Positions 1 to 64,000 of a stretch of DNA of 64,000 bases are shown in pieces. The stretch is from Pocillopora verrucosa (Eukaryota > Cnidaria > Anthozoa > Scleractinia > Pocilloporidae). The translations under genes and the position numbers were made by a program. The notes under the pieces are model-generated. The model was given only the letters and a program-made list of their open reading frames with translations. It ran no database searches and was not told where the DNA came from. Each line of letters starts with the position of its first letter. Position 1 is the first letter of the stretch. The DNA lies in assembly GCF_036669915.1 (NCBI RefSeq), contig NC_089315.1:23503936-23567935 (forward strand), given 5' to 3'.

Positions 1-716
1 ATAAATTTGACTAATGGGCCTAAAACATTTAAGAAATTCACGAGAAAAACAACACTAGAGGTAGGGAAGTTATCGGGCAATGTTCCCGTTTCTATGTGCT
101 CTTTCTCAGCAATTGGTTTAACGATTTTCTTCCTCGTTTGCAATTATTGAGTACAAAATTTTTTTATTGAAGAGTGAAGTGTTGGATTGATTGCTGAGTC
201 GAGCGTCAAAATATATATCTACTACGGCAACTGTACAAGTTCTATATTATTGGGGTCTTTTTATTATTATTACCATTTTGATAAAGTAATGAAAATTAAA
301 CCTTTTTATGCAAATGCCTTGTTATCTCTATGCAGTTGAAAGAAAAAAAAAATACACCGCCGGTACAGTTTTTTGAGGATTTCCTATTTTGTCTTCAAAG
401 AATCTTAGACTCCTTTGAGACTATTTCTTAGAGTTACATGAGCACTCTTTTTGAATCCATAAATAGCATAAATGATGAGCTCACCAGGAAAATTGTGTCT
501 TATTCGACATTTGAATTAGATTATTATGCAAAACTTTCGTAATTTGTTCATTCCAACTTGTCATTGAAGAATTTTTAATGTTTATTTCCCTTCCGCCTCG
601 TTTAGCTTCGCTATTTTGTGGGTAGGGATTGTTACATGTGTATTTCAATTGTTAAGGAAAATATGTTTATTGTAAGGTGTTTTAGTTCCCGAAACAATTG
701 TCTGGAACAAACATTG
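1..716. repeat. 3' flank of GPCR unit A (no gene)
   Basis: I see no gene here. The block is one of four copies of the sequence downstream of the GPCR genes; the others begin near 7200, 21330 and 27058 and share the same start (a stretch beginning ATAAATTTGACTAATGG or close variants). The array therefore probably continues to the left of the window. A TTTATT at about 665-670, read on the minus strand as AATAAA, lies just past the stop codon of the first GPCR and could be its polyadenylation signal. Confidence 0.7.
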
Positions 717-1718
717 TTACTCGGACGTCACTGGGCCAAGTTCATGTTCTTCTTGTTCAATTTGTCCCTGTGTGCATGAGCACAAAGTCATCGACCCACA
801 AGATAAGATACGGCGAAACTCGCTCCTGAATGTAGAATTCATTCCTGCATATATGATGGGATTGACAGTGTTTGAAATGTAAAGAAAAAACATGCACAAC
901 AGTTCCAAATTTCTTGGCAAGTGTGATACTAATGAAAAACGTCTTATTATGACTATAACCCAGAGAGGAATCCAACATGCCAAAAAGGCAAAAACAACAA
1001 TGAATAGCGACCTGCTTAGTCGAATTTCTTGAATAGAAATGCGCGCGTCGTTCCTCCCGAATCCTCTCAACGCGGGAGAAATCCCTGTCAGATGTTGACG
1101 AACAACTTTTAGAACTCTCGAGTAACCAAAAGTTGTGGCAACCAAAGGGATGACAAGAAAAAGTGTTAAAACTATTATGTAGTGGATGAACTTGGCACTT
1201 TCCCCAAGGTGTTTGAGAGAACATTGCGCATAGCCAGGCACAAATTCAAAGTCTTGCAATTTGGCCAGTTTTGGAATTGCGATGTAACAAGCCACAAACA
1301 ACCAGAGGAAAAGCACCCATAAACGAGACTTTCTGAGTGAAAATATTATCTGGTAGGTTGTGTTTGGTTTGCATATGCGAACATATCGGTTCACAGCTGT
1401 TAAACCCATGGTTGCCGGTGAGACGTAGACCACGAAGATACTCATGAAGGCGTGAAATTGGCAAATGGTTTCTCCAAGCGACCATTTTCCTGTGAACAGT
1501 ATTATTTCACTGAGAGGCATCACAAAGACAGCGGAGAGCAAGTCGCTCACAGCCAATGCTATGATATAAAGATTCGTGGGGGTGCGCAATCTTGGATTTC
1601 TGTAAACAGATAAGCATACCATGATATTTCCTGCCAGTGAGAGGAGGTTTAAAACGACCAAAGAGGAGCCTTCTAAGATAACCAGTGCTAAACTTCTTGA
1701 TGCAAGATCATCGGCCAT
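717..1718 (-). CDS. Melatonin-receptor-like class A GPCR, array copy 1
   Basis: Intronless seven-transmembrane receptor of 333 aa at the plasma membrane; it would signal through heterotrimeric G proteins. Rhodopsin-family landmarks are present: TM1 Asn31, TM2 LAVSD with Asp59, TM3 Cys86 paired with ECL2 Cys166, NRY at 110-112 in place of DRY, TM6 CWIP at 248-251, and TM7 NPIIY at 286-290. The NRY motif followed by V-R-I-C resembles melatonin receptors, but those have NAxxY in TM7, so the ligand is unproven. Cysteines at 307, 313 and 315 could be palmitoylated. The short N-terminus has no N-glycosylation sequon. The start ATG sits in a good context (AAGATGG) and is shared by all three copies. 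It is part of a tandem array with 8468-9469 and 22817-23818. The frame is fully open, so it is probably functional. Confidence 0.9.
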   Translation of the reverse strand: MADDLASRSLALVILEGSSLVVLNLLSLAGNIMVCLSVYRNPRLRTPTNLYIIALAVSDLLSAVFVMPLSEIILFTGKWSLGETICQFHAFMSIFVVYVSPATMGLTAVNRYVRICKPNTTYQIIFSLRKSRLWVLFLWLFVACYIAIPKLAKLQDFEFVPGYAQCSLKHLGESAKFIHYIIVLTLFLVIPLVATTFGYSRVLKVVRQHLTGISPALRGFGRNDARISIQEIRLSRSLFIVVFAFLACWIPLWVIVIIRRFSLVSHLPRNLELLCMFFLYISNTVNPIIYAGMNSTFRSEFRRILSCGSMTLCSCTQGQIEQEEHELGPVTSE

Positions 1719-3482
1719 CTTAGGTAACTGCGCTTCCTTGTCTCAGTTGTAGCTTAAAGTGAACGCAACGAGAAAAAGCAGCACACTGCTAAAAATCAAG
1801 TAAAAATGCTAATATATGGCACTATTGTTGTCCACCAAAAACCGGAATACCGGCCAATATTTCCATATAAAGAAACCGAAAAAACCACGGATCTTACGCT
1901 TAAGAGGAAGAAAAAGCAAAGATCTTACAACAAGCAAAAACAGCTCTTTTTGATTCACGAAACCGATATTCGGTTTTGGATATCATGACAAAATCCAAAA
2001 TATGGGCATGGTAAATATGGCCATGTTGAAAAGTGCTTGTCGAAGTAAGGTCTTATGTAAACAGGAAATGTCTGCCTCTTGCTAAAATTAGTAAATCTCG
2101 GAATAACTTTGGCTGAGGCGCTCTTGAACTACATCCCTGTTTTCTGGTTTAGTTCTGTTTCCTCTCATTTATATTTAGAAATGTTTTTTGCTGTAAACAT
2201 CTTAACTTAAAATAGTGGAATTTAATTTGAAGATGTGTTTATGACTGTTTGTATTTTAAAACTACTTTGTATTAAAACTGCAAAGCGTGGCAAATTGCTC
2301 AATGATATCGTCCTCGAGGCTATAAGCGCTGGTTTTTATTCAAGTCGTGCAAAAAGGTAAGTTGTGCTTTTAGCCAAACGTGACTGAAGTGAAACGTAGA
2401 CCGAAAGATTTCTCAAGTGTTTCAGGTCTCTAAGCTGAAGTATTTAAAATCGAAAGCGACTAATTTCCATCAGTATTTTTGAGCTTTTAGTAAATCGTAA
2501 CTCAGACATTATTTAAGAACCAGTATTATGGAATGAAAGATAATTACAGTCAGAAACATAATTGTAGTAGTTTTAGAAATTGAAATGTCAGCCCTAGACT
2601 GAAATCGAACCCACAATAGTCGGGCGATACTTTAGCAACTGAGGTAGTGAAACAACTGTGAGGAAGTGATCAGTGCATCTCAGTCTTTGCAATACGCGCG
2701 TGAAGGACGAATAGAGCAAAAGTGAATCGATCAAAATTATATATTTGAATTGCGGAATAAAGATGCTCTTAGACAGAGACCATTTAGCTGAAGCTAGAAA
2801 CGAATCGAAGTAGTTGTGAAAATGAAGGCGGAAAATACCATTTAGGCTTGGACAGATTTCGAAGAAATAACCCTCCTGCGATATCGACAGTGTGAGATAA
2901 TCAAGAATTAACAAGCCAACTGGGAGCTTGTCACGATAACAACTCTTTATTTTCTTCTAACGAAAGATTTCTAGGATATTTAACTTTTTTCCTCTCTTGT
3001 AGTTTTCACACCCCGAAGCAACAATATGATCACTCAGCAAAACTGTGAGACATACTGACAATTACAATTTGAGGCGGTACATCTGCTATTAGTGATGCAA
3101 TTTTCTGATAATAATCTTGATGAGTGACCATGATAAAGAGCAAGTACTCAACTTTCCATTTGACGGAAAGAAAGCCGACCCTCGTCTTGATGATATTATG
3201 ATAAACACATAACTACTTCCCAATTAAATGACCAATGACAGGACTTCTCGTTGTTTCGTGTTACCTTCTCGAAAACAACTCGAAAATGAAAGATTTATTC
3301 GGAAAATGGCAGAAAGTTGTTTTATTTAACTGCCGACATTGGACGATAATACACGAAAACGGTCGATTGTTACGGAGTTACTCACTAAGGAGTCTCCATA
3401 GAGATCTTACTTGCTCCAAAGATACAAATTTTGTTTGCACGAGCCTGATAATCCGGAAACTGATTTTGACCGAATTCAGATA
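1719..3482. repeat. 5' flank of GPCR unit A (duplicated block)
   Basis: This is the upstream (promoter-side) region of GPCR copy 1. It is repeated, diverged, at about 9470-10905 and 23819-26180, and partly again at 13017-13625 (matching about 1939-2560). I find no convincing coding exon. It probably holds the receptor's promoter and 5' UTR. Two tRNA-like SINE heads lie within it. Confidence 0.65.
2590..2925 (-). repeat. tRNA-derived SINE-like sequences (two heads)
   Basis: Read on the minus strand, about 2655-2590 looks like a tRNA body with a box-B-like GGGTTCGATTTC, and about 2925-2840 reads like a second one (TTAGCTC box-A-like part and a TTCGAA box-B-like part). Both occur at matching places in the other GPCR units (10320-10390 and 10575-10660; 24670-24745 and 25525-25610), so they were inserted before the units duplicated. 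The cloverleaf was not folded rigorously. Confidence 0.35.
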
Positions 3483-4290
3483 ACGAAAACCTGAATTCCT
3501 CTCTCTTATTTCAGTGAGATGTTTGTACATGGGTATCTTTTTCCTTTTTAGGGAATTATCCAAGGAACAGTTCCTTACTTGGGCATATTTCTAACCGACC
3601 TTATGATGTTAGATGCCGCCTATCAAGATTTCACTGAGGCGAGAGGGACTGGGCATCATCATTTCTTCTTGTTACATAAGCCACTACCTTTTCCCGAATC
3701 TTATTCTGGCCTTAAACGGGCCAGAATCAGAAATTCGGTTTGGTTTTTTCTCTGCAGGAAAATGCACAATAGGCGCTTCGTGGTAGTTTTTAATTGGCGT
3801 AAAGCAATGTGGTGGACATTGTGCATTGGACATTGCAGTTGACATGAGTTTTGGCATTGAGTATATTCAGACTTGAAGTGCTAGGCCGCGCTTAAACGTT
3901 AGCCAAGCTTGTTACAGTTTACTCTTATCCGTCGAATAACCTTAAAAAATATTTATTTAAAGGACAAACCTAATACTGTGAAAGTCCCTGCTGCATATCT
4001 TTAATTTCAATCAGTCGAAAAACTTGCGGTCCATAAAATACCTTCTTTGGTATTTATTGAGCGACTGTGAGGCGAAAACTTTATTTAAGAACGGAAAATA
4101 GGGGAATTTGGCTCGTGCTGGCTCCGTGACTCAAGCTAAGTCACAAAGTGACTTATTCCTTTACTGTTGACTTTGCCGCGGTACTTACGTGAGTCCCCGC
4201 ATTTCATTCAGCGATTTTAGCATTTCCAATTTGTCATGGCATCAACTTGTTCCAAAGTCTTAATCTCCACAACGCTTCGTTAGTGATTCT
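3483..4290 (+). repeat. Duplicated block X, direct copy, with a hairpin
   Basis: The block runs from CCTGAATTCCTCTCTCTTAT to the region around the TTGTTCCAAAGTCTTAATC motif. It is present again in reverse orientation at 14135-15172. Its middle (about 3698-3731) has an inverted repeat CTTATTCTGGCC / GGCCAGAATCAG around a 7-nt loop, so a small hairpin element is probably embedded. The left end (to about 3660) is also found at 26100-26290 next to GPCR unit C. I see no gene. Confidence 0.7.
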
Positions 4291-4315
4291 GTTTGTTGCT
4301 TTTTTTCTCTTGTTA

Positions 4316-4445
4316 ACTCTTAACGCCCCAACATCAGTATGCATATCCTCTATACTGTGCTCCATACATACCCTAAAGCAATGGCGAGGAGAATTTGTCT
4401 AACGATCAGGAACTTCTTGAGTTTGCGATTCTTTTCTTTATTTAA
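4316..4445. mobile_element. MITE fragment, 'TTAACnCTTTaCnCC' family 2
   Basis: The sequence starting TTAACTCTTAACGCCCCAAC with ATCAGTATGCATATCCTC matches the termini of related elements at 30385-30600, 31020-31213 and 43789-43999. Only one end is clear here, so it is a fragment joined to the next repeat. Confidence 0.45.
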
Positions 4446-4474
4446 GGGTGACTGTTGGGATAAATAAATTTGTT

Positions 4475-4660
4475 TTAGGAACGGGGGGGAGGGGGGGGGG
4501 AGAGGGGAGGAGGAGGAGTAGGGGTCGGAGGAGGCTCCGTTATATAATTATTATGATCGATAGTCTCCCCTTTATACTCTGTTGGCGACGACTGGTTCCC
4601 CGTCCGTTACCTCCGAAAACCATGTTATTCCCTCGAAAATCCCCCTCCTTATGGTCTACT
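4475..4660. mobile_element. Poly-G/C-bordered MITE, partial copy
   Basis: A G-rich tract (about 4480-4530) is followed by a segment with GCGACGACTGGTTCC and AAAACCATGTTATTCC, shared with elements at 16400-16520, 46211-46423 and 48817-49044. The C-tract terminus is missing, and the element abuts the start of duplicated block Y. Confidence 0.5.
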
Positions 4661-6000
4661 GTGTGTCATTGCGTATTTGTGTTGAGGGGAAGAAATGATC
4701 TGATCAAAAAGAAAATTAAGGTTTGATTTTGGGCAGATACACTAGAATATAATGGCTGTTATGCAGACTTACGGGGATGGGCAAAGGGGGTTGGGGGGGG
4801 GGGGTGTCAATCAGCAGCGCTCATTGGTTCATATAAACAAATAAGGCCGATTTCTTGTTATGATCTTGGAGTTTTTCTTGACAGAGATGGAGTCGCTTGC
4901 AACCCAATGATTTTCGTTATTAAGCTAAGGCTCCTGGAATCAGAGGCGCTCGCCAATGATAATCTGGCTTTGCCTTTGATTTTCACCAATTTTCTTTAAA
5001 GAAATCTCATAGTTTTCACATTTTAGGAATTTTATCCTGCCAATCATTTAAAAGCAGAAAAAATAGAGGTTATAAAGGCAATTTCCTCGCTATTTGCAAT
5101 TTTGTTTTTTCTTCGTCCATCTCAAATATGGTCGTATAAAATTTTTTTTTATCAACAGGCCGACTAGGAACGATACAAATATGTTTAACGGTCCAGAAAA
5201 TCTTAGGAAATTTCACCGAAGGAAAGGTCGCAAAACATTAGGTAATGGAATAAAACTTCGCCAAGATCTATATCTGAGCATGTGTAAACTTTCCAATCTG
5301 TCGCGATCTGTCACCTTTTGGCAATCTTTCCCGCGGTGTTTTCTTTTCAGTTGACCTCTTTTTCAGGCGTAGAAGGCCTATGAATATTACGAGTGCAGTT
5401 GCTGAAAACCCTCGATTCCATCACATAAACACTGGGCTGTGTTAAACTGTTTTTAACATACCTTTTCAGATGAGAGTCGTGCGATCGTATCGAGCCGCCA
5501 TGTTTGTTTTGCATGTTGACGCTTTTGAAGCTCGCGTTATGTTCGCACCCAGATCTTGCGCGGCCAAAAACCCTATGGAGTCTCCTTAAAGACATCAAAA
5601 CTCAGACTAGACTTCCCTGTCATTCTCTTGCCTTGATTTTCCGATTTTTTTCCATTTGCAGGCGAGCTAGTCATACCAGACAATGCGAATGTGTACTACG
5701 CCCTGAACTTAAGTATGGAATCTTTGCTGTTCAAACTCAAGAAAAAGGAAGATGAAAAGCCGAGCTGAGGTATGTTTTCGAGTTTGTTCCCATGTTTATT
5801 GTAAAGTTGCGTTTTACAAGTATCGTTTCGAGAAGCTGAATTGAAGAATGACAGGTTCTTATTAGTGAAAATCATTGGAATGGCCAGTGAATACTTGAGC
5901 CTTTGATCGCCGCTCGTAAATGAAATTTTCAGGAAACGTTTTATTGTGACAATTTAAAGTGGTTAATTAAACAATTTTTTTCTCGAGTAGTTGTCAGAAA
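4655..6000 (+). repeat. Duplicated block Y, copy 1 (carries a RalGDS-type last exon)
   Basis: This copy corresponds to 17268-18896. Homology starts at TTATGGTCT and runs to AAAAAGGGTGAGG. Apart from the terminal exon at 5662-5768 I see no coding exon that can be confirmed. The upstream RA-domain exons present before copy 2 are absent here. Confidence 0.75.
5662..5768 (+). pseudogene. Orphan last exon of a RalGDS-like RA domain
   Basis: After a good acceptor (TTTCCATTTGCAG) the sequence encodes, in phase 1, E-L-V-I-P-D-N-A-N-V-Y-Y-A-L-N and ends in a Lys/Glu-rich tail with a TGA stop. The I-P-D-N-A-N-V-x-Y-A-x-N block is the hallmark of the C-terminal half of the Ras-association domain of RalGDS/RGL proteins, which bind active Ras-family GTPases. 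No partner exons precede it in this duplicate, so it is probably a dead fragment unless captured by another transcript. It differs from the copy at 18546-18652 by one Leu/Ser change before the Met and by the stop codon (TGA against TAA). Confidence 0.7.
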
Positions 6001-7200
6001 AAGGGTGAGGGTCACCTTTATAAGCGGTGACCCACACTTTCCTAGAGAGATCAGAGCTAGTCCCCGTTATGCCTGAGTTGTAGATCTCTGGTGTCGTGTT
6101 TATTATTCAATAAAATTTCAACATGTAATTTGTTAAATGTGTATGATCTTTTTTTTAATTTCAACTAATAACTTTTAACTTCACTAGAATTACAGTAAAT
6201 TATTACTTTACAATCTTTTACGCGTATCACAATGGTAATATTACAATCTTTTTCTTACAATCATATAATACAGCAATGTACAATTATTTGATACAGTTTT
6301 TCTTGTCCCCATCTGACCTCCCCCACCACACCCACCTGGTGGAACTAGTGGAACTTAATATGTACTGCCGTTGTGAATGGGGCATTAGTAACTCAGTTAT
6401 GCCTGAGTTGTAGATCTCTGGTATCGTATTTGCTATTCGATAGAATCTCAACATGTCATATATAAAATGTGTCTGATTTTTTTTTTTAACTTCAGATTTA
6501 ACTGATGCAGAGGTGACATCCTATGACAGGATTAAGAGATGTTTTCATCCACTTTCTGGTCAGCCATCCCTACAGTTTGCCGATGCCGAATCAGGTTCTC
6601 GCCTCGCAAGGAATAGAAACTCTTTGACCAAGAAGTCGCTACGAGGTGCCCGTCATTTAAGAATTTAAGTCAGGGGCAATACATTCGTACACAAATTTCC
6701 GGATAATCGTCCACCGAGCGGTAACAACTTCAGAACAATATGATGCAAGAGCGCAATGTGATTGGCTAGTCAAATGTGCACTTGACTTTTACAAATATTC
6801 GCTGGGTTACCATTTTATGCGCATGCGTTCCAATGCTCTGTTAATAATACACAATTTTTGTATATAAATTTTAAAAATTAAATGATCTTACGTCAGCCCA
6901 GAAATGTATTTTGAGGATTTAGTTTAACCTTGTCAACATTACTAAGATAACTGAGGTAGATAATACATTTTTAATTGTATTTTATGGAAAAGAGACATAA
7001 ATCTAAATTACTTGAATTACTTAAGTTATTTTTTCAGTTGCGAATATGTTTATCTAGAAGCCATAGAGAAGGCGAAGTTTTAATGGTTTTCAAAAGGTTT
7101 TTGAAATGCAGTTTGCCTAATCAGGATAAAATTTCGCCGCAAAAGTTTCATTTGCCTGTTGAGATTTTCCAACTAATCAATGATGTGAACCTTGAAAAAA
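6000..7200. repeat. Duplicated block Z, copy 1 (no gene)
   Basis: Matches 19871-21330 and, for its last third, 26705-27057. Inside it an approximately 85-bp segment starting TATGCCTGAGTTGTAGATCTC occurs twice (about 6070 and 6397), with an AATAAA in the first. The block leads directly into the 3' flank of GPCR unit B. I see no coding exon with support. Confidence 0.65.
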
Positions 7201-8467
7201 ATGAATTTGACTAATGAAACTAAAAAATATTGAAGAAATTCACAGGAAAAACAACACTGGAAGTAGGGATGTTATTGTGCAATGTTCCCGTTTCTATGTG
7301 CTCTTCCTCAGCAATAGTTTTTACAATGTTTTTCTTCGTCTACGATTTTTTGAGTACAAAAAAAATTTTGAGTACAAAATTTTTTTATTGAAGAGTTAAG
7401 TGTTGGACTGATTGCTAAATTTAGCGTCAAAATATATATCTCCTACGGCAACTGTACAAGTTCTATATTACTGGGTTTTTTTATTATTATTACTATTTTA
7501 ATAGATTAATGAAAATTAAACCTTTTTATGCAAATGCCTGTGTTGCCTTGTTATATGTTAATTATTATTACTATCATTATTATTTTCATCGTTATTATTA
7601 TTAGTATTATTATTATCATTCTTATTATCATAATTATTATCATCATTATTATTTTCATTTATGTTATGATACAATCTTTTTGAAAATCTATATCCTACCT
7701 ACTTACTACTTTGCTAAAAGAAAAATAATTTTTAATTTTAATATAGTAATGCAAAATAAATTACATCATGTTTATCTCCATGTATCCTGGACTAAAAACA
7801 AGGGAGAAAATATAAAATGCTACATGAATAAAAAACTTGTAATTATCATGAACCTCATCATCGTTATTATTATTACTACTTTAATTTTAGTATTATCGTT
7901 TTTTTTTTATTTCTTGCAGTAAATACTTTTGTGAACTCGAATCCTTCTCCAGGAATTCTGGTCAGCAGGTGATCTGTGATTTTATTGGCTGAACTATTTC
8001 TACAAATACAAACTCTCACAGGCTAATTTCTTTTACCAGGGAGTTACGGAGAAGCTACGGCAATTGACACCCTATTAAATATTGTAATAACTTCACAGAT
8101 CTCTTTGCAGTTGAAAGAAAAAAAATTACACCGTCAATGCAGTCTCCTGAGGATTTCCTATTTTGACTTCAAAGAATTTAAGACTCCTGTGAGACTATTT
8201 CTTAGTGTTAGATGAGCACCTTTTTCAAACCCATAAATGGCAGTGTTTTGTATATCGCCGGAGCTCACCAGAAAAATTATGTCTAGTTCGACGCTTGAAT
8301 TAGATTATTATGTGAAACTGTCGCAAGTTGTTCATTCCAACTTTTCATTGAAGAATTTTGAATGTTTATTTCCCTTCCGCCTCGATTAGCTTCGCTATTT
8401 TATGGGTAGGGATTGTTACATGTGTATTTAAATTGTCAAATAAAATAAATTTATTTAACAGACCTTG
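7200..8467. repeat. 3' flank of GPCR unit B with ATT microsatellite
   Basis: Second copy of the GPCR 3' flank. An ATT/ATC-rich microsatellite (about 7555-7675) interrupts it; the same place is microsatellite-rich in units C (21690-21990) and D (27400-27490). No gene. A TTTATT near 8450 may be the minus-strand polyadenylation signal of GPCR copy 2. Confidence 0.65.
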
Positions 8468-9469
8468 TTACTTAGACGTCACAGGGCCAAGTTCGTGTTC
8501 TTCTTGTTCATTTTGTCGCTGTGTGCATGCGCACAGAGTCATCGACCCACAAGATAAGATACGGCGAAACTCGCTCCTGAATGTAGAATTCATTCCGGCA
8601 TATATGACGGGATTGATAGTGTTTGAAACGTAAAGAAAAAACATGCACAACAGTTCTATATTTCTTGGCATGTGTGATACTAATGAAAAACGTTTCATTA
8701 TGACTATAACCCAGAAAGGAATCCAACATGCCAAAAAAGTAAAAACAACAATGAAGAGGGACCTGCTCAGTCGAATTTCTTGAATGGAAACGCGCGCGTC
8801 GTTCCCTCCGAGTCCTCTCCACAAGGGAGAAATCCCTCTCAGATGTTGACGAACAACTTTTAGAACTCTCGAGTAAGAAAAAGCTGTGGCAACCATAGGA
8901 ATGACAAGAAAAAATGTTAAAACAATTATATAGTGGATAAGCTTGCCGCGTTCCCCAAGGTGTTTGATAGAACATTGCGCATAGCCAGGCACAAACTCAT
9001 AGTCTTGCAATTTGGTCAGTTTCAGAATTGCGATGTAACAAGCCACAAACAACCAGACGAAGAGCACCCATAAACGAGACTTTTTGGGTGAAAATATTTT
9101 CTGGTAGGCTGTGTTTGATCTGCACATACGAACATATCGGTTCACAGCTGTTAAACCCATGGTTGTCGGTGAGATGTAGATCACGAAGAGATTCATGAAG
9201 GCGTGAAATTGGCAAATGGTTTCTCCAAGCGACCATTTTCCTGTGAACAGAACTATTTCAGCGAGAGGCATCACAAAGACAGCGGAGAGCAAGTCGCTCA
9301 CAGCCAATGCTATGATGTAAAGATTAGTGGGGGTGCGTAATCTTGGATTTCTGTAAACAGATAAGCATACCATGATATTTCCTGCCAGTGAGAGGAGGTT
9401 TAAAATGACCAAAGAGGAGCCTTCGAAGATAACCAGTGCTAAACTTCTTGATGCAAGATCGTCAGCCAT
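8468..9469 (-). CDS. Melatonin-receptor-like class A GPCR, array copy 2
   Basis: Intronless 333-aa receptor, collinear with copy 1 without gaps. It keeps the TM1 Asn, TM2 Asp, TM3 and ECL2 cysteines, the NRY motif, CWIP in TM6 and NPVIY in TM7. Compared by eye with copy 3 it differs at about 31 of 333 residues, roughly 91% identity, with changes scattered over ECL1, ECL2 and ICL3. Distinctive residues include Lys in place of Arg after the TM6 V-I-V-I-M stretch and a Leu-Trp-Arg stretch in ICL3. The C-terminus H-E-L-G-P-V-T-S-K is conserved. The frame is intact, so it is probably a live paralog of unknown ligand. Confidence 0.9.
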   Translation of the reverse strand: MADDLASRSLALVIFEGSSLVILNLLSLAGNIMVCLSVYRNPRLRTPTNLYIIALAVSDLLSAVFVMPLAEIVLFTGKWSLGETICQFHAFMNLFVIYISPTTMGLTAVNRYVRMCRSNTAYQKIFSPKKSRLWVLFVWLFVACYIAILKLTKLQDYEFVPGYAQCSIKHLGERGKLIHYIIVLTFFLVIPMVATAFSYSRVLKVVRQHLRGISPLWRGLGGNDARVSIQEIRLSRSLFIVVFTFLACWIPFWVIVIMKRFSLVSHMPRNIELLCMFFLYVSNTINPVIYAGMNSTFRSEFRRILSCGSMTLCACTQRQNEQEEHELGPVTSK

Positions 9470-10905
9470 CTTAATTAACTGCGCTTTCTTGTCTCAGTTG
9501 TAGCTAACAGTGAACACAACGAGAAAAAGCAGCACACTGCTAAAAATCAAATCAAAATGCTGAGATATGGCCCGAAGCACTATTGTTAACCATCAAAAAC
9601 CGGAATACCAGCCAATATTTCCATATAAAGAAACCGATCTTACACCCGTGAGAAAGAAAAGGCAAACCTTACAAAAAGCGAAAACAGCTCTTTTTGATTC
9701 ATAAAACCGATATTTGGTTTTGGACATTACGACAAAATTCCAAATATGGGCACGGTAAATAAGGGTATGGTAAGGAGTACTTGTCGAAGTAAGGTCTTAT
9801 ATAAGCAGGAAATATCTGCCTCTCGCCAAAATTAGTAAATCTCGGAATAACTTTGGCTGAGGCGCTCTTGAACTTCAGTCCTGTTTTCTAGCTTCGTTCT
9901 GTTTCCTCTCATTTATATTTAGAAACGTTTTCTGCAATAAATATCTTAATGTAAAATAATGAAATTTAATTTAAAGAATGTGTTTATGACTGTTTGTATT
10001 TTAAAAAACTACTTTGTAATTAAACTGCGAAGCGTGGGAAATTGCTCAATGATATCGTCCTCAAGGCTACAAGCGTTGGTTTTTATTCAAGTTATGCTTT
10101 TAGCTAAACGTGACTGAAATGAAACGTAGACCGAAAGATTTCTCAAGTGTTTCAGGCTCTGAGCTGAAGTGTTTTAAATCGATAGCGACTAATTTCCATC
10201 AGTATTTTTGAGCTTATAGTGAACCGTTGCTCAGACATTGTTTAATAACCAGTGTTATGGAATGAAAGATAATTACAATCAGAAACACAACTGTAGTGGT
10301 TATAAAAATGGGAAAGTCAGCTTTAGAGTTAACACGAACCCATAATAGTCGGGCGATACTTGCGCAACTGAGATAGTGAAACAACTGTGAAGAAGTGATC
10401 TGTATGTCAATTTCGCAATACACCCGTGAAGGGCGAATACAGCAAAAGTAAATCAACCGAAATCATATATTTCAATTGCGGAATAAAGATGCTGTTAGAC
10501 TGATACTATTTAGCTGAAGCTAGAAACAAAACCGAAGTAGTTGTGAAAATGAAGACGGAAAATACCACTCAGGCTTGAACAGAATTCGAACAAACGACCC
10601 TCCTGGGGTATCGACAGCGTGATTTAACCAAGAGCTAACAAGCCAACTGAGAGCTTGTCACGATAACAACTCTTTATTTCCTTTAACGAAAGATTTCGTG
10701 AATGTTTTAACTTTTTTTCCCTCTTGGAGTTTTTACACTCCGAAGCAACATCATTATTACTCGAGCAAAACTGTGAGACGTAATGATAATTACAATTTGA
10801 GGCGGTACATCTGCTAATAGTGATGCAATTTTCTGATAATAATCCTGATGACTGATCATGGTAAAGAGCAAGTACTCAACTTTCCATTTGACTGGAAAGA
10901 AAGCC
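9470..10905. repeat. 5' flank of GPCR unit B
   Basis: Diverged copy of 1719-3190. Homology to unit A is lost at about 10905, soon after CATTTGACTGGAAAG, where unrelated sequence and a LINE follow. It includes both SINE-like heads (10320-10390, 10575-10660). No gene is seen, and the 10906-11080 stretch after it is AT-rich and unassigned. Confidence 0.6.
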
Positions 10906-11079
10906 TTTATTTTTTTAAATTCTTTTTTATTCTTTATTCTATGTGCAAAAAAAAGAAAAGTGAGATAGTTTGCCCCGCAATAGCTGCAAAGCTAATCGTG
11001 GCAGGGCAAGACAAGTACATGAATAACACAAATGACCTAATATCTAAAGACAAGGAGTCACTGACTCTTAAATGATAAC

Positions 11080-13016
11080 ACAGAAAAAGAAAAGCAGATA
11101 TTTAAACCCTTAGCAAGTGTTTTGTATCTCAAGTCTCAAATTTTTAACATAGAACTTTCCAGACGAAGACGATCGTGTATTGTATGAGTGAATATTAGAC
11201 GTTTTCTGAAATAAATTTAACATGTTTGCTTGGGCTTTATCATTATTGATATCGTGCATAAGGTTGATACGGACTCATAATAAAGAAGAGTTATTGGAAG
11301 CACGTTAGTTTGGAGAAATAAAGGCCAGCCTGCGAAGTACAGCAGACGAAGAGCTCTTTTCTGGAGAATTAGAATTTTCTTAAGATAAGTCTAGCATGCC
11401 TGACCCCAGGCAGCAAGACCATCGGTTAAATAAGGATGAATTAATGACTTATAGATATTCAGTAGTAATGGTCCAGCTATAGATTGTCGTAGCTGTGCAA
11501 GAAGCCCAACATTTTTACTAATTTTTGTAACAATAGAATCAATGTGGTATTTCCAAGAGAGATGCTGATCAATAAGAACGGCCAGGTATTTTATGTAAAT
11601 TTTAGACTCGAGACGAACATATCTATTCTTTTCATTATCAAACATACAAAGTTTGGTTGGTAAACAAGTCGCTTTTGGTAAAGATGAATTACTACAAAGT
11701 TAGATTTTTTAATGTTAAGAGTTAGTTTGTTGGCTGTCAACAGTTATAAAAGTTTTGTAGCTCATTGTTGACTATTGTCTCAAGATCTTTCAGATTTTTG
11801 TCTGCAAACATGATGTTTGTGTTATCTGCAAAGAGGTAAAACCTAAATTTATTTGAGCATCTGTGGGTATCATTGACATATAGCAAGAAAAGCAATGGTC
11901 CAAGAATTGATCCTTGAGGAACACCACATCCAATGACAGCTTTATCTGATATATGATGGCCTACTTGAGTTGTTTGCGTGCGATTTTTGAGATACGAGGC
12001 GAACCAATCATTAATTAATCCACGAAAGCCATAGTGATTGAGCTTATCACGCAAAATGTCGTGATCGACGGTGTGGAAGGCTTTTTTAAGATCGATGAAT
12101 ACTCCACAAATTAGCAATCGCTGATTGATATCTTTGTCTGTATATCATTAACAATGTCCAACATTACGTGTTGGGTTGAATGCCCCTTACGAAAGCCGTA
12201 TTGCGAGGTATACAAAAGTTCCTGTTTCTTTATATAGCTCGTCAATCTGTTGGAATTTATTTTCTCCAATACTCTATTAAAATTTGAAAGTAAAGAGATA
12301 GGTCTATAGTTGTTTGCCTAAGTATCATCGTCACTCTTAAGTACTGGCGAAATTGTAGCAATTTTGAGCTTTGATGGATAAGTCCCTTATCTGATAGATG
12401 TACTAAGTATCTCCGAAAGAACAGGAGCTATGACGGCACTTGAACATTTGAGTAGTTTGGTAGGTGAGGAGTATAAACCATAAGATTTATCATTCGGTAC
12501 AAGTAATATTTCTGACTGTAATTCTTCGGGTAAAACAGGTTGAAAAAGGAAGAATGAAATTGGAGATTTGCACTTATCAACATAGTCTAGATGATGTTTT
12601 TGGGGTCTGTTTCCGACTGTTGCAAAGTGTTCATTAATAATGTTAGGTATCCGCGAACCTTCCTTAATAATTTTGTTGCGATTATTAAAATCCTTTAATG
12701 CAGATATGACTTTTAAGTTTTTTTTTTCCGTCGATGTAAAAGTTCATTGATTCCTTGCCGGGTTTCTTTTCATGTTGCCCATATTATTTTCGAAAAACGT
12801 ATCATAATATCTCCTTTTGCTTAAGCGTATCAGTGTACAAATTTTATTTCTATAGTGTTTGTACCTAACTTTGTCTCTAGTTTCATACAATTTATTTTTA
12901 ACCTTAATCGCCGCTTTAATTCCATTAGTTTAGATAGCTGCTTTGCTTTGGGAGTAGATCATTTTTTCATGGAGGCATGCTTGTTGACAATTGTATTATA
13001 CTTGTTGTAAAACGAT
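11080..13016 (-). mobile_element. Degenerate CR1/L2-type LINE (reverse transcriptase remnant)
   Basis: On the minus strand, pieces of a non-LTR retrotransposon polymerase follow in order. A pre-RT region lies at about 12960-12400. Then come N-N-Y-R-P-I-S-L-L-S (around 12310), Y-G-F-R-K-G-H-S-T-Q (around 12200), F-I-D-L-K-K-A-F, G-V-P-Q-G-S-I-L-G-P-L-L-F and the catalytic loop F-A-D-N (normally [YF]-A-D-D), all within 12117-11737. The C-terminal part is at 11645-11391. Stops and frameshifts (a TAG just before the N-N-Y-R-P block, shifts near 12118 and 11740) and the Asp-to-Asn change make it inactive. The endonuclease domain is missing, so it is 5' truncated. It separates unit B from a further copy of GPCR flank. 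Confidence 0.8.
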
Positions 13017-13625
13017 GAAAACAGCTCTTTTTGATTCACGAAACCGATATTCGGTTTTGGATATCATGACAAAATCCTAAATATGAGCATGGTAAATATG
13101 GGCATGTTGAGGAGTGCTTGTCGAATTAAGGTCTAATATAAACAGGAAATATCTCCCTCTAGCTGAAATGAGTAAATCTCGGAATAACTTTGGCTGAGGT
13201 GCTCTTGAAATACATTCCTGTTTTCTGGTTTAGTTCTGTTTCCTCTTATTTTTATTTAGAAATTTTTTTTGCTGCAAATATTTTAAATTAAAATGAAATT
13301 TAATTTAAAGAATGTGTTTATGACTGTTTGTATTCTTTGTATTAAAACTGCAAAGTGTGGCAAATTGCTCAATGATATCGCTCTCGAGGCTATAAGCGCT
13401 GGTTTTTATTCAAGTTGTGCAACAAGGTAAGTTCTGCTTTTAGCCAAACGCGACTGAAATGAAACGTAGACCGAAAGATTTCTCAAGTGTTTCACGTCTC
13501 TAAGCTGAAGTATTTAAAATCGAAAGCGACTAATTTCCATCAGTATTTTTGAGCTTTTGGTAAATCGTAACTCAGACATTATTTAAGAACCAATATTATG
13601 GAATGAAAGATAATTACAGTCAGAA
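13017..13625. repeat. Extra copy of part of the GPCR 5' flank
   Basis: Begins ACAGCTCTTTTTGATTCACG and matches 1939-2560 closely (also 9680-10280). It resembles unit A more than its neighbour unit B, so it is a separate duplication product and not simply the far side of the LINE insertion. No GPCR coding sequence is attached. Confidence 0.7.
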
Positions 13626-14134
13626 AATGCAAACACAACTCAAATGCAATTTGCGATCAAGTAAAGATTGCAAAAGCCGTTCACTAAGGTAGGAAAACAC
13701 CACAGATACCATGGTAAGAGTAACCCAGATAGAAGAGAGAATTGTAAGGATGCATACGATTCAAACCACCCTTAACGCTTCATGCTTAACGTTTTTAAGA
13801 TGGAAAACCTGGGAAGAGGCTGGCTTTATGGCATAAACCAAAAACGAACAATGATTTTTAAAATTGGAGTAGTTAAATTCTTCATATTCTTCTTTTATTA
13901 AAGGCCTGAGGGGATAGTTTACAGCAAAATTGGATGAACACCTGATTTTAGTTTCCCTCTTCTTTTTCGTGTACTTTAGTTCCACTCGTTCAACCTTACA
14001 AGACAAGTGGTAGCTGAGGAAAGTAACAAAAATATACAAAATTAAGGAATCGTCTAACCCTGGATCCAGAGTCCAGTCCAACATTTAATGTGTAAAACAA
14101 GAGGCTAAACGGAGCCTATATTCTGGCCGGATTT
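13626..14134. other. Unassigned spacer
   Basis: No gene or repeat that I recognise. A 107-codon minus-strand open frame (13761-14084) lacks any familiar motif and was not accepted. Confidence 0.4.
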
Positions 14135-15172
14135 GCGGTTCAGAGCGTTATGGAGATTAAGACTTTGGAACAAGTTGATGCCATGACAAATTGGAAATAC
14201 TAAAATCGCTACATGAAATGCGGAAACTAACGCAAAGTACCGCGGCAAAGTCAACAGAAAAGGAATAAGTCACTTTGTGACTTAGCTTGAGTCACGGAGA
14301 AATCCAGAATGGTGGTAACCATCCAACTCTGCAAAATAATAAACGCATACCCCGGGCATTCCATTAAACCAGTACTAAATAGAATCCTACGTTTATCAAA
14401 TTTCCGGTTGAGAAAGTTCACCAACTTTAAACGCTGCTATTCAAATCTTTCTCTGCCTGCACGAGCCAAATTCCCCTATTTTCCATTCCTAAGTCAAGTT
14501 TCGCCTCACAGTCTCTCCATAAATATTTACACTTGAACGTGATGATCTTTGTTTACAAAGTTTTCTCCCGCTTACATCTAAGAACAAACCTCTGAAGGTT
14601 TCTGCCTCTGAACGATATACCACAGAAGGCATATTATGGATTGCAAGTTTTTCGACTGACTGAAATTAAGATAGGTAGCAGTGACTTTCACAGTATTAGG
14701 TTTGTGCTTTAAATAAATATTTTTAAGTTTACTCGAAGGATAAGTGTAAACTGTAAGAAGCTTGGCTATGGTTTATGCGCGGCCCAGCACTTCAAGTCTA
14801 AGTACACTCGATGCCAAAACTCAACCTTGTTCCCAGGCTATGTCCACCACATTGCTTTACGCCAATTAAAAACTGCCACGTAGCGCCTATTGTACATTTT
14901 CCTGCAGAGGAAAAACCGAACCGAATTTCTTATTCTGGCCCGTTTACGGCCAGAATAAGATTCGGGAAAAGGGTGGAGGCTTATGTAACAAGAAGAAATG
15001 ATGATTCCCAGCCCCTCTCGCCTCAGTGAAATCTTGATAGGCGGCATCTAACATCATAAGGTCGGTTAGAAATATGCCCGAATAAGAAACTGTTCCTTGG
15101 ATAATTCCCTAAAAAGGAAAAAGATACCCATGTACAAACATCTCACTGAAATAAGAGAGAGGAATTCAGGTG
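14135..15172 (-). repeat. Duplicated block X, inverted copy
   Basis: Reverse complement of 3483-4290. The motif CATTTCCAATTTGTCATGGC side lies at the left and the CCTGAATTCCTC side at the right. The embedded hairpin is perfect here: CTTATTCTGGCC and GGCCAGAATAAG around about 14931-14961. The extra length over the direct copy comes from an insertion of roughly 0.2 kb around 14290-14500. No gene. Confidence 0.75.
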
Positions 15173-16665
15173 ATGCAGGATTGGATTGGCTTTATATTTC
15201 TTTCCTTTGATTGGTCAAGAAAACTCGCGCCCCCTCCTCTACCAATCAAATGCAAAACTACTGTGTAACGGCTGCCACGCCGTTTCGTGTTAAACATGAT
15301 AAACCGCAATAGTGACATTACTGTTTGTCCATTAGGGACGTGATCTTTAAGTTCCACCCAGAACCGCATTTTAGTTAGTTATCTCGTGTTGGGCTAACGA
15401 TAAGACGTGTTTATCGAAAAGTGCCCTTTTGCCCACCTTATCTCGAAGTTCGTTTTGGTCAAACCTTTACAAGCGGGACTGTTATGTAAGTGCTTATGTT
15501 CCTTCTCTTCGTACTTGTTTAAACATCTAGTCTTTCGGTAGTTTCACCCATTTTTTTTTATACCAGTTTCTTTGCAACCTTGTAACACGTGGCTTACGCT
15601 GTTCATGCTTTGTTACTAAGCTGCTCGTTTTTCCCACTCGGTTATTAGTTTTGTTAGAATTCGTTTGCAAGTGGTTCTTCTTTATCCTTGAAGATAGTCT
15701 TTGTGAGTTTGTTTCAGAGTTTTAGCTAGTCTTTTGGGATCTTGCTTTTATATCGGAATGATTGGAATGTTTGTTCGTATCTTAGAATTTAGCTTAGCTT
15801 CTTCCTTATAATTTCATATTTCAGTTTACGATAAGTACTTGGATACCTCGACTACGCTAATAAACGATTCAAGTCTTTTCCGTACAATATATCCTTGCTT
15901 CATAGTGCATCTTCACCAACGAAACTCATAGTTGACGTTAAATTTGCTTCGCATTTCAGTCAGGTTTCGAGTTTTCGATGTGAGTTTCCATTTTCTCTTT
16001 GTGACATTTTCCTTTGTCTTGATTAAACGCTGTAATTTCTTAGATCTTTGGTTTTACGACACTTAATAAAAACGCGCTCAAAATCTCTTCACATAGTTTC
16101 TCTCACTAAATGTTTCTCGTCAACACCTTTCCAAAAGTTCGTTCAGAGCAATTTTCTATTAAGTGTCGCAAGTAAACTGCGATTACATTGGTTTTGCTTT
16201 GCTGCGCTCTGTGATTGGCCCAGAGCACTTTCACCACTCTCTTTACCAATCAGATGCAAAAACTGAAATCAATCACGACTTGGTTTCACTTTAAGTTCTC
16301 ATTAGCTCTTAAAGGTATTTTCCTTTCTTCTGATTGGCCGTCATGATTGCTCTGGTTTTGGTTTTATAACACTCAATCGAAGACTTTCTATGTAACGTCA
16401 GTTGTTGTTATTACTTTGTGTGGCGAAAACCATGTGATCCCCTCGAAAATTCTTCTATTCCCCCCTCCCCCTCTCCCCGCCCCCCTGATGAGAAATAATG
16501 ACTGGTCCTCAACCGTAACCCTGAGTTTTTCGCTTCACAATGTCTCACGGGAAATGTTTCTTCAAGCCGCGACCTCGTGTGCTAGAGCCAGTTCTCCTTG
16601 CCCGCGTCTAGTCATATTGAATAGGGTCAACCGCCTGACTGACTGACTGACTTGTTGCCTCACAG
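15173..16665. other. Spacer with CCAAT/ATTGG-rich dispersed repeats
   Basis: No coding exon is supported. Two similar short segments (about 15180-15270 and 16185-16290) contain TGATTGG...ACCAATCA(G/A)ATGCAAAA and look like copies of one dispersed repeat. A poly-C-bordered MITE copy ends near 16523 with AATAATGACTGGTCC. The sequence just before 16666 would be the intron upstream of the RalGDS-type exon. Confidence 0.45.
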
Positions 16666-18652
16666 AACTCCGGCTCTTCCTCATCTTCCACGTCCTCTGG
16701 TGTGTCATCAGGATCAGATACGTCCTCAGTACCAAAAAACTTTTTATTCTCCCTTCCCCAGTCACAGTTTGATGGCTTGCCAATTGGCTATAGGTCACCT
16801 CGCCTACGCAAGTCTAGAGGTGGTGTTTCGCGGAGGTCTTTACTAGAACGACCGCGTTTTCCTCAGACCCTCCCCTCCCAAGAGTCCTTCCAATAGATCT
16901 GCACATGCTGGCTGTATTATTCGGGTCGGCATCGACGGACAGACTGTTACCCAGCTAAGTCCCAAGGTCCAATCAGCAATTCTCCCTACCTACTGCCATA
17001 CTTTTCAATGTTAATTAAACAGGAGAGTTTGGCCGTATTTCAAAACTACACCTTCTAGCTGAGAAACTTGTCTGTTCTCGTAACCTGTTCTTCCTCTTGT
17101 TGGTAACAGCTTTCGGATGACGAGTGAACACCTGCTGTCATTCGGTCATGTTGGAAGAAACGTGAAATGAAGGGAGATCCGAGCGAGTATTACCTTGTTC
17201 AAATTCTTGATAATGGAGGTAAGTCTGAGTTTAAAAGGGTGAACAACTTGAGTTTATTTTTTTCTTATGGTCTGCTGTGTCATTGCGTATTTGTGTTGAG
17301 GGGAAGAAATGATCTGATCCACAAGAAAATTAAAGTTTGATTTTGAAAGTTACTAAAGTGTAAAATGTTCTCTGTTGTCTTTTGGGCTGATACGCTAGAA
17401 TATAATGGCTATTATGCAGACTTACGTTGATGGGCAAAGGGGGTGGGGGGGGGGGTGTCAAACAGCAGCGCTTATTGGCTCATGCAAGCAAATGAGGCCG
17501 ATTTCTTGTTATGATCTCGGAGTTTTTCTTGACAGAGATGGAGTCGCTTGCAACCCATGCCGCCCCCCCCCCCCCTTTGAAGCTAGTACATAGTTTCTTC
17601 GACCATGCACGCATTGTTCTTCTTAAGGAGGCTCCGTAGGGTTTTTGCTCAATGTTGGCGCGCGCGCAGAAAACTTTTATGTTCTCGCTTTTCTAGGTCA
17701 TCAAAAGCCATCTAAAGTCAATGACGAAGGTTCGGACTATCTTTTGCCGTATAAACATTAAGAAAATTATTTTCGTTACCAAGCGAAGGCTCCACGAATC
17801 AGAGGCGCTCGCCAATGTTAATCTGGCTTTGCCTTTGATTTTCTTCAATTTTCTTTAGTGAAATCTCATAGTTTTCACAATTTGTGAAATTTGTCCTGCC
17901 AATCATTTAAAAGCCGAAAAAATAGGGGTTATTCCTCGCTATTTGAAATTTTGTTTTTTCTTCGTCCATCTCAAGTTTGGTCGTATAATTTTTTTTTTAT
18001 CAACAGGCCGACTAGGAACGACACAAATATGTTTAACGGTCCAGAAAATCTTAGGAAATTTCACCGAAGGAAAGGTGAGAAATCATGCTCGAAAGATCTC
18101 TGTCTTCTTTGTCGCAAAACATAAGGTAATGGAATAAAACTTCGCCAAGATATATATCTGAGCATGCGTAAACTTTCTAATCTGTCGCGATCTGTCGCCT
18201 TTTAGCAATCTTTCCCGCGGTGTTTTCTTTTCAGTTGACCTCTTTTTCAGGCGTAGAAGGCCTATGAATATTACGAGTGCAGTTGCTGGAAACCCACGAT
18301 TTCGTCACATAAAAACTGCGTTGTGTTAAACTGTTTTTAACATACCTTTTCAGATAAGAATCGTGCGATCGTATCGAGCCGCCATGTTTGTTTTGCGTGT
18401 TGACGCTTTTGAAGCTCGCGTTATGTTCGCACCCAGATCTTGCGCGGTCAAAAACACTATGGAGCCTCTTTAAAGACATCAAGACTCAGACTAGACTTCC
18501 CTGTTATTCCCTTGCCTTGATTTTCCGATTTTTTTCCATTTGTAGGCGAGCTAGTCATACCAGACAATGCGAATGTGTACTACGCCCTGAATTCAAGTAT
18601 GGAATCTTTGCTGTTCAAACTCAAGAAAAAGGAAGATGAAAAGCCGAGCTAA
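16666..18652 (+). pseudogene. RalGDS/RGL-like gene fragment: Ser-rich linker and RA domain
   Basis: Three exon-like pieces align in order with the C-terminal end of RalGDS-family Ral exchange factors. Piece 1 (16666-16954, after a CTCACAG acceptor) encodes a Ser-rich linker, hits TAG at 16894, and one base later continues in another frame as G-C-I-I-R-V-G-I-D-G, the start of the Ras-association domain. It ends at CAG followed by CTAAGT where GTAAGT is expected. Piece 2 (17110-17218) reads L-S-D-D-E, a TGA at 17125-17127, then T-P-A-V-I-R and Y-Y-L-V-Q-I-L-D-N-G, with a good GTAAGT donor. Piece 3 (18546-18652) is the last exon with I-P-D-N-A-N-V-Y-Y-A. Phases match between pieces. The frameshift, broken donor and in-frame stop indicate a decayed partial duplicate; the catalytic RasGEF domain is not in the window. 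Confidence 0.75.
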
Positions 18653-18896
18653 GGTATGTTTTCGAGTTTGTTTCCATGTTTATTGTAAAGTTGCGTTTTA
18701 CAAGTATCGTTTCGAGAAGCTGAACTGAAGAAGGACAAGTTCTTATTAGTGAATATCATTGGAATGGCCACTGAATACTTGAGCCTTTGATCGCCGCTCG
18801 TAAATGAAATTTCCAGGAAACGTTTTATTGTTACAATATAAAGTGGTTCATTAAACAATTTTTTTTCTCGTGTAGTTGTTAGAAAAAGGGTGAGGC
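17268..18896 (+). repeat. Duplicated block Y, copy 2
   Basis: Counterpart of 4655-6000. It contains a G-run and a C-run near 17440 and 17565, and the last exon of the RalGDS-like fragment. Both copies also have a well-shaped 68-nt cryptic exon (here about 18008-18075), discussed under findings. Confidence 0.75.
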
Positions 18897-19870
18897 ATTG
18901 AGGTATTTCATAAACCTAACTTATCTCCACAGCTAAAACACGTTTTGAATTGTGTTAAAAGACAAAATTGGCATCTAGCAGGAATTTTCATTATAGGTGA
19001 TTTTTGACTTATGTGAACGTTGAAAATGAATGGAAATAATATATTGGCATAAGCCATTCAGTAAACATTGTAATAAGCCTGTTGACCATTTCTTATTCCT
19101 TTTGGCGGTCTTGCCTTACAGGTAGAGCTTGGTCACCTTTTTCCTTATTATGATCGTGAATTTGACACGGAGACAAATGTTTTTGCGTAAGCTGCGGTTT
19201 GTGGCTAGATATCATTATATTTCCATTATGTTGCTAAAAGATGATTAATTACTAAGAAAATTACCCTAACGTTTAAAAATTGATCCCGTGCAGGAATTTT
19301 CTGGAAATAATCCTCCTTTATACTTTTACCCATTTATTACTCTCGTTTTTAGGCCAAATCCATGTCGAATTCCCGATCCGGAAAATAGTTTTTAATTTAG
19401 CACGTTCAACACCTCTTTTTCTTAGAGGCGAATCAAAGTATAAACATTTAGCACTTTTCATCTTCCGCACTGAATTTGTAATCAGATAACTTATACGACT
19501 AGCACGTAGCTCTTTTAGGGGCGCCCTCTCTTTTAGCGGCGCTCTTTTAGGGTACGCCCTCTCTTCTCCGAATTTTCTGTTTATTCTGCTGTTATGCGAC
19601 AGTCTTCAAATATTATTTTCTTTTAAGGTGTCTTTTCAAGTATGATTTTGATCCTGTCAGTAAGTTTATGATAATTTTTAAATTGTCAATCTTGTTTCTG
19701 TTTCGCTCAACCTTGACCGTAAGACTAAGAAACTTAAGGTAGAAAGTCATTTGGAAACCGTAAACATCGCGAAGGTATCTACTTAGTATGCGAACTCCGC
19801 TCTGCGTAGCTAGCGTGATTCGCTAGTTAAGTGTAAAAGCATGACGAAGGTTAGAGATTGACAGCTCGGT
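18897..19870. other. Segment present only between Y and Z in the second set
   Basis: At the equivalent point of the first set (near 6008) block Y runs straight into block Z, so these roughly 970 bases are either an insertion here or a deletion there. No gene is recognised. A short direct repeat with GCGCCCTCTCTT / ACGCCCTCTCTT lies near 19520-19562. Confidence 0.5.
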
Positions 19871-21330
19871 AAGCGTCACTTTTATAAGCGGTGACTCACA
19901 CTTTCCTAGAGAGACCAGAGCTAGTCTCCGTTGTATTAACTTGAGTAATTAAGGAGAGAATAAAAGAAATAGTCAACCGAACGACGAGTGTTAGGAATTT
20001 ACTACCAACTGAATTGTTTTCCTGATAGAAAGGGGCTTAAACTGATGTTTGTCGACTTCACATTTAGCTCAATTGAAACAGAATTTAGTGATCATTCGAA
20101 CCAATCAGTCAGGTTTTCTGGTGATATTTTTATTTAGTCCCAATTGGTGGAACTTAACATGTTCTGCCGTTGTGAATGGGGCTTAGTTACGCCATTATGC
20201 CTGAGTTGTAGGTCTCTGGTGTCGTGTTTATTATTCAATAAAATTTCAACATGTCATTTATAAAATCTGTATGATCTTTTTTTAACTTCAACTAGTAACT
20301 TTTACTTCACTAGAATTTCAGTAAAATATTACTTTACAACCTTTTTACGCGTATCACTATGGTAATATTACAATCTTTTTCTTACAATCATATAATACAG
20401 CAATGTACAATTATTTGATACAGTTTTTCTTGTCCTTATCTGACCTCCCCCACCACACCCACCTGGTGGAACTAGTGGAACTTAATATGTACTGCCGTTG
20501 TGAATGGGGCATTAGTAACTCAGTTATGCCTGAGTTGTAGATCTCTGGTATCGTATTTGCTATTCGATAAAATCTCAACATGTCATATATAAAATGTGTC
20601 TGATTTCTTTTAACTTCAAAATTAACCGATGTAGAGGTGACATCTTATGACAGGATTAAGAGATGTTTTCATCTACTTCCTGGTCAGCCATCCCTACAGT
20701 TTGCCAATTCCGAATGAGGTTCTCGCCTCGCAAGGAATAGAAACTCTTTGACCAAGAAGTCGCTACGAGGTGCCCGTCATTTAAGAATTTAACGTCAGGG
20801 GCAATGCATTCGTACTCAAATTTCCGGCTAATCGTCCACCTAGCGGTAACAACTTCAGAACAATATGATGCAAGAGCCCAGTGTGATTGGCTAGTCAAAT
20901 ATGCACTTGACTTTTACAATTATTTGCTGGGTTAGCATTTTATTCGCATGCGTTTCAATGTTCTGGTTATAATACACAATTTTTGTAAATAAATTTTAAA
21001 AATTAAATGATCTTACGTCAGCCCAGAAATGTATTTTGAAGATTTAGTTGAATCTTGTAAACATTACTAAGATAACTAAAGTAGATAATACATTTTTAAT
21101 TGTATTTTATGGAAAAGAGACATAATCTAAATAACTTGAAATAATTTTTACAAGTTTTTTTTTCAGTTGCGAATATGTTTATCTAGAAGCCATAGAGAAG
21201 GCGAAGTTTTAATGGTTTTCAAAAGGTTTTTGAAATGCAGTTTGCCTAAACAGGATAAAATTTCGCCGCAAAAGTTTCATTTGCCTGTTGAGATTTTTCA
21301 ACTAATCAATGATGTGAACCTTGAAAAAAA
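19871..21330. repeat. Duplicated block Z, copy 2
   Basis: Matches 6000-7200, including the internally repeated TATGCCTGAGTTGTAG segments (about 20197 and 20523). The first set is about 200 bp shorter before the first internal repeat. No coding exon. Confidence 0.65.
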
Positions 21331-22816
21331 TGAATTTGACTAATGGAACTTAAAATATTTAAGAAATTCACCAGAAAAACAACACTGGAAGTAGGGATGT
21401 TGTTACGCAATGTTCCCGTTTCTATGTGCTCTTCCTCAGCAACAGTTTTAACGATCTTTTTCTTCGTCTAAGATTTTTTGAATACATAAAAAATTTTTAG
21501 TACAAAATTTTTTATTGAAGAGTTAAGTGTTGGACTGATTACTAAATTTAGCGTTAAAACGTATATCTCTTACGGCAACTGTACAAGTTCTATATTACTG
21601 GGTTTTTTATTATTATTACTATTTTAGTAGATTAATGAAAATTAAACCTTTTCATGCAAATGCCTGTGTTGCCTTGTTATATGTTAATCATTATTGCCAT
21701 CATTATTATTTAAGTCGTTATTATTATTATTATCATTATTATTATCATAATTGTTATCATCATTATTATTTTCATTTATGTTATGATACAATCTTTTTGA
21801 AAATCCATATCCTACCTACTTACTACTTTGCCAAAAGAAAAATATTTTTTAATTTTGATATAGTAATGCAAAATAAATTATATCATGTTTATCTATCTAT
21901 TATTGTTGTCATTATTATTTTCGTCTTTATTATTTTTATTTTTATTTGTATAATTATCATTATCATCGTTACTATTTTTGTTTTGTTGTAATACAACCTT
22001 TGTGAAAATCCAGACCCTACCTACTTACTACATTGCTAAAAGAAAAATTATTTTTTAAATTTGATTTAATTATATAAAAAAAATTATATCATGTTTATCT
22101 CCATACATCCTGGACTTAAAACAAGAGAGAAAATATAGAATGCTACATGAATAAAAATTGTTACTATGAATAAAAAATTTGAAATTATTATGAACCTCAT
22201 CATCGTTATTATTGTTATCACTTTAATTTTACTATTATCGTTATTTTTTTTATTTCTTGCAGTAAATACTTTTGTGAACTCGAATCCTTCTCCAGGAATT
22301 TTGGTTAGCAGGTGATCTGTGATTTTATTGGCTGAACCATTTCTACTAATATAAACTTTGTTTTCACGAGCTAATTTCTTCTACCAGGGAGTTACGGAGA
22401 AGCTACGGCAATTGACACCCTATTAAATATTGTAATAACTTCACAGATCTCTTTGCAGTTGAAAGAAAAAAAATTACACCGTCAATGCAGTCTCCTGAGG
22501 ATTTCCTATTTTGACTTCAAAGAATTTAAGACTCCTGTGAGACTATTTCGTAGTGTTACATGAGCACCTTTTTCAAACCCATAAATGGCAGTGTTTTGTA
22601 TATCGCCGAAGCTCACCAGAAAAATTATGTCTTGTTCGACATTTGAATTAGATTATTATGTGAAACTGTCGCAAGTTGTTCATTCCAACTTGTCATTAAA
22701 GAATTTTTAATGTTTATTTCCCTTCCGCCTCGGTTAGCTTCGCTATTTTGTGGGTAGGGATTGTTACATGTGTATTTAAATTGTCAAATAAAATAAATTT
22801 GTTGTAACAGACCTTG
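21331..22816. repeat. 3' flank of GPCR unit C with expanded microsatellites
   Basis: Third copy of the GPCR 3' flank. ATT/ATC-type microsatellites at about 21690-21790 and 21905-21990 flank a repeated phrase (ATCCTACCTACTTACTAC, twice in this copy against once in B), which indicates local expansion. No gene. Confidence 0.65.
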
Positions 22817-23818
22817 TTACTTAGACATCACTGGGCCAAGTTCGTGTTCTTCTTGTTCAATTTGTCGCTGGGTGCATGCGCACAAAGTCATCCACCCACA
22901 AGATATGATACGGCGAAACTCGCTCCTGAATGTAGAATTCATTCCGGCATATATGACGGGATTGATAGTGTTTGAAACGTAAAGAAAAAACATGCACAAC
23001 AGTTCTATATTTCTTGGCATGTGTGATACTAATGAAAAACGTCTCATTATGACTATAACCCAGAGAGGAATCCAACATGCCAAAAAGGTAAAAACAACAA
23101 TGAATAGCGACCTGCTCAGTCGAATTTCTTGAATGGAAACGCGTGCGTCGTTCCCTCCGAGTCGTCTCAACGAGGGAGAAATCTCTGTCAGATGTTGACG
23201 AACAACTTTTAGAACTCTCGAGTAAGAAAAAGCTGTGGCAACCATAGGGATGACAAGAAAAAGTGTTAAAACAATTATGTAGTGGATTAGCTTGCCGCGT
23301 TCCCCAAGGTGTTTGATAGAACATTGCGCATAGCCAGGCACAAACTCATAGTCTTGCAATTTGGCCAGTTTTGGAATTGCGGTGTAACAAGCCACAAACA
23401 ACCAGACGAGGAGCACCCATAAACGAGACTTTCTGGGTGAAAATATTTTCTGGTAGGTTGCGTTTGATCTGCACATACGAACATATCGGTTCACAGCTGT
23501 TAAACCCATGGTTGCCGGTGAGACGTAGAGCACGAAGAGACTCATGAAGGCGTGAAATTCGCAAATGGCTTCTCCAAGCGGCCATTTTCCTGCGAACAGT
23601 ACTATTTCACCGAGAGGCATCACAAAGACAGCGGAGAGCAAGTCGCTCACAGCCAATGCTATGATGTAAAGATTAGTGTGAGTGCGTAACCTTGGATTTC
23701 TGTAAACAGATAAGCAAACCATGATATTTCCTGCCAGTGAGAAGAGGTTTAAAATGACCAAAGAGGAGCCTTCGAGGATAACCAGTGCTAAACTTCTCGA
23801 TGCAAGATCGTCGGCCAT
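22817..23818 (-). CDS. Melatonin-receptor-like class A GPCR, array copy 3
   Basis: Intronless 333-aa seven-transmembrane receptor, gap-free against copies 1 and 2. All class A landmarks are kept: the NRY motif, the TM3 and ECL2 cysteines, CWIP and NPVIY. Copy-specific substitutions include His for Pro after R-L-R-T in ICL1, Glu for Gln after the TM3 Cys, and Trp for Ser near the C-terminal cysteines. Its flanks are closest to unit B, so B and C probably share the more recent duplication. The intact frame in all three copies points to purifying selection. The ligand is unknown; a melatonin-like receptor is the best guess from NRY and TM7 context. Confidence 0.9.
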   Translation of the reverse strand: MADDLASRSLALVILEGSSLVILNLFSLAGNIMVCLSVYRNPRLRTHTNLYIIALAVSDLLSAVFVMPLGEIVLFAGKWPLGEAICEFHAFMSLFVLYVSPATMGLTAVNRYVRMCRSNATYQKIFSPRKSRLWVLLVWLFVACYTAIPKLAKLQDYEFVPGYAQCSIKHLGERGKLIHYIIVLTLFLVIPMVATAFSYSRVLKVVRQHLTEISPSLRRLGGNDARVSIQEIRLSRSLFIVVFTFLACWIPLWVIVIMRRFSLVSHMPRNIELLCMFFLYVSNTINPVIYAGMNSTFRSEFRRIISCGWMTLCACTQRQIEQEEHELGPVMSK

Positions 23819-26300
23819 CTTAGGTAACTCCGCTTCCTTGTCTTGTAGCTAGCAGTGAACACAACGAGAAAAAGTAGGACACTGCGAAAAATCAAGTCAA
23901 AATGCTGAGATATGTCTCGAAGCACTATTGTTGCGCATCGAAAACCGGAATAATGGCCAATATTTCCATAAAAAAACGAAAAAGCGATCTTACACCCGTG
24001 AGAAAGAAAAGGCAAATACCTTACAAAAAGCGAAAACAGCTCTTTTTGATTCATAAAACCGAAATTCAGTTTTGAATATTATAACAAAATCCTGAACATT
24101 GGCATGTTAAGGAGTGCTTGTCGAAGTAAGGTCTCATATAAACATTGACGAGGAAATATTTTCCTCTTGCTAAAAATAGTAAATCTCGGAATAACTTTGG
24201 CTGAGGCGCCCTTGAATTACATTCCTGTTTTCTGGCTTAGTTATGTTTCCTCTTATTTATATTTGGAAATATATTTTGTTGTAAATCTCTTAAATTAAAA
24301 TAATGAAACTTTATTGAAAGAATGTGTTTATGGCTGTTTGTATTTTAAAAAATCACTTTTTAATAAAACTGCAAAGCGTGGCAAATTGCTCAATGATATT
24401 GTTCTCGAGGCTATAAGCGTTGGTTTTTATTCAAGTTGAGTGACAAGACATTTTCTACTTTTCGAGAAACGTGACTGAAATGAAACGTAGACCGAAAGAT
24501 TTCTCGAAAGTTTCAGGTCTCTAAGCTGAAGTATTTAAAATCGAAAGCGACTAATTTCTTTCAGTATTTTTGAGCTTTAGTAAATCGTAATTCATACAAT
24601 ATCAAAAAACAATATTATGTAATGAAAGAAAATTATAGTCAGGAACACAACTGCTGTAGAATATTAATAATTGAAATGTCAGCTCCAGACTGGACTCGAA
24701 CCCATAATAGTCGGGCGATAGTTTAACAGCTGAGATAGTAAAACAACTGTGAGGAAATGATCTGTATGGCAGTTTTCGCAATACGCGCGTGAAGGGCGAA
24801 TACAGCAAAAGTTAAATTATATATTTGAATTGCGGAATAAAGATGCTTGTAGACAGATATCGTTTAGCTGAAGTTGGAAATAGAATCGGAGTAGCTGTGA
24901 AAATGAAGAAAACATCATTCAGGCTTGGACAGAATTCGAACAAACGACCCTCCTGCGATATCGACAGTGTGATATAACGAAAGATTTTGTGGATATTTTA
25001 TTTTTTTCTTTCTCAGAGTTTTTACACTCCGATGCAACATCATGATCGTTTGATAAAAATTGTGAAACAAACTGAAAATTACAATTTGAGACGGTACATC
25101 GGCTTTTCTGATAATAATCTTGATGACTTACCATAGCAACTAGCAAGTACTCAATCTCCCATTTGACGGAAGGAAAGTCGACTCTCGCCCTGATAATATT
25201 GCAATAAGTACATAACTACTTGCCAATCTCGCAATACGCTCGTGAAGAGCGAATACAACAAAACTTAATCAATCGAAATCATATATTTGAATTGCGGAAT
25301 AGAGATGCTCTCAGAGAGATACCGTTTCGCTGAAGCTAAAAACTAAATCGATGTAGATAGAAATAGTAGGGACGGTAAGTTTTGAGCTCGCTAAAGAATT
25401 AAGAAGGTCTGAGGTTCGATTCCTCATGGGGACTCAGAATTTTTTCTTTGTCCCACGCTCGTGACAAGACGAAAAAACATCTTTCCTAAAACAGATGTAG
25501 TTGTGAAAATGAATGCGGAAAAGATTTCGAACAAACGACCCTCCTCCGATATCGACAGTGTGATATTAACCAAGAGCTGACAAGTCAACTGGGAGCTTGT
25601 TACGATAAACACTCTTTACTTCATTTAACGAAAGATTTCGTGGGTATTCTTTTTTCTCGTTTGGAGTTTTTACACTCCGAAGCAACATCATAATCACTCG
25701 AGAAAAACTGTTAGACGTACTGACAGTTACAATTTGAGGCGGTACATCTGCTATTAGTGACGCACTTTTGATGATCGAATAAGTACTCAATTTTCCATTT
25801 GACGGAAAGAAAGACGACCTTTGTCTTGATGATATTTCGATAAGCGCATAATTACTTGCCAGTTAAGTGGCAAATAACTGGAGTTCTCGTTGTTTCGAGT
25901 TACCTTCCTGACAACAACTCGAAAATGAAAGATTTACTCGGAAAATGGCGGAAAGTTGTTTTATTTTACGGCCGATATTGGACGATAATACACAAAAACA
26001 GCAGATTTTTACGCTAAGGTGTCTCCATAGAGATATTAATTGCTCCAAAAACACAAATTTTGTGCGCGCGAGCCGGAAAATCCGAAAAACTGATTTTGAC
26101 CGAATTCAGAAAACGGAAACCTGAATTCCTCTCTCTGATTTTTGTAAAATATTTGTACCTGGAGATCTTTCTTCTTTTCAAGGGAATTATCCAACGAACA
26201 ATTCCATACTTAGGTACATTTCTAACCGACCTTATGATGTTAGATGCCGCCTATCCAGATTTCACTGAGGTGAGAGGAACTAGGCATCATCATCCTCCGT
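23819..26300. repeat. 5' flank of GPCR unit C
   Basis: Diverged copy of the 1719-3660 region, with an internal partial duplication: the SINE-like head and the phrase TCGAACAAACGACCCTCCT occur twice (about 24938 and 25528). A young SINE sits inside it (25357-25493). The right end (25800-26290) matches 3210-3660 and so includes the start of block X. No coding sequence is recognised. Confidence 0.6.
25357..25493 (+). mobile_element. tRNA-derived SINE with 7-bp target duplication
   Basis: A 137-bp insertion lies between two GATGTAG copies (25350-25356 and 25494-25500). A near-perfect pol III box B, GGTTCGATTCC, lies at about 25413. The tail contains TTGTCCCACGCTCGTGACAA. The equivalent positions in units A (about 2803) and B (about 10535) have no insertion, which fixes the element's ends and shows it arrived after the units split. 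Confidence 0.75.
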
Positions 26301-26704
26301 ATTACATAAGCCACCATATTACTTAAGTCATCATTTTACATAGTTAATGCTGGAATGGACTCTGGACTCTAGATTTAAGGTCAGAGTGGGTGTTAGGCGA
26401 GAAACACAGCGCTCGAAGTAGTCATCCCCAAACTAGCAACTGTTAGGGAAATCTGGGAAATTGCAGTGCGGGGGAGGGTGGGAGTTTGGTGGAATGGAGT
26501 TTGTGTTGTACCAGTGTCGTGTCTTTCACTCGGACTCGTACTCCGTCGTCACTTTTTTCTCCGTCGTCACTTTTTTCTCCGTCGTCACTCTTTTCTTCCC
26601 TCCTTGCCTAGACGCAGCTTGAGCTCGATAAATTCTTCCCATCAATCAGTTCGCAAATAAGAAGCGACTAGATACGAGTCTGCCTCTCACTTGAATTAAC
26701 AATT
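26301..26704. other. Unassigned spacer
   Basis: No gene. A 14-bp phrase CTCCGTCGTCACTT(TTTT) is repeated in tandem about three times near 26546-26595. It lies between the end of unit C and a partial block Z. Confidence 0.4.
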
Positions 26705-27057
26705 TCAGTCAAAGGCAATTCATTCGTACACAAATTTCCGGCTAATCGTCCACCGAGCGGCAACATCTTCAGAACAATATGATGCAAGAACGCAGTGTTA
26801 TTGGCTAATCAAATGTGTACCTGATTTTTACTAATATTCGCTGGGTTAGCATTTTATGTGCATGTGTTCTAATGCTCTGTTGATAATACACAATTTTTGT
26901 AAATAGATTTTAAAATCAAATGATATTACGTCGGCCCAGAAATGTATTTTGAGGGTTTAGTTGAATCTCATCATCTGATCAGGTTAAAATTTCGTTGCAA
27001 AAGTTTTATTTGCCTGTTGAGATTTGCCAACTGATCAATGATGAGGACCTTGAAAAA
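26705..27057. repeat. Duplicated block Z, partial third copy
   Basis: Starts AGTCAAAGGCAATTCATTCG and corresponds to about 6668-7200 and 20795-21330, with an internal deletion. It leads into unit D in the same arrangement as before units B and C. Confidence 0.65.
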
Positions 27058-28148
27058 ATAAATTTGACTAATGGAACCTGAAACATTGAAGAAAATTCAC
27101 GAGAAAAACAACACTGGAAGTAGGAAAGTTATCGTGCAATGTTCCCGTTTCTAAGTGCTCTTTCTCAGCAACTGGTTTAACGATCTTCTTCTTCTTCGTC
27201 TACAATTTTCTCGGTACAAAATTTTTTTTGTTGAAGAGTGAAGTGTTGGACCGATTGCTGAATCAAGCGTTAAAATATATATCTATTACGGCAACTGTAC
27301 AAGTTCAATATCACTAGTTTCTTTATTATTTTTTTTTAATAGACAAATGAAAACTTAACCTTTTAATACAAATGCCTGGGTTGCTTTCTTATATGTTAAT
27401 TTTTATTGTTATCATTATTATTTAAGTCTTTATTATTATCTTTATTTTTATAATTATCATTATCATCGTTACTATTTTTATTTTTGTTATAATACAACCT
27501 TTGTGAAAATCCAGATCCTACCTACTTACTACATTGCTAAAAGAAAAATTATTTTTTTAATTTTGATTTAATTATATAAAAAAAATTATATCATGTTTAT
27601 CTCCATACATCCTGGACTTAAAACAAGAGAGAAAATATAAAATGCTACATAAATAAAAATTGTTACTATTTTAAATCTCATTATCGTTATTATTACAGCT
27701 ACTTTAATTTTACTCTTAGTACTATTATTGTTGTTAATTTTATTCTCAGCAGTAAATACTTTTTTTGAACTTGAATCCTTCTTCAAGAATTTTGGTCAGC
27801 TGGTGATCTGTGATTTTATTGGCTGAACCATTTCTACAAATATAAACTTTGTTTTCAGAGGCTAATTCCTTTTACCTGGTAGTTATGGAGAAGCTACGGC
27901 AATTGACACCCTATTAAATATTGTAATATCTTCACAGATCTCTTTGCAATTGCAAAAAAAATTACGCCATCAGTGCAGTTTTTTGAGGATTTCCTATTTT
28001 GTCTCTTTAAGACTCCTATTTGCCTCATTCTCAGTATTGCATGAGCACCTTTTTTAAATGAGATCAAGGCAGCTGCATGCATAGATACTCATAAATGGCA
28101 GTTTTTTGTATATCGCTGGAGCTCACCAGAAAAATTATGTCTTATTCG
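27058..28148. repeat. GPCR unit D: 3' flank only, receptor lost
   Basis: Fourth copy of the GPCR 3' flank, recognisable through the CAATTGACACCCTATTAAAT and GGAGCTCACCAGAAAAATTA motifs. Homology stops near 28148, about 300 bases before the receptor stop codon would be expected, and a minisatellite region follows. No trace of receptor coding sequence is seen, so the array ends here by truncation. Confidence 0.7.
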
Positions 28149-28249
28149 TCGTTTTGATGTGTAATATCGCTGAGTATTTTTACGAGTTGTGTCATATTGT
28201 GAAGAGCCCGCAGCGTATTTCAAAATAAAAACGGCGATTGAAATTCTCT

Positions 28250-28620
28250 CCCAGTGACGCAACCTCCCTCTGTCCAGTTCCTCTAAGCGACCCACCCTCC
28301 CTCTCTCCAGTCCCTCTCAGTCACGTCACCTCCCTCTCTCCACTCCCCCTCAGTGACCCAACCTCCTTCTCTCCACTCCCTCTCAGTGACCCAACCTCCT
28401 TCTCTCCACTCCCTCTCAGTGACCCAACCTCCTTCTCTCCACTCCCTCTCGGTGACGCAACCTCCCTTTATTCACCAGTAATTTCCAGTCCCAATAACCC
28501 AACCTCCCTCTCTTCACTCCCTCCCTTACTCTTAATGACGCAGCCTCCCTCACCGCCCCCTTCACACTCAATAACCCAAACCCCCCCTCTGCACCCCCTC
28601 CCCTCCCTCTCGTCACGTCC
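28250..28620 (+). repeat. 33-bp minisatellite
   Basis: Tandem units of 33 bp, each containing CCTCCTTCTCTCCACTCCCT followed by CTCAGTGACCCAA. The three central units (about 28360-28455) are nearly identical and the outer ones degenerate. Because 33 is a multiple of three, one frame stays open (28238-28645) and would give an 11-residue Pro/Ser-rich repeat. I take this as a by-product of the repeat, not a gene. Confidence 0.85.
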
Positions 28621-28645
28621 TATCAGGGCCTGCCATTGTTGTTAA

Positions 28646-29331
28646 TCGCGCCCTTTACAGTCCGTGTAGCTGAAACGGTAATGTTAGGCATTCGATATTG
28701 AAGCTATCTGGCCACTGTCCAATGTTCTTGGTCGACCGTCTTAGGGACCACTTCAAGAGTGAGTCAAATATCAAAAACTATATACCCAAATGTATCCGCA
28801 AAGACTCTCCCGAAAGCATCCGAAGCATCTGCGAATTGGTTTGAAAAGTCAAAATTAGAACAAAAATGCGAACAGCGCCTAAGAGCATTGGAGACTTGCA
28901 CTCAGCATAGCCGTCAAAACAAGATATCCAGTATTACTGTCACTCTTAAAATTAGTTTTTTCCGCGTACTTACGGAAATATCATACGGGATCTGTCGCTG
29001 TGTGACAAACAGCATTCTTTGAGGCCGTCACGGTTGGTCGGCTTTAAAATTATCTGTTTATCGTCAAGCTTTTCAGTGAAAGTTGATAAAAGTTTCCTCA
29101 TAGGACCTGATTTTTGAAAGAATAAAAAATACTGTGATAGCCATTTTCCCGTTCATTTTATCTCCTTGAAAATTGCGTGACTCTGTCATGTTTCCTTTTG
29201 ACCAATCAAGTGAAGGGAATTTTTGTTGTACGTTGGTAAATCGCTATTGGTCGGTGTGAATTTTATTATTTGTAAAGTAAAACGTGACTAGCACACTTTC
29301 AGCAGTTAAGCAGACATTTTGGAGAGCAGTC
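28646..29331. other. Upstream region of the peroxiredoxin gene
   Basis: No coding exon is seen. An inverted CCAAT box (CTATTGGTC, about 29251) lies some 80 bases before the start codon, and I find no clear TATA box, which would fit a housekeeping-type promoter. This is inference from position only. Confidence 0.3.
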
Positions 29332-32300
29332 ATGGTGAATCTTGGAGATGTGTTCCCCGACTTCAAAGTCGACACAAGCAAAGGAACTATCCAATTCCAC
29401 ACATTTATAGAGGGCACGTGAGTAGAGCGAAACTTTCACGTACCTACAGCATGTATGTGCAGAGGTGTACTGAGTAGTGATTGATGTTCTTCGTTCTCGT
29501 TTTCGATGTAGCTGCGTAACTAAAATTAACTCTTGTGTCACGCGGAAATCAAGTGTCGAAGCCTTTTAAAATTGTGGTTTTCTTTTCAGTCATTCGGAAC
29601 TAACATTACATACTGGGTGGTAATTAAACATCTTTCCGCAAAGTGCTGACTCACTTTAACTAAGCAAATGTTAAAATGGCATAGAACGTCAGGGAAGTTT
29701 TTTTTTCCGATTCCTTTGAAAAATATATTGGCACTTGGACATTTCCTTTACCTACAATTCAACCTAAACGACCAATACTTTGGGGGTTTGCCCGTTAAGT
29801 TAATTCGATCGTGTCAATCACAGCGCGTATCGGTCAGAATGTTGTATCATAATTAGAATACATACGACAGGATTTATATTCAAACATCATGAACTGTTAC
29901 CTTAACGGTAAAATTTACGATGTACGAATTATGATAACGGTGCGATTAGCGGCACGTCTGTTGTAGGCTATAATTTAATTAGATGCTGTTATGGGAAACA
30001 CACCCGACCTCCTCGATTGAACGCATACTGGTTATTTCCCTTGCTCGTGAAAGAAATGAATTGACAACAGTGTAAATGGCAACAGAATTAGATGATTCCT
30101 TTTGACTGGTTTGAAGTTGGCCTTTCGCTATGACTTAAAGGAATTGGCTTGTTTGAATCACTAGACATTTAATTTGAATTTGCCTCATGGTGCTGGTGTA
30201 GATGAACAAAGGAATTGCTACACGTAATTTGCATCTCAATAACGTCGCCTTGATGACTGAATTAATTTTTCCGCCACTAAGCCCTTCATTAGAATTTTGT
30301 TTAGCAAATGATACACGTGAAGACCTGTATTCACCACACCTCATATTTAAGCTTACACCCTGTTTTCAGTGGACTTCAATTTCATCAATAGCACCCTAAT
30401 ATCAGTATGTATATTCCCCTTACTGTTTTCTATACATTTCCCAATGCACTGAGGAGGAGAATCTGTTTAACAATCAAGAGTGTCTTTGGTGATCTTTTCC
30501 TTTATTCTTGTAACTGTAATGTGTGATTCAGGGGTAATGTTGTTGGGAGAAATTAGATGGTTGTTACTCTTTGGTAAAGGACTAACCCTCATAATAACAT
30601 TTATCATATAAACTGTAGTTTTATGCATGGTTTTCTAGCCTTGAGAAAAGCCACAACAACAAATATGAAAAATATAATTTTTCAATAGTTATTGAACAAA
30701 TGTGTGGCAACATGTGATGTGAGAATGGAAAATAATGGAATTAGGCTTCTGCAAGGAAAGAAAGATTTGTCTAAATTTGATTAATTTTGCGAATCGAAAT
30801 TCGATTAATACAGGATACTATTTTGTGCTGTTTTTGTAGACTATAAATTGTGTATTTATTATTCTGTGGAGTTGGATGGTCACCATAATAATTATTGTGG
30901 ATCTCTCTGTAACTTCCTAGAGGCTTGGTTTTTGAGATAAGATCAAGCAACCTTGCATTGCTTTAAGACCATTAATTACAAGTTCAAAACCATGTTTCAT
31001 CCCTAGGTGAAGTACTTTATGCACAATTTGGCCATAGGTATCTCTGATTGTATTTTCTGTCATCCTCTTGTATATTATTAGTTAGTAAAGGAAATTACCA
31101 CCAACTGAAGAAGCTCTTGATTGTTAAACAAACTCTCCTTGTCAGTAACTTATGAAATGTGTACAGAGCAGTATTGAAAATATGTATACTGATGCTGAGG
31201 TGTAAAGGGTTAAAGAAACTATGATGTTGTGGAATTGGGTTCAACTGGCCCTTTGTTAAAATTGGTGATAGAGAATTTAAAACTCTATGGCATGCAAAGA
31301 TGATGTTTTAAGCTCTAGTTTTCTTTGAAACATGGCTTTTCTGGAAATTACATGACTCTTAGGACCATTATTCACATTGCAATCCTTAAAATCACAAATC
31401 TGAATTCTGAAAATTTCAGTCAGTGATGATAAGAAATTGTATTCATTTTGTTAGGTGGGCTATCCTGTTCTCACATCCCGCAGACTACACACCTGTATGT
31501 ACCACTGAGTTGGGACGTGCTGCTGCTTTAACCTCCGAGTTTGAAAAACGCGGTGTTAAACTTATTGCCTTGTCATGTGATGGAGTTGAGTCCCACAAAG
31601 GTTGGATCAAAGACATACAAGGTTACAACGGGCTTAGTGGGGATTTTCCTTATCCTATCATTGCTGATGAAAAGCGTGAACTTGCCGTCAAACTTGGCAT
31701 GATTGATCCAGATGAGAAGGATGCTCAAGGTCTGCCTCTGACTGCCCGCGCTGTAAGTTCATTTTGTTAAATTTACGGGTTAATATTTGTGGATAAAGTG
31801 ATGTTTATTTTGACAGAGGTGTGACACCAAAAATTTGCCTTACCCACCCTGAGAGGGAATAATTTAGCATCTGAAAAAAACCTGTTGATTGAAGAGACTA
31901 GAAAGAAAAACACATTATCAACTTACATGTGATGTCTGGGAATCAAACCTTTTACAGTTTTTGCATGACTGTGAGATCATGCCAGGTCTCTGGTTTGGTC
32001 TTAAATCACCACAGGCTTTTCTAAATGACTGAAATTTTTGAAAAACTAAGATTTTATCCTAACATTATCAAAATTTTAAGGTTGGAATCAAAACTGTGGA
32101 TAATAATAATGGAGTGCTTCTAAAGCTTACAACTCAAATAAAAATTGGCTTTGGCACTTTACAATAGCAGTAAAAAAAAATTCAAAAAGTTCATTTATTT
32201 AACAAACTTCTTTAACTTTGACAACTTGCAAGACTAGGAATTTGAACTTGCCTTGGTTTTTTTTTTTATATGATGACTTTCTTTGAGGAGATCAAGTCTT

Positions 32301-34254
32301 GATTATTTTTTTCCATCAGAGATAACTATAGTTTGTAAATGAATGGATTTTTGCCTTTCTTCCTTCATTTAGGTGTTCATCATTGGACCAGACAAGAGGC
32401 TCAAGTTGTCTCTTCTTTACCCAGCTACCACTGGACGTAACTTTGAGTAAGTAAACAAATTAATCAATTGATGTGCCCTTCATAGAAACTTGTAAATAAC
32501 AAAAATCAAAGTTTGTCATGCAACTGAGTTTTATGTTGCTCTCAATGATACCTAACTTCACTAGTTAGTAAATCAAGAAGCCTTGATCGTGGCTCTGTTC
32601 TATTATAAGTAAAGCACATAGGAAGTGGCCAGAGCACAAAAGAAGTGTAGGGAGAAACATGAGACATAGTCAAGTTTGTACATATGTAACTGAGCGCGAA
32701 AACCTTCAATACTTGGACTGTTCATTTCATTTTCTCTTTGAGGATTTTTGTCTCTGCTCAAGTTACAATAATGTCAATTATGGGGCTTGGCACGTCTACA
32801 AACCTTTCTTTGGTTCTTCTGTTGCTACTTGCTGGCCTGCTTTGTTCCAAAATTTTACTTTCAATTCATGAAAAAAGGTCAAGAGAGAAGACTGGGAAAT
32901 AGTTGGACATAGGTACAAATTGGCATGACAGCTTTCAACCAGTAGCAGCGTATACTAAATCTGAACTTTATTACAAATTGAGGTATTTAAGAAGACTTGG
33001 AACGAGGTTCAAAGTTGTCAAAAATTAAGTCAAACTTTGGAAGGAGCAAGGCATCACACAAATGTGATCATGTTCTTAAAAACATGTTTATTTATTTATT
33101 TATTTAGCATTTGTAGTAATTTCACACATGCTATGTAATCCCTGAGTTTTCATTATGATGTTGGGTTTCTTCTCTCTCTGTTTTCAGTTTCTAGGGTCAC
33201 TAGTTGTGAAATGTTTTTAGTATTTAATTTAATATATACTTGTAGTAATACTGTATTCATTGTGTGAACTTTGAATTTCGTAGATCTCAGTTGCATTAAT
33301 CAAATGCACCTCAAGTAAATTGTTTTTTACTCGAAGATTTTTTATCCCACATCCCTTCCAGAAATTTCATTACATTCCTATGCTTCACATTGAGTGGCTT
33401 AGATGAAACTTATTTTTTTTTATTGTAGTGAAATTCTGCGTGTGATAGACTCATTGCAGTTGACTGCCACAAAGAAAGTTGCTACTCCAGCTGATTGGAA
33501 GGTAACTATCCCTTATACTTCAGGGTTTGTGCTTGTTGAGTTATAAGGAGACAGGAGTAACCTAACTTCAATTGTCCCATCAAGATCTGAAACTTTACTT
33601 AAGCCACAGTAGATTCACCAACTATTTTAATTCATCAAATATTTTACCTAACTCTTAGAACAGATATTATTTGTGAACAAATATCAGAGAATGAGTTTCC
33701 TCAAAGTGAAGGCTATTACTTGCCTTGTCTTAATTTGTCTATATTTATCTTGAATTTCTGTTTTGCCTGTTCATTGAATTGAAATGATTCTTTATTGGTG
33801 GTATTTGATCTATCTACTATAATTTTTCAAGCATGTTTCCACTGAAATGTGGGGCATTTTCATGTGACAATGAAGCAAAAAGGTAATTGAAATAAGCCTT
33901 AAAGCAATGTGTACATCAGTGGTGATGTAATATAAACAGGTTGATAGTTCTGGTTTTGAACTTTTTGCTACTTGTCACAACATTAAGCTTTAAGGGGGCT
34001 CTGGTTTGTTAGATGTATCATGAGGTGAGCCATCAGTTCCCCTTTATACATTTTCAACATAGCTAGAGTGCAACTTTTTGTTGTTGATAAAACAGCTTTG
34101 ATGTATGATTTTTACCTTGTAGACTGGTGGAAATTGTATGGTTCTTCCTACTGTTAAATCAGAAGATGTGCCTAAACTATTTCCAAAAGGTGTTACAGTC
34201 AAGGATGTGCCATCAGGCAAAGGATACATGCGTATCACCCCTCAGCCAGAGTGA
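29332..34254 (+). CDS. PRDX6: Peroxiredoxin-6-type 1-Cys peroxiredoxin
   Basis: Cytosolic thiol peroxidase that reduces H2O2 and lipid hydroperoxides. Exons: 29332-29417, 31455-31752, 32373-32446, 33429-33501, 34123-34254, all with GT-AG introns and matching phases, giving 220 aa (human PRDX6 has 224). The start M-V-N-L-G-D-V-F-P-D-F and the active-site block H-P-A-D-Y-T-P-V-C-T-T-E put the peroxidatic Cys at residue 44 with Thr41 of the PxxxTxxC motif. Later landmarks are D-F-P-Y-P-I-I-A-D, G-P-D-K-R-L-K-L-S and Y-P-A-T-T-G-R-N-F-D-E. No resolving Cys of the 2-Cys type is in its usual context, so this is the 1-Cys class. The phospholipase motif G-D-S-W-G of mammalian PRDX6 is E-G-T-W-A here, so the lipase activity is doubtful. 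Introns hold two MITEs. A minus-strand paralog lies at 42695-47416. Confidence 0.93.
30385..30600. mobile_element. MITE family 2 copy in PRDX6 intron 1
   Basis: Contains ATCAGTATGTATATTCCCC near one end and shares the CTGAGGAGGAGAATCTGTTTAA-type core with 4316-4445. The ends are degenerate. Confidence 0.4.
31020..31213. mobile_element. MITE family 2 copy in PRDX6 intron 1
   Basis: Ends in ATACTGATGCTGAGGTGTAA then AGGGTTAA at about 31213, mirroring the opposite terminus of the family 2 elements. The left end is not clear. Confidence 0.4.
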
Positions 34255-34492
34255 TGAACAGGGGTAATGGTGCACCCAACACATCCTTACCTTTTATCTG
34301 ATGATAACACATCCTAGCTATAGCTAGAATAATGTATAGTGAAGGAAATAGTGGGTTATCTTGATTATTGCAAAGTCCTTACTCATATTCCAAGCATTGG
34401 GGTTAATTGGTGAATTTTCCCAAGCTTGAGTAGTAGCTGATGTGGTAGGGGTCACTTGACTAACCAACAAAATGTAATAACTTAGCTGTTAA

Positions 34493-34498
34493 AATAAA
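34493..34498 (+). terminator. Polyadenylation signal of the PRDX6-type gene
   Basis: AATAAA about 240 bases after the stop codon; the cleavage site would be expected 10-30 bases further on. Confidence 0.55.
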
Positions 34499-34794
34499 GA
34501 CGTCTAAGTAATTTTTCGTAAACCAAAATGATTGCCTTTTACTCCTAACATCTTTGTTTTCCATGATTGGAGCTACCTTCAACTCAAACAGAAGCTCTTT
34601 AGTGGCGCTGTTATTGGTTATTCCATTTAGAGGATGGAAGGAAGGGTGGGAAGGCTAGTGTATCTGCTTCTCATTCTTTTCTTTGCATTCGTTTCTGCCC
34701 TTGTGTGGTGCAGTGCTTCCTCTTTTGTGTTTTGACCTTTTCTCATCAGTTCATCCTTGTACCATTTCTTTGCCGAGTTCTTTCTGTCCTTCTC

Positions 34795-34935
34795 CCCTCC
34801 CTCTTCTCCTCCCCCCTCCCCTCACCCTCCCCCTCCCCCTCCCCCCTCCCCCTCCCCTCCCCCTCCCCTCCCACTCCCCTCCCACTCCCCTCCCACTCCC
34901 CTCCCACTCCACCTCCCACTCCCCCACCCAAACCA
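34795..34935 (+). repeat. Pyrimidine tract with 11-bp tandem repeat
   Basis: Nearly pure C/T on this strand. From about 34864 the unit CCCCTCCCACT repeats several times in succession. Such homopyrimidine tracts may form triplex or G-quadruplex structures on the other strand. The overlapping open frames are composition artefacts. Confidence 0.8.
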
Positions 34936-35258
34936 AAAACCACAACTGCTTTTTGAAGCATGACACAAATACAAGCGACAAAGCATCGCTTGTTTGTTTG
35001 CGTGCATAATTGACACCTGGTGCCGGTGGGTGGGGTCTTAATCTCCTAGAACTGATTGTATCACCGGGAAGATGTCAAAAATGGTGATCTTCTTTTTATT
35101 ATCAATGAGCAATAATATTGAAACGTCTGCATACAAGAATGACTTCCATAAAGGAATGCACGTTCATTGCATTCAACCATCTTCCTTCCCCGTTCCCCCT
35201 TCAAAAATTTTTATTGTATCCCCAATATTTCTTGAGGTTTCCCTTACAGTTTGGCTGG

Positions 35259-35467
35259 TAACCCTTGAACTCCCATGAGTGACTTAGACAAAAATTTCTC
35301 CTTACAATATCAATACAATATCAACCAGACAAGTGTGAGGAGAATAGAGAAAAATATCGACTTACGGATAATTAGTTGATCCAATACTAAATTCTCTGAA
35401 CTAATATAAGAATTGTATGGTTGACAGTAAGGAGAATGACAAATTTGATCTGGGAGTTAAAGGGTTA
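35259..35467. mobile_element. MITE, 'TAACCCTTTAACTCCCA' family
   Basis: About 209 bp. The left end is TAACCCTTGAACTCCCATGA and the right end read in reverse is TTAACCCTTTAACTCCCAGA, so the termini are inverted repeats of roughly 18 bp. Related ends are seen at about 48028-48048 (GGGAGTTAAAGGGTTAA) and 56300-56318. I recognise this as a common small element in coral DNA. Confidence 0.65.
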
Positions 35468-37015
35468 AGTATTTCTACTCCTTGAGGGATAAAGGCATTG
35501 TGAGAGAAAAGCGTTCTTTCTGAGGACACTTCACACGGGCATAACCAGGATGTTTTAAGGGGAGAGGGGATCACACTTTGTCGTACATAAGTACTCACCA
35601 GATTGTCCTGTCGACCTTAGCGCCGTGTCTTACTTAATGTGACAAGAGAAGGCTTACAAAAGGAGAGTCGTGGACATCCCAGGACCCCCTAGCTACGCCC
35701 TTGAAACATTAAACCGTACGGGCTTAACCCATAACCTTTGGAACGTAAGTTCAGCCGTCACTTACCCATAGACCAACACGTTTCTCACCATTTTATTAGT
35801 TTAAGTAAACATTTTGGCCGGTTACTTATACAAGTCTTGGCCGTTGTTTAATAAAACCTCAACCTAAACAATCCTCAGTTTAGCAGGACCTCTTATCAAA
35901 ACATTTATTTTTACGAACAGTGTCAAGAGGGCCTAAAGCTAATAGTGGAAGTACATTTATTTAAACACTGAAATCAATCCTCTTGTGAAGAGTGTCGGGG
36001 GCCCACTGATTGCCTAAAAGACCTCGAGTGAATTAATAGCTGACCTTAAGTCTCTGTATGCCCTCAAAAATTAATGTAAATCTAATGAAACGAGGCGTCA
36101 AAACTTAAAGTTTTTTAACATTAAATAGAACCTATATTTACGAAATACATGCTTCATTGCCTTAAAAAAAGGTACTAGTCTATTTTGTAATCTGCTTCAG
36201 AGGTGAACTAAGTGTCGTCAAGTGACTTTCTACAACCATACTCCGATCTGGGATAAAATTTGACGCGCTTGAATCTTTTCGTACTCGTAACATCAAGGTC
36301 GAGCTTTGGTTTGTGGGCTTGCGTTAAAATTTCAGATTTGAGAGAGTATTTCGATTGCTGGAAAAAGTACTGTGATGAGGGACCAGGAATAAAGAAGCTT
36401 CACATCGCTTATATGGTGATTCTGGAAATCGAACTTTACTCGGTCTCAGTGAGCGTAACTAGCCAGAACAATTTGCTCTTGGCGAATCTTGTTTTAATAA
36501 GTCTTCAGTCGTGCAAGGCAGTTGTGCATAACACTTGGTCTTCTATTTGTGCAGAGCAATATTTGGTCATAATATAAACTGTGAGGAAAATGAAAAAAAA
36601 AAACTTTTAACAATTTAACGACGAACAGTTTTTAGAATCGGGTTCATCTTTATTTTACTAACATCTAAGTTTCACAACGTTACGGGTGGAAAACAAGTTC
36701 CAGGTACTTAAGGTTTAGAAATTTATTTCCTACGTCCAGCGGCTTCAACAGGTGAGTCAAATCGTTCAAAGTACCGATCTCCTTGACAAGCTGGAACATT
36801 TCACAAAGGCTGAAAAATCCTGTGAAGGTGATCGAACGTCTTTGGATACTGAAATAATCCTGGTAGTTACAAAAACGTATTGCCCCCAAACTATGTACTT
36901 ACAATGAAGGCAACTTAAAAGAACAGTTGTTTAGAATGTGCACCACTCTTGAAGAAAATTCACCGTATGTATTCGATTAAACGCCCACCTGGAATAAGCG
37001 CCCGTCGTGTAGGTA
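35468..37015. other. Intergenic, no gene seen
   Basis: AT-rich, without a supportable exon. A 105-codon plus-strand frame (36260-36577) has no familiar motif. The last 45 bases carry AATAAGCGCCC-type phrases related to the MITE at 63613-63949. Confidence 0.4.
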
Positions 37016-37942
37016 ATAATAATTTAATAATAATAATTTACCAATTTATATAGCGCATATTTACATTTGCTGATCAATAGCGCTTTACAATCATATGTTT
37101 AAAAGAAAACGAAAATACATTACCGTAAGAATAAAATAAACTAAGTTACAAACTATAAAAAATACTTTTTAAAAAGATAGGTTTTAAGTCGAGATTTAAA
37201 ACTGTTAAGTGATGTTGCTTGACGAAGCTTCACAGGTAGCTTATTCCAGAGTTTCGGAGCTGCTGCTGAGAATGATCTTGCTCCCAATGTTGTAAGCATC
37301 TTTCCCTTGGGATGGTCCAATAAGAGCTTACCAGTAGACCTAAGATTATATAATGAATTCGATTTTATACTAATAAGATCGCTAAGATAAGTTGGCGCTA
37401 GGCCATAAATACATTTGAAAGTCAAAAGTAAAATCTTATAGTCAATACGCAAAGAAACTGGCAGCCAGTGCAGCTCATAAAGCGCCGGTGTAATGTGAGG
37501 AAACTTTCCAAAGCCAAGAATAAGTCTTGCTGCTGCATTTTGTACACGCTGTAATTTAGCGATCTGCACATTTGGTAAGCCAAACAATAAACCATTACAA
37601 TAGTCAAGACGGCTGGTTATAAAAGCATGAGCCAAAGTAATTAAAGAATCTCTCGACAGGTATTTCTTAATACGTCTCAAGTTATGTAAATGATAAAATG
37701 CCGCATTACAAGCCTTGTTTATATGATCAGTCATGCTTAAGTTGCTGTCAAACCAGGATCCAAGATTTCTAACACATGGGCTTGGACTGATACGATTATT
37801 GCCCACAGTTATGGAACACGAATCTAATTTATCAAGCTGTTGTCGTGCGCCGACTAACAAAAACTCCGTTTTATCATCATTGATCATCAACCGATCTTGA
37901 ATCATCCATTTCCTCACCGCGTCAATGCACTTTTCCATAGCA
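37016..37942 (-). mobile_element. 5'-truncated CR1/L2-type LINE with intact RT C-terminus
   Basis: A 261-codon minus-strand frame (37153-37938) encodes the C-terminal region of a non-LTR retrotransposon polymerase: N-D-D-K-T-E-F-L-L, L-G-S-W-F-D-S-N-L, R-L-D-Y-C-N-G-L-L-F-G, L-Q-R-V-Q-N-A-A-A-R-L, E-L-H-W-L-P-V. The catalytic palm motifs are upstream of the truncation. After the stop there is a 3' UTR with ATAGCGCATATTTAC and CAATAGCGCTTTACAA and a terminal TTA-type microsatellite, typical of L2-like elements. TAGGTA at 37010-37015 and 37943-37948 may be the target duplication. The open frame suggests a fairly recent insertion. Confidence 0.85.
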
Positions 37943-39100
37943 TAGGTAGGAAGAGCTAATAAGCGCCTACCTCGACTGATAAGTGCCGACGGCGTGTTTT
38001 GTGGCAGATTATCGAAACCTTGCAGTCGAGATAAGTGAACCAGCCAATGCTGTTAAATTTAGATTTTCTTTTCGCATTCATTCTTTTTCAATTCCATTGA
38101 AAGCATTTGCAATATGGTTAAATCCCATTAAAAATTGTCATTTTTTTTATTGAGCAATGCTAATAACTTTCTTAGCATTTTAGTCTTCTGTTCGAGAACA
38201 TCATTGTTGATGAGAAGTTTACATTTAAAGAACTTGAGCCATATGATTCAAAAGAGTCACAACCATAAATGAATAAAAAACCGTCCAATTAGACAGACAG
38301 GAAACGCTAAACAAGTGGGGAAATTGCATACGAATGATTCTGAACTCTATTTAACTTATGGTGTATTCATCTGTTCGTTGCCGCTACAATAGCTAAAAGA
38401 TCTTTTCATTGAACACAAGCACAGGTAGAATTTTCATCTTTTCCTCTCTTTTTCTGGAATTTTATAATTTTTCTCGCCCACTTTGTATTGTTAGTATTTT
38501 GCAACTATTACATGCATTTGTGAGAGATCTTAGCGAGCTCTATTGAGCTTTCCAAAGTCAAGCATTATAGCTAGACCGAGTTGCAGTGAATTTCTTATCA
38601 AGAGTAATTACAAATTTATGGGCCTTTTTAAACCATGAAATATTATTGTTTTATGAATTTCAATGGCAAATAATGAAGTGTACAGGTCTTCATTTCGTTT
38701 AATAGAGCACTGGTTGGTTGGATTTACTTGTAGACTGTTCCTTTCTCCGTATTTAATGATTTGGTCCTAAATAATCCGGCTCTTTTTCCCACCTGGCTTA
38801 TTGCGACAAGCTTTTGTATAGCACCAAATTCAACATTCATCTGCCATTATACTTTACAGATATAATGGTCTTCTTTTCAAGGAATTAAATTTGGACTTGT
38901 CACAATTGGATCGGTTCATTCCGTCGTAGATCCCATCTCCAATGTGGTATTTCCTTCATGATCGTGAAAATAATAGTTTTCTAGGAGAATACAATGAGTT
39001 TGCTTGACGATTCAGAACCCTTTGTAGCAAATGGAAATCCCTTCTTTTGGCAGAGTTAAGGAACACGGAAGCTGGTAAGAGTTCATTCTCTGCTCTATGT
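37943..39100. other. Intergenic, upstream of the fourth GPCR
   Basis: The first 60 bases continue the AATAAGCGCC-type element split by the LINE. No exon is recognised in the rest. Confidence 0.4.
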
Positions 39101-39101
39101 G

Positions 39102-39110
39102 TATATATAA
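39102..39110 (+). promoter_or_regulatory. Candidate TATA box for the GPCR at 39215
   Basis: TATATATAA lies about 105 bases before the start codon, which leaves room for a 5' UTR of about 80 bases if transcription starts 25-30 bases downstream of it. Confidence 0.4.
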
Positions 39111-39214
39111 GATATTTTACTCCGCTGTCGGGACATGTTTTAAACTGAGCAAACAGAGAAGCTAACATTGATAAACAAGCGTTCTGCTCTTCGGAGAGTG
39201 ATACCGACACCAAC

Positions 39215-40171
39215 ATGGTTTTGAACGATACAGAAACGTGGACGAATTCCACTACCGTGGTGAACCAAGAAAGCTCATTGTATGCTTGCCCCAAATCACC
39301 AGACTTGACGTTTGATCTGGATGCAACCACCTTCCCTTGGATTTTAGTGAGTGTCAAATCGTTCGCTTGTCTTTCGATTTCTTTTCTCAACTCACTTGTA
39401 TTCACAGCGGTGAGAGTAAGAAAGGAGCTGTCCAAACATTCCTACGTGCTGTTGTCCAGCTTAGCCGGTGCAGACTTCCTGGTGGGAACTCTCACGATGC
39501 CCTTCTCCGCTAGTCTCGATGTATTGCTCGCCATCCGTAGAGTGACATACTTCTGCACGTTAGACATTGTCAATGTGTACTTGATGTACTGCGCCTCCTG
39601 GTGTGCACTTTATCACATGACAGCGATTGCTTGGGAGAGGTTCGTAGCCATAACAAAGACAGTGCTCTACCCAGTGAAAGTTACAAGAGGCCGCCTTAGA
39701 ACGCTGGCCACAGTAGTTTGGATGGGGGCAATATTGACGACTTTACCGCCCTTTGGGTTGGAAGCTGCTGGTTTGGACCTCATGTTCGTTGAAATGTGGA
39801 TATTTTTCGCGAGCATCTGCGGTGCAGTTTCCTTAATAGCAACCGGCTATTTTTACGTCAAGATATACATCGAAGTGCGCAAACGCAAGATCAACCAAAT
39901 AACTCAAGTGACAGTTCTGGCTCAAGCAAAGCTCGAGACCAAAGTTGCCAAGACAGCCGCCTTGTTAACCCTCGCTTTGGTAATTTCGTTCGTACCAGGT
40001 ATAGTTGTCAGCAGTTCCCCAACCCTACGCACAAGCACTAGCATTCGAGTGTCAGAACTTATTATGCAGATGGGCTCTATCGTGAATCCGCTGCTATATT
40101 GCTACAGAGACCGTCGCTTTAGAAACGCCTTGCTGGAGATGTTAAGGATGAAAAAGCCGCAAGTTATCTAG
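39215..40171 (+). CDS. Orphan class A GPCR (ERF motif)
   Basis: Intronless 318-aa receptor unrelated in detail to the array GPCRs. Seven hydrophobic segments fit class A: Asn59 in TM1, L-A-G-A-D with Asp87 in TM2, Cys114 at the top of TM3, W-E-R-F at 140-143 for the E/DRY motif and N-P-L-L-Y at 291-295. Sequons at Asn4 and Asn11 suit an extracellular N-terminus. Unusual points: ECL2 is short and has no cysteine to pair with Cys114, and TM6 lacks the CWxP motif (it reads V-I-S-F-V-P-G). The frame ends in TAG right after a dibasic C-terminus (M-K-K-P-Q-V-I), and the same frame then stays open for 82 codons. The ATG has an acceptable context (CAACATGG). The ligand is unknown; cnidarian genomes hold many such receptors. 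Confidence 0.85.
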   Translation: MVLNDTETWTNSTTVVNQESSLYACPKSPDLTFDLDATTFPWILVSVKSFACLSISFLNSLVFTAVRVRKELSKHSYVLLSSLAGADFLVGTLTMPFSASLDVLLAIRRVTYFCTLDIVNVYLMYCASWCALYHMTAIAWERFVAITKTVLYPVKVTRGRLRTLATVVWMGAILTTLPPFGLEAAGLDLMFVEMWIFFASICGAVSLIATGYFYVKIYIEVRKRKINQITQVTVLAQAKLETKVAKTAALLTLALVISFVPGIVVSSSPTLRTSTSIRVSELIMQMGSIVNPLLYCYRDRRFRNALLEMLRMKKPQVI

Positions 40172-40420
40172 CGGCCAGCAAATGCAGCCATGCCAGTGCA
40201 TCGTGTCCAAGAAAAAGTCCCCATGAACTCCAAGAATGCGTTGCCGAAGGAAACCTCCCGAGAAACTCGAACTGATGGCTTTACACGTTCAGCATCCTGT
40301 ACATCACTAAACACAGAATTAAATCGGCTATCCCATCAGACTACTTGCCACAAGACGCTAACGAGATCCATGTCAGCTCCATCGTTTGCTCAGTTCAACG
40401 CCGCCTTCGAATCCAATTAA
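40172..40420 (+). other. In-frame continuation of GPCR tail after amber stop
   Basis: In the same frame as the receptor, 82 codons follow the TAG at 40169-40171 before TAA. They are hydrophilic and rich in Ser, Thr, Arg and Lys, with R-S-A-S-C-T-S and T-R-S-M-S-A-P-S-F, which look like kinase and arrestin sites of a cytoplasmic GPCR tail. The most likely origin is a receptor tail cut off by a nonsense mutation; readthrough or a sequencing error are alternatives. Confidence 0.6.
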
Positions 40421-42694
40421 ATGCCGCTTCCGTCCACTTTGACTAGGACAGAGACATTCCATGGGGAAATTGAACCTGCATCTAAGCCTGAAAACTAGTG
40501 GCGATTAGATGCGGGGTAGATGAAATGATGGCTATCGAGTAATTAATTGATTGGATACGAATCGTATGTATATATATATATATATATTTTTTTTTTTTTT
40601 GATTCGATCTGTAAGAGACAATACATAATTCATGAGAAATCTAACAGCCAGCGATTCACGAAAGTACATGCGGAAAGTAAATAATTACAATACTGAAAAT
40701 CAAAATGATTACAAAAAAAATTATTTACTTCTGTGGTGTTATCCAGTCAAAAATTACTGCAGAACAGGTCAGCGAAACGGGAAACAAACAGGTCAGCAGA
40801 AAAACTACAGGTTAGCTAACGTGGAATAGAACTTTCTCTTTCACAACTGAGATCCCAAGGTAAACTTACTAAAATGATTGCGCCGTCGACTGTCAAGGCT
40901 AAAATCAAACGTCAATCAGCTAATTTATAAAATCAAAAATCAGTCAACGAAACATTAATGTTCGTCGTACAAGTAGAGTCGATTTGAACGCGAATTGCTC
41001 TGAGTAGTGCAGTAAGGTAGTTCGTCCGTCCCTCGTGCAGTTTAGTACTGGCAGTATTTGATTTTCAACAAACCCAAGTGTTATGGGAAATAAGGGTATG
41101 TGCCTTTTGAAATAGCAACACCTAGTTGCCAAAAAAGCTAGGTCTATGTCGTAAGGAAGTCATAATGAAGTTCTATAAATTCTTAATGAAAAAGTTCGAA
41201 CCAGCCCAAAAGTGAAGATCGTTTAACAACTGAAAGAAAAAGAAAGTTGAAAAGGACTTACTCAAACGTTTTCTGCGTTAGTTCGTTCGTTGCAAAGTAA
41301 AGAAAGAGTTTTCGATTTAAACTCTTTTTTTCTACCTTATGACCGAAAGTTTGGGTGTCTCTCTCGCTTTTTCATTCGATTAGCTCTGTAAAGATAATTT
41401 GTCAGTAACGATATCAAAGCGCAGTATTCATGCATCAGTTAAGCAAGGAGCGGGGCAAAAGTTTGTGATCACTTACCAAAATATTAAATGATAATAAAAC
41501 AGAGGAAAAGTACTGATGCTCTGCAGTTAAAAAAAAAAAAATTCGTTCATCATTGGTGTCAAATATCTCTCAAGGCAAGTCGCTTTTCTGTAATTTGTAG
41601 CTAAATCTAACTCACCATAGTAGCGAGGTATTGAGGTTAAAAAGAGGTGTGTACATTTAATGATAATGATAATAAAAACAACCATAATAATAATAGTAAT
41701 GATAATGATTTATTCAGGCTTTCCAAACCGTGAGTTTGGCTCTTCATCCAGAATTTACGTCTACAAACATAATATAAATCTATAGTTAAAAAACCACACC
41801 AGCCTCTATAAATATTCGAAGGGTAAGCTTAAATAATGAAATTATGAAATATTGGAGTCAATAAAAACTTCTTTGCGTGTGTTACGTCCTTGAACAGGGT
41901 TAAGCAAATTATCTAAGGGTCACAGACAGACGAGAATTTTAAAATATTTTGACGCGCTTGATTAGCCCAAGTCGTAGAGCGCCGGATTCTCGTATGAGAG
42001 ATCGAGGGTTTTAAATCCTAGACTGGACCAACATTCAGGGTCTCAAAATAACTGAAGAGAATGTGCTACCATTGTTATGACGTCTGCAAATGGATAGAAA
42101 TTCAAGTCTTCTCGGATGAGGATGAGAAATTATAAGTTCCGTCTCGAGCATGTCCTGAACCTCCTCCCGCCCTCCCCTCTCCCGCCAAAAAAAAAAAAAA
42201 AGGGGGGAACGCCCTCAGGTGTCCATTAACCTAACCGGAAAAACCATTGGCCTCATAGTTTTCTTTTTTAAGTCTTTTATCTTTCAAATTTTGGCCAGGG
42301 AAACTACAACGATGACATCCACCATATGTAAATTGATTCAATTTTAAACTGGATACCGCGGATGTTAACCAAATTAAATTAATTTTTTTTCTCTTTTCTT
42401 GTCTTGTCTGTTTTTGGGAATTAAAGGGTAAAAAAACTGGAGAATCATTGTTTAAAATCGAATCGCGCAGTTGACAGCTCGGTAGTGAGATTGTTCCCTT
42501 ATTCTTCGGAAGGAACGAGTCAGTCGCTCAAGTTTCGCCATCCAGAACACAACCGCAGCATGGTTACGTGCTGGAAAACCGTATATATAATAAGAGATAT
42601 TTATATCAATCGCGCTGTATCTTAGCAAATGAGTCAGTAAAAGACACGAGACTTTGTTTGGTTACAACTGACAAGCTTTAATTCACATTCAGTT
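40421..42694. other. Intergenic between GPCR and second peroxiredoxin
   Basis: No gene. Contains a TA microsatellite followed by a T-run (about 40568-40601), a TAA/ATG-type simple repeat joined to a LINE-like tail (about 41660-41760), a SINE (41961-42135) and a C-run/A-run/G-run junction (about 42160-42208). Confidence 0.5.
41961..42135 (+). mobile_element. tRNA-derived SINE
   Basis: The head resembles a tRNA: TTAGCCCAAGTCGTAGAGCG is box-A-like and GAGGGTTTTAAATCC is a degraded box B. It is followed by a body with CTGGACCAACATTCAGGGTC and ATCTGCAAATGG-type phrases (here GTCTGCAAATGG) that I recognise from coral SINEs. It is not a functional tRNA because the anticodon arm does not pair. Confidence 0.6.
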
Positions 42695-45600
42695 CTACTC
42701 TGTTTGTTCATGAGGAGTGTACCGCATGTACCCTTTACCTGAGGGCATTTCTCTGACTTTGACACCCTTTGGAAATAGTTTCTCAAGATCTTCATCTTTC
42801 ACCGTGGGAAGAACCATACAATCTTTGCCAGGCTGAAAAAGGTCAAGTGATAAAATAATAAATTCACTTCAATGCAAACATAGTAACTGACAAGGAGGCC
42901 AGTTTATTTAGGCGGGTGCCTTGCCGTCGTGGCAGAAAAGCCATTGTAGTTAAATAAATTATGGATTTTGGAAACGAGGTTGTCAGAAAATATCAGTGGG
43001 CAGATCTAAGAGAGGGGTACAGGGGATGTGCATCCCCTCCCTTCTGAGGTGACCTGCAGCTTTCCGATATAACTACACGGTTATGGAAAACCTGCCGTTA
43101 GCGTTCACCATGTATTCTAAGCTGTTTCACATTATCTTTTTGCCTAGTCTTAGGCCTTTATTCTTCGTCATTCGGTTTCATAATATGTTTGCGTCAGCCG
43201 TAAGTTACGCCATTCATTAAAGGCGTACCCCCTTCTGAGAAAAAAATGTTGGATCCACCCCTGATGTATTGCTGTGTTGTTGTTGTTTTTATTTTGGTAC
43301 TTGTAAACTACGACGATTATCGATCCAAGTGATAAATTATTCTTTGCATTTAAACCGTATTCAATGGCGGCCAAGAACATGTGAGTTTTTTCAGTAGAAT
43401 TCAACCCGTGCCTCCCAGATATCGGTTGAGTGTTACAAACTAGCAAGCTACAAACTTTAGGGAACAAGTTAGGAGAGACGTAAATTGTAACTTTTTTTCG
43501 TTGCCCGCAAATGCATCTAATGCCAAATAATGTATACGAACTCATCAAGCCTCTCAAATACCTCAAGTGCTCTACATTTTCAATAAAGACAACCTACCTC
43601 CCAGTCTGCAGGAGTGGCCACTTGTTTTGTGGCAGTCAACTGCAATGAGTCTATCACACGTAATAGTTCACTGCAAGCGAAGTAAAATAGCCAGGTACTC
43701 TCGGGTGATTTCCCAAATGATCCGGTAAGGAGTGCTTGTCGGAAATCGTGAATCAGAGACCACTCTGGGCGTGGCTTAGACTTAATTTTTAACCCTTTGA
43801 CCCCAACGACTGATCAGCATCTAATTTCTTATCACAATATCACCTCTGAATCACACATTAAGGTCACGAGATTAAAGGGAAAGGTCACCAACTAATGAAG
43901 TTCTTGATTTTTAAACAAATTCTCTTTGTCAGCTTCTTAGAATTGTCTAGAGAAAGTATGGAGAATATGCACATTGATGTAAGGGTGTAAAGGATTAATG
44001 ACTTGACTTACTGCAAGTTCCGTCCACACGAGGCGGGATACAGGAATGACAACTTAAGTTTCTTGTCTGGTCCGATGACGAACACCTTTAACATTATGAG
44101 AAGCAAAAGGAAACTGATAAAGGTACACCGTATGGTTGGAAATGTCAGTTTACGGGAACAGATAGTATTTATTTCGGGGGAAGGGGGTGAGGAGGGGGTC
44201 AGAAGATCTGGAAGGATCAAACAGTTTTCAGGGGGAATGGAGGGAGGAGAAGCGTCGCCAACAGATTATTAAGGTGGGTTATAGAAAACTGACTGCCAAT
44301 TTACTGCTAATTACGGGGATCATAAGGTCATTACAGAGGTTAATAGGGGATAAGGTAATTTTATTTGACACGACCAAAATCCTCCAACTTCCTCCCCCCC
44401 CCCCCCCCCCCCGCAATAAATAATGACCGGTCCTTAATGTGAACCACATCAAGGAAGGAATGAGATTGCGTCTGTTTGGGAAAGGGTGGGGCGGGTGGGG
44501 GTGACTTCAAGGAAAGTGATGCAGTTTGGCTCACGAATCTCGCGCTTTGCTTGATTGATTTATTCGAAATCTTGATGGCTCCATTCCTACCTTCAACTGA
44601 ATGATTATTAAAGAATCATGAGAATTCGTGGTCATGGCTGATGTTGAAGATACACTCGATTGCAAAAGAAATTGATTCTAAAAAGCGTAAGTAATGAAAG
44701 ATGAAACTTACCGGCTTTTCATCTGTGCTTTCCTGAAAGAAAATAATTGTAGTGCACAAAGATTTTCATGAATGATTAAAAAGTATAGCGTTGATTGCGT
44801 GACTGTGCGAACATTTCCCATAATGCCATTAGGTCTCATCGTTTCATGGTTTATGCTTTTTAGGTTTCAATGTTTTTTCAGTGGAGTGTCTGTTAGACTG
44901 ATTCGAAAGACAGCCGGAGCTTAACCAAGTTTCTGGCAACATGAAACAACTAGGAGTATAATTTCTTTCTCCCGCCCCAAGGGTTTGTTTTACTGAGATT
45001 TTACTGATATCTACTTATACTTCTTGTGAAGTTGATGAGGAGCGCTTTGAGGGAAAAGTGTCCTCAATTTTCTTGAAAAGGTCTCTATTTCGGATCTTTC
45101 TATCATACACACATTGCAAAAACCGCTCTGCCAACGCGTATTTATTTGGAAACACGGTCAAAACACTTACCGCACGGCAAGTAAGTGGCATTCCTTGAGC
45201 ATCCTTTTCGTCAGGATCGACCATTCCCAGTTTCACAGCCAGTTCACGCCCTTGGTCGGCAATAATCGGATAAGGGAAGTCCATTAGGTCTGGTCTTGAT
45301 GAAGGCCTTGATATCTTCCATCCATCCCTTGTGTGTGTCAACATCATCACATGACAAAGCAATGAGCTTTACACCGCGCTTGGTGAATTCTGGGATCATT
45401 CCAACCAAGCAGCCCAACTCAGTGGTACACACGGGTGTGTAGTCGGCGGGGTGAGCGAATAAAATGGCCCATCTATCGAGAGTAACAACAGTGCACTACA
45501 ATGATGCATCGTACTAATAAGGAATTCGCAGCCTATATGATGTTGTAGTTCTTATTATAATATCATTTTTTCCCGTATAACCTTGAGCTTCTGCAACTAT

Positions 45601-47416
45601 TTTTACCCATGACTTCTTCGGCACTTGGCCCATGGAAGCAGAGATTTATCACATGCAAATTTCCTATTTCGCGGATTGTAAAGCCACGAACAAGCTGCAC
45701 GGCACTTGACGTGCGCTTTTTTGCGCCAAACGCGTAGTTTAGTTTCAGTTTTGTCGTATTATTTGACGGTAGGGCTGAAGGAAATTGGATTCCGGAAGGG
45801 AGCTAACTTGAACCCTCAAGCTCTGAGGAAGGAATGGGCTCAGTCATGACAAGTTTTATGATCCCACCCTGAAATATTCTTATGCATGAGGGGACGCAAA
45901 TCGTCTGTACTGTAAGTATCCCGTAGAGTCCCCTACATTTTCTTAGACTTTTAGTCTAAGAAAATGTATGGGGACTGTAAGGTGTCATAATCCTGTTGCT
46001 GCTGACATCGATCTGACAGATAATTGCTTTTGCACTGTTTTCTTTGCCGGCTTATACTTGTCATCAAGTTTCAATAAGACGGCTATCATTTTTCACAAGA
46101 ATAATGAAGTTTTCGTAAATTTTGAGATCGGATGGGATTAAAATGGGATTAAATCACCTACTGAGCTTGATATGTACTTACAGTGCAGACGATTTGCGTC
46201 CCCTCATGTAACCCCCCCTCCCCCCCTCGCCTCACTGGCAGTTAATTGGCGGTCAATTAGTCCCTATAGTCCCCCCCTCCCCCATCATCATATTCTGTTG
46301 ACGACGATTAACCCACCCCCCCTTCTTTTCCACTGAAAACCATGTGACTCTCCCCCAAAACCCTCCCATCTCCCCCCCCCCCCCCCCCCCCCCCCCCCGA
46401 CAATAGATACTCACTAGTCTCCAAGTAGCCTCTCGGAGGCCAGGGCCTGTGTAAGCACGTGTTCTTTAACAACTCACTAAAGAGCATACAAGTGGGCCGC
46501 CCTTCCTGTTTTTGTCTCAATTTCAAATCTTTTAATATTGTTAAGGGCTCAGAAACACATGTAATCCCTTGGAAAAACATAGCCCGGATTGTTACATACT
46601 GAACAAGTCTTTTTTTTTTGTATACCTTCATCCACCTAAAAGGTCACCGTTTGTTTGCCTTAATTAGTTACTTGTCAGTAATTGATAATTCATCATCTGT
46701 TTGACTGATGGCTTAATTTAGTTGAATTCATAACATTGTGCAAGTAATTGACATTTTCTTATTTATCTTTCGCAGTCCTTATAAATCCTTAACACACCTC
46801 GCTTCTGCTTGGCTCATGCAGACGTCGAGCGTTCGTTTTTCCACGGGAAATGACATTGCAAATATTTCCTATCACGAAAATAGGTCAAATTGACGTAACA
46901 GAGCCCCCCTTAATTAATGGAACACTATCCTTACAACACAACCCATAACTAATACGAATTGTAAGAGTGGCATGTCAAGACAGTTCAAATCATTTCTTTC
47001 TCTCTATCTTTCGCGCATGTGCTGACATCTTTCGTGCAAAAGTCGAAATGGGTTTGATTAAACTGAAATGTATAACCCGCGTTCGATGTAAACAACGCAA
47101 ACGGTATTGTGCTGGCCAGAGCCAACAAAAGATCATGAATGACTAGAACGAACAGCCAGCTGAAATTGTTTTGTCAGTTCTGCAAGATGAAACGTCAAAT
47201 TAGATCTCGGTAGATCGGAGAATAAAAGATAACAGAAAAACTTTAGGCACTAGACTTGTGGACCACCACAGAGAACAAAAATTCAAAAAGGGTTTACAGT
47301 GCGCAAAAAGTATTCCAAACTTCTACTTACGATCCTTCGATAAATTTGTGGAAATCAAGCTCGCCTTCACTGGTGCGGACATGGAAATCAGGAAAAATCT
47401 CCCCTAGGTTCACCAT
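42695..47416 (-). CDS. Peroxiredoxin-6-like paralog with exon-2 frameshift
   Basis: Five exons in the same order, phases and mostly the same sizes as the plus-strand gene: 47331-47416, 45171-45472, 44012-44085, 43598-43670, 42695-42832, all with GT-AG borders. The start is M-V-N-L-G-E-I-F-P-D-F. The active site reads E-G-S-W-A-I-L-F-A-H-P and then T-P-V-C-T-T-E. The C-terminus has M-R-Y-T-P-H-E-Q-T-E. Exon 2 is 302 nt against 298 in the paralog, and the reading frame shifts near 45283 between a K-T-R-P-N stretch and D-F-P-Y-P-I-I-A-D. The net change is one base extra or two missing; without it the product would be about 223 aa. Splice sites and the active site are intact, so it is a recently disabled gene or a base-call error. 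Ser replaces the Thr of the paralog in the E-G-[ST]-W-A motif. Confidence 0.8.
43789..43999. mobile_element. MITE family 2, full-length copy in intron 3
   Basis: The left end is TAACCCTTTGACCCCAACGA and the right end in reverse is TTAATCCTTTACACCCTTAC, which gives imperfect terminal inverted repeats over a 210-bp element. It lies between exons 3 and 4 of the second peroxiredoxin, with its right end about 13 bases from the exon 3 border. Confidence 0.6.
44153..44434. mobile_element. Poly-G/C-bordered MITE
   Basis: The left end has TAGTATTTATTTCGGGGG and the right end in reverse GGTCATTATTTATTGCGGGG: imperfect inverted repeats ending in G- and C-runs. It lies in intron 2 of the second peroxiredoxin. 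Open frames crossing it are not genes. Confidence 0.6.
44712..44732 (-). other. Candidate 21-nt microexon of the peroxiredoxin paralog
   Basis: On the minus strand TATTTTCTTTCAG precedes, and GTAAGTTTC follows, a 21-nt segment encoding E-S-T-D-E-K-P. It sits between exon 2 and exon 3, where the phase is 0, so including it would add seven residues without changing frame. The plus-strand paralog has no counterpart that I can see. Confidence 0.35.
45885..46208. mobile_element. MITE with ~34-bp inverted termini and inner hairpin
   Basis: The left end CATGAGGGGACGCAAATCGT continues to CTGTACTGTAAGTA; the right end read in reverse is the same with one change over about 34 bases. Near the left end lies a second, perfect inverted repeat, TACATTTTCTTAGAC / GTCTAAGAAAATGTA (about 45934-45968, 5-base loop). 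It lies in intron 1 of the second peroxiredoxin. Confidence 0.8.
46211..46423. mobile_element. Poly-C-bordered MITE next to the previous element
   Basis: Contains GGCAGTTAATTGGCGGTCAATTAG, GTTGACGACGATTAACC and GAAAACCATGTGACTC, then a long C-run and CAATAGATACTCACTAGTCTCC. It belongs to the same family as 44153-44434 and 48817-49044 and starts within a few bases of the preceding MITE. Confidence 0.55.
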
Positions 47417-50400
47417 TTTGGTCGTCAGTTTAGCTGCGCTTGTCCCGACTCAATAAAGAGAACTGCCTGTGTCCTTGTGTCAGGAAATGCAACTATCAAA
47501 ATGTTCCTAAAGAGGGGATTGTAAATTGGGTCTATTTAAGGTCAGTAGCCCAAATACCGACACGTAAAATGACATGATTCGGCTAAGCGCCAAACACGCA
47601 ATGCCAACCCTGAGCTGGACAGTGTCCAATTTTTTGAGAGTAACGAACTGACAGTTCAACATCCGATTGTCAGTTTTATTGACCTCTATTGATTTATCTA
47701 TGCAAATATCTCTCTATTAAGTTGTTTAGTGAGTTGTTTCTACGATTTGATTAGTTGATTTCCACGTTTAAGTCTGTTTTAGTCGGCCCCTTGTTTTATT
47801 TTTATTTAAATTTCTGTACGAAGCCTTTCTTTAAACAGCCACACCTAGCGAGTGGCAGTATCCACCACTATAATTCTCCTACTGTCTGCCATAAAATTCG
47901 TATGATATTATTTTTGAGAATTTCGTATTGGATCAACTGATAATCCCCTTAACTATATTTCTGTATTCCCCGACATCAGATGTCGCCTTGGTACTGTAAC
48001 GAGAAACTCGACTTTGTCTTGGTCACTCACGGGAGTTAAAGGGTTAAGCTATTCCGATGACCTAATGAAGAGAATCTGAAAAAAACAGCAAAGTTTCAAT
48101 TTTCAACCTTATCAAAATTTCAATAAGCTGTGAAGCACACGCCGTGATATCGCTCCATCAAACTTAGGCCCGCTTCTTCGGAGATAAGTTGGAACTGTTT
48201 GCTTCATTTTAAAAGCTAGTTCACAGCTAAAATGACAATGTTTAATCTTTGCCGGAAATCCGAGTCCAAAAAGCTTCTCCATTTTCTACAGCAACCGGCG
48301 TAAACCTGAAAGAGAAGGTCGTTGATCTTGTAGCCTTATCGTCCAAGTAGGAATGGCTCTGAAAAGGATTGCTGCCGAAAAAGTGACAGACGGTTTTTAA
48401 GTCCTCATGACCTCTTTATGTTATTGAGAACGTGATGTTAAGGTATGGGAATTTGAAACTTCGATGAACTCTGTCATTAGTGTCTGTCTCTTCATTTGGG
48501 AACAATGAGGACGGATGTTATACCGCATGCCCAGGGAACACCGATTAGTTTGCAACCTGTCTGCGCATTTCCGTCCGCACGGAACGTGAGATCCGATATC
48601 TAGGTCGAAAGGTCTGAGTATGAACCCTCGCCGCGTAATATTATTTCTTCTTGACAAGACTCAAGTACTCCTGTCCACCCATATGTAAAAATGTGTAGCC
48701 ACGAATTGTCCAGGGAAACTCGTGTCATGTTGAGGGAGGGTTGCGACTCAATTTCCTTTCATAACTTTGCTCTTTTAGAAATGGAACATTCATATAAGTG
48801 GAGGGTTTTTATCTTAGGAACCGGTCCCTATTTATCTCGGGTAGGGGGGGGGGAGAGGCTTGTAGGATTTCAGTTGTGTCAATATGAAATTTACCTGATT
48901 CCCCCACGGGTTCTTTAGTATTTAGTAATCCCCCCTCATTGGGAATCAATTTTGTATAGTCCCCTCTTAATACTCTGTTAGCGACGACTGATTCCCAAAA
49001 ATCCTCCAACACCCTCTCGTCGGGCAATAAATAATGACTTTTCCTTTTAGGAGATTAAATCTCTCCACACCTCTTTTAGATATTTTCACATTTATTATGT
49101 GCCCACAACATTACTATACTTGACATAACTCGTTTATCAATCCTTAAACCGCTGAAGTTTGCTACATGTGGTTATCCTACAAAAGAGGAGATAAAGCCGT
49201 GGTGAATAGAACTGCTTCCCGACTAAACTATCTGTACCCTATCGTTTAGACTCAAATAACCATGTTTACTTAATATTACGTCTTTGCCGTGGTTTAAATA
49301 AAGAGGCGCCGTCGAGGGAATGGGATAATTTCTCGCCGCATCTTTACATGCACGCCGTACAAACTGCTTGGTGTTTTTTCAATCTTTCGCGTGTTTCGAG
49401 CGTTTCACCATCTGCTTTTATAAAAAAATTCAAATAGTACGCGCGCTCTGATTGGCCATAAAACCATTTTACATGAGCGTATGTAAACACGGTTTTCGTT
49501 CCTCTTTCATTATTTATTTTATAAAAGCGCTTCGCGTCGTGGTTTCCTACGCTTATTTCGTGTTCTCCCAACCTCCCGCGTGTTTACATCAGGCTATGTA
49601 AACACGGAAACCATTTTACACTTCTTCAATAGTAAAGAAACATTAATACAAAGATTCGGTACCTTGAACGTGGGATGGTAACTAAATAGCATTTTTTCTT
49701 TTTCATATCCCGCCCGGACTTTTCATTTTCTGAAAAATTTACAACCTTAAGTTTATCATGTTAGTCTAAATAACAAAAGTGTCCTAATTCTGCACATAGA
49801 CTAACCTCGTTCGCAGGCTCCTCTTTTTCTTGTCTCATGAAGCGCGAGGAAAAGGAGAGAATAACTCGAATTGGATCTGCTTATGTGCGTGCCTCACGGT
49901 CATTGCTGCACAACCTGATCAGTGCAGCCAGAACCCTCTTCCTCCCCTCCCTCCCCTCCCTCTATCAACACCGAAGATGATGATAAGTGAACTTTCAGAG
50001 CGAATATAATGACCATTGTGAAATACAGCATGGAGCAAACTCAGCTTCCTTCCCAGAACTGATTAAATTCAAATCAGAAATAGAAACGTAAACTTTTGCT
50101 GTGATTTTATTATTTCGACTGCCATACGGCAAGGAGCATGATCATGTTGAAGCGAGTCAACCATAATGTGACAGAGGTTCTTTCCTACTGATTATCATTT
50201 GGAAAATTTCCCTCCGGTGACAAACACGCGACAATAATGTTAATGATATGTCATACTTACTGCAAATTTCAGAAATGATATTGTCGAACAGATCAGATAT
50301 TTCGCTAAAATTTTCGACGTTTCTTTCAGTTGACCCTTAAATTTCTTACATCCTCTAGTGCCAACAGCCAAAATTTTAACGTCTTTAGCCTGCAAAACAT

Positions 50401-51136
50401 TATTATTGGTTGCAATGGAAATTCTGAAGGAATGGGACCGAGGCTAGTTCTTGCTAACTCTTAGGTCATGAGTTATCGCTTGGGTTTAGGAGAGGAGGTC
50501 GGGTCGGTAGGATTTTGGTTGTCTTACTATCGAGTAACTTGATCCCCCCTAAGGCTTATGATCCCCCCCCCCTCCCTTATTGGCAATTAATTGGCAGTCA
50601 GAGGTTTTTAAGAGGCTCTCAAAAGCTTGAGATTAAACATAAAAACAACATTTTGAGCATCATTTTAGGCATTATTCTTTTTTTCAGGGGTGACGCCTAA
50701 AGCATAATGCTCAAATTTTAATCTTTTGATTTTGATCCAGATAATTTTTGAGACCAACAAGATAATGTCGCTCTTGAAAGAAATAAAAAACAACGCTTGG
50801 ATCGTTCAGTGCGGCCATTTTGGAAATTTTTTTGCTCCGTATTACTTCCCGATTTTACAGTGTGACACCGTTGCATATTTGCACATTAGCGATCCCCTCC
50901 AGCAGCACATTCCCATTAGCCTCTTACTAGAAAGTACCTCCCCCCTCCGCCTCGCGAAAAGCAAAGTGACAAGTACGCTTCGGATTGAATAGTATTGGAA
51001 GATTTTTCGAAAGACAACAGCAAACTGAATAAGTCTCCATTTAGAAAAATTTTATGGTCTTATAAAAATGCGCGAATTTGTAAAAGCACCGATCACATGA
51101 GCAAAGTCAACAGTCGCATGTTTCAAGATAGGGCAA
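47417..51136. other. Intergenic with MITE copies, no gene
   Basis: I find no supported exon in 3.7 kb. A 3' terminus of the TAACCCTTTAACTCCCA family is at about 48028-48048, a poly-C-bordered MITE at 48817-49044, and part of another at about 50490-50600. Near 49460-49620 the phrases ACCATTTTACA and GTAAACACGG each occur twice. The left end would hold the promoter of the minus-strand peroxiredoxin. Confidence 0.45.
48817..49044. mobile_element. Poly-G/C-bordered MITE, near full length
   Basis: Left end GGAACCGGTCCCTATTTATC then a G-run; right end ATCCTCCAACACCCTCTCG then GGGCAATAAATAATGAC. The internal GTTAGCGACGACTGATTCCC is shared with the copies at 4580 and 46290. Confidence 0.65.
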
Positions 51137-54100
51137 TTAGAACGACTTTTCTTTTATCAGCCTTTTCCTGAGGCACAAGCGATAGGAACACCTGAGCAGT
51201 AAATAAACAGCGGCTACAACGATGATTAACAGGAAAATAAAAAGAGTGAATACGTCCATAAGGTAAAGCTGATAAAATGGTAGATCCAGGCTTCGTGGTC
51301 TGAGGAACGATAAGTCACCTTGAGCCTGCGCGTACTCCACCCATTCAGCGGCCTCCTCGATGGCAGAACGTGGGCGCAACTTGATAGACTTGGAAATTCT
51401 AGCAGCATTCTCGCGGTAGCTAAAAACGCAAAAAACGCCATTAATTGACACAAATGCTTCTAAGATAAAGAGACAACAGCTTTTAAAATCCACCATAGAT
51501 GAATCATGACCAGCTTTTAGCCGTTGTATAATCTGAGTTACCTTGAATCTTTAAGAACAGTGCTTATTAACGTCACAAGACTCTCCTCAGTTATTGACTC
51601 CTTATGCAAAATCTCCGCCATCCCAAAGTGCTTTGCGGCCACAGAGTTGTCAAACTGGTCGGCAAAAAAGGGAACACAAATCATAGGGACTCCATGGTAG
51701 GCAGCCTCCAACATTCCATTCATTCCAGCATGGCCAATGAACAAACGTGTCTTTGGATGCCCGAGAATGTCGTTTTGTGGAAGCCAGGAAGACACTTTGA
51801 CGTTGTCGCCAAGGCGCAAACTTTTGCCCTCTGTTCCAAACAAGAAAAGCACAATATTGGACATTTGGTAAATTAAACAGCAAAACAGCATGGACGTGAC
51901 TAGTACAGTTCCCAGCAATACAATTGTGCGTTAGAACAACTTTGATGTTCGAACACAGCCTCGTAAGTTCGAATTTAAGATCGAGACCATAATCTTTTTT
52001 TATCATCGCTAAGAGAATCAAAAGTTGGTGGCCGGGTACTTCGTTCTAGCACGGGAAAAAGGTTGATAAACAACTTTGGCTTGCGCATATACAGTAAAGC
52101 TAATAAAATGGCAGGTTACCTGTATCAAGTTTCCAGACAACTCTCTGTGGTAAGTTGGAAAACGCAGCTGCCATTCTTTCAATTGTCCGATCGTCTATCT
52201 CTGACAAAATCGATCCAAACGACACAAGTATGACACCTTCGTCCCCAGACCCCATGACAAACCGTTGAAGATCATCTGGGAGAGGTTTGGCTGGGCTTGA
52301 GAGCAATGGGCCAACAAGTTTAGTATCTGGAAATAAGTACAGGGGTACAGAATAGTTAGGACAAAAATTAATGATACATAATGCTCTTACTCCCCCCTCC
52401 CCTCCCCTCTCCCCTCTCTCCCTCCCCTCCCTCCCTCCCCTCCCCCCTCCCCTCCCCCCTCTCCTCCCCCCCTCCCCTCCCCCCCTTTTGCGGGGCCTCA
52501 TTCGTATGTAACTCGATTTTCAATTAGTAAAATAGACTTTAAACACGTGATTCTTACTCGGTAAAAGAGGCCTTGGATAATCGAGGGGACCTGATTGAAC
52601 AAGGATAAGGTCAACTTTCTGGTAAGTCTCCTGGAGAGTTTTCTCTGGTGTGATGTTGTGCTTCTTCTTCAGTGTCTTATAGACTCCGTCAATATTGTAA
52701 GGAGCTATCGTTTGAATAAGGCATAGCACAGTGTTCCCTACTCTCTGTAGAAAATTCATGTGGTCGGTGAAACCTGAGGTAAACTGGGGTTGGTAAGAAG
52801 GGAGGTTTTCAAAGTTCAACGGTAATATTGAACCGGAACTAAGTGGACTCATCAAGACTGTAACATGAGGTAAGGAGAATTTATCGGCGATCAAAAACGA
52901 ACACAAGAACAGCGCATCTCCAATAACAGCATCGGAGGATTTGATTTGGTTCATGACATCAGGGTTGCTGAGTATTGCATCACAATTGTACAACCATAAC
53001 TTCATTAGGTTGTCTATCTTGGTCATGTCAAGTTTGTTGATATCATCCGGGGAACTGAATGTTAGAACACGTGGGTCTTTTGCAGCATACGTCTCACGTT
53101 CTCCAACGACAATCAGCACCTTGTAAGGAAAGAATACAGTGAGAGAGGCAATAAAGTGGGGTCCAGTTTTGATTGTCTTAGCCGTCATTAGATACCGCAA
53201 CCGCGAAAACACACATCACGCCTAGCCTGTGCAACTAGCACTGAGACATTTTTTGAGTTGTAGAGGAGTGCATGAAGACGAATACACGCGAAACAATAGC
53301 GTGACTCTTTGGCCAAGTGTTTTCTGAGCTGTCTAAGAAATGAAATAAAGACAAACAAAAAACAAGGCATTGGGAAGGGTAATAAGTCCTGGTTTAATAA
53401 GATAACATTCACTTAAATGATTAGTTTGGAAGGAATGAGTCATATTTCATGTTTTTGAGTGGACGTTCTGCTCACTGGAAGAAAGAAATTGCTTCACCTT
53501 ATCCTGACACTCAGCCTTCTGAGAATAAATTAAACTTGTGGGCCTTAAACCCCATTAGCTACAACCAGGGTCGTCTGCGTTTGAAACACTGCACTTTACG
53601 TCGTATTACGGCGTCATTTCCTGTCAAAAGCATTTTTTTGATTGTTGAAAACGTATTAGCTTACTCAACTCACCAGTATATCGATCAAGTTGTTTTTGGT
53701 TTCCCTGGCAGTTCGAGTTTGTAGGGTCAAGAGAGGATGACGTGATTCATTCTTAACCACCAGATATTTGAGATGAGTTCGGTTTTAAATTGTGTGAACA
53801 GGGTCGGTCAGTGCCTTTAAATAATGTGCAGTTGAAGTGGGTAACAAATTCTGCAGCTTACATGACACACTTTACATTTCAACCGCTGTCTTATCATGAA
53901 ACTCTAAAAGGCCTTTGATGCAAGATAATATTGGTTCGAAATCATTATCAAATATTTTAAAACTCACATTTTATAAGTAAAAGTAATCACATGATTTCGA
54001 GTGCAATTTTAGGATAAATCATCACAAATAAATTTTTCAAACGCTTAGCAAATTGCGCAACCCTGCAACCCTGCAGTTTGTTGTCTTTGTCAACTCTCGG

Positions 54101-55091
54101 AGAATTTTGTTCAGGGCCTCCGGTTCCTACTAATCAATACTTTTGTCATAGCCGATTTTGGAACCTCAAGACTTCCCGACTTTTAGCCAGTCGTTTTGCA
54201 CTTCGTTAGGAGTTTTTGTGCTGAATTAAAACGTTGTTACTTTATCATAGTTAACCTGTCCGCTATTTTGTTTTGTTGTGCTTTTGCGACTCTCCAGTCA
54301 ATCAATTTAATTTCAACTTTCTGCACTCAGTTTCAACTTTCTGAACTGTTTAGGTTAAATTGACGAATTCTCAACCAATGAATATCGATAATTTTTGGCA
54401 TGCATTTTATCAAACGGGCAGAAGGTCAGATGAAAACTGTGCCCGAGGTCTCATGAATGACCCGAAGGCGGGGTAACGGATGAACTGGTCCATTTCTGAC
54501 ATAAAGCTTTACCCTTTGGAACATAGTGCATTGAAATGCCCAGTTATGTGAGAAATTCATGCCGCTAACATTATTTGGAGCCCCAAAAATGTAATAGATC
54601 TCTTCTTTATTTTTCCTTTCGATCTCCACCGTTGAATTCGCTCCATCACTACTAAATATGCAGATACAATGTAATTGTTCGTGTCGTAGGCTTAGTGGCA
54701 CGAGTTTTTGGCCGCCAAATCGGAATTATTGGTCACAGACAGGTCGCAAGGCACTCGGGTCCCTTATCCCAAATTTGAAATGCAACTATTAAAAAAAAAA
54801 AAAACACGCCAAAAATTTTCGCTTCAAAGGCACAGTACTATATGTGTAGAAATCCTTACGCTTCGATTTCCTTCAGTGAAAAGCCACAGCATCTTGAACT
54901 GCGATTCCTAAATGCACTAAATTTACCTCGTGTCCTCTGTTTTCCAGCTCTTGCCCAAGCCTTGCATGAACCAAGTAGTGACTCTTACCAGCCATTGGAA
55001 TCATCGCAAATTTTGCAGCAAAGCTAATAGTTTGATATGCAAACAACAATACGATGCTGCACGTAAGCGGTTGACTGAGTATCAAAGTCAT
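51137..55091 (-). CDS. UDP-glucuronosyltransferase, copy A
   Basis: ER-membrane family-1 glycosyltransferase that transfers sugar from a UDP-sugar to lipophilic acceptors. Exons: 54927-55091, 52558-53119, 52120-52326, 51542-51830, 51137-51419; phases agree and the product is 501 aa (vertebrate UGTs are about 530). Residues 1-25 form a signal peptide. G-K-S-H-Y near residue 35 holds the likely catalytic His. The acceptor half includes D-K-F-S-L-P-H-V-T-V-L. The sugar-binding half has W-L-P-Q-N-D-I-L-G-H-P (327-337) and the UGT signature F-I-G-H-A-G-M-N-G to F-F-A-D-Q (342-370). A single C-terminal membrane helix (about 460-484) is followed by a basic tail L-R-K-R-L-I-K-E-K-S-F, with lysines placed like a dilysine ER-retention signal. 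It is tandem with copy B, 1.4 kb away. Confidence 0.92.
52380..52495 (+). repeat. Pyrimidine-rich tract in UGT-A intron 2
   Basis: About 110 bases of CCCTCC-type sequence on the plus strand, so G/A-rich in the transcript sense. It lies about 55 bases before the acceptor of exon 3. The Gly/Arg-rich open frame over it is an artefact. Confidence 0.75.
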
Positions 55092-56486
55092 GATCCAGAG
55101 ATGCTGGTTTCAAAATGTCGTCAGTATAGACTTCTCGAAAAGCACTATGCGTTTCGCGAAAAGCAGCTCGTTCTGTGGTGCGTGGTTTCTTTTTGGATAC
55201 TCAGCTATGTGAATGTTTGCATTTGACTTGTAAAAATACATGTTGCGTGACATTACTGAAGGATATAAAAAAGGTATTCCCTGGATTACAGGGAATGGCT
55301 TTAACAGTTGATTGCTATTTTTCCTATTGTGATGGTTGACAGTTATTTGGAAGATATTTTCTCTTTGAGTTTAACCCAATATCAAGTTCTTTGTTTTTAA
55401 ATCTTTTAAATACGAACTGACGTATTATATTCAGACCACGACCTATTCAGTTTTTCTCGAAGTTACGTGAAGCTTACTTTTAAGACCTTGAACAATAATT
55501 ACTGATTGTTTTCAAACAATACGTTAGTTCCCGCTGATGTAGGCTTTAAAAATTAACCGAAAGTGAACACAGTTAGCTTCGCACTTCTTCTCTGAGGAAA
55601 GGTTGATAACTTTGAGATATTAAACAGCTATGGAAAAGCATAGCTATGTTCGATATTGGACAACAAACGGCTCATTTTCTTAAATAACCTCAAAATTAAG
55701 AAGATATCATGCCTCAGTACTGTAAATGAAACCTCAGATAAAGCGACATTAAAATCTATAATTTTGGGTTTGTTTTGTGTTTCTTCTATTTTAAGAAAAA
55801 GTAGCATAGTCTTCAAAAATAAGCATAATTTTTGTGTTGGTTGACCATCAAAATCAAAAGACTAAAAATAGAACTGTCAACCGTCAAACCCTCCTCCTAA
55901 CATCTCTTTAAACCGTTTGTGAAGAGGAACGTTCTACAGTGATTTATTTACAATTAATCTGCTTTATGCAGTGTTTATTTCAATCCCCACATAACTACAT
56001 GCACAGACGATTATATCAAAACTGAGAACACTTTCGTGATTTTGAGTTTCCATGTATTTTCTCTCCTCACATAAACCTACGGTAACTGAAGGGAACCAGG
56101 CTTCATTAAAACCTGTAATTCATAAGATCAGCTTGTTAATTCTCCCCTCCAGCTGCTGCTGATTTCCTTCCAAATTAGTCGCAAAACTTTGGTGCCAGGT
56201 CGAGATAACAACTTTATTTGATAAGTTTGGGTATTCTCATTACTTGTTTGTTGGATGATGTATGGATGTTATAGGGAGAATTTACAAGTTAATCGCTTCT
56301 GGGAGTCAAAGAGTTAAGGAGGAGCTTATCTGATCGATAACAATCAGAAACAGAAAGAGAAAGTAGGATGAGGAGGAAAACATCACTGATTGTAATCTCA
56401 GCTCCTTGTTGTTGTCAGAGGACGATGGAAACACATGATGATAAAGTTGTCTCAGTTTATTTTTGTAACAAAAACATTGCGATATT
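55092..56486. other. Intergenic between the two UGT genes
   Basis: No exon seen. It holds the putative promoter of copy A at its left and a MITE (about 56103-56318) at its right. Confidence 0.45.
56103..56318. mobile_element. MITE, 'TAACCCTTTAACTCCCA' family
   Basis: Right end TCTGGGAGTCAAAGAGTTAA with the internal phrases TTGTTAATTCTCCCCTCCAG and GGGAGAATTTACAAGTTAAT facing each other as inverted repeats. The left end is degraded. Confidence 0.55.
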
Positions 56487-59400
56487 TTAGTTCGGCTTTT
56501 CTTTCATCGGCTTCTTGTTGCAGCAAAAACGATACAAACACCTGAGCACTATATAAACAGCGACTACAACGATGATTGACAGCAAAAGAAACAGAGCTAA
56601 TACATCTAAAAGGTAAAGCTGATAAAATGGTAGATCCAGGCTTCGTGGTCTGAGAAACGACAAGTCACCTAGAGCTTGCGCGTACTCCACCCAGTCAGCG
56701 GCTGCCTCTATAGCAGAACGCGGGCGCAGCTTGATAGACCTGGAAATTCTGACAGCATTCTCGCGGTAACTGAAAGTAAACAAATGTTGGTTAGTCTTTG
56801 GTCTTTTTGATTTTCAAAGTGGACTCAAATACCCTTTTGCGATAAAGAAAGACAAAGGTATGGACAAATCCACCATAGACGTCTTATGACCGGCTATTAG
56901 CCGTTACGTGATTTCGCTTACCTTGGTTTGTTAAGAACAGTGTTTATTAACTTTACAAGACTCCCCTCAGTTATTGACTCCTTGTACAAAAATTCTGCCA
57001 TCCCAAAGTGCTTTGCCGCCACAGAGTTGTCAAACTGGTCTCCAAAGAAAGGCACACAAATCATAGGGACTCCATGGTAAGCAGCCTCCAACATTCCATT
57101 CATTCCAGCATGGCCAATGAACAGACGTGTCTTTGGATGACCCAGAATGTCGTTCTGTGGAAGCCAGGAAGACACTTTGACGTTGTCGCCAAGGTGCAAA
57201 CTTTTGCCCTCTGTATCACGGAAGGAAAGAAAAACATCAAAATTCCCAGGAGTGACACAATTACGTACGCACGGTTTCAAATTTTGATATTCTGATTGAA
57301 GCCTTGTTGTCGTTATGACAACTAGATCAAGGCTTTAGTCTTCAAAGTAGACAGCAAAAGAATCGCTCTTTAGAAGCCAATAATGAAAGCAGAGTGTTGA
57401 GATTCCTTCTCAAACAGTACTTGTAGTCAAATACCAGCTTCTCACACGGGAGCAAAGGAAGGTAAACTTTATTTTAATAGTCCACCTTGGCTTGTGTACA
57501 CTGAATTTAATAAACAGCACCAACAACAACACATCGACCAAACTCATAACTCAGTTACCTGCATCAAGTTTCCAGATAACTCTCTGTGGTAAGCTAGAAA
57601 ACACAGCTGCCATTCTTTCAATTGTTTGATCGTCTATCTGAGACAGAATCGATCCGAACGACACAAGTATAACACCTTCGTCCCCAGACCCCATGACAAA
57701 CTGTTGAAGATCACCTGGGAGGGGTTTGGCCGGACTTGAGAGTAATGGACCAACCAGTTTAGTATCTGGAAATAAAAAATAGAAAAGAAATAAAATTACA
57801 CACATGAAGTTCTGATGATAACGTTCCCTTAGAGAGAAGCCTACCACTTGTTACTTTTGAGAAAAACATGGAGATTGCTTGTCTAAAAGCATGAGTGGTA
57901 GTTTTACTGTTGTAAACGTAGAAAGTGATGTTGAGTTTTAATCTCAGATTACAGAAAAGGAGGGAAAACTAGAGAATAGAAGAAAAAAGGGAGAGTAAGG
58001 ATTGAAATTTATTGGGTTTGTTAACTGCCTCGGTGTCTTTCCTTTCCTTTCTCATTTAAACGGTTAGCCTAAAGATAAATTTTGGATAAGCATTACCGGT
58101 AAGTTAGCTACAAAAGTGTGATTCTCACTCGGTAAATGAAACCTTGGATAATCGAGGGGATCCGATTGAACAAGGACAAGGTCAATTTTTTGGTAAGTCT
58201 CTCGGAGGGATTTCTTTGGTGTGATGTTATACTTCTTCTTTAGCGGTCCGTAGACGTTGTCTATTTTCGGAAGAACCATCAATTGATGAAATAAGTGTTG
58301 CATGGTATTCTTCACTCTCTGAAGAAAATTCATGTGGTCGGTGAATCCGGAGGTGAACTGGGGTATGTAGGACGGAAGTTGTGCAAAGTTTAACTGCAAC
58401 ACCGAACCGGTACTGAGAGGACTCATCAAGACTGTAACATGTGGTAAGGAGAATTTATCGGCGATCAAATACGAGCACTGGAACGCAGCATCTCCAATAA
58501 CAGCATCGGAAGATTTGACTCGGTTCATGATCTCAGGGTTGCTGAGTATTGCATCGCAGTTGTCAAACCAAAACTTCATCAAGTGATCTATCTTGGTTGG
58601 GTCAAGTTTGGTGAGATCTTCTGAGCACTTGAATGTTCGTACACGGGGGTCCTTCGCAGCAAACTTTTCACAATCCCCCACAATAATCAACACCTTATTT
58701 GGGAGAATACAAAGGGCAAAAAGCAAGTGAGCGAGTTTTTGAAAGGAAAAGAGAGTAAAAATATCTTACCACTGAGACTTTTTAAAGGGATCGTCTCTCG
58801 AGTATGCGAGCTATCGTGGCGTGCAAAAGTATGAAAGTACTCGAGGAAAAACCATGACTCCTCGTTCGCACACGTCGCTTCTTAAGGCTCCATTTGATTA
58901 TTTGTGCATCCATGAAGTTCTATGTGTAGCGTACCTCATAAACCTTTCAGTTTATCTGATAAGCTGCTTTGAAGGTTAACAATTATATTTTGTGTATCTG
59001 TTGCTTACTTTATATATTTAATGTGTAATATGTTTACGGAGAAAGAGACAAACGGTGCTTCAGTCACATCCGACGAACCGGCTGTCACGGTTGCTCGGTT
59101 TTATCTTCTCTGATTGACTTGCATTACTGCTTCTTATCATCCAATCAGAGAGCGGAAACAGCGTGACAGCTTCAATTACTCAAGCGTAAGGTAGCGATTC
59201 GTCACACTAAATCGCTCATTTCTCCATATTTTTCTTTAGACTCGGCTTGTAGAGGCTTAGAATAATTTTTAAAAAAATGACCTGATATAAAAATCTCAGT
59301 GTTTAAACTGGACGGGAGCGCGGTTTGGGAACCGTGGAACGGTAATTTTTGGTTGATTCCGGCGCCGAATTAACAACTGTGGGCCACTTACCCTAACTAA

Positions 59401-59649
59401 GCGAAGTAAGTTGGATATCGAACCAAAAAATTTACTAAACTCATAAGTTGTAATGAAATGTGATCTCCATGAACATTTATACTTCACCTCATGACCTCTG
59501 CTTTCCAATTCTTCTCCTATCCTCGCAAGAACTAAGTAGTGACTCCGACCCACCATAGGAAACATCGTAAACTTTGCAGCAAAGCAGCTAGTCTGAAGTG
59601 CGAGCAAATATACAAAGCTGCAGAGGAGCGAGAGAATTAATAACCTCAT
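56487..59649 (-). CDS. UDP-glucuronosyltransferase, copy B
   Basis: Paralog of copy A with the same five-exon plan: 59488-59649, 58129-58693, 57559-57765, 56922-57210, 56487-56769. Exons 3, 4 and 5 have exactly the same lengths as in copy A, while exons 1 and 2 differ by -3 and +3 bases, so the product is again 501 aa. The signal peptide M-R-L-L-I-L-S-L-L-C-S-F leads. G-R-S-H-Y carries the likely catalytic His. The UGT signature at 342-370 reads F-I-G-H-A-G-M-N-G to F-F-G-D-Q, with Gly for Ala. A membrane helix near residue 460-484 is followed by a Lys-rich tail (N-K-K-P-M-K-E-K-P-N). The acceptor-binding half (exon 2) differs more than the sugar-binding half, as expected for a change of acceptor. 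Confidence 0.92.
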
Positions 59650-61206
59650 CTTCGCTTAATAAATGCTAATTTTGTGTACCGTAGAATTTCACAACTGAAG
59701 TTAGATGGTCAATATGGCGTGGGTGCTCCAAATAGTGTTACTTTACGTAAATATGACCTATTTGGTCGCGGTTAAAAGGGATGAACCGAAAGGACCTCAT
59801 TAAATATTCAAAACACTGACGTCAGACGAAGTGTAGTTCAGTGCTGAGTAATCAGTGCAAATTGCATTACATCTATCATGCGTAACAAGGGACGAACAGG
59901 AGCCCATTATTGCTCCTGGGGACGAATAAACCTTCAAAGTTGAACTGTTATGAGGATCCTCCTTTTTAATCGATACCCAAAAGGCAAAACCGATCACGTT
60001 GAAGGATCGATGTTAGCTTAAAAAACAAACAAACAAAACAAAACAAACATCCAAAAAAACAATAAAACGATTAAAATCTTCTTCTTGGTGTCATCCGCAC
60101 TCTCCTTGATTCTCCTTTCTAGCACCCTCCCCTCCCCCTTTTGACGGTAAAAGCTGAATCTTTCGGGCCCAGTCCGTTCTTTGAAAAAAACAATTGCCCT
60201 ACTGAACCGTCTACGGCTTTCCCCTATGTGGTGATCAATAATTGTGTCGAGGGAAGGGGGAAGGGGGAACAATAGCCTCGTATAGATGCTCGGAACTGAC
60301 ATAACTAAACGAAAACAAGACAAACTGTTCGTAGCTATGTACAACTGATAACTAGAAGGAAATTATCACTAATTTGCCAAAATATTTTATTTATTTGAAC
60401 TTCAAAAATGTAACCAGTAGGAACATGATTATACGAGGGAAACTCACGCAAACCTTATAAAAATAATTCAGTGAAGCTTATATCAAACTTCGTCAGAGAC
60501 TGTAACGAGCTCCTGATTCCCGACTCCACTCGTATTCTGAAGATAGATAAAATCTTCGCCTTATTTGTAAACCTTAGTCAAATATTCTTAACTAAGTATT
60601 CTAGATATTCATATTTTTCTAACAACTTCTGACTATTAGACTCTTAGATGAATTCTTAAATTTCATAACTGTTATTACTTTGGATAAGTCGTTATTGCTC
60701 AATCAGTTCTGACCGAAAAAGTATCAAATTCACTAAAGTTTCAATGGCAAAGTAGAATTTATCGAGAAACTTGTACCATTTCCTTCAAAACGACAAAACA
60801 TGGTGACAAAATCTCAGTCTCTGGTTACAAGTTAAAACATTTTGAAGACATCAAATGTTTGATTACTTTTCTGACAGATGTTGATATTTTTAGTCATAGT
60901 TTATATCTCTTCTAAAGAAAAAAAATAACTTAAGAAACTAAAACATTTTTAATCATCACCTCTACGTCTAACGCACTACTGCAAATCTTTTGCACCACTT
61001 GGTTGGCAAATTTTCAAGGAAAAAAAAACTCTGAATGACCCTTTGCTACGTCTTTGGCGGATCATCATCGGCGACTCTCCACCCCCTCCCTAATTTTTAA
61101 AAGCGTAACATTTTCATTATAAAATTATAAGAAAAGAAACGATCGCTTAACTACTCTATAAAGGAACTCTTGAGGACGTTTCCAACGTAGACGTAACATC
61201 TATCAC
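59650..61206. other. Intergenic between UGT-B and the TSP1-repeat gene
   Basis: No gene seen. A 108-codon minus-strand frame (60018-60344) ends in a low-complexity A/C repeat (about 60020-60062) and has no known motif. Confidence 0.45.
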
Positions 61207-63505
61207 TCATCGTAAGTCTTCATCATCGCTCCAGGCTCTCTTTCTCCTTCTACCACCTATCTCCCACCCGTCGTCTGCCCCAGACCCAGACCCCGCAGAG
61301 CCGGATCCTGATCCATCACCACTTTCCCAGCCATCTCCTGAACCGGATCCTGAGAATTCTGTAAAACATTAAAAACCAAGTTTGAGAACCGAAGAGGTAA
61401 GGACTTGTAAGCACCATCACCAACACAATACAGGAAGTACTCCATCTTGCCTGACACATCCTAATGGCGATGAGGTATTGGTCTTTATTTCTTGCCTAAC
61501 GAGGGGGAGGGGAGGGGAAGGCTGTCGAAGGAGTTTGCTTGCGTCATAAGAAAACTTACCAGATTTCCAGATCCCCCCATAATGGTCTGAGGTATTCTGA
61601 CGATGCCCTCCTCATTGGCAGTCAATAATCCAAAGTGACCCATAACTTAGGCTCATCAATAAATAAAATAAATAAATAAATAAACTAGGACTAACATTTA
61701 TTATAATGTAATCTTCAAACAAACCTTCTCGGCATTTTTGTTCCCTGCAATGTTTTATATCAAGTCTTTCACTTTCTTTACACATTTGGCCACCATACTG
61801 AGGTTTTGGTGAGTCACACTTTCGCTCACGTTGTCTTGTTCCAATCCCACACGTCAAACTACATCCTGCCCATGCGCTCCAATCGCCCCAGCCCCCGTCA
61901 ACTTAAAAACATAATCGATATAGTTCATTTAGATCTTAAGTTTTACCATTGATTTGCTGGTTCTCGAACTTAGATCTAGTCCCCAGGCCCTCGATACTAC
62001 TCACTACAATCTCAGGGGCTCCCCCTACCTCATTGCAGTTGCCTTTGCCTGTGACCGAATACCTAACAAAATAAATTTTCTAATAGTGGTGCTAAACTAT
62101 GGAACTCACGCCCTGAAGACATCCGATTGTACGAAACTTAATCATCTCTTCAAACAAAAATTAACACTTATACCTTCTCACCATCTTAGATTCACGTGAT
62201 TATTTTTTAAACGTAGTGATTCGGATTTTAAATTCAGTATTTCTAACCATAGGTCCCTAACTGTGGAAATCAGCTCAGTTGACAGGCCAACCGTGTTTTA
62301 CTTACTTACTAAGCGTTGACTCTTTCTTGTTTTTCACAGTCAATTAAACCTTCGAACCTTATCCCTGTAGCATCCAAAACCATGTGCTTGTTCTCAGTAG
62401 TTAACAAAACGACAAAATCAAAATCATTGAAACTCACTCGGGCATTTCTCTTGTTCCATACAAGGTCTTCCATCTTCCAGTTTCCCCTGACACTCTTTGC
62501 CATTAAACTGCGGAGGAGGATTGGTACAGGTCCTAGTTCGTATTTGTGTGCCATTCCTACAAGTCACCGAGCACCTTGTCCAGTTACCCCAGTCAGACCA
62601 ACCACCATCGACTAAGAATGAAATAACAAAGGAAGGAAACCTGTAAACTCCCTTAAAAATTAGTGAAGGAAGTTAGAAAAAAAGAAAAACATCTAAAAAG
62701 GAAGGTGAGACGATGATCATGTGAAATTTCATCAGGGACCTCCATTGCCAGCCAGCAGGGTCGGGCGTCTTTGGAGGTGGTACGGATCAGTGTTGGTTTT
62801 GGTACCAATCGCTGCGCCATCATCTTTGATATGCGACAAATTAAATTATTCACAACCTTTTTTCTGCGAAATCAAATATTGTGGCGAAGAGATAAAAATA
62901 CTTTCGCGCAAATGGCTACTTCATCATTACAATTACAAAGTATAACCTGATTGGCGATGGAGTGATGTTTTTGCACGAAATACTGAAAATATCACTAGTG
63001 AAATCGAATCCTCATAAACAAGCTCTGCGTCTCGGATAGAATTGATTGATCTTGAAAATAATTTTAATCGCAACGGAAACTTGAATACCGTGTCGATGGT
63101 TTGGTCGGTTCTTGTTGTAAACATAAGCAATATGTCTGTCTGTCTATCGGGCAGTTGATGTGTCTTTCTGTAGGTGTGCTTGTCAGCACTGCCTAACACA
63201 TATACAAAGGGTGACATTTTGAGGTTTTCATTGCAAATTGATTAATTTTCAACATCAAACGAAAAGTGACAAAATTGTGATATTACCTGTCTCTCCCCTT
63301 CCCTAATAAATACTTGGAACCCTCCCACCCCTCCCTCAATACATACTTGGACAGGGTGGTGTATTGCAGCGTTTCCATTCCTCTCCAGATCCCTTACAGT
63401 TTGGCTTTCCCTTAGAGATGCATGTTCTGTTACGGACTTCAAATGAAGGACCACACGTCGCGTTGCATTTACTCCACGCATTCCAGGGTCCCCAGTAACT
63501 TGTTA
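61207..63505 (-). CDS. Thrombospondin type-1 repeat protein, 3' part
   Basis: The last four exons of a secreted or surface protein whose 5' end lies beyond the right edge: 63347-63505, 62438-62611, 61725-61901 and 61207-61358. The first three are 1-1 phase exons, each encoding one thrombospondin type-1 repeat of 53-59 aa: W-G-P-W-N-A-W-S-K-C with C-N-A-T-C-G; W-S-D-W-G-N-W-T-R-C with C-S-V-T-C; W-G-D-W-S-A-W-A-G-C with C-S-L-T-C-G. The WxxW motifs are C-mannosylation type sites. The last exon encodes a Gly/Ser/Asp-rich stretch, then G-G-R-R-R-K-R and A-W-S-D-D-E-D-L-R before the stop; no membrane helix follows. Likely roles are adhesion or matrix and recognition, but the rest of the protein is needed to name it. 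The intron before the last exon holds a TAAA microsatellite. Confidence 0.88.
61655..61686 (+). repeat. TAAA microsatellite
   Basis: AATAAATAAAATAAATAAAT-type run, about seven units, within the last intron of the TSP1-repeat gene. Confidence 0.7.
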
Positions 63506-63612
63506 CTAAGAAAAATGATTTTAAACAATTCAAATTCATTCCTAAGAGATGACATTACTACCTTTACTCATTTTATGATCGTAAACTTCAGTTATCCAGT
63601 AAAAAGGCTAAG

Positions 63613-63949
63613 TACCGTATTTCCTCGAATAAGCACCCGTGTGTTAATTTGAAATTTCGGCTAAATTGGGGGGCACATGTCGGAAGGAGGGTGCTTAATC
63701 GAGACGAGCACTTATTTAGAAATTATTAACCCACGCTGATTATATTTGGTTGAAGCTTAAAAAGTTGCAGATAAAGTGGCAATAGATACAGTTTTTCCTT
63801 GTATCCCTACTATTTAAAAAATAGGGAAGTAGGGAGGGGAGCACCTATTCGAAGGGGGTGCTTGTTTGATATAATGGCCTTGGGAGTGGGTGCTTATTCG
63901 GGGGAGGGCGCTTATTAGACCGTGGGCGCTTATTCGAGGAAATACGGTA
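63613..63949. mobile_element. MITE with perfect 22-bp terminal inverted repeats
   Basis: TACCGTATTTCCTCGAATAA-GC at 63613-63634 is the exact reverse complement of 63928-63949. The 337-bp element carries several internal GGGTGCTTATTCG-like phrases. The TA at each end may be a TA target duplication as in mariner-type elements. Parts of a related sequence flank the LINE at 37016-37942. It lies upstream of the first visible TSP1 exon, in an intron or 5' flank. Confidence 0.88.
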
Positions 63950-64000
63950 TTCATTGGAGTCCACCCGAGCGTGGCGAGCTGTTACTTTGACATATTTTTT

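Follow-up and report, generated by a model that had tools for sequence, protein, structure and literature searches.

The first 28.2 kb of the 64-kb window (our term for the whole stretch of DNA analyzed) contain three full-length class A GPCR genes, receptors A, B, and C, together with two receptor-less pieces of the same repeating unit, D and E. The arrangement is real, not due to chance, and of an ordinary kind, that of recent local gene duplication, with its latest readable step bounded to a few hundred bases. We consider it quite likely that the locus is a young tandem array, ordinary in kind, of intronless class A GPCR genes to which units were added by recombination, the last readable step being the copying of a single block that relates B to C and accounts for E.

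Layout of the Array

Self-BLAST of the window (E up to 1e-10, pairs of at least 120 columns counted) gave 39 aligned pairs, 33 of which had both sides in the first 28.2 kb or were repeats of its neighbors. The array is composed of the following features.

1–716, minus strand: 3′ flank of unit A, truncated by the window edge (self-BLAST)
717–1718, minus strand: receptor A, 333-aa intronless class A GPCR (ORF; Pfam 7tm_1, E = 3.9e-42)
1719–3684, minus strand: 5′ flank of unit A, the closest relative of piece E over 1937 to 2556
4648–7777, unstranded: A-B linker running into the B 3′ flank (self-BLAST)
8468–9469, minus strand: receptor B, 333-aa intronless class A GPCR (ORF; Pfam 7tm_1, E = 1.8e-42)
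9470–10905, minus strand: 5′ flank of unit B (self-BLAST and alignment)
10906–13017, minus strand: seam stretch between unit B and piece E, with no match to other units
13018–13626, minus strand: piece E, a receptor-less copy of the 5′ flank (self-BLAST, 92% to A 1937–2556)
14144–15171, unstranded: inverted copies of linker segments lying within 3489–4276 (self-BLAST)
17264–21894, unstranded: E-C linker running into the C 3′ flank, a copy of the A-B linker (self-BLAST)
22817–23818, minus strand: receptor C, 333-aa intronless class A GPCR (ORF; Pfam 7tm_1, E = 4e-43)
23819–25227, minus strand: 5′ flank of unit C (self-BLAST and alignment)
25231–26316, minus strand: further, partial copy of distal 5′ flank sequence next to unit C (self-BLAST)
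26696–28154, minus strand: piece D, a short linker piece plus a receptor-less 3′ flank, at the right end of the array's matching sequence

Flank-plus-coding blocks of 2.9–3.1 kb are common to the units, with self-BLAST identities of 87% (A-B), 83% (A-C), and 88% (B-C) that lie far above chance and bear out an earlier sequence-only reading in which the receptors were said to share 5′ and 3′ flanks. Its statement that block order varies between units was likewise correct: linker segments recur in inverted copies, the C-D linker is a shortened relative of the other linkers from which part of the A-B linker is absent, and the distal 5′ flank is doubled beside C (24776–25227 and 25231–26316). The E-C linker carries an insert without a match at about 18896–19867, and by self-BLAST the 3′ flank of unit A is missing the stretch that B carries at about 7545–8098. 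Matching sequence extends to base 1, so the window cuts off the array on its left. The 2.1-kb seam stretch holds a degraded non-LTR retrotransposon (LINE-type) on the minus strand, with a reverse transcriptase piece at 11740–12144 (RVT_1, E = 5.4e-16). A 33-bp minisatellite of 6.7 copies lies at 28248–28467, about 90 bp past the right end of piece D.

Each receptor ORF runs from ATG to stop in a single exon, and all three cover the Pfam 7tm_1 profile from end to end (1–260 of 260), confirming the earlier call of three intact 333-codon intronless receptors. Protein identity is 86% (286/333) for both A-B and A-C and 91% (302/333) for B-C, and 61 of the 333 residues vary among the three. An NCBIfam search with the three proteins gave no match, and tblastn of the three against the 64-kb window at E < 1 found no further receptor piece beyond A, B, and C themselves and one 45-column match. 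That match, at 15355–15489, was taken as chance (E = 0.76). Searches for relatives of receptor C returned eight pattern matches in viral contigs and 31 in bacterial and archaeal genomes, none of them confirmed. On the same strand, a 155-codon ORF in another frame overlaps each receptor (757–1224, 8508–8975, and 22857–23324, minus strand); it is open in all three copies and is likely a by-product of coding composition.

Boundaries of the Proposed Latest Duplication

Upstream of the start codon, B and C differ by 9.5% in the first 200 bases and by 13.5–21% in six windows beyond. A two-rate fit placed the step at position 1712 in A coordinates, with 4.3% vs. 14.5% divergence on its two sides (0 of 200 permutations fitted as well) and a 2-log-unit support interval of A 1671–1970. 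This interval contains the left edge of piece E (A 1937), so that the copied block starts and ends at about one homologous position. Divergence is even over the proposed block. It is 5.9% in the A-E flank (608 sites) and 4.8% in the coding region; for the linkers, two stretches of the A-B linker (4906–6010 and 6064–7777) aligned to 17765–21894 gave 5.7% (1094 sites) and 5.3% (1696 sites). The noncoding divergence of the block, about 5.5% and used as the neutral B-C value, comes from the A-E flank and these two linker stretches (3398 sites), the 3′ flank at 7660–8467 and the linker at 4648–4906 being left out. Successive windows of the B-C 3′ flank diverge by 13, 5, 1.5, and 4.5%, the 13% window adjoining a local duplication.

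The 5′ flank of B is 14.5% diverged from that of C and 11.7% from that of A. Because the A-B comparison gives similar values in the 5′ flank and the 3′ flank (13.9%), a generally faster 5′ flank fails to explain the B-C step. Site patterns are in line with the step. In the 3′ flank and coding region, B and C grouped against A at 92 of 149 two-state sites, but in the distal 5′ flank they did so at 42 of 181 (Fisher p = 1.4e-12). The test left out gap columns, three-state sites (nine outside the proximal 5′ flank), and the 220 columns of 5′ flank nearest the start codon, in which 16 of 33 sites grouped B with C. Receptor C adjoins a 5′ flank older than its own coding region. In the 3′ flank tree, B and C grouped at 100% ultrafast bootstrap with D outside. 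When the 3′ flanks of A, B, C, and D were compared, A stood 25–27% from the others vs. 14% in the gene-proximal stretch; the higher values were taken as misalignment over the stretch missing from A and were therefore not used. Taken together, the self-BLAST blocks, the divergence step, and the even divergence of the block support the view, put forward in the sequence-only reading, that the amplification was local and recent.

In the latest step that can be read, a single period of the array would have been copied. The copy would have begun about 220 bp upstream of the A start codon, taken in the linker and the whole of B, and been placed to the right of B, where it would form piece E, the E-C linker, and receptor C. 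At its right end, this block would then join the older 5′ flank of C where, homologously, the left edge of E begins, and such joining would be expected of homology-guided recombination, either unequal crossing-over or break-induced replication, which we infer to be the pathway. Plain unequal crossing-over predicts E directly after receptor B, yet the 5′ flank of B and the LINE-bearing stretch intervene, so one extra step is needed. Other points also count against this history: in a tree of the four 5′ flanks (A, B, C, and E), C joined E at 68% support, whereas informative sites (seven A+E, three C+E, and no B+E) and distances favor A+E; one of the four B-C 3′ flank windows is the 13% one; and omega is not significantly below 1 (see below).

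Receptor-Less Pieces and Rival Histories

Where a fourth, receptor-less unit had been reported, the count proved too low: piece D is real, but a second receptor-less piece, E, accompanies it. The 3′ flank in D begins at 26975, left of the 27058 given earlier; 26975–28154 aligns to 7117–8296 at 79% (self-BLAST) and ends about 170 bp before the position homologous to the B stop codon. At about 14% from B and C, and outside the B-C pair, D predates the B-C split, and it may be the array edge or a deletion product. Piece E, the close relative of A, differs from both B and C at about 12% of aligned sites. Since the copied block would start and end at about one homologous position, E was probably copied with no receptor in it and not left behind by receptor loss.

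Three other histories were weighed against block copying. D and E could be remnants of full units whose receptors were deleted, through birth and death of genes; the rearranged neighborhood, with its inversion, missing stretches, and LINE, is compatible with this, and the divergence of the D flank makes it old enough for a later loss. On balance this origin is rather doubtful, given that tblastn of the window found no remnant except the chance-level match and that the left edge of E falls within the block-boundary interval seen independently in B-C. B and C could also be old duplicates whose coding regions and 3′ flanks were later homogenized by gene conversion that spared the old 5′ flanks, an account in keeping with a step so close to the start codon (a few hundred bases at most) and with the one 3′ flank window at just 1.5%. 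However, divergence is similarly low across the A-E flank and the 2.8 kb over which the linkers were aligned, for which one duplication suffices, and gene conversion as the main cause of the B-C likeness was set aside as unlikely on this ground; among coral tandem duplicates, moreover, it is apparently not common, as far as the available text of one survey goes (PMC10236652). An assembly artefact, such as uncollapsed haplotypes, is hardly credible: although tandem arrays are prone to assembly error, divergence between copies ranges from about 5% to 17% or more, indels are numerous, rearrangements reach the kilobase scale, and the divergence step follows the unit structure. Block copying within a young tandem array is our preferred history.

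Selection on the Receptors

Older purifying selection is visible in the split between A and B/C, whereas since the B-C split intact frames are the main argument for constraint. The constraint tests were picked after seeing the data, and their P values are uncorrected for the number of tests. All three pairwise coding alignments are free of gaps over 1002 columns vs. 20 (A-B), 21 (A-C), and 16 (B-C) gap events in the flanks, in agreement with the earlier remark that the flanks are rich in indels and the frames gap-free. At flank or block rates, 11.3 coding gaps would be expected for A-B (Poisson P = 1.3e-5) and 5.3 for B-C (P = 0.005). Compared with the flanks, the coding regions are less diverged for A-B (p = 1.9e-4) and A-C (p = 5.3e-7), but for B-C the coding value of 4.8% is not lower than the 5.5% of noncoding sequence in the same duplicated block (p = 0.38). 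In the A vs. B/C split, BLOSUM62 scores are negative for 7 of 35 replacements vs. about half in simulation (P = 0.0007), and the observed mean score was reached by none of 1500 neutral simulations. After the B-C split, 12 of 32 replacements score negatively (P = 0.10; mean score P = 0.23), which is not significant.

Pairwise dN/dS was 0.54–0.63 by NG86, 0.54–0.59 by LWL85, 0.67–0.84 by YN00, and 0.75–0.86 by maximum likelihood. A three-sequence codon model, in which the omega = 1 null was fitted at six grid values of kappa, gave omega of 0.815 (p = 0.34) and 0.792 (p = 0.29) under two frequency models, neither distinct from 1. Among 96 branch-assigned changes, 64 are nonsynonymous vs. 69.3 expected (P = 0.14) and none creates a stop (P = 0.037), where the neutral expectation scatters changes with the transition bias of the flanks. 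The idea that the copies are decaying under no constraint can draw on these omega values, on the near-neutral share of nonsynonymous changes, and on B-C coding divergence that is no lower than noncoding. We nevertheless regard decay as very unlikely in view of the stop-free changes, the absence of coding indels (P = 0.005 for B-C), the conservative replacements on the A split, and the class A motifs intact in all three copies. The case for selection made in the sequence-only reading therefore stands for the indel-free frames, for A-B and A-C coding divergence below that of the flanks, and for the A-split replacements, but not for B-C divergence nor for dN/dS, the measure it had itself put forward. 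In the history proposed here, the receptors are kept as full-length 7TM proteins, with purifying selection visible on the older split but little of it after the B-C split.

Receptor Identity and Ligand Pocket

Class A receptors are marked by D2.50, E/D/N-R-Y at the end of TM3, CWxP in TM6, NPxxY in TM7, and a cysteine pair linking TM3 and ECL2. All three copies have these hallmarks, as D59 (D2.50), N110-R111-Y112, C248-W249-I250-P251, N286-P287-x-x-Y290, and C86 with C166. Their best match among solved structures is melatonin receptor 1A (MT1; E = 5.7e-31 for A, 6.9e-33 for B, and 7.9e-32 for the profile), with beta-adrenergic and histamine H2 receptors close behind in this ranking by sequence match.

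Aminergic receptors anchor the amine through D3.32, and opsins bind retinal at a lysine at 7.43. Position 3.32 is S, N, and S in A, B, and C, and 7.43 is Y in all three, so both the amine anchor and the opsin lysine are absent. The melatonin receptor family typically has NAxxY in TM7, and here all three copies have NPIIY or NPVIY vs. NAIIY in MT1. The positions of N255 (6.52) and H195 (5.46), which presumably have a role in MT1, are occupied by W and F. Of the MT1 residues N162 and Q181, described in the available text as hydrogen-bond partners of melatonin-type ligands, N162 is critical for activation (PMC7080406). The N162 (N4.60) position is L151, or K150 if a nearby gap is shifted by one, and that of Q181 (ECL2) is H170, in each case the same in all three copies. 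With the melatonin anchors, the amine anchor, and the opsin lysine all absent, we predict from these residues that A, B, and C are receptors for a small ligand or peptide and not melatonin receptors; most likely the ligand would be a small extracellular molecule or a peptide, though not melatonin, and signaling would run through a G protein. The earlier description of the receptors as melatonin-like thus applies to their nearest solved sequence, but does not extend to the residues that anchor melatonin.

The copies differ at pocket positions 2.61, 2.64, 3.32, 3.33, 3.36, 4.57, 4.60, 6.51, and 6.58. With a working list of pocket positions and helix limits set by hand, 9 of 32 pocket positions vary vs. 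26 of 179 other transmembrane positions, an enrichment that is suggestive but not significant (Fisher p = 0.07). One tentative reading, which we consider rather unlikely, is that of a young chemosensory set in which frames are kept while the ligand pocket diversifies. Under such a reading, the copied receptor beside an older, different 5′ flank would mean that receptor and regulatory region were reshuffled together in one step.

Other Features of the Window

At 39215–40171 (plus strand), another intronless ORF, of 318 aa, resembles class A receptors. Its nearest solved structures are serotonin and dopamine receptors, and tblastn of this ORF against the window returned only the self-match. A peroxiredoxin-like exon (AhpC-TSA) at 31411–31767 (plus strand) has an inverted DNA copy at 45018–45475 (minus strand), about 13.4 kb away and 73% identical, which gave no Pfam match in the one frame tested. 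Two tandem UDP-glucuronosyltransferase-like genes occupy 51137–59622 (minus strand), with DNA blocks 76–91% related. A long ORF at 37153–38052 (minus strand) has no Pfam match and, judged by eye, we take it to resemble the end of a LINE reverse transcriptase. Rfam at the gathering threshold and ARAGORN found nothing over the window.

Comparison With Known Systems

Most cnidarian GPCRs are described as lacking a known ligand (PMC11087051, in the text available). Naming with respect to melatonin varies among the available texts: some coral genes have been named as melatonin receptors (PMC4320547; PMC4878875), putative melatonin receptor transcripts are mentioned for sea anemones (PMC4169136), and melatonin receptors are listed as likely missing from Pocillopora damicornis (PMC9897584). 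Receptors A, B, and C resemble vertebrate MT1/MT2 in the NRY at the end of TM3, and MT1 is their best solved match, but they are unlike these receptors at N162, Q181, NAIIY, N255, and H195.

For what it may offer, the array is a clean worked case in which one duplication is bounded and a piece without a receptor is accounted for with no need of gene loss, and it lends itself to asking whether fresh copies acquire expression patterns or ligands that are new. Among amplified families of reef corals, rhodopsin-like GPCR was the commonest domain (34 of 192 amplified orthogroups in the available part of PMC10236652), and those receptors resemble the present array in their local tandem amplification. 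For tandem expansions in Acropora, unequal crossing-over or break-induced replication has been proposed, with nearby transposons helping (PMC12314368), a recurrent-duplication mechanism like the one suggested here. The Acropora expansions concern other gene families ("GPCR" has no occurrence in the available text of that paper), whereas here the boundaries are read on one array. As far as the available portions of both sources go, the array fits the patterns that they describe.
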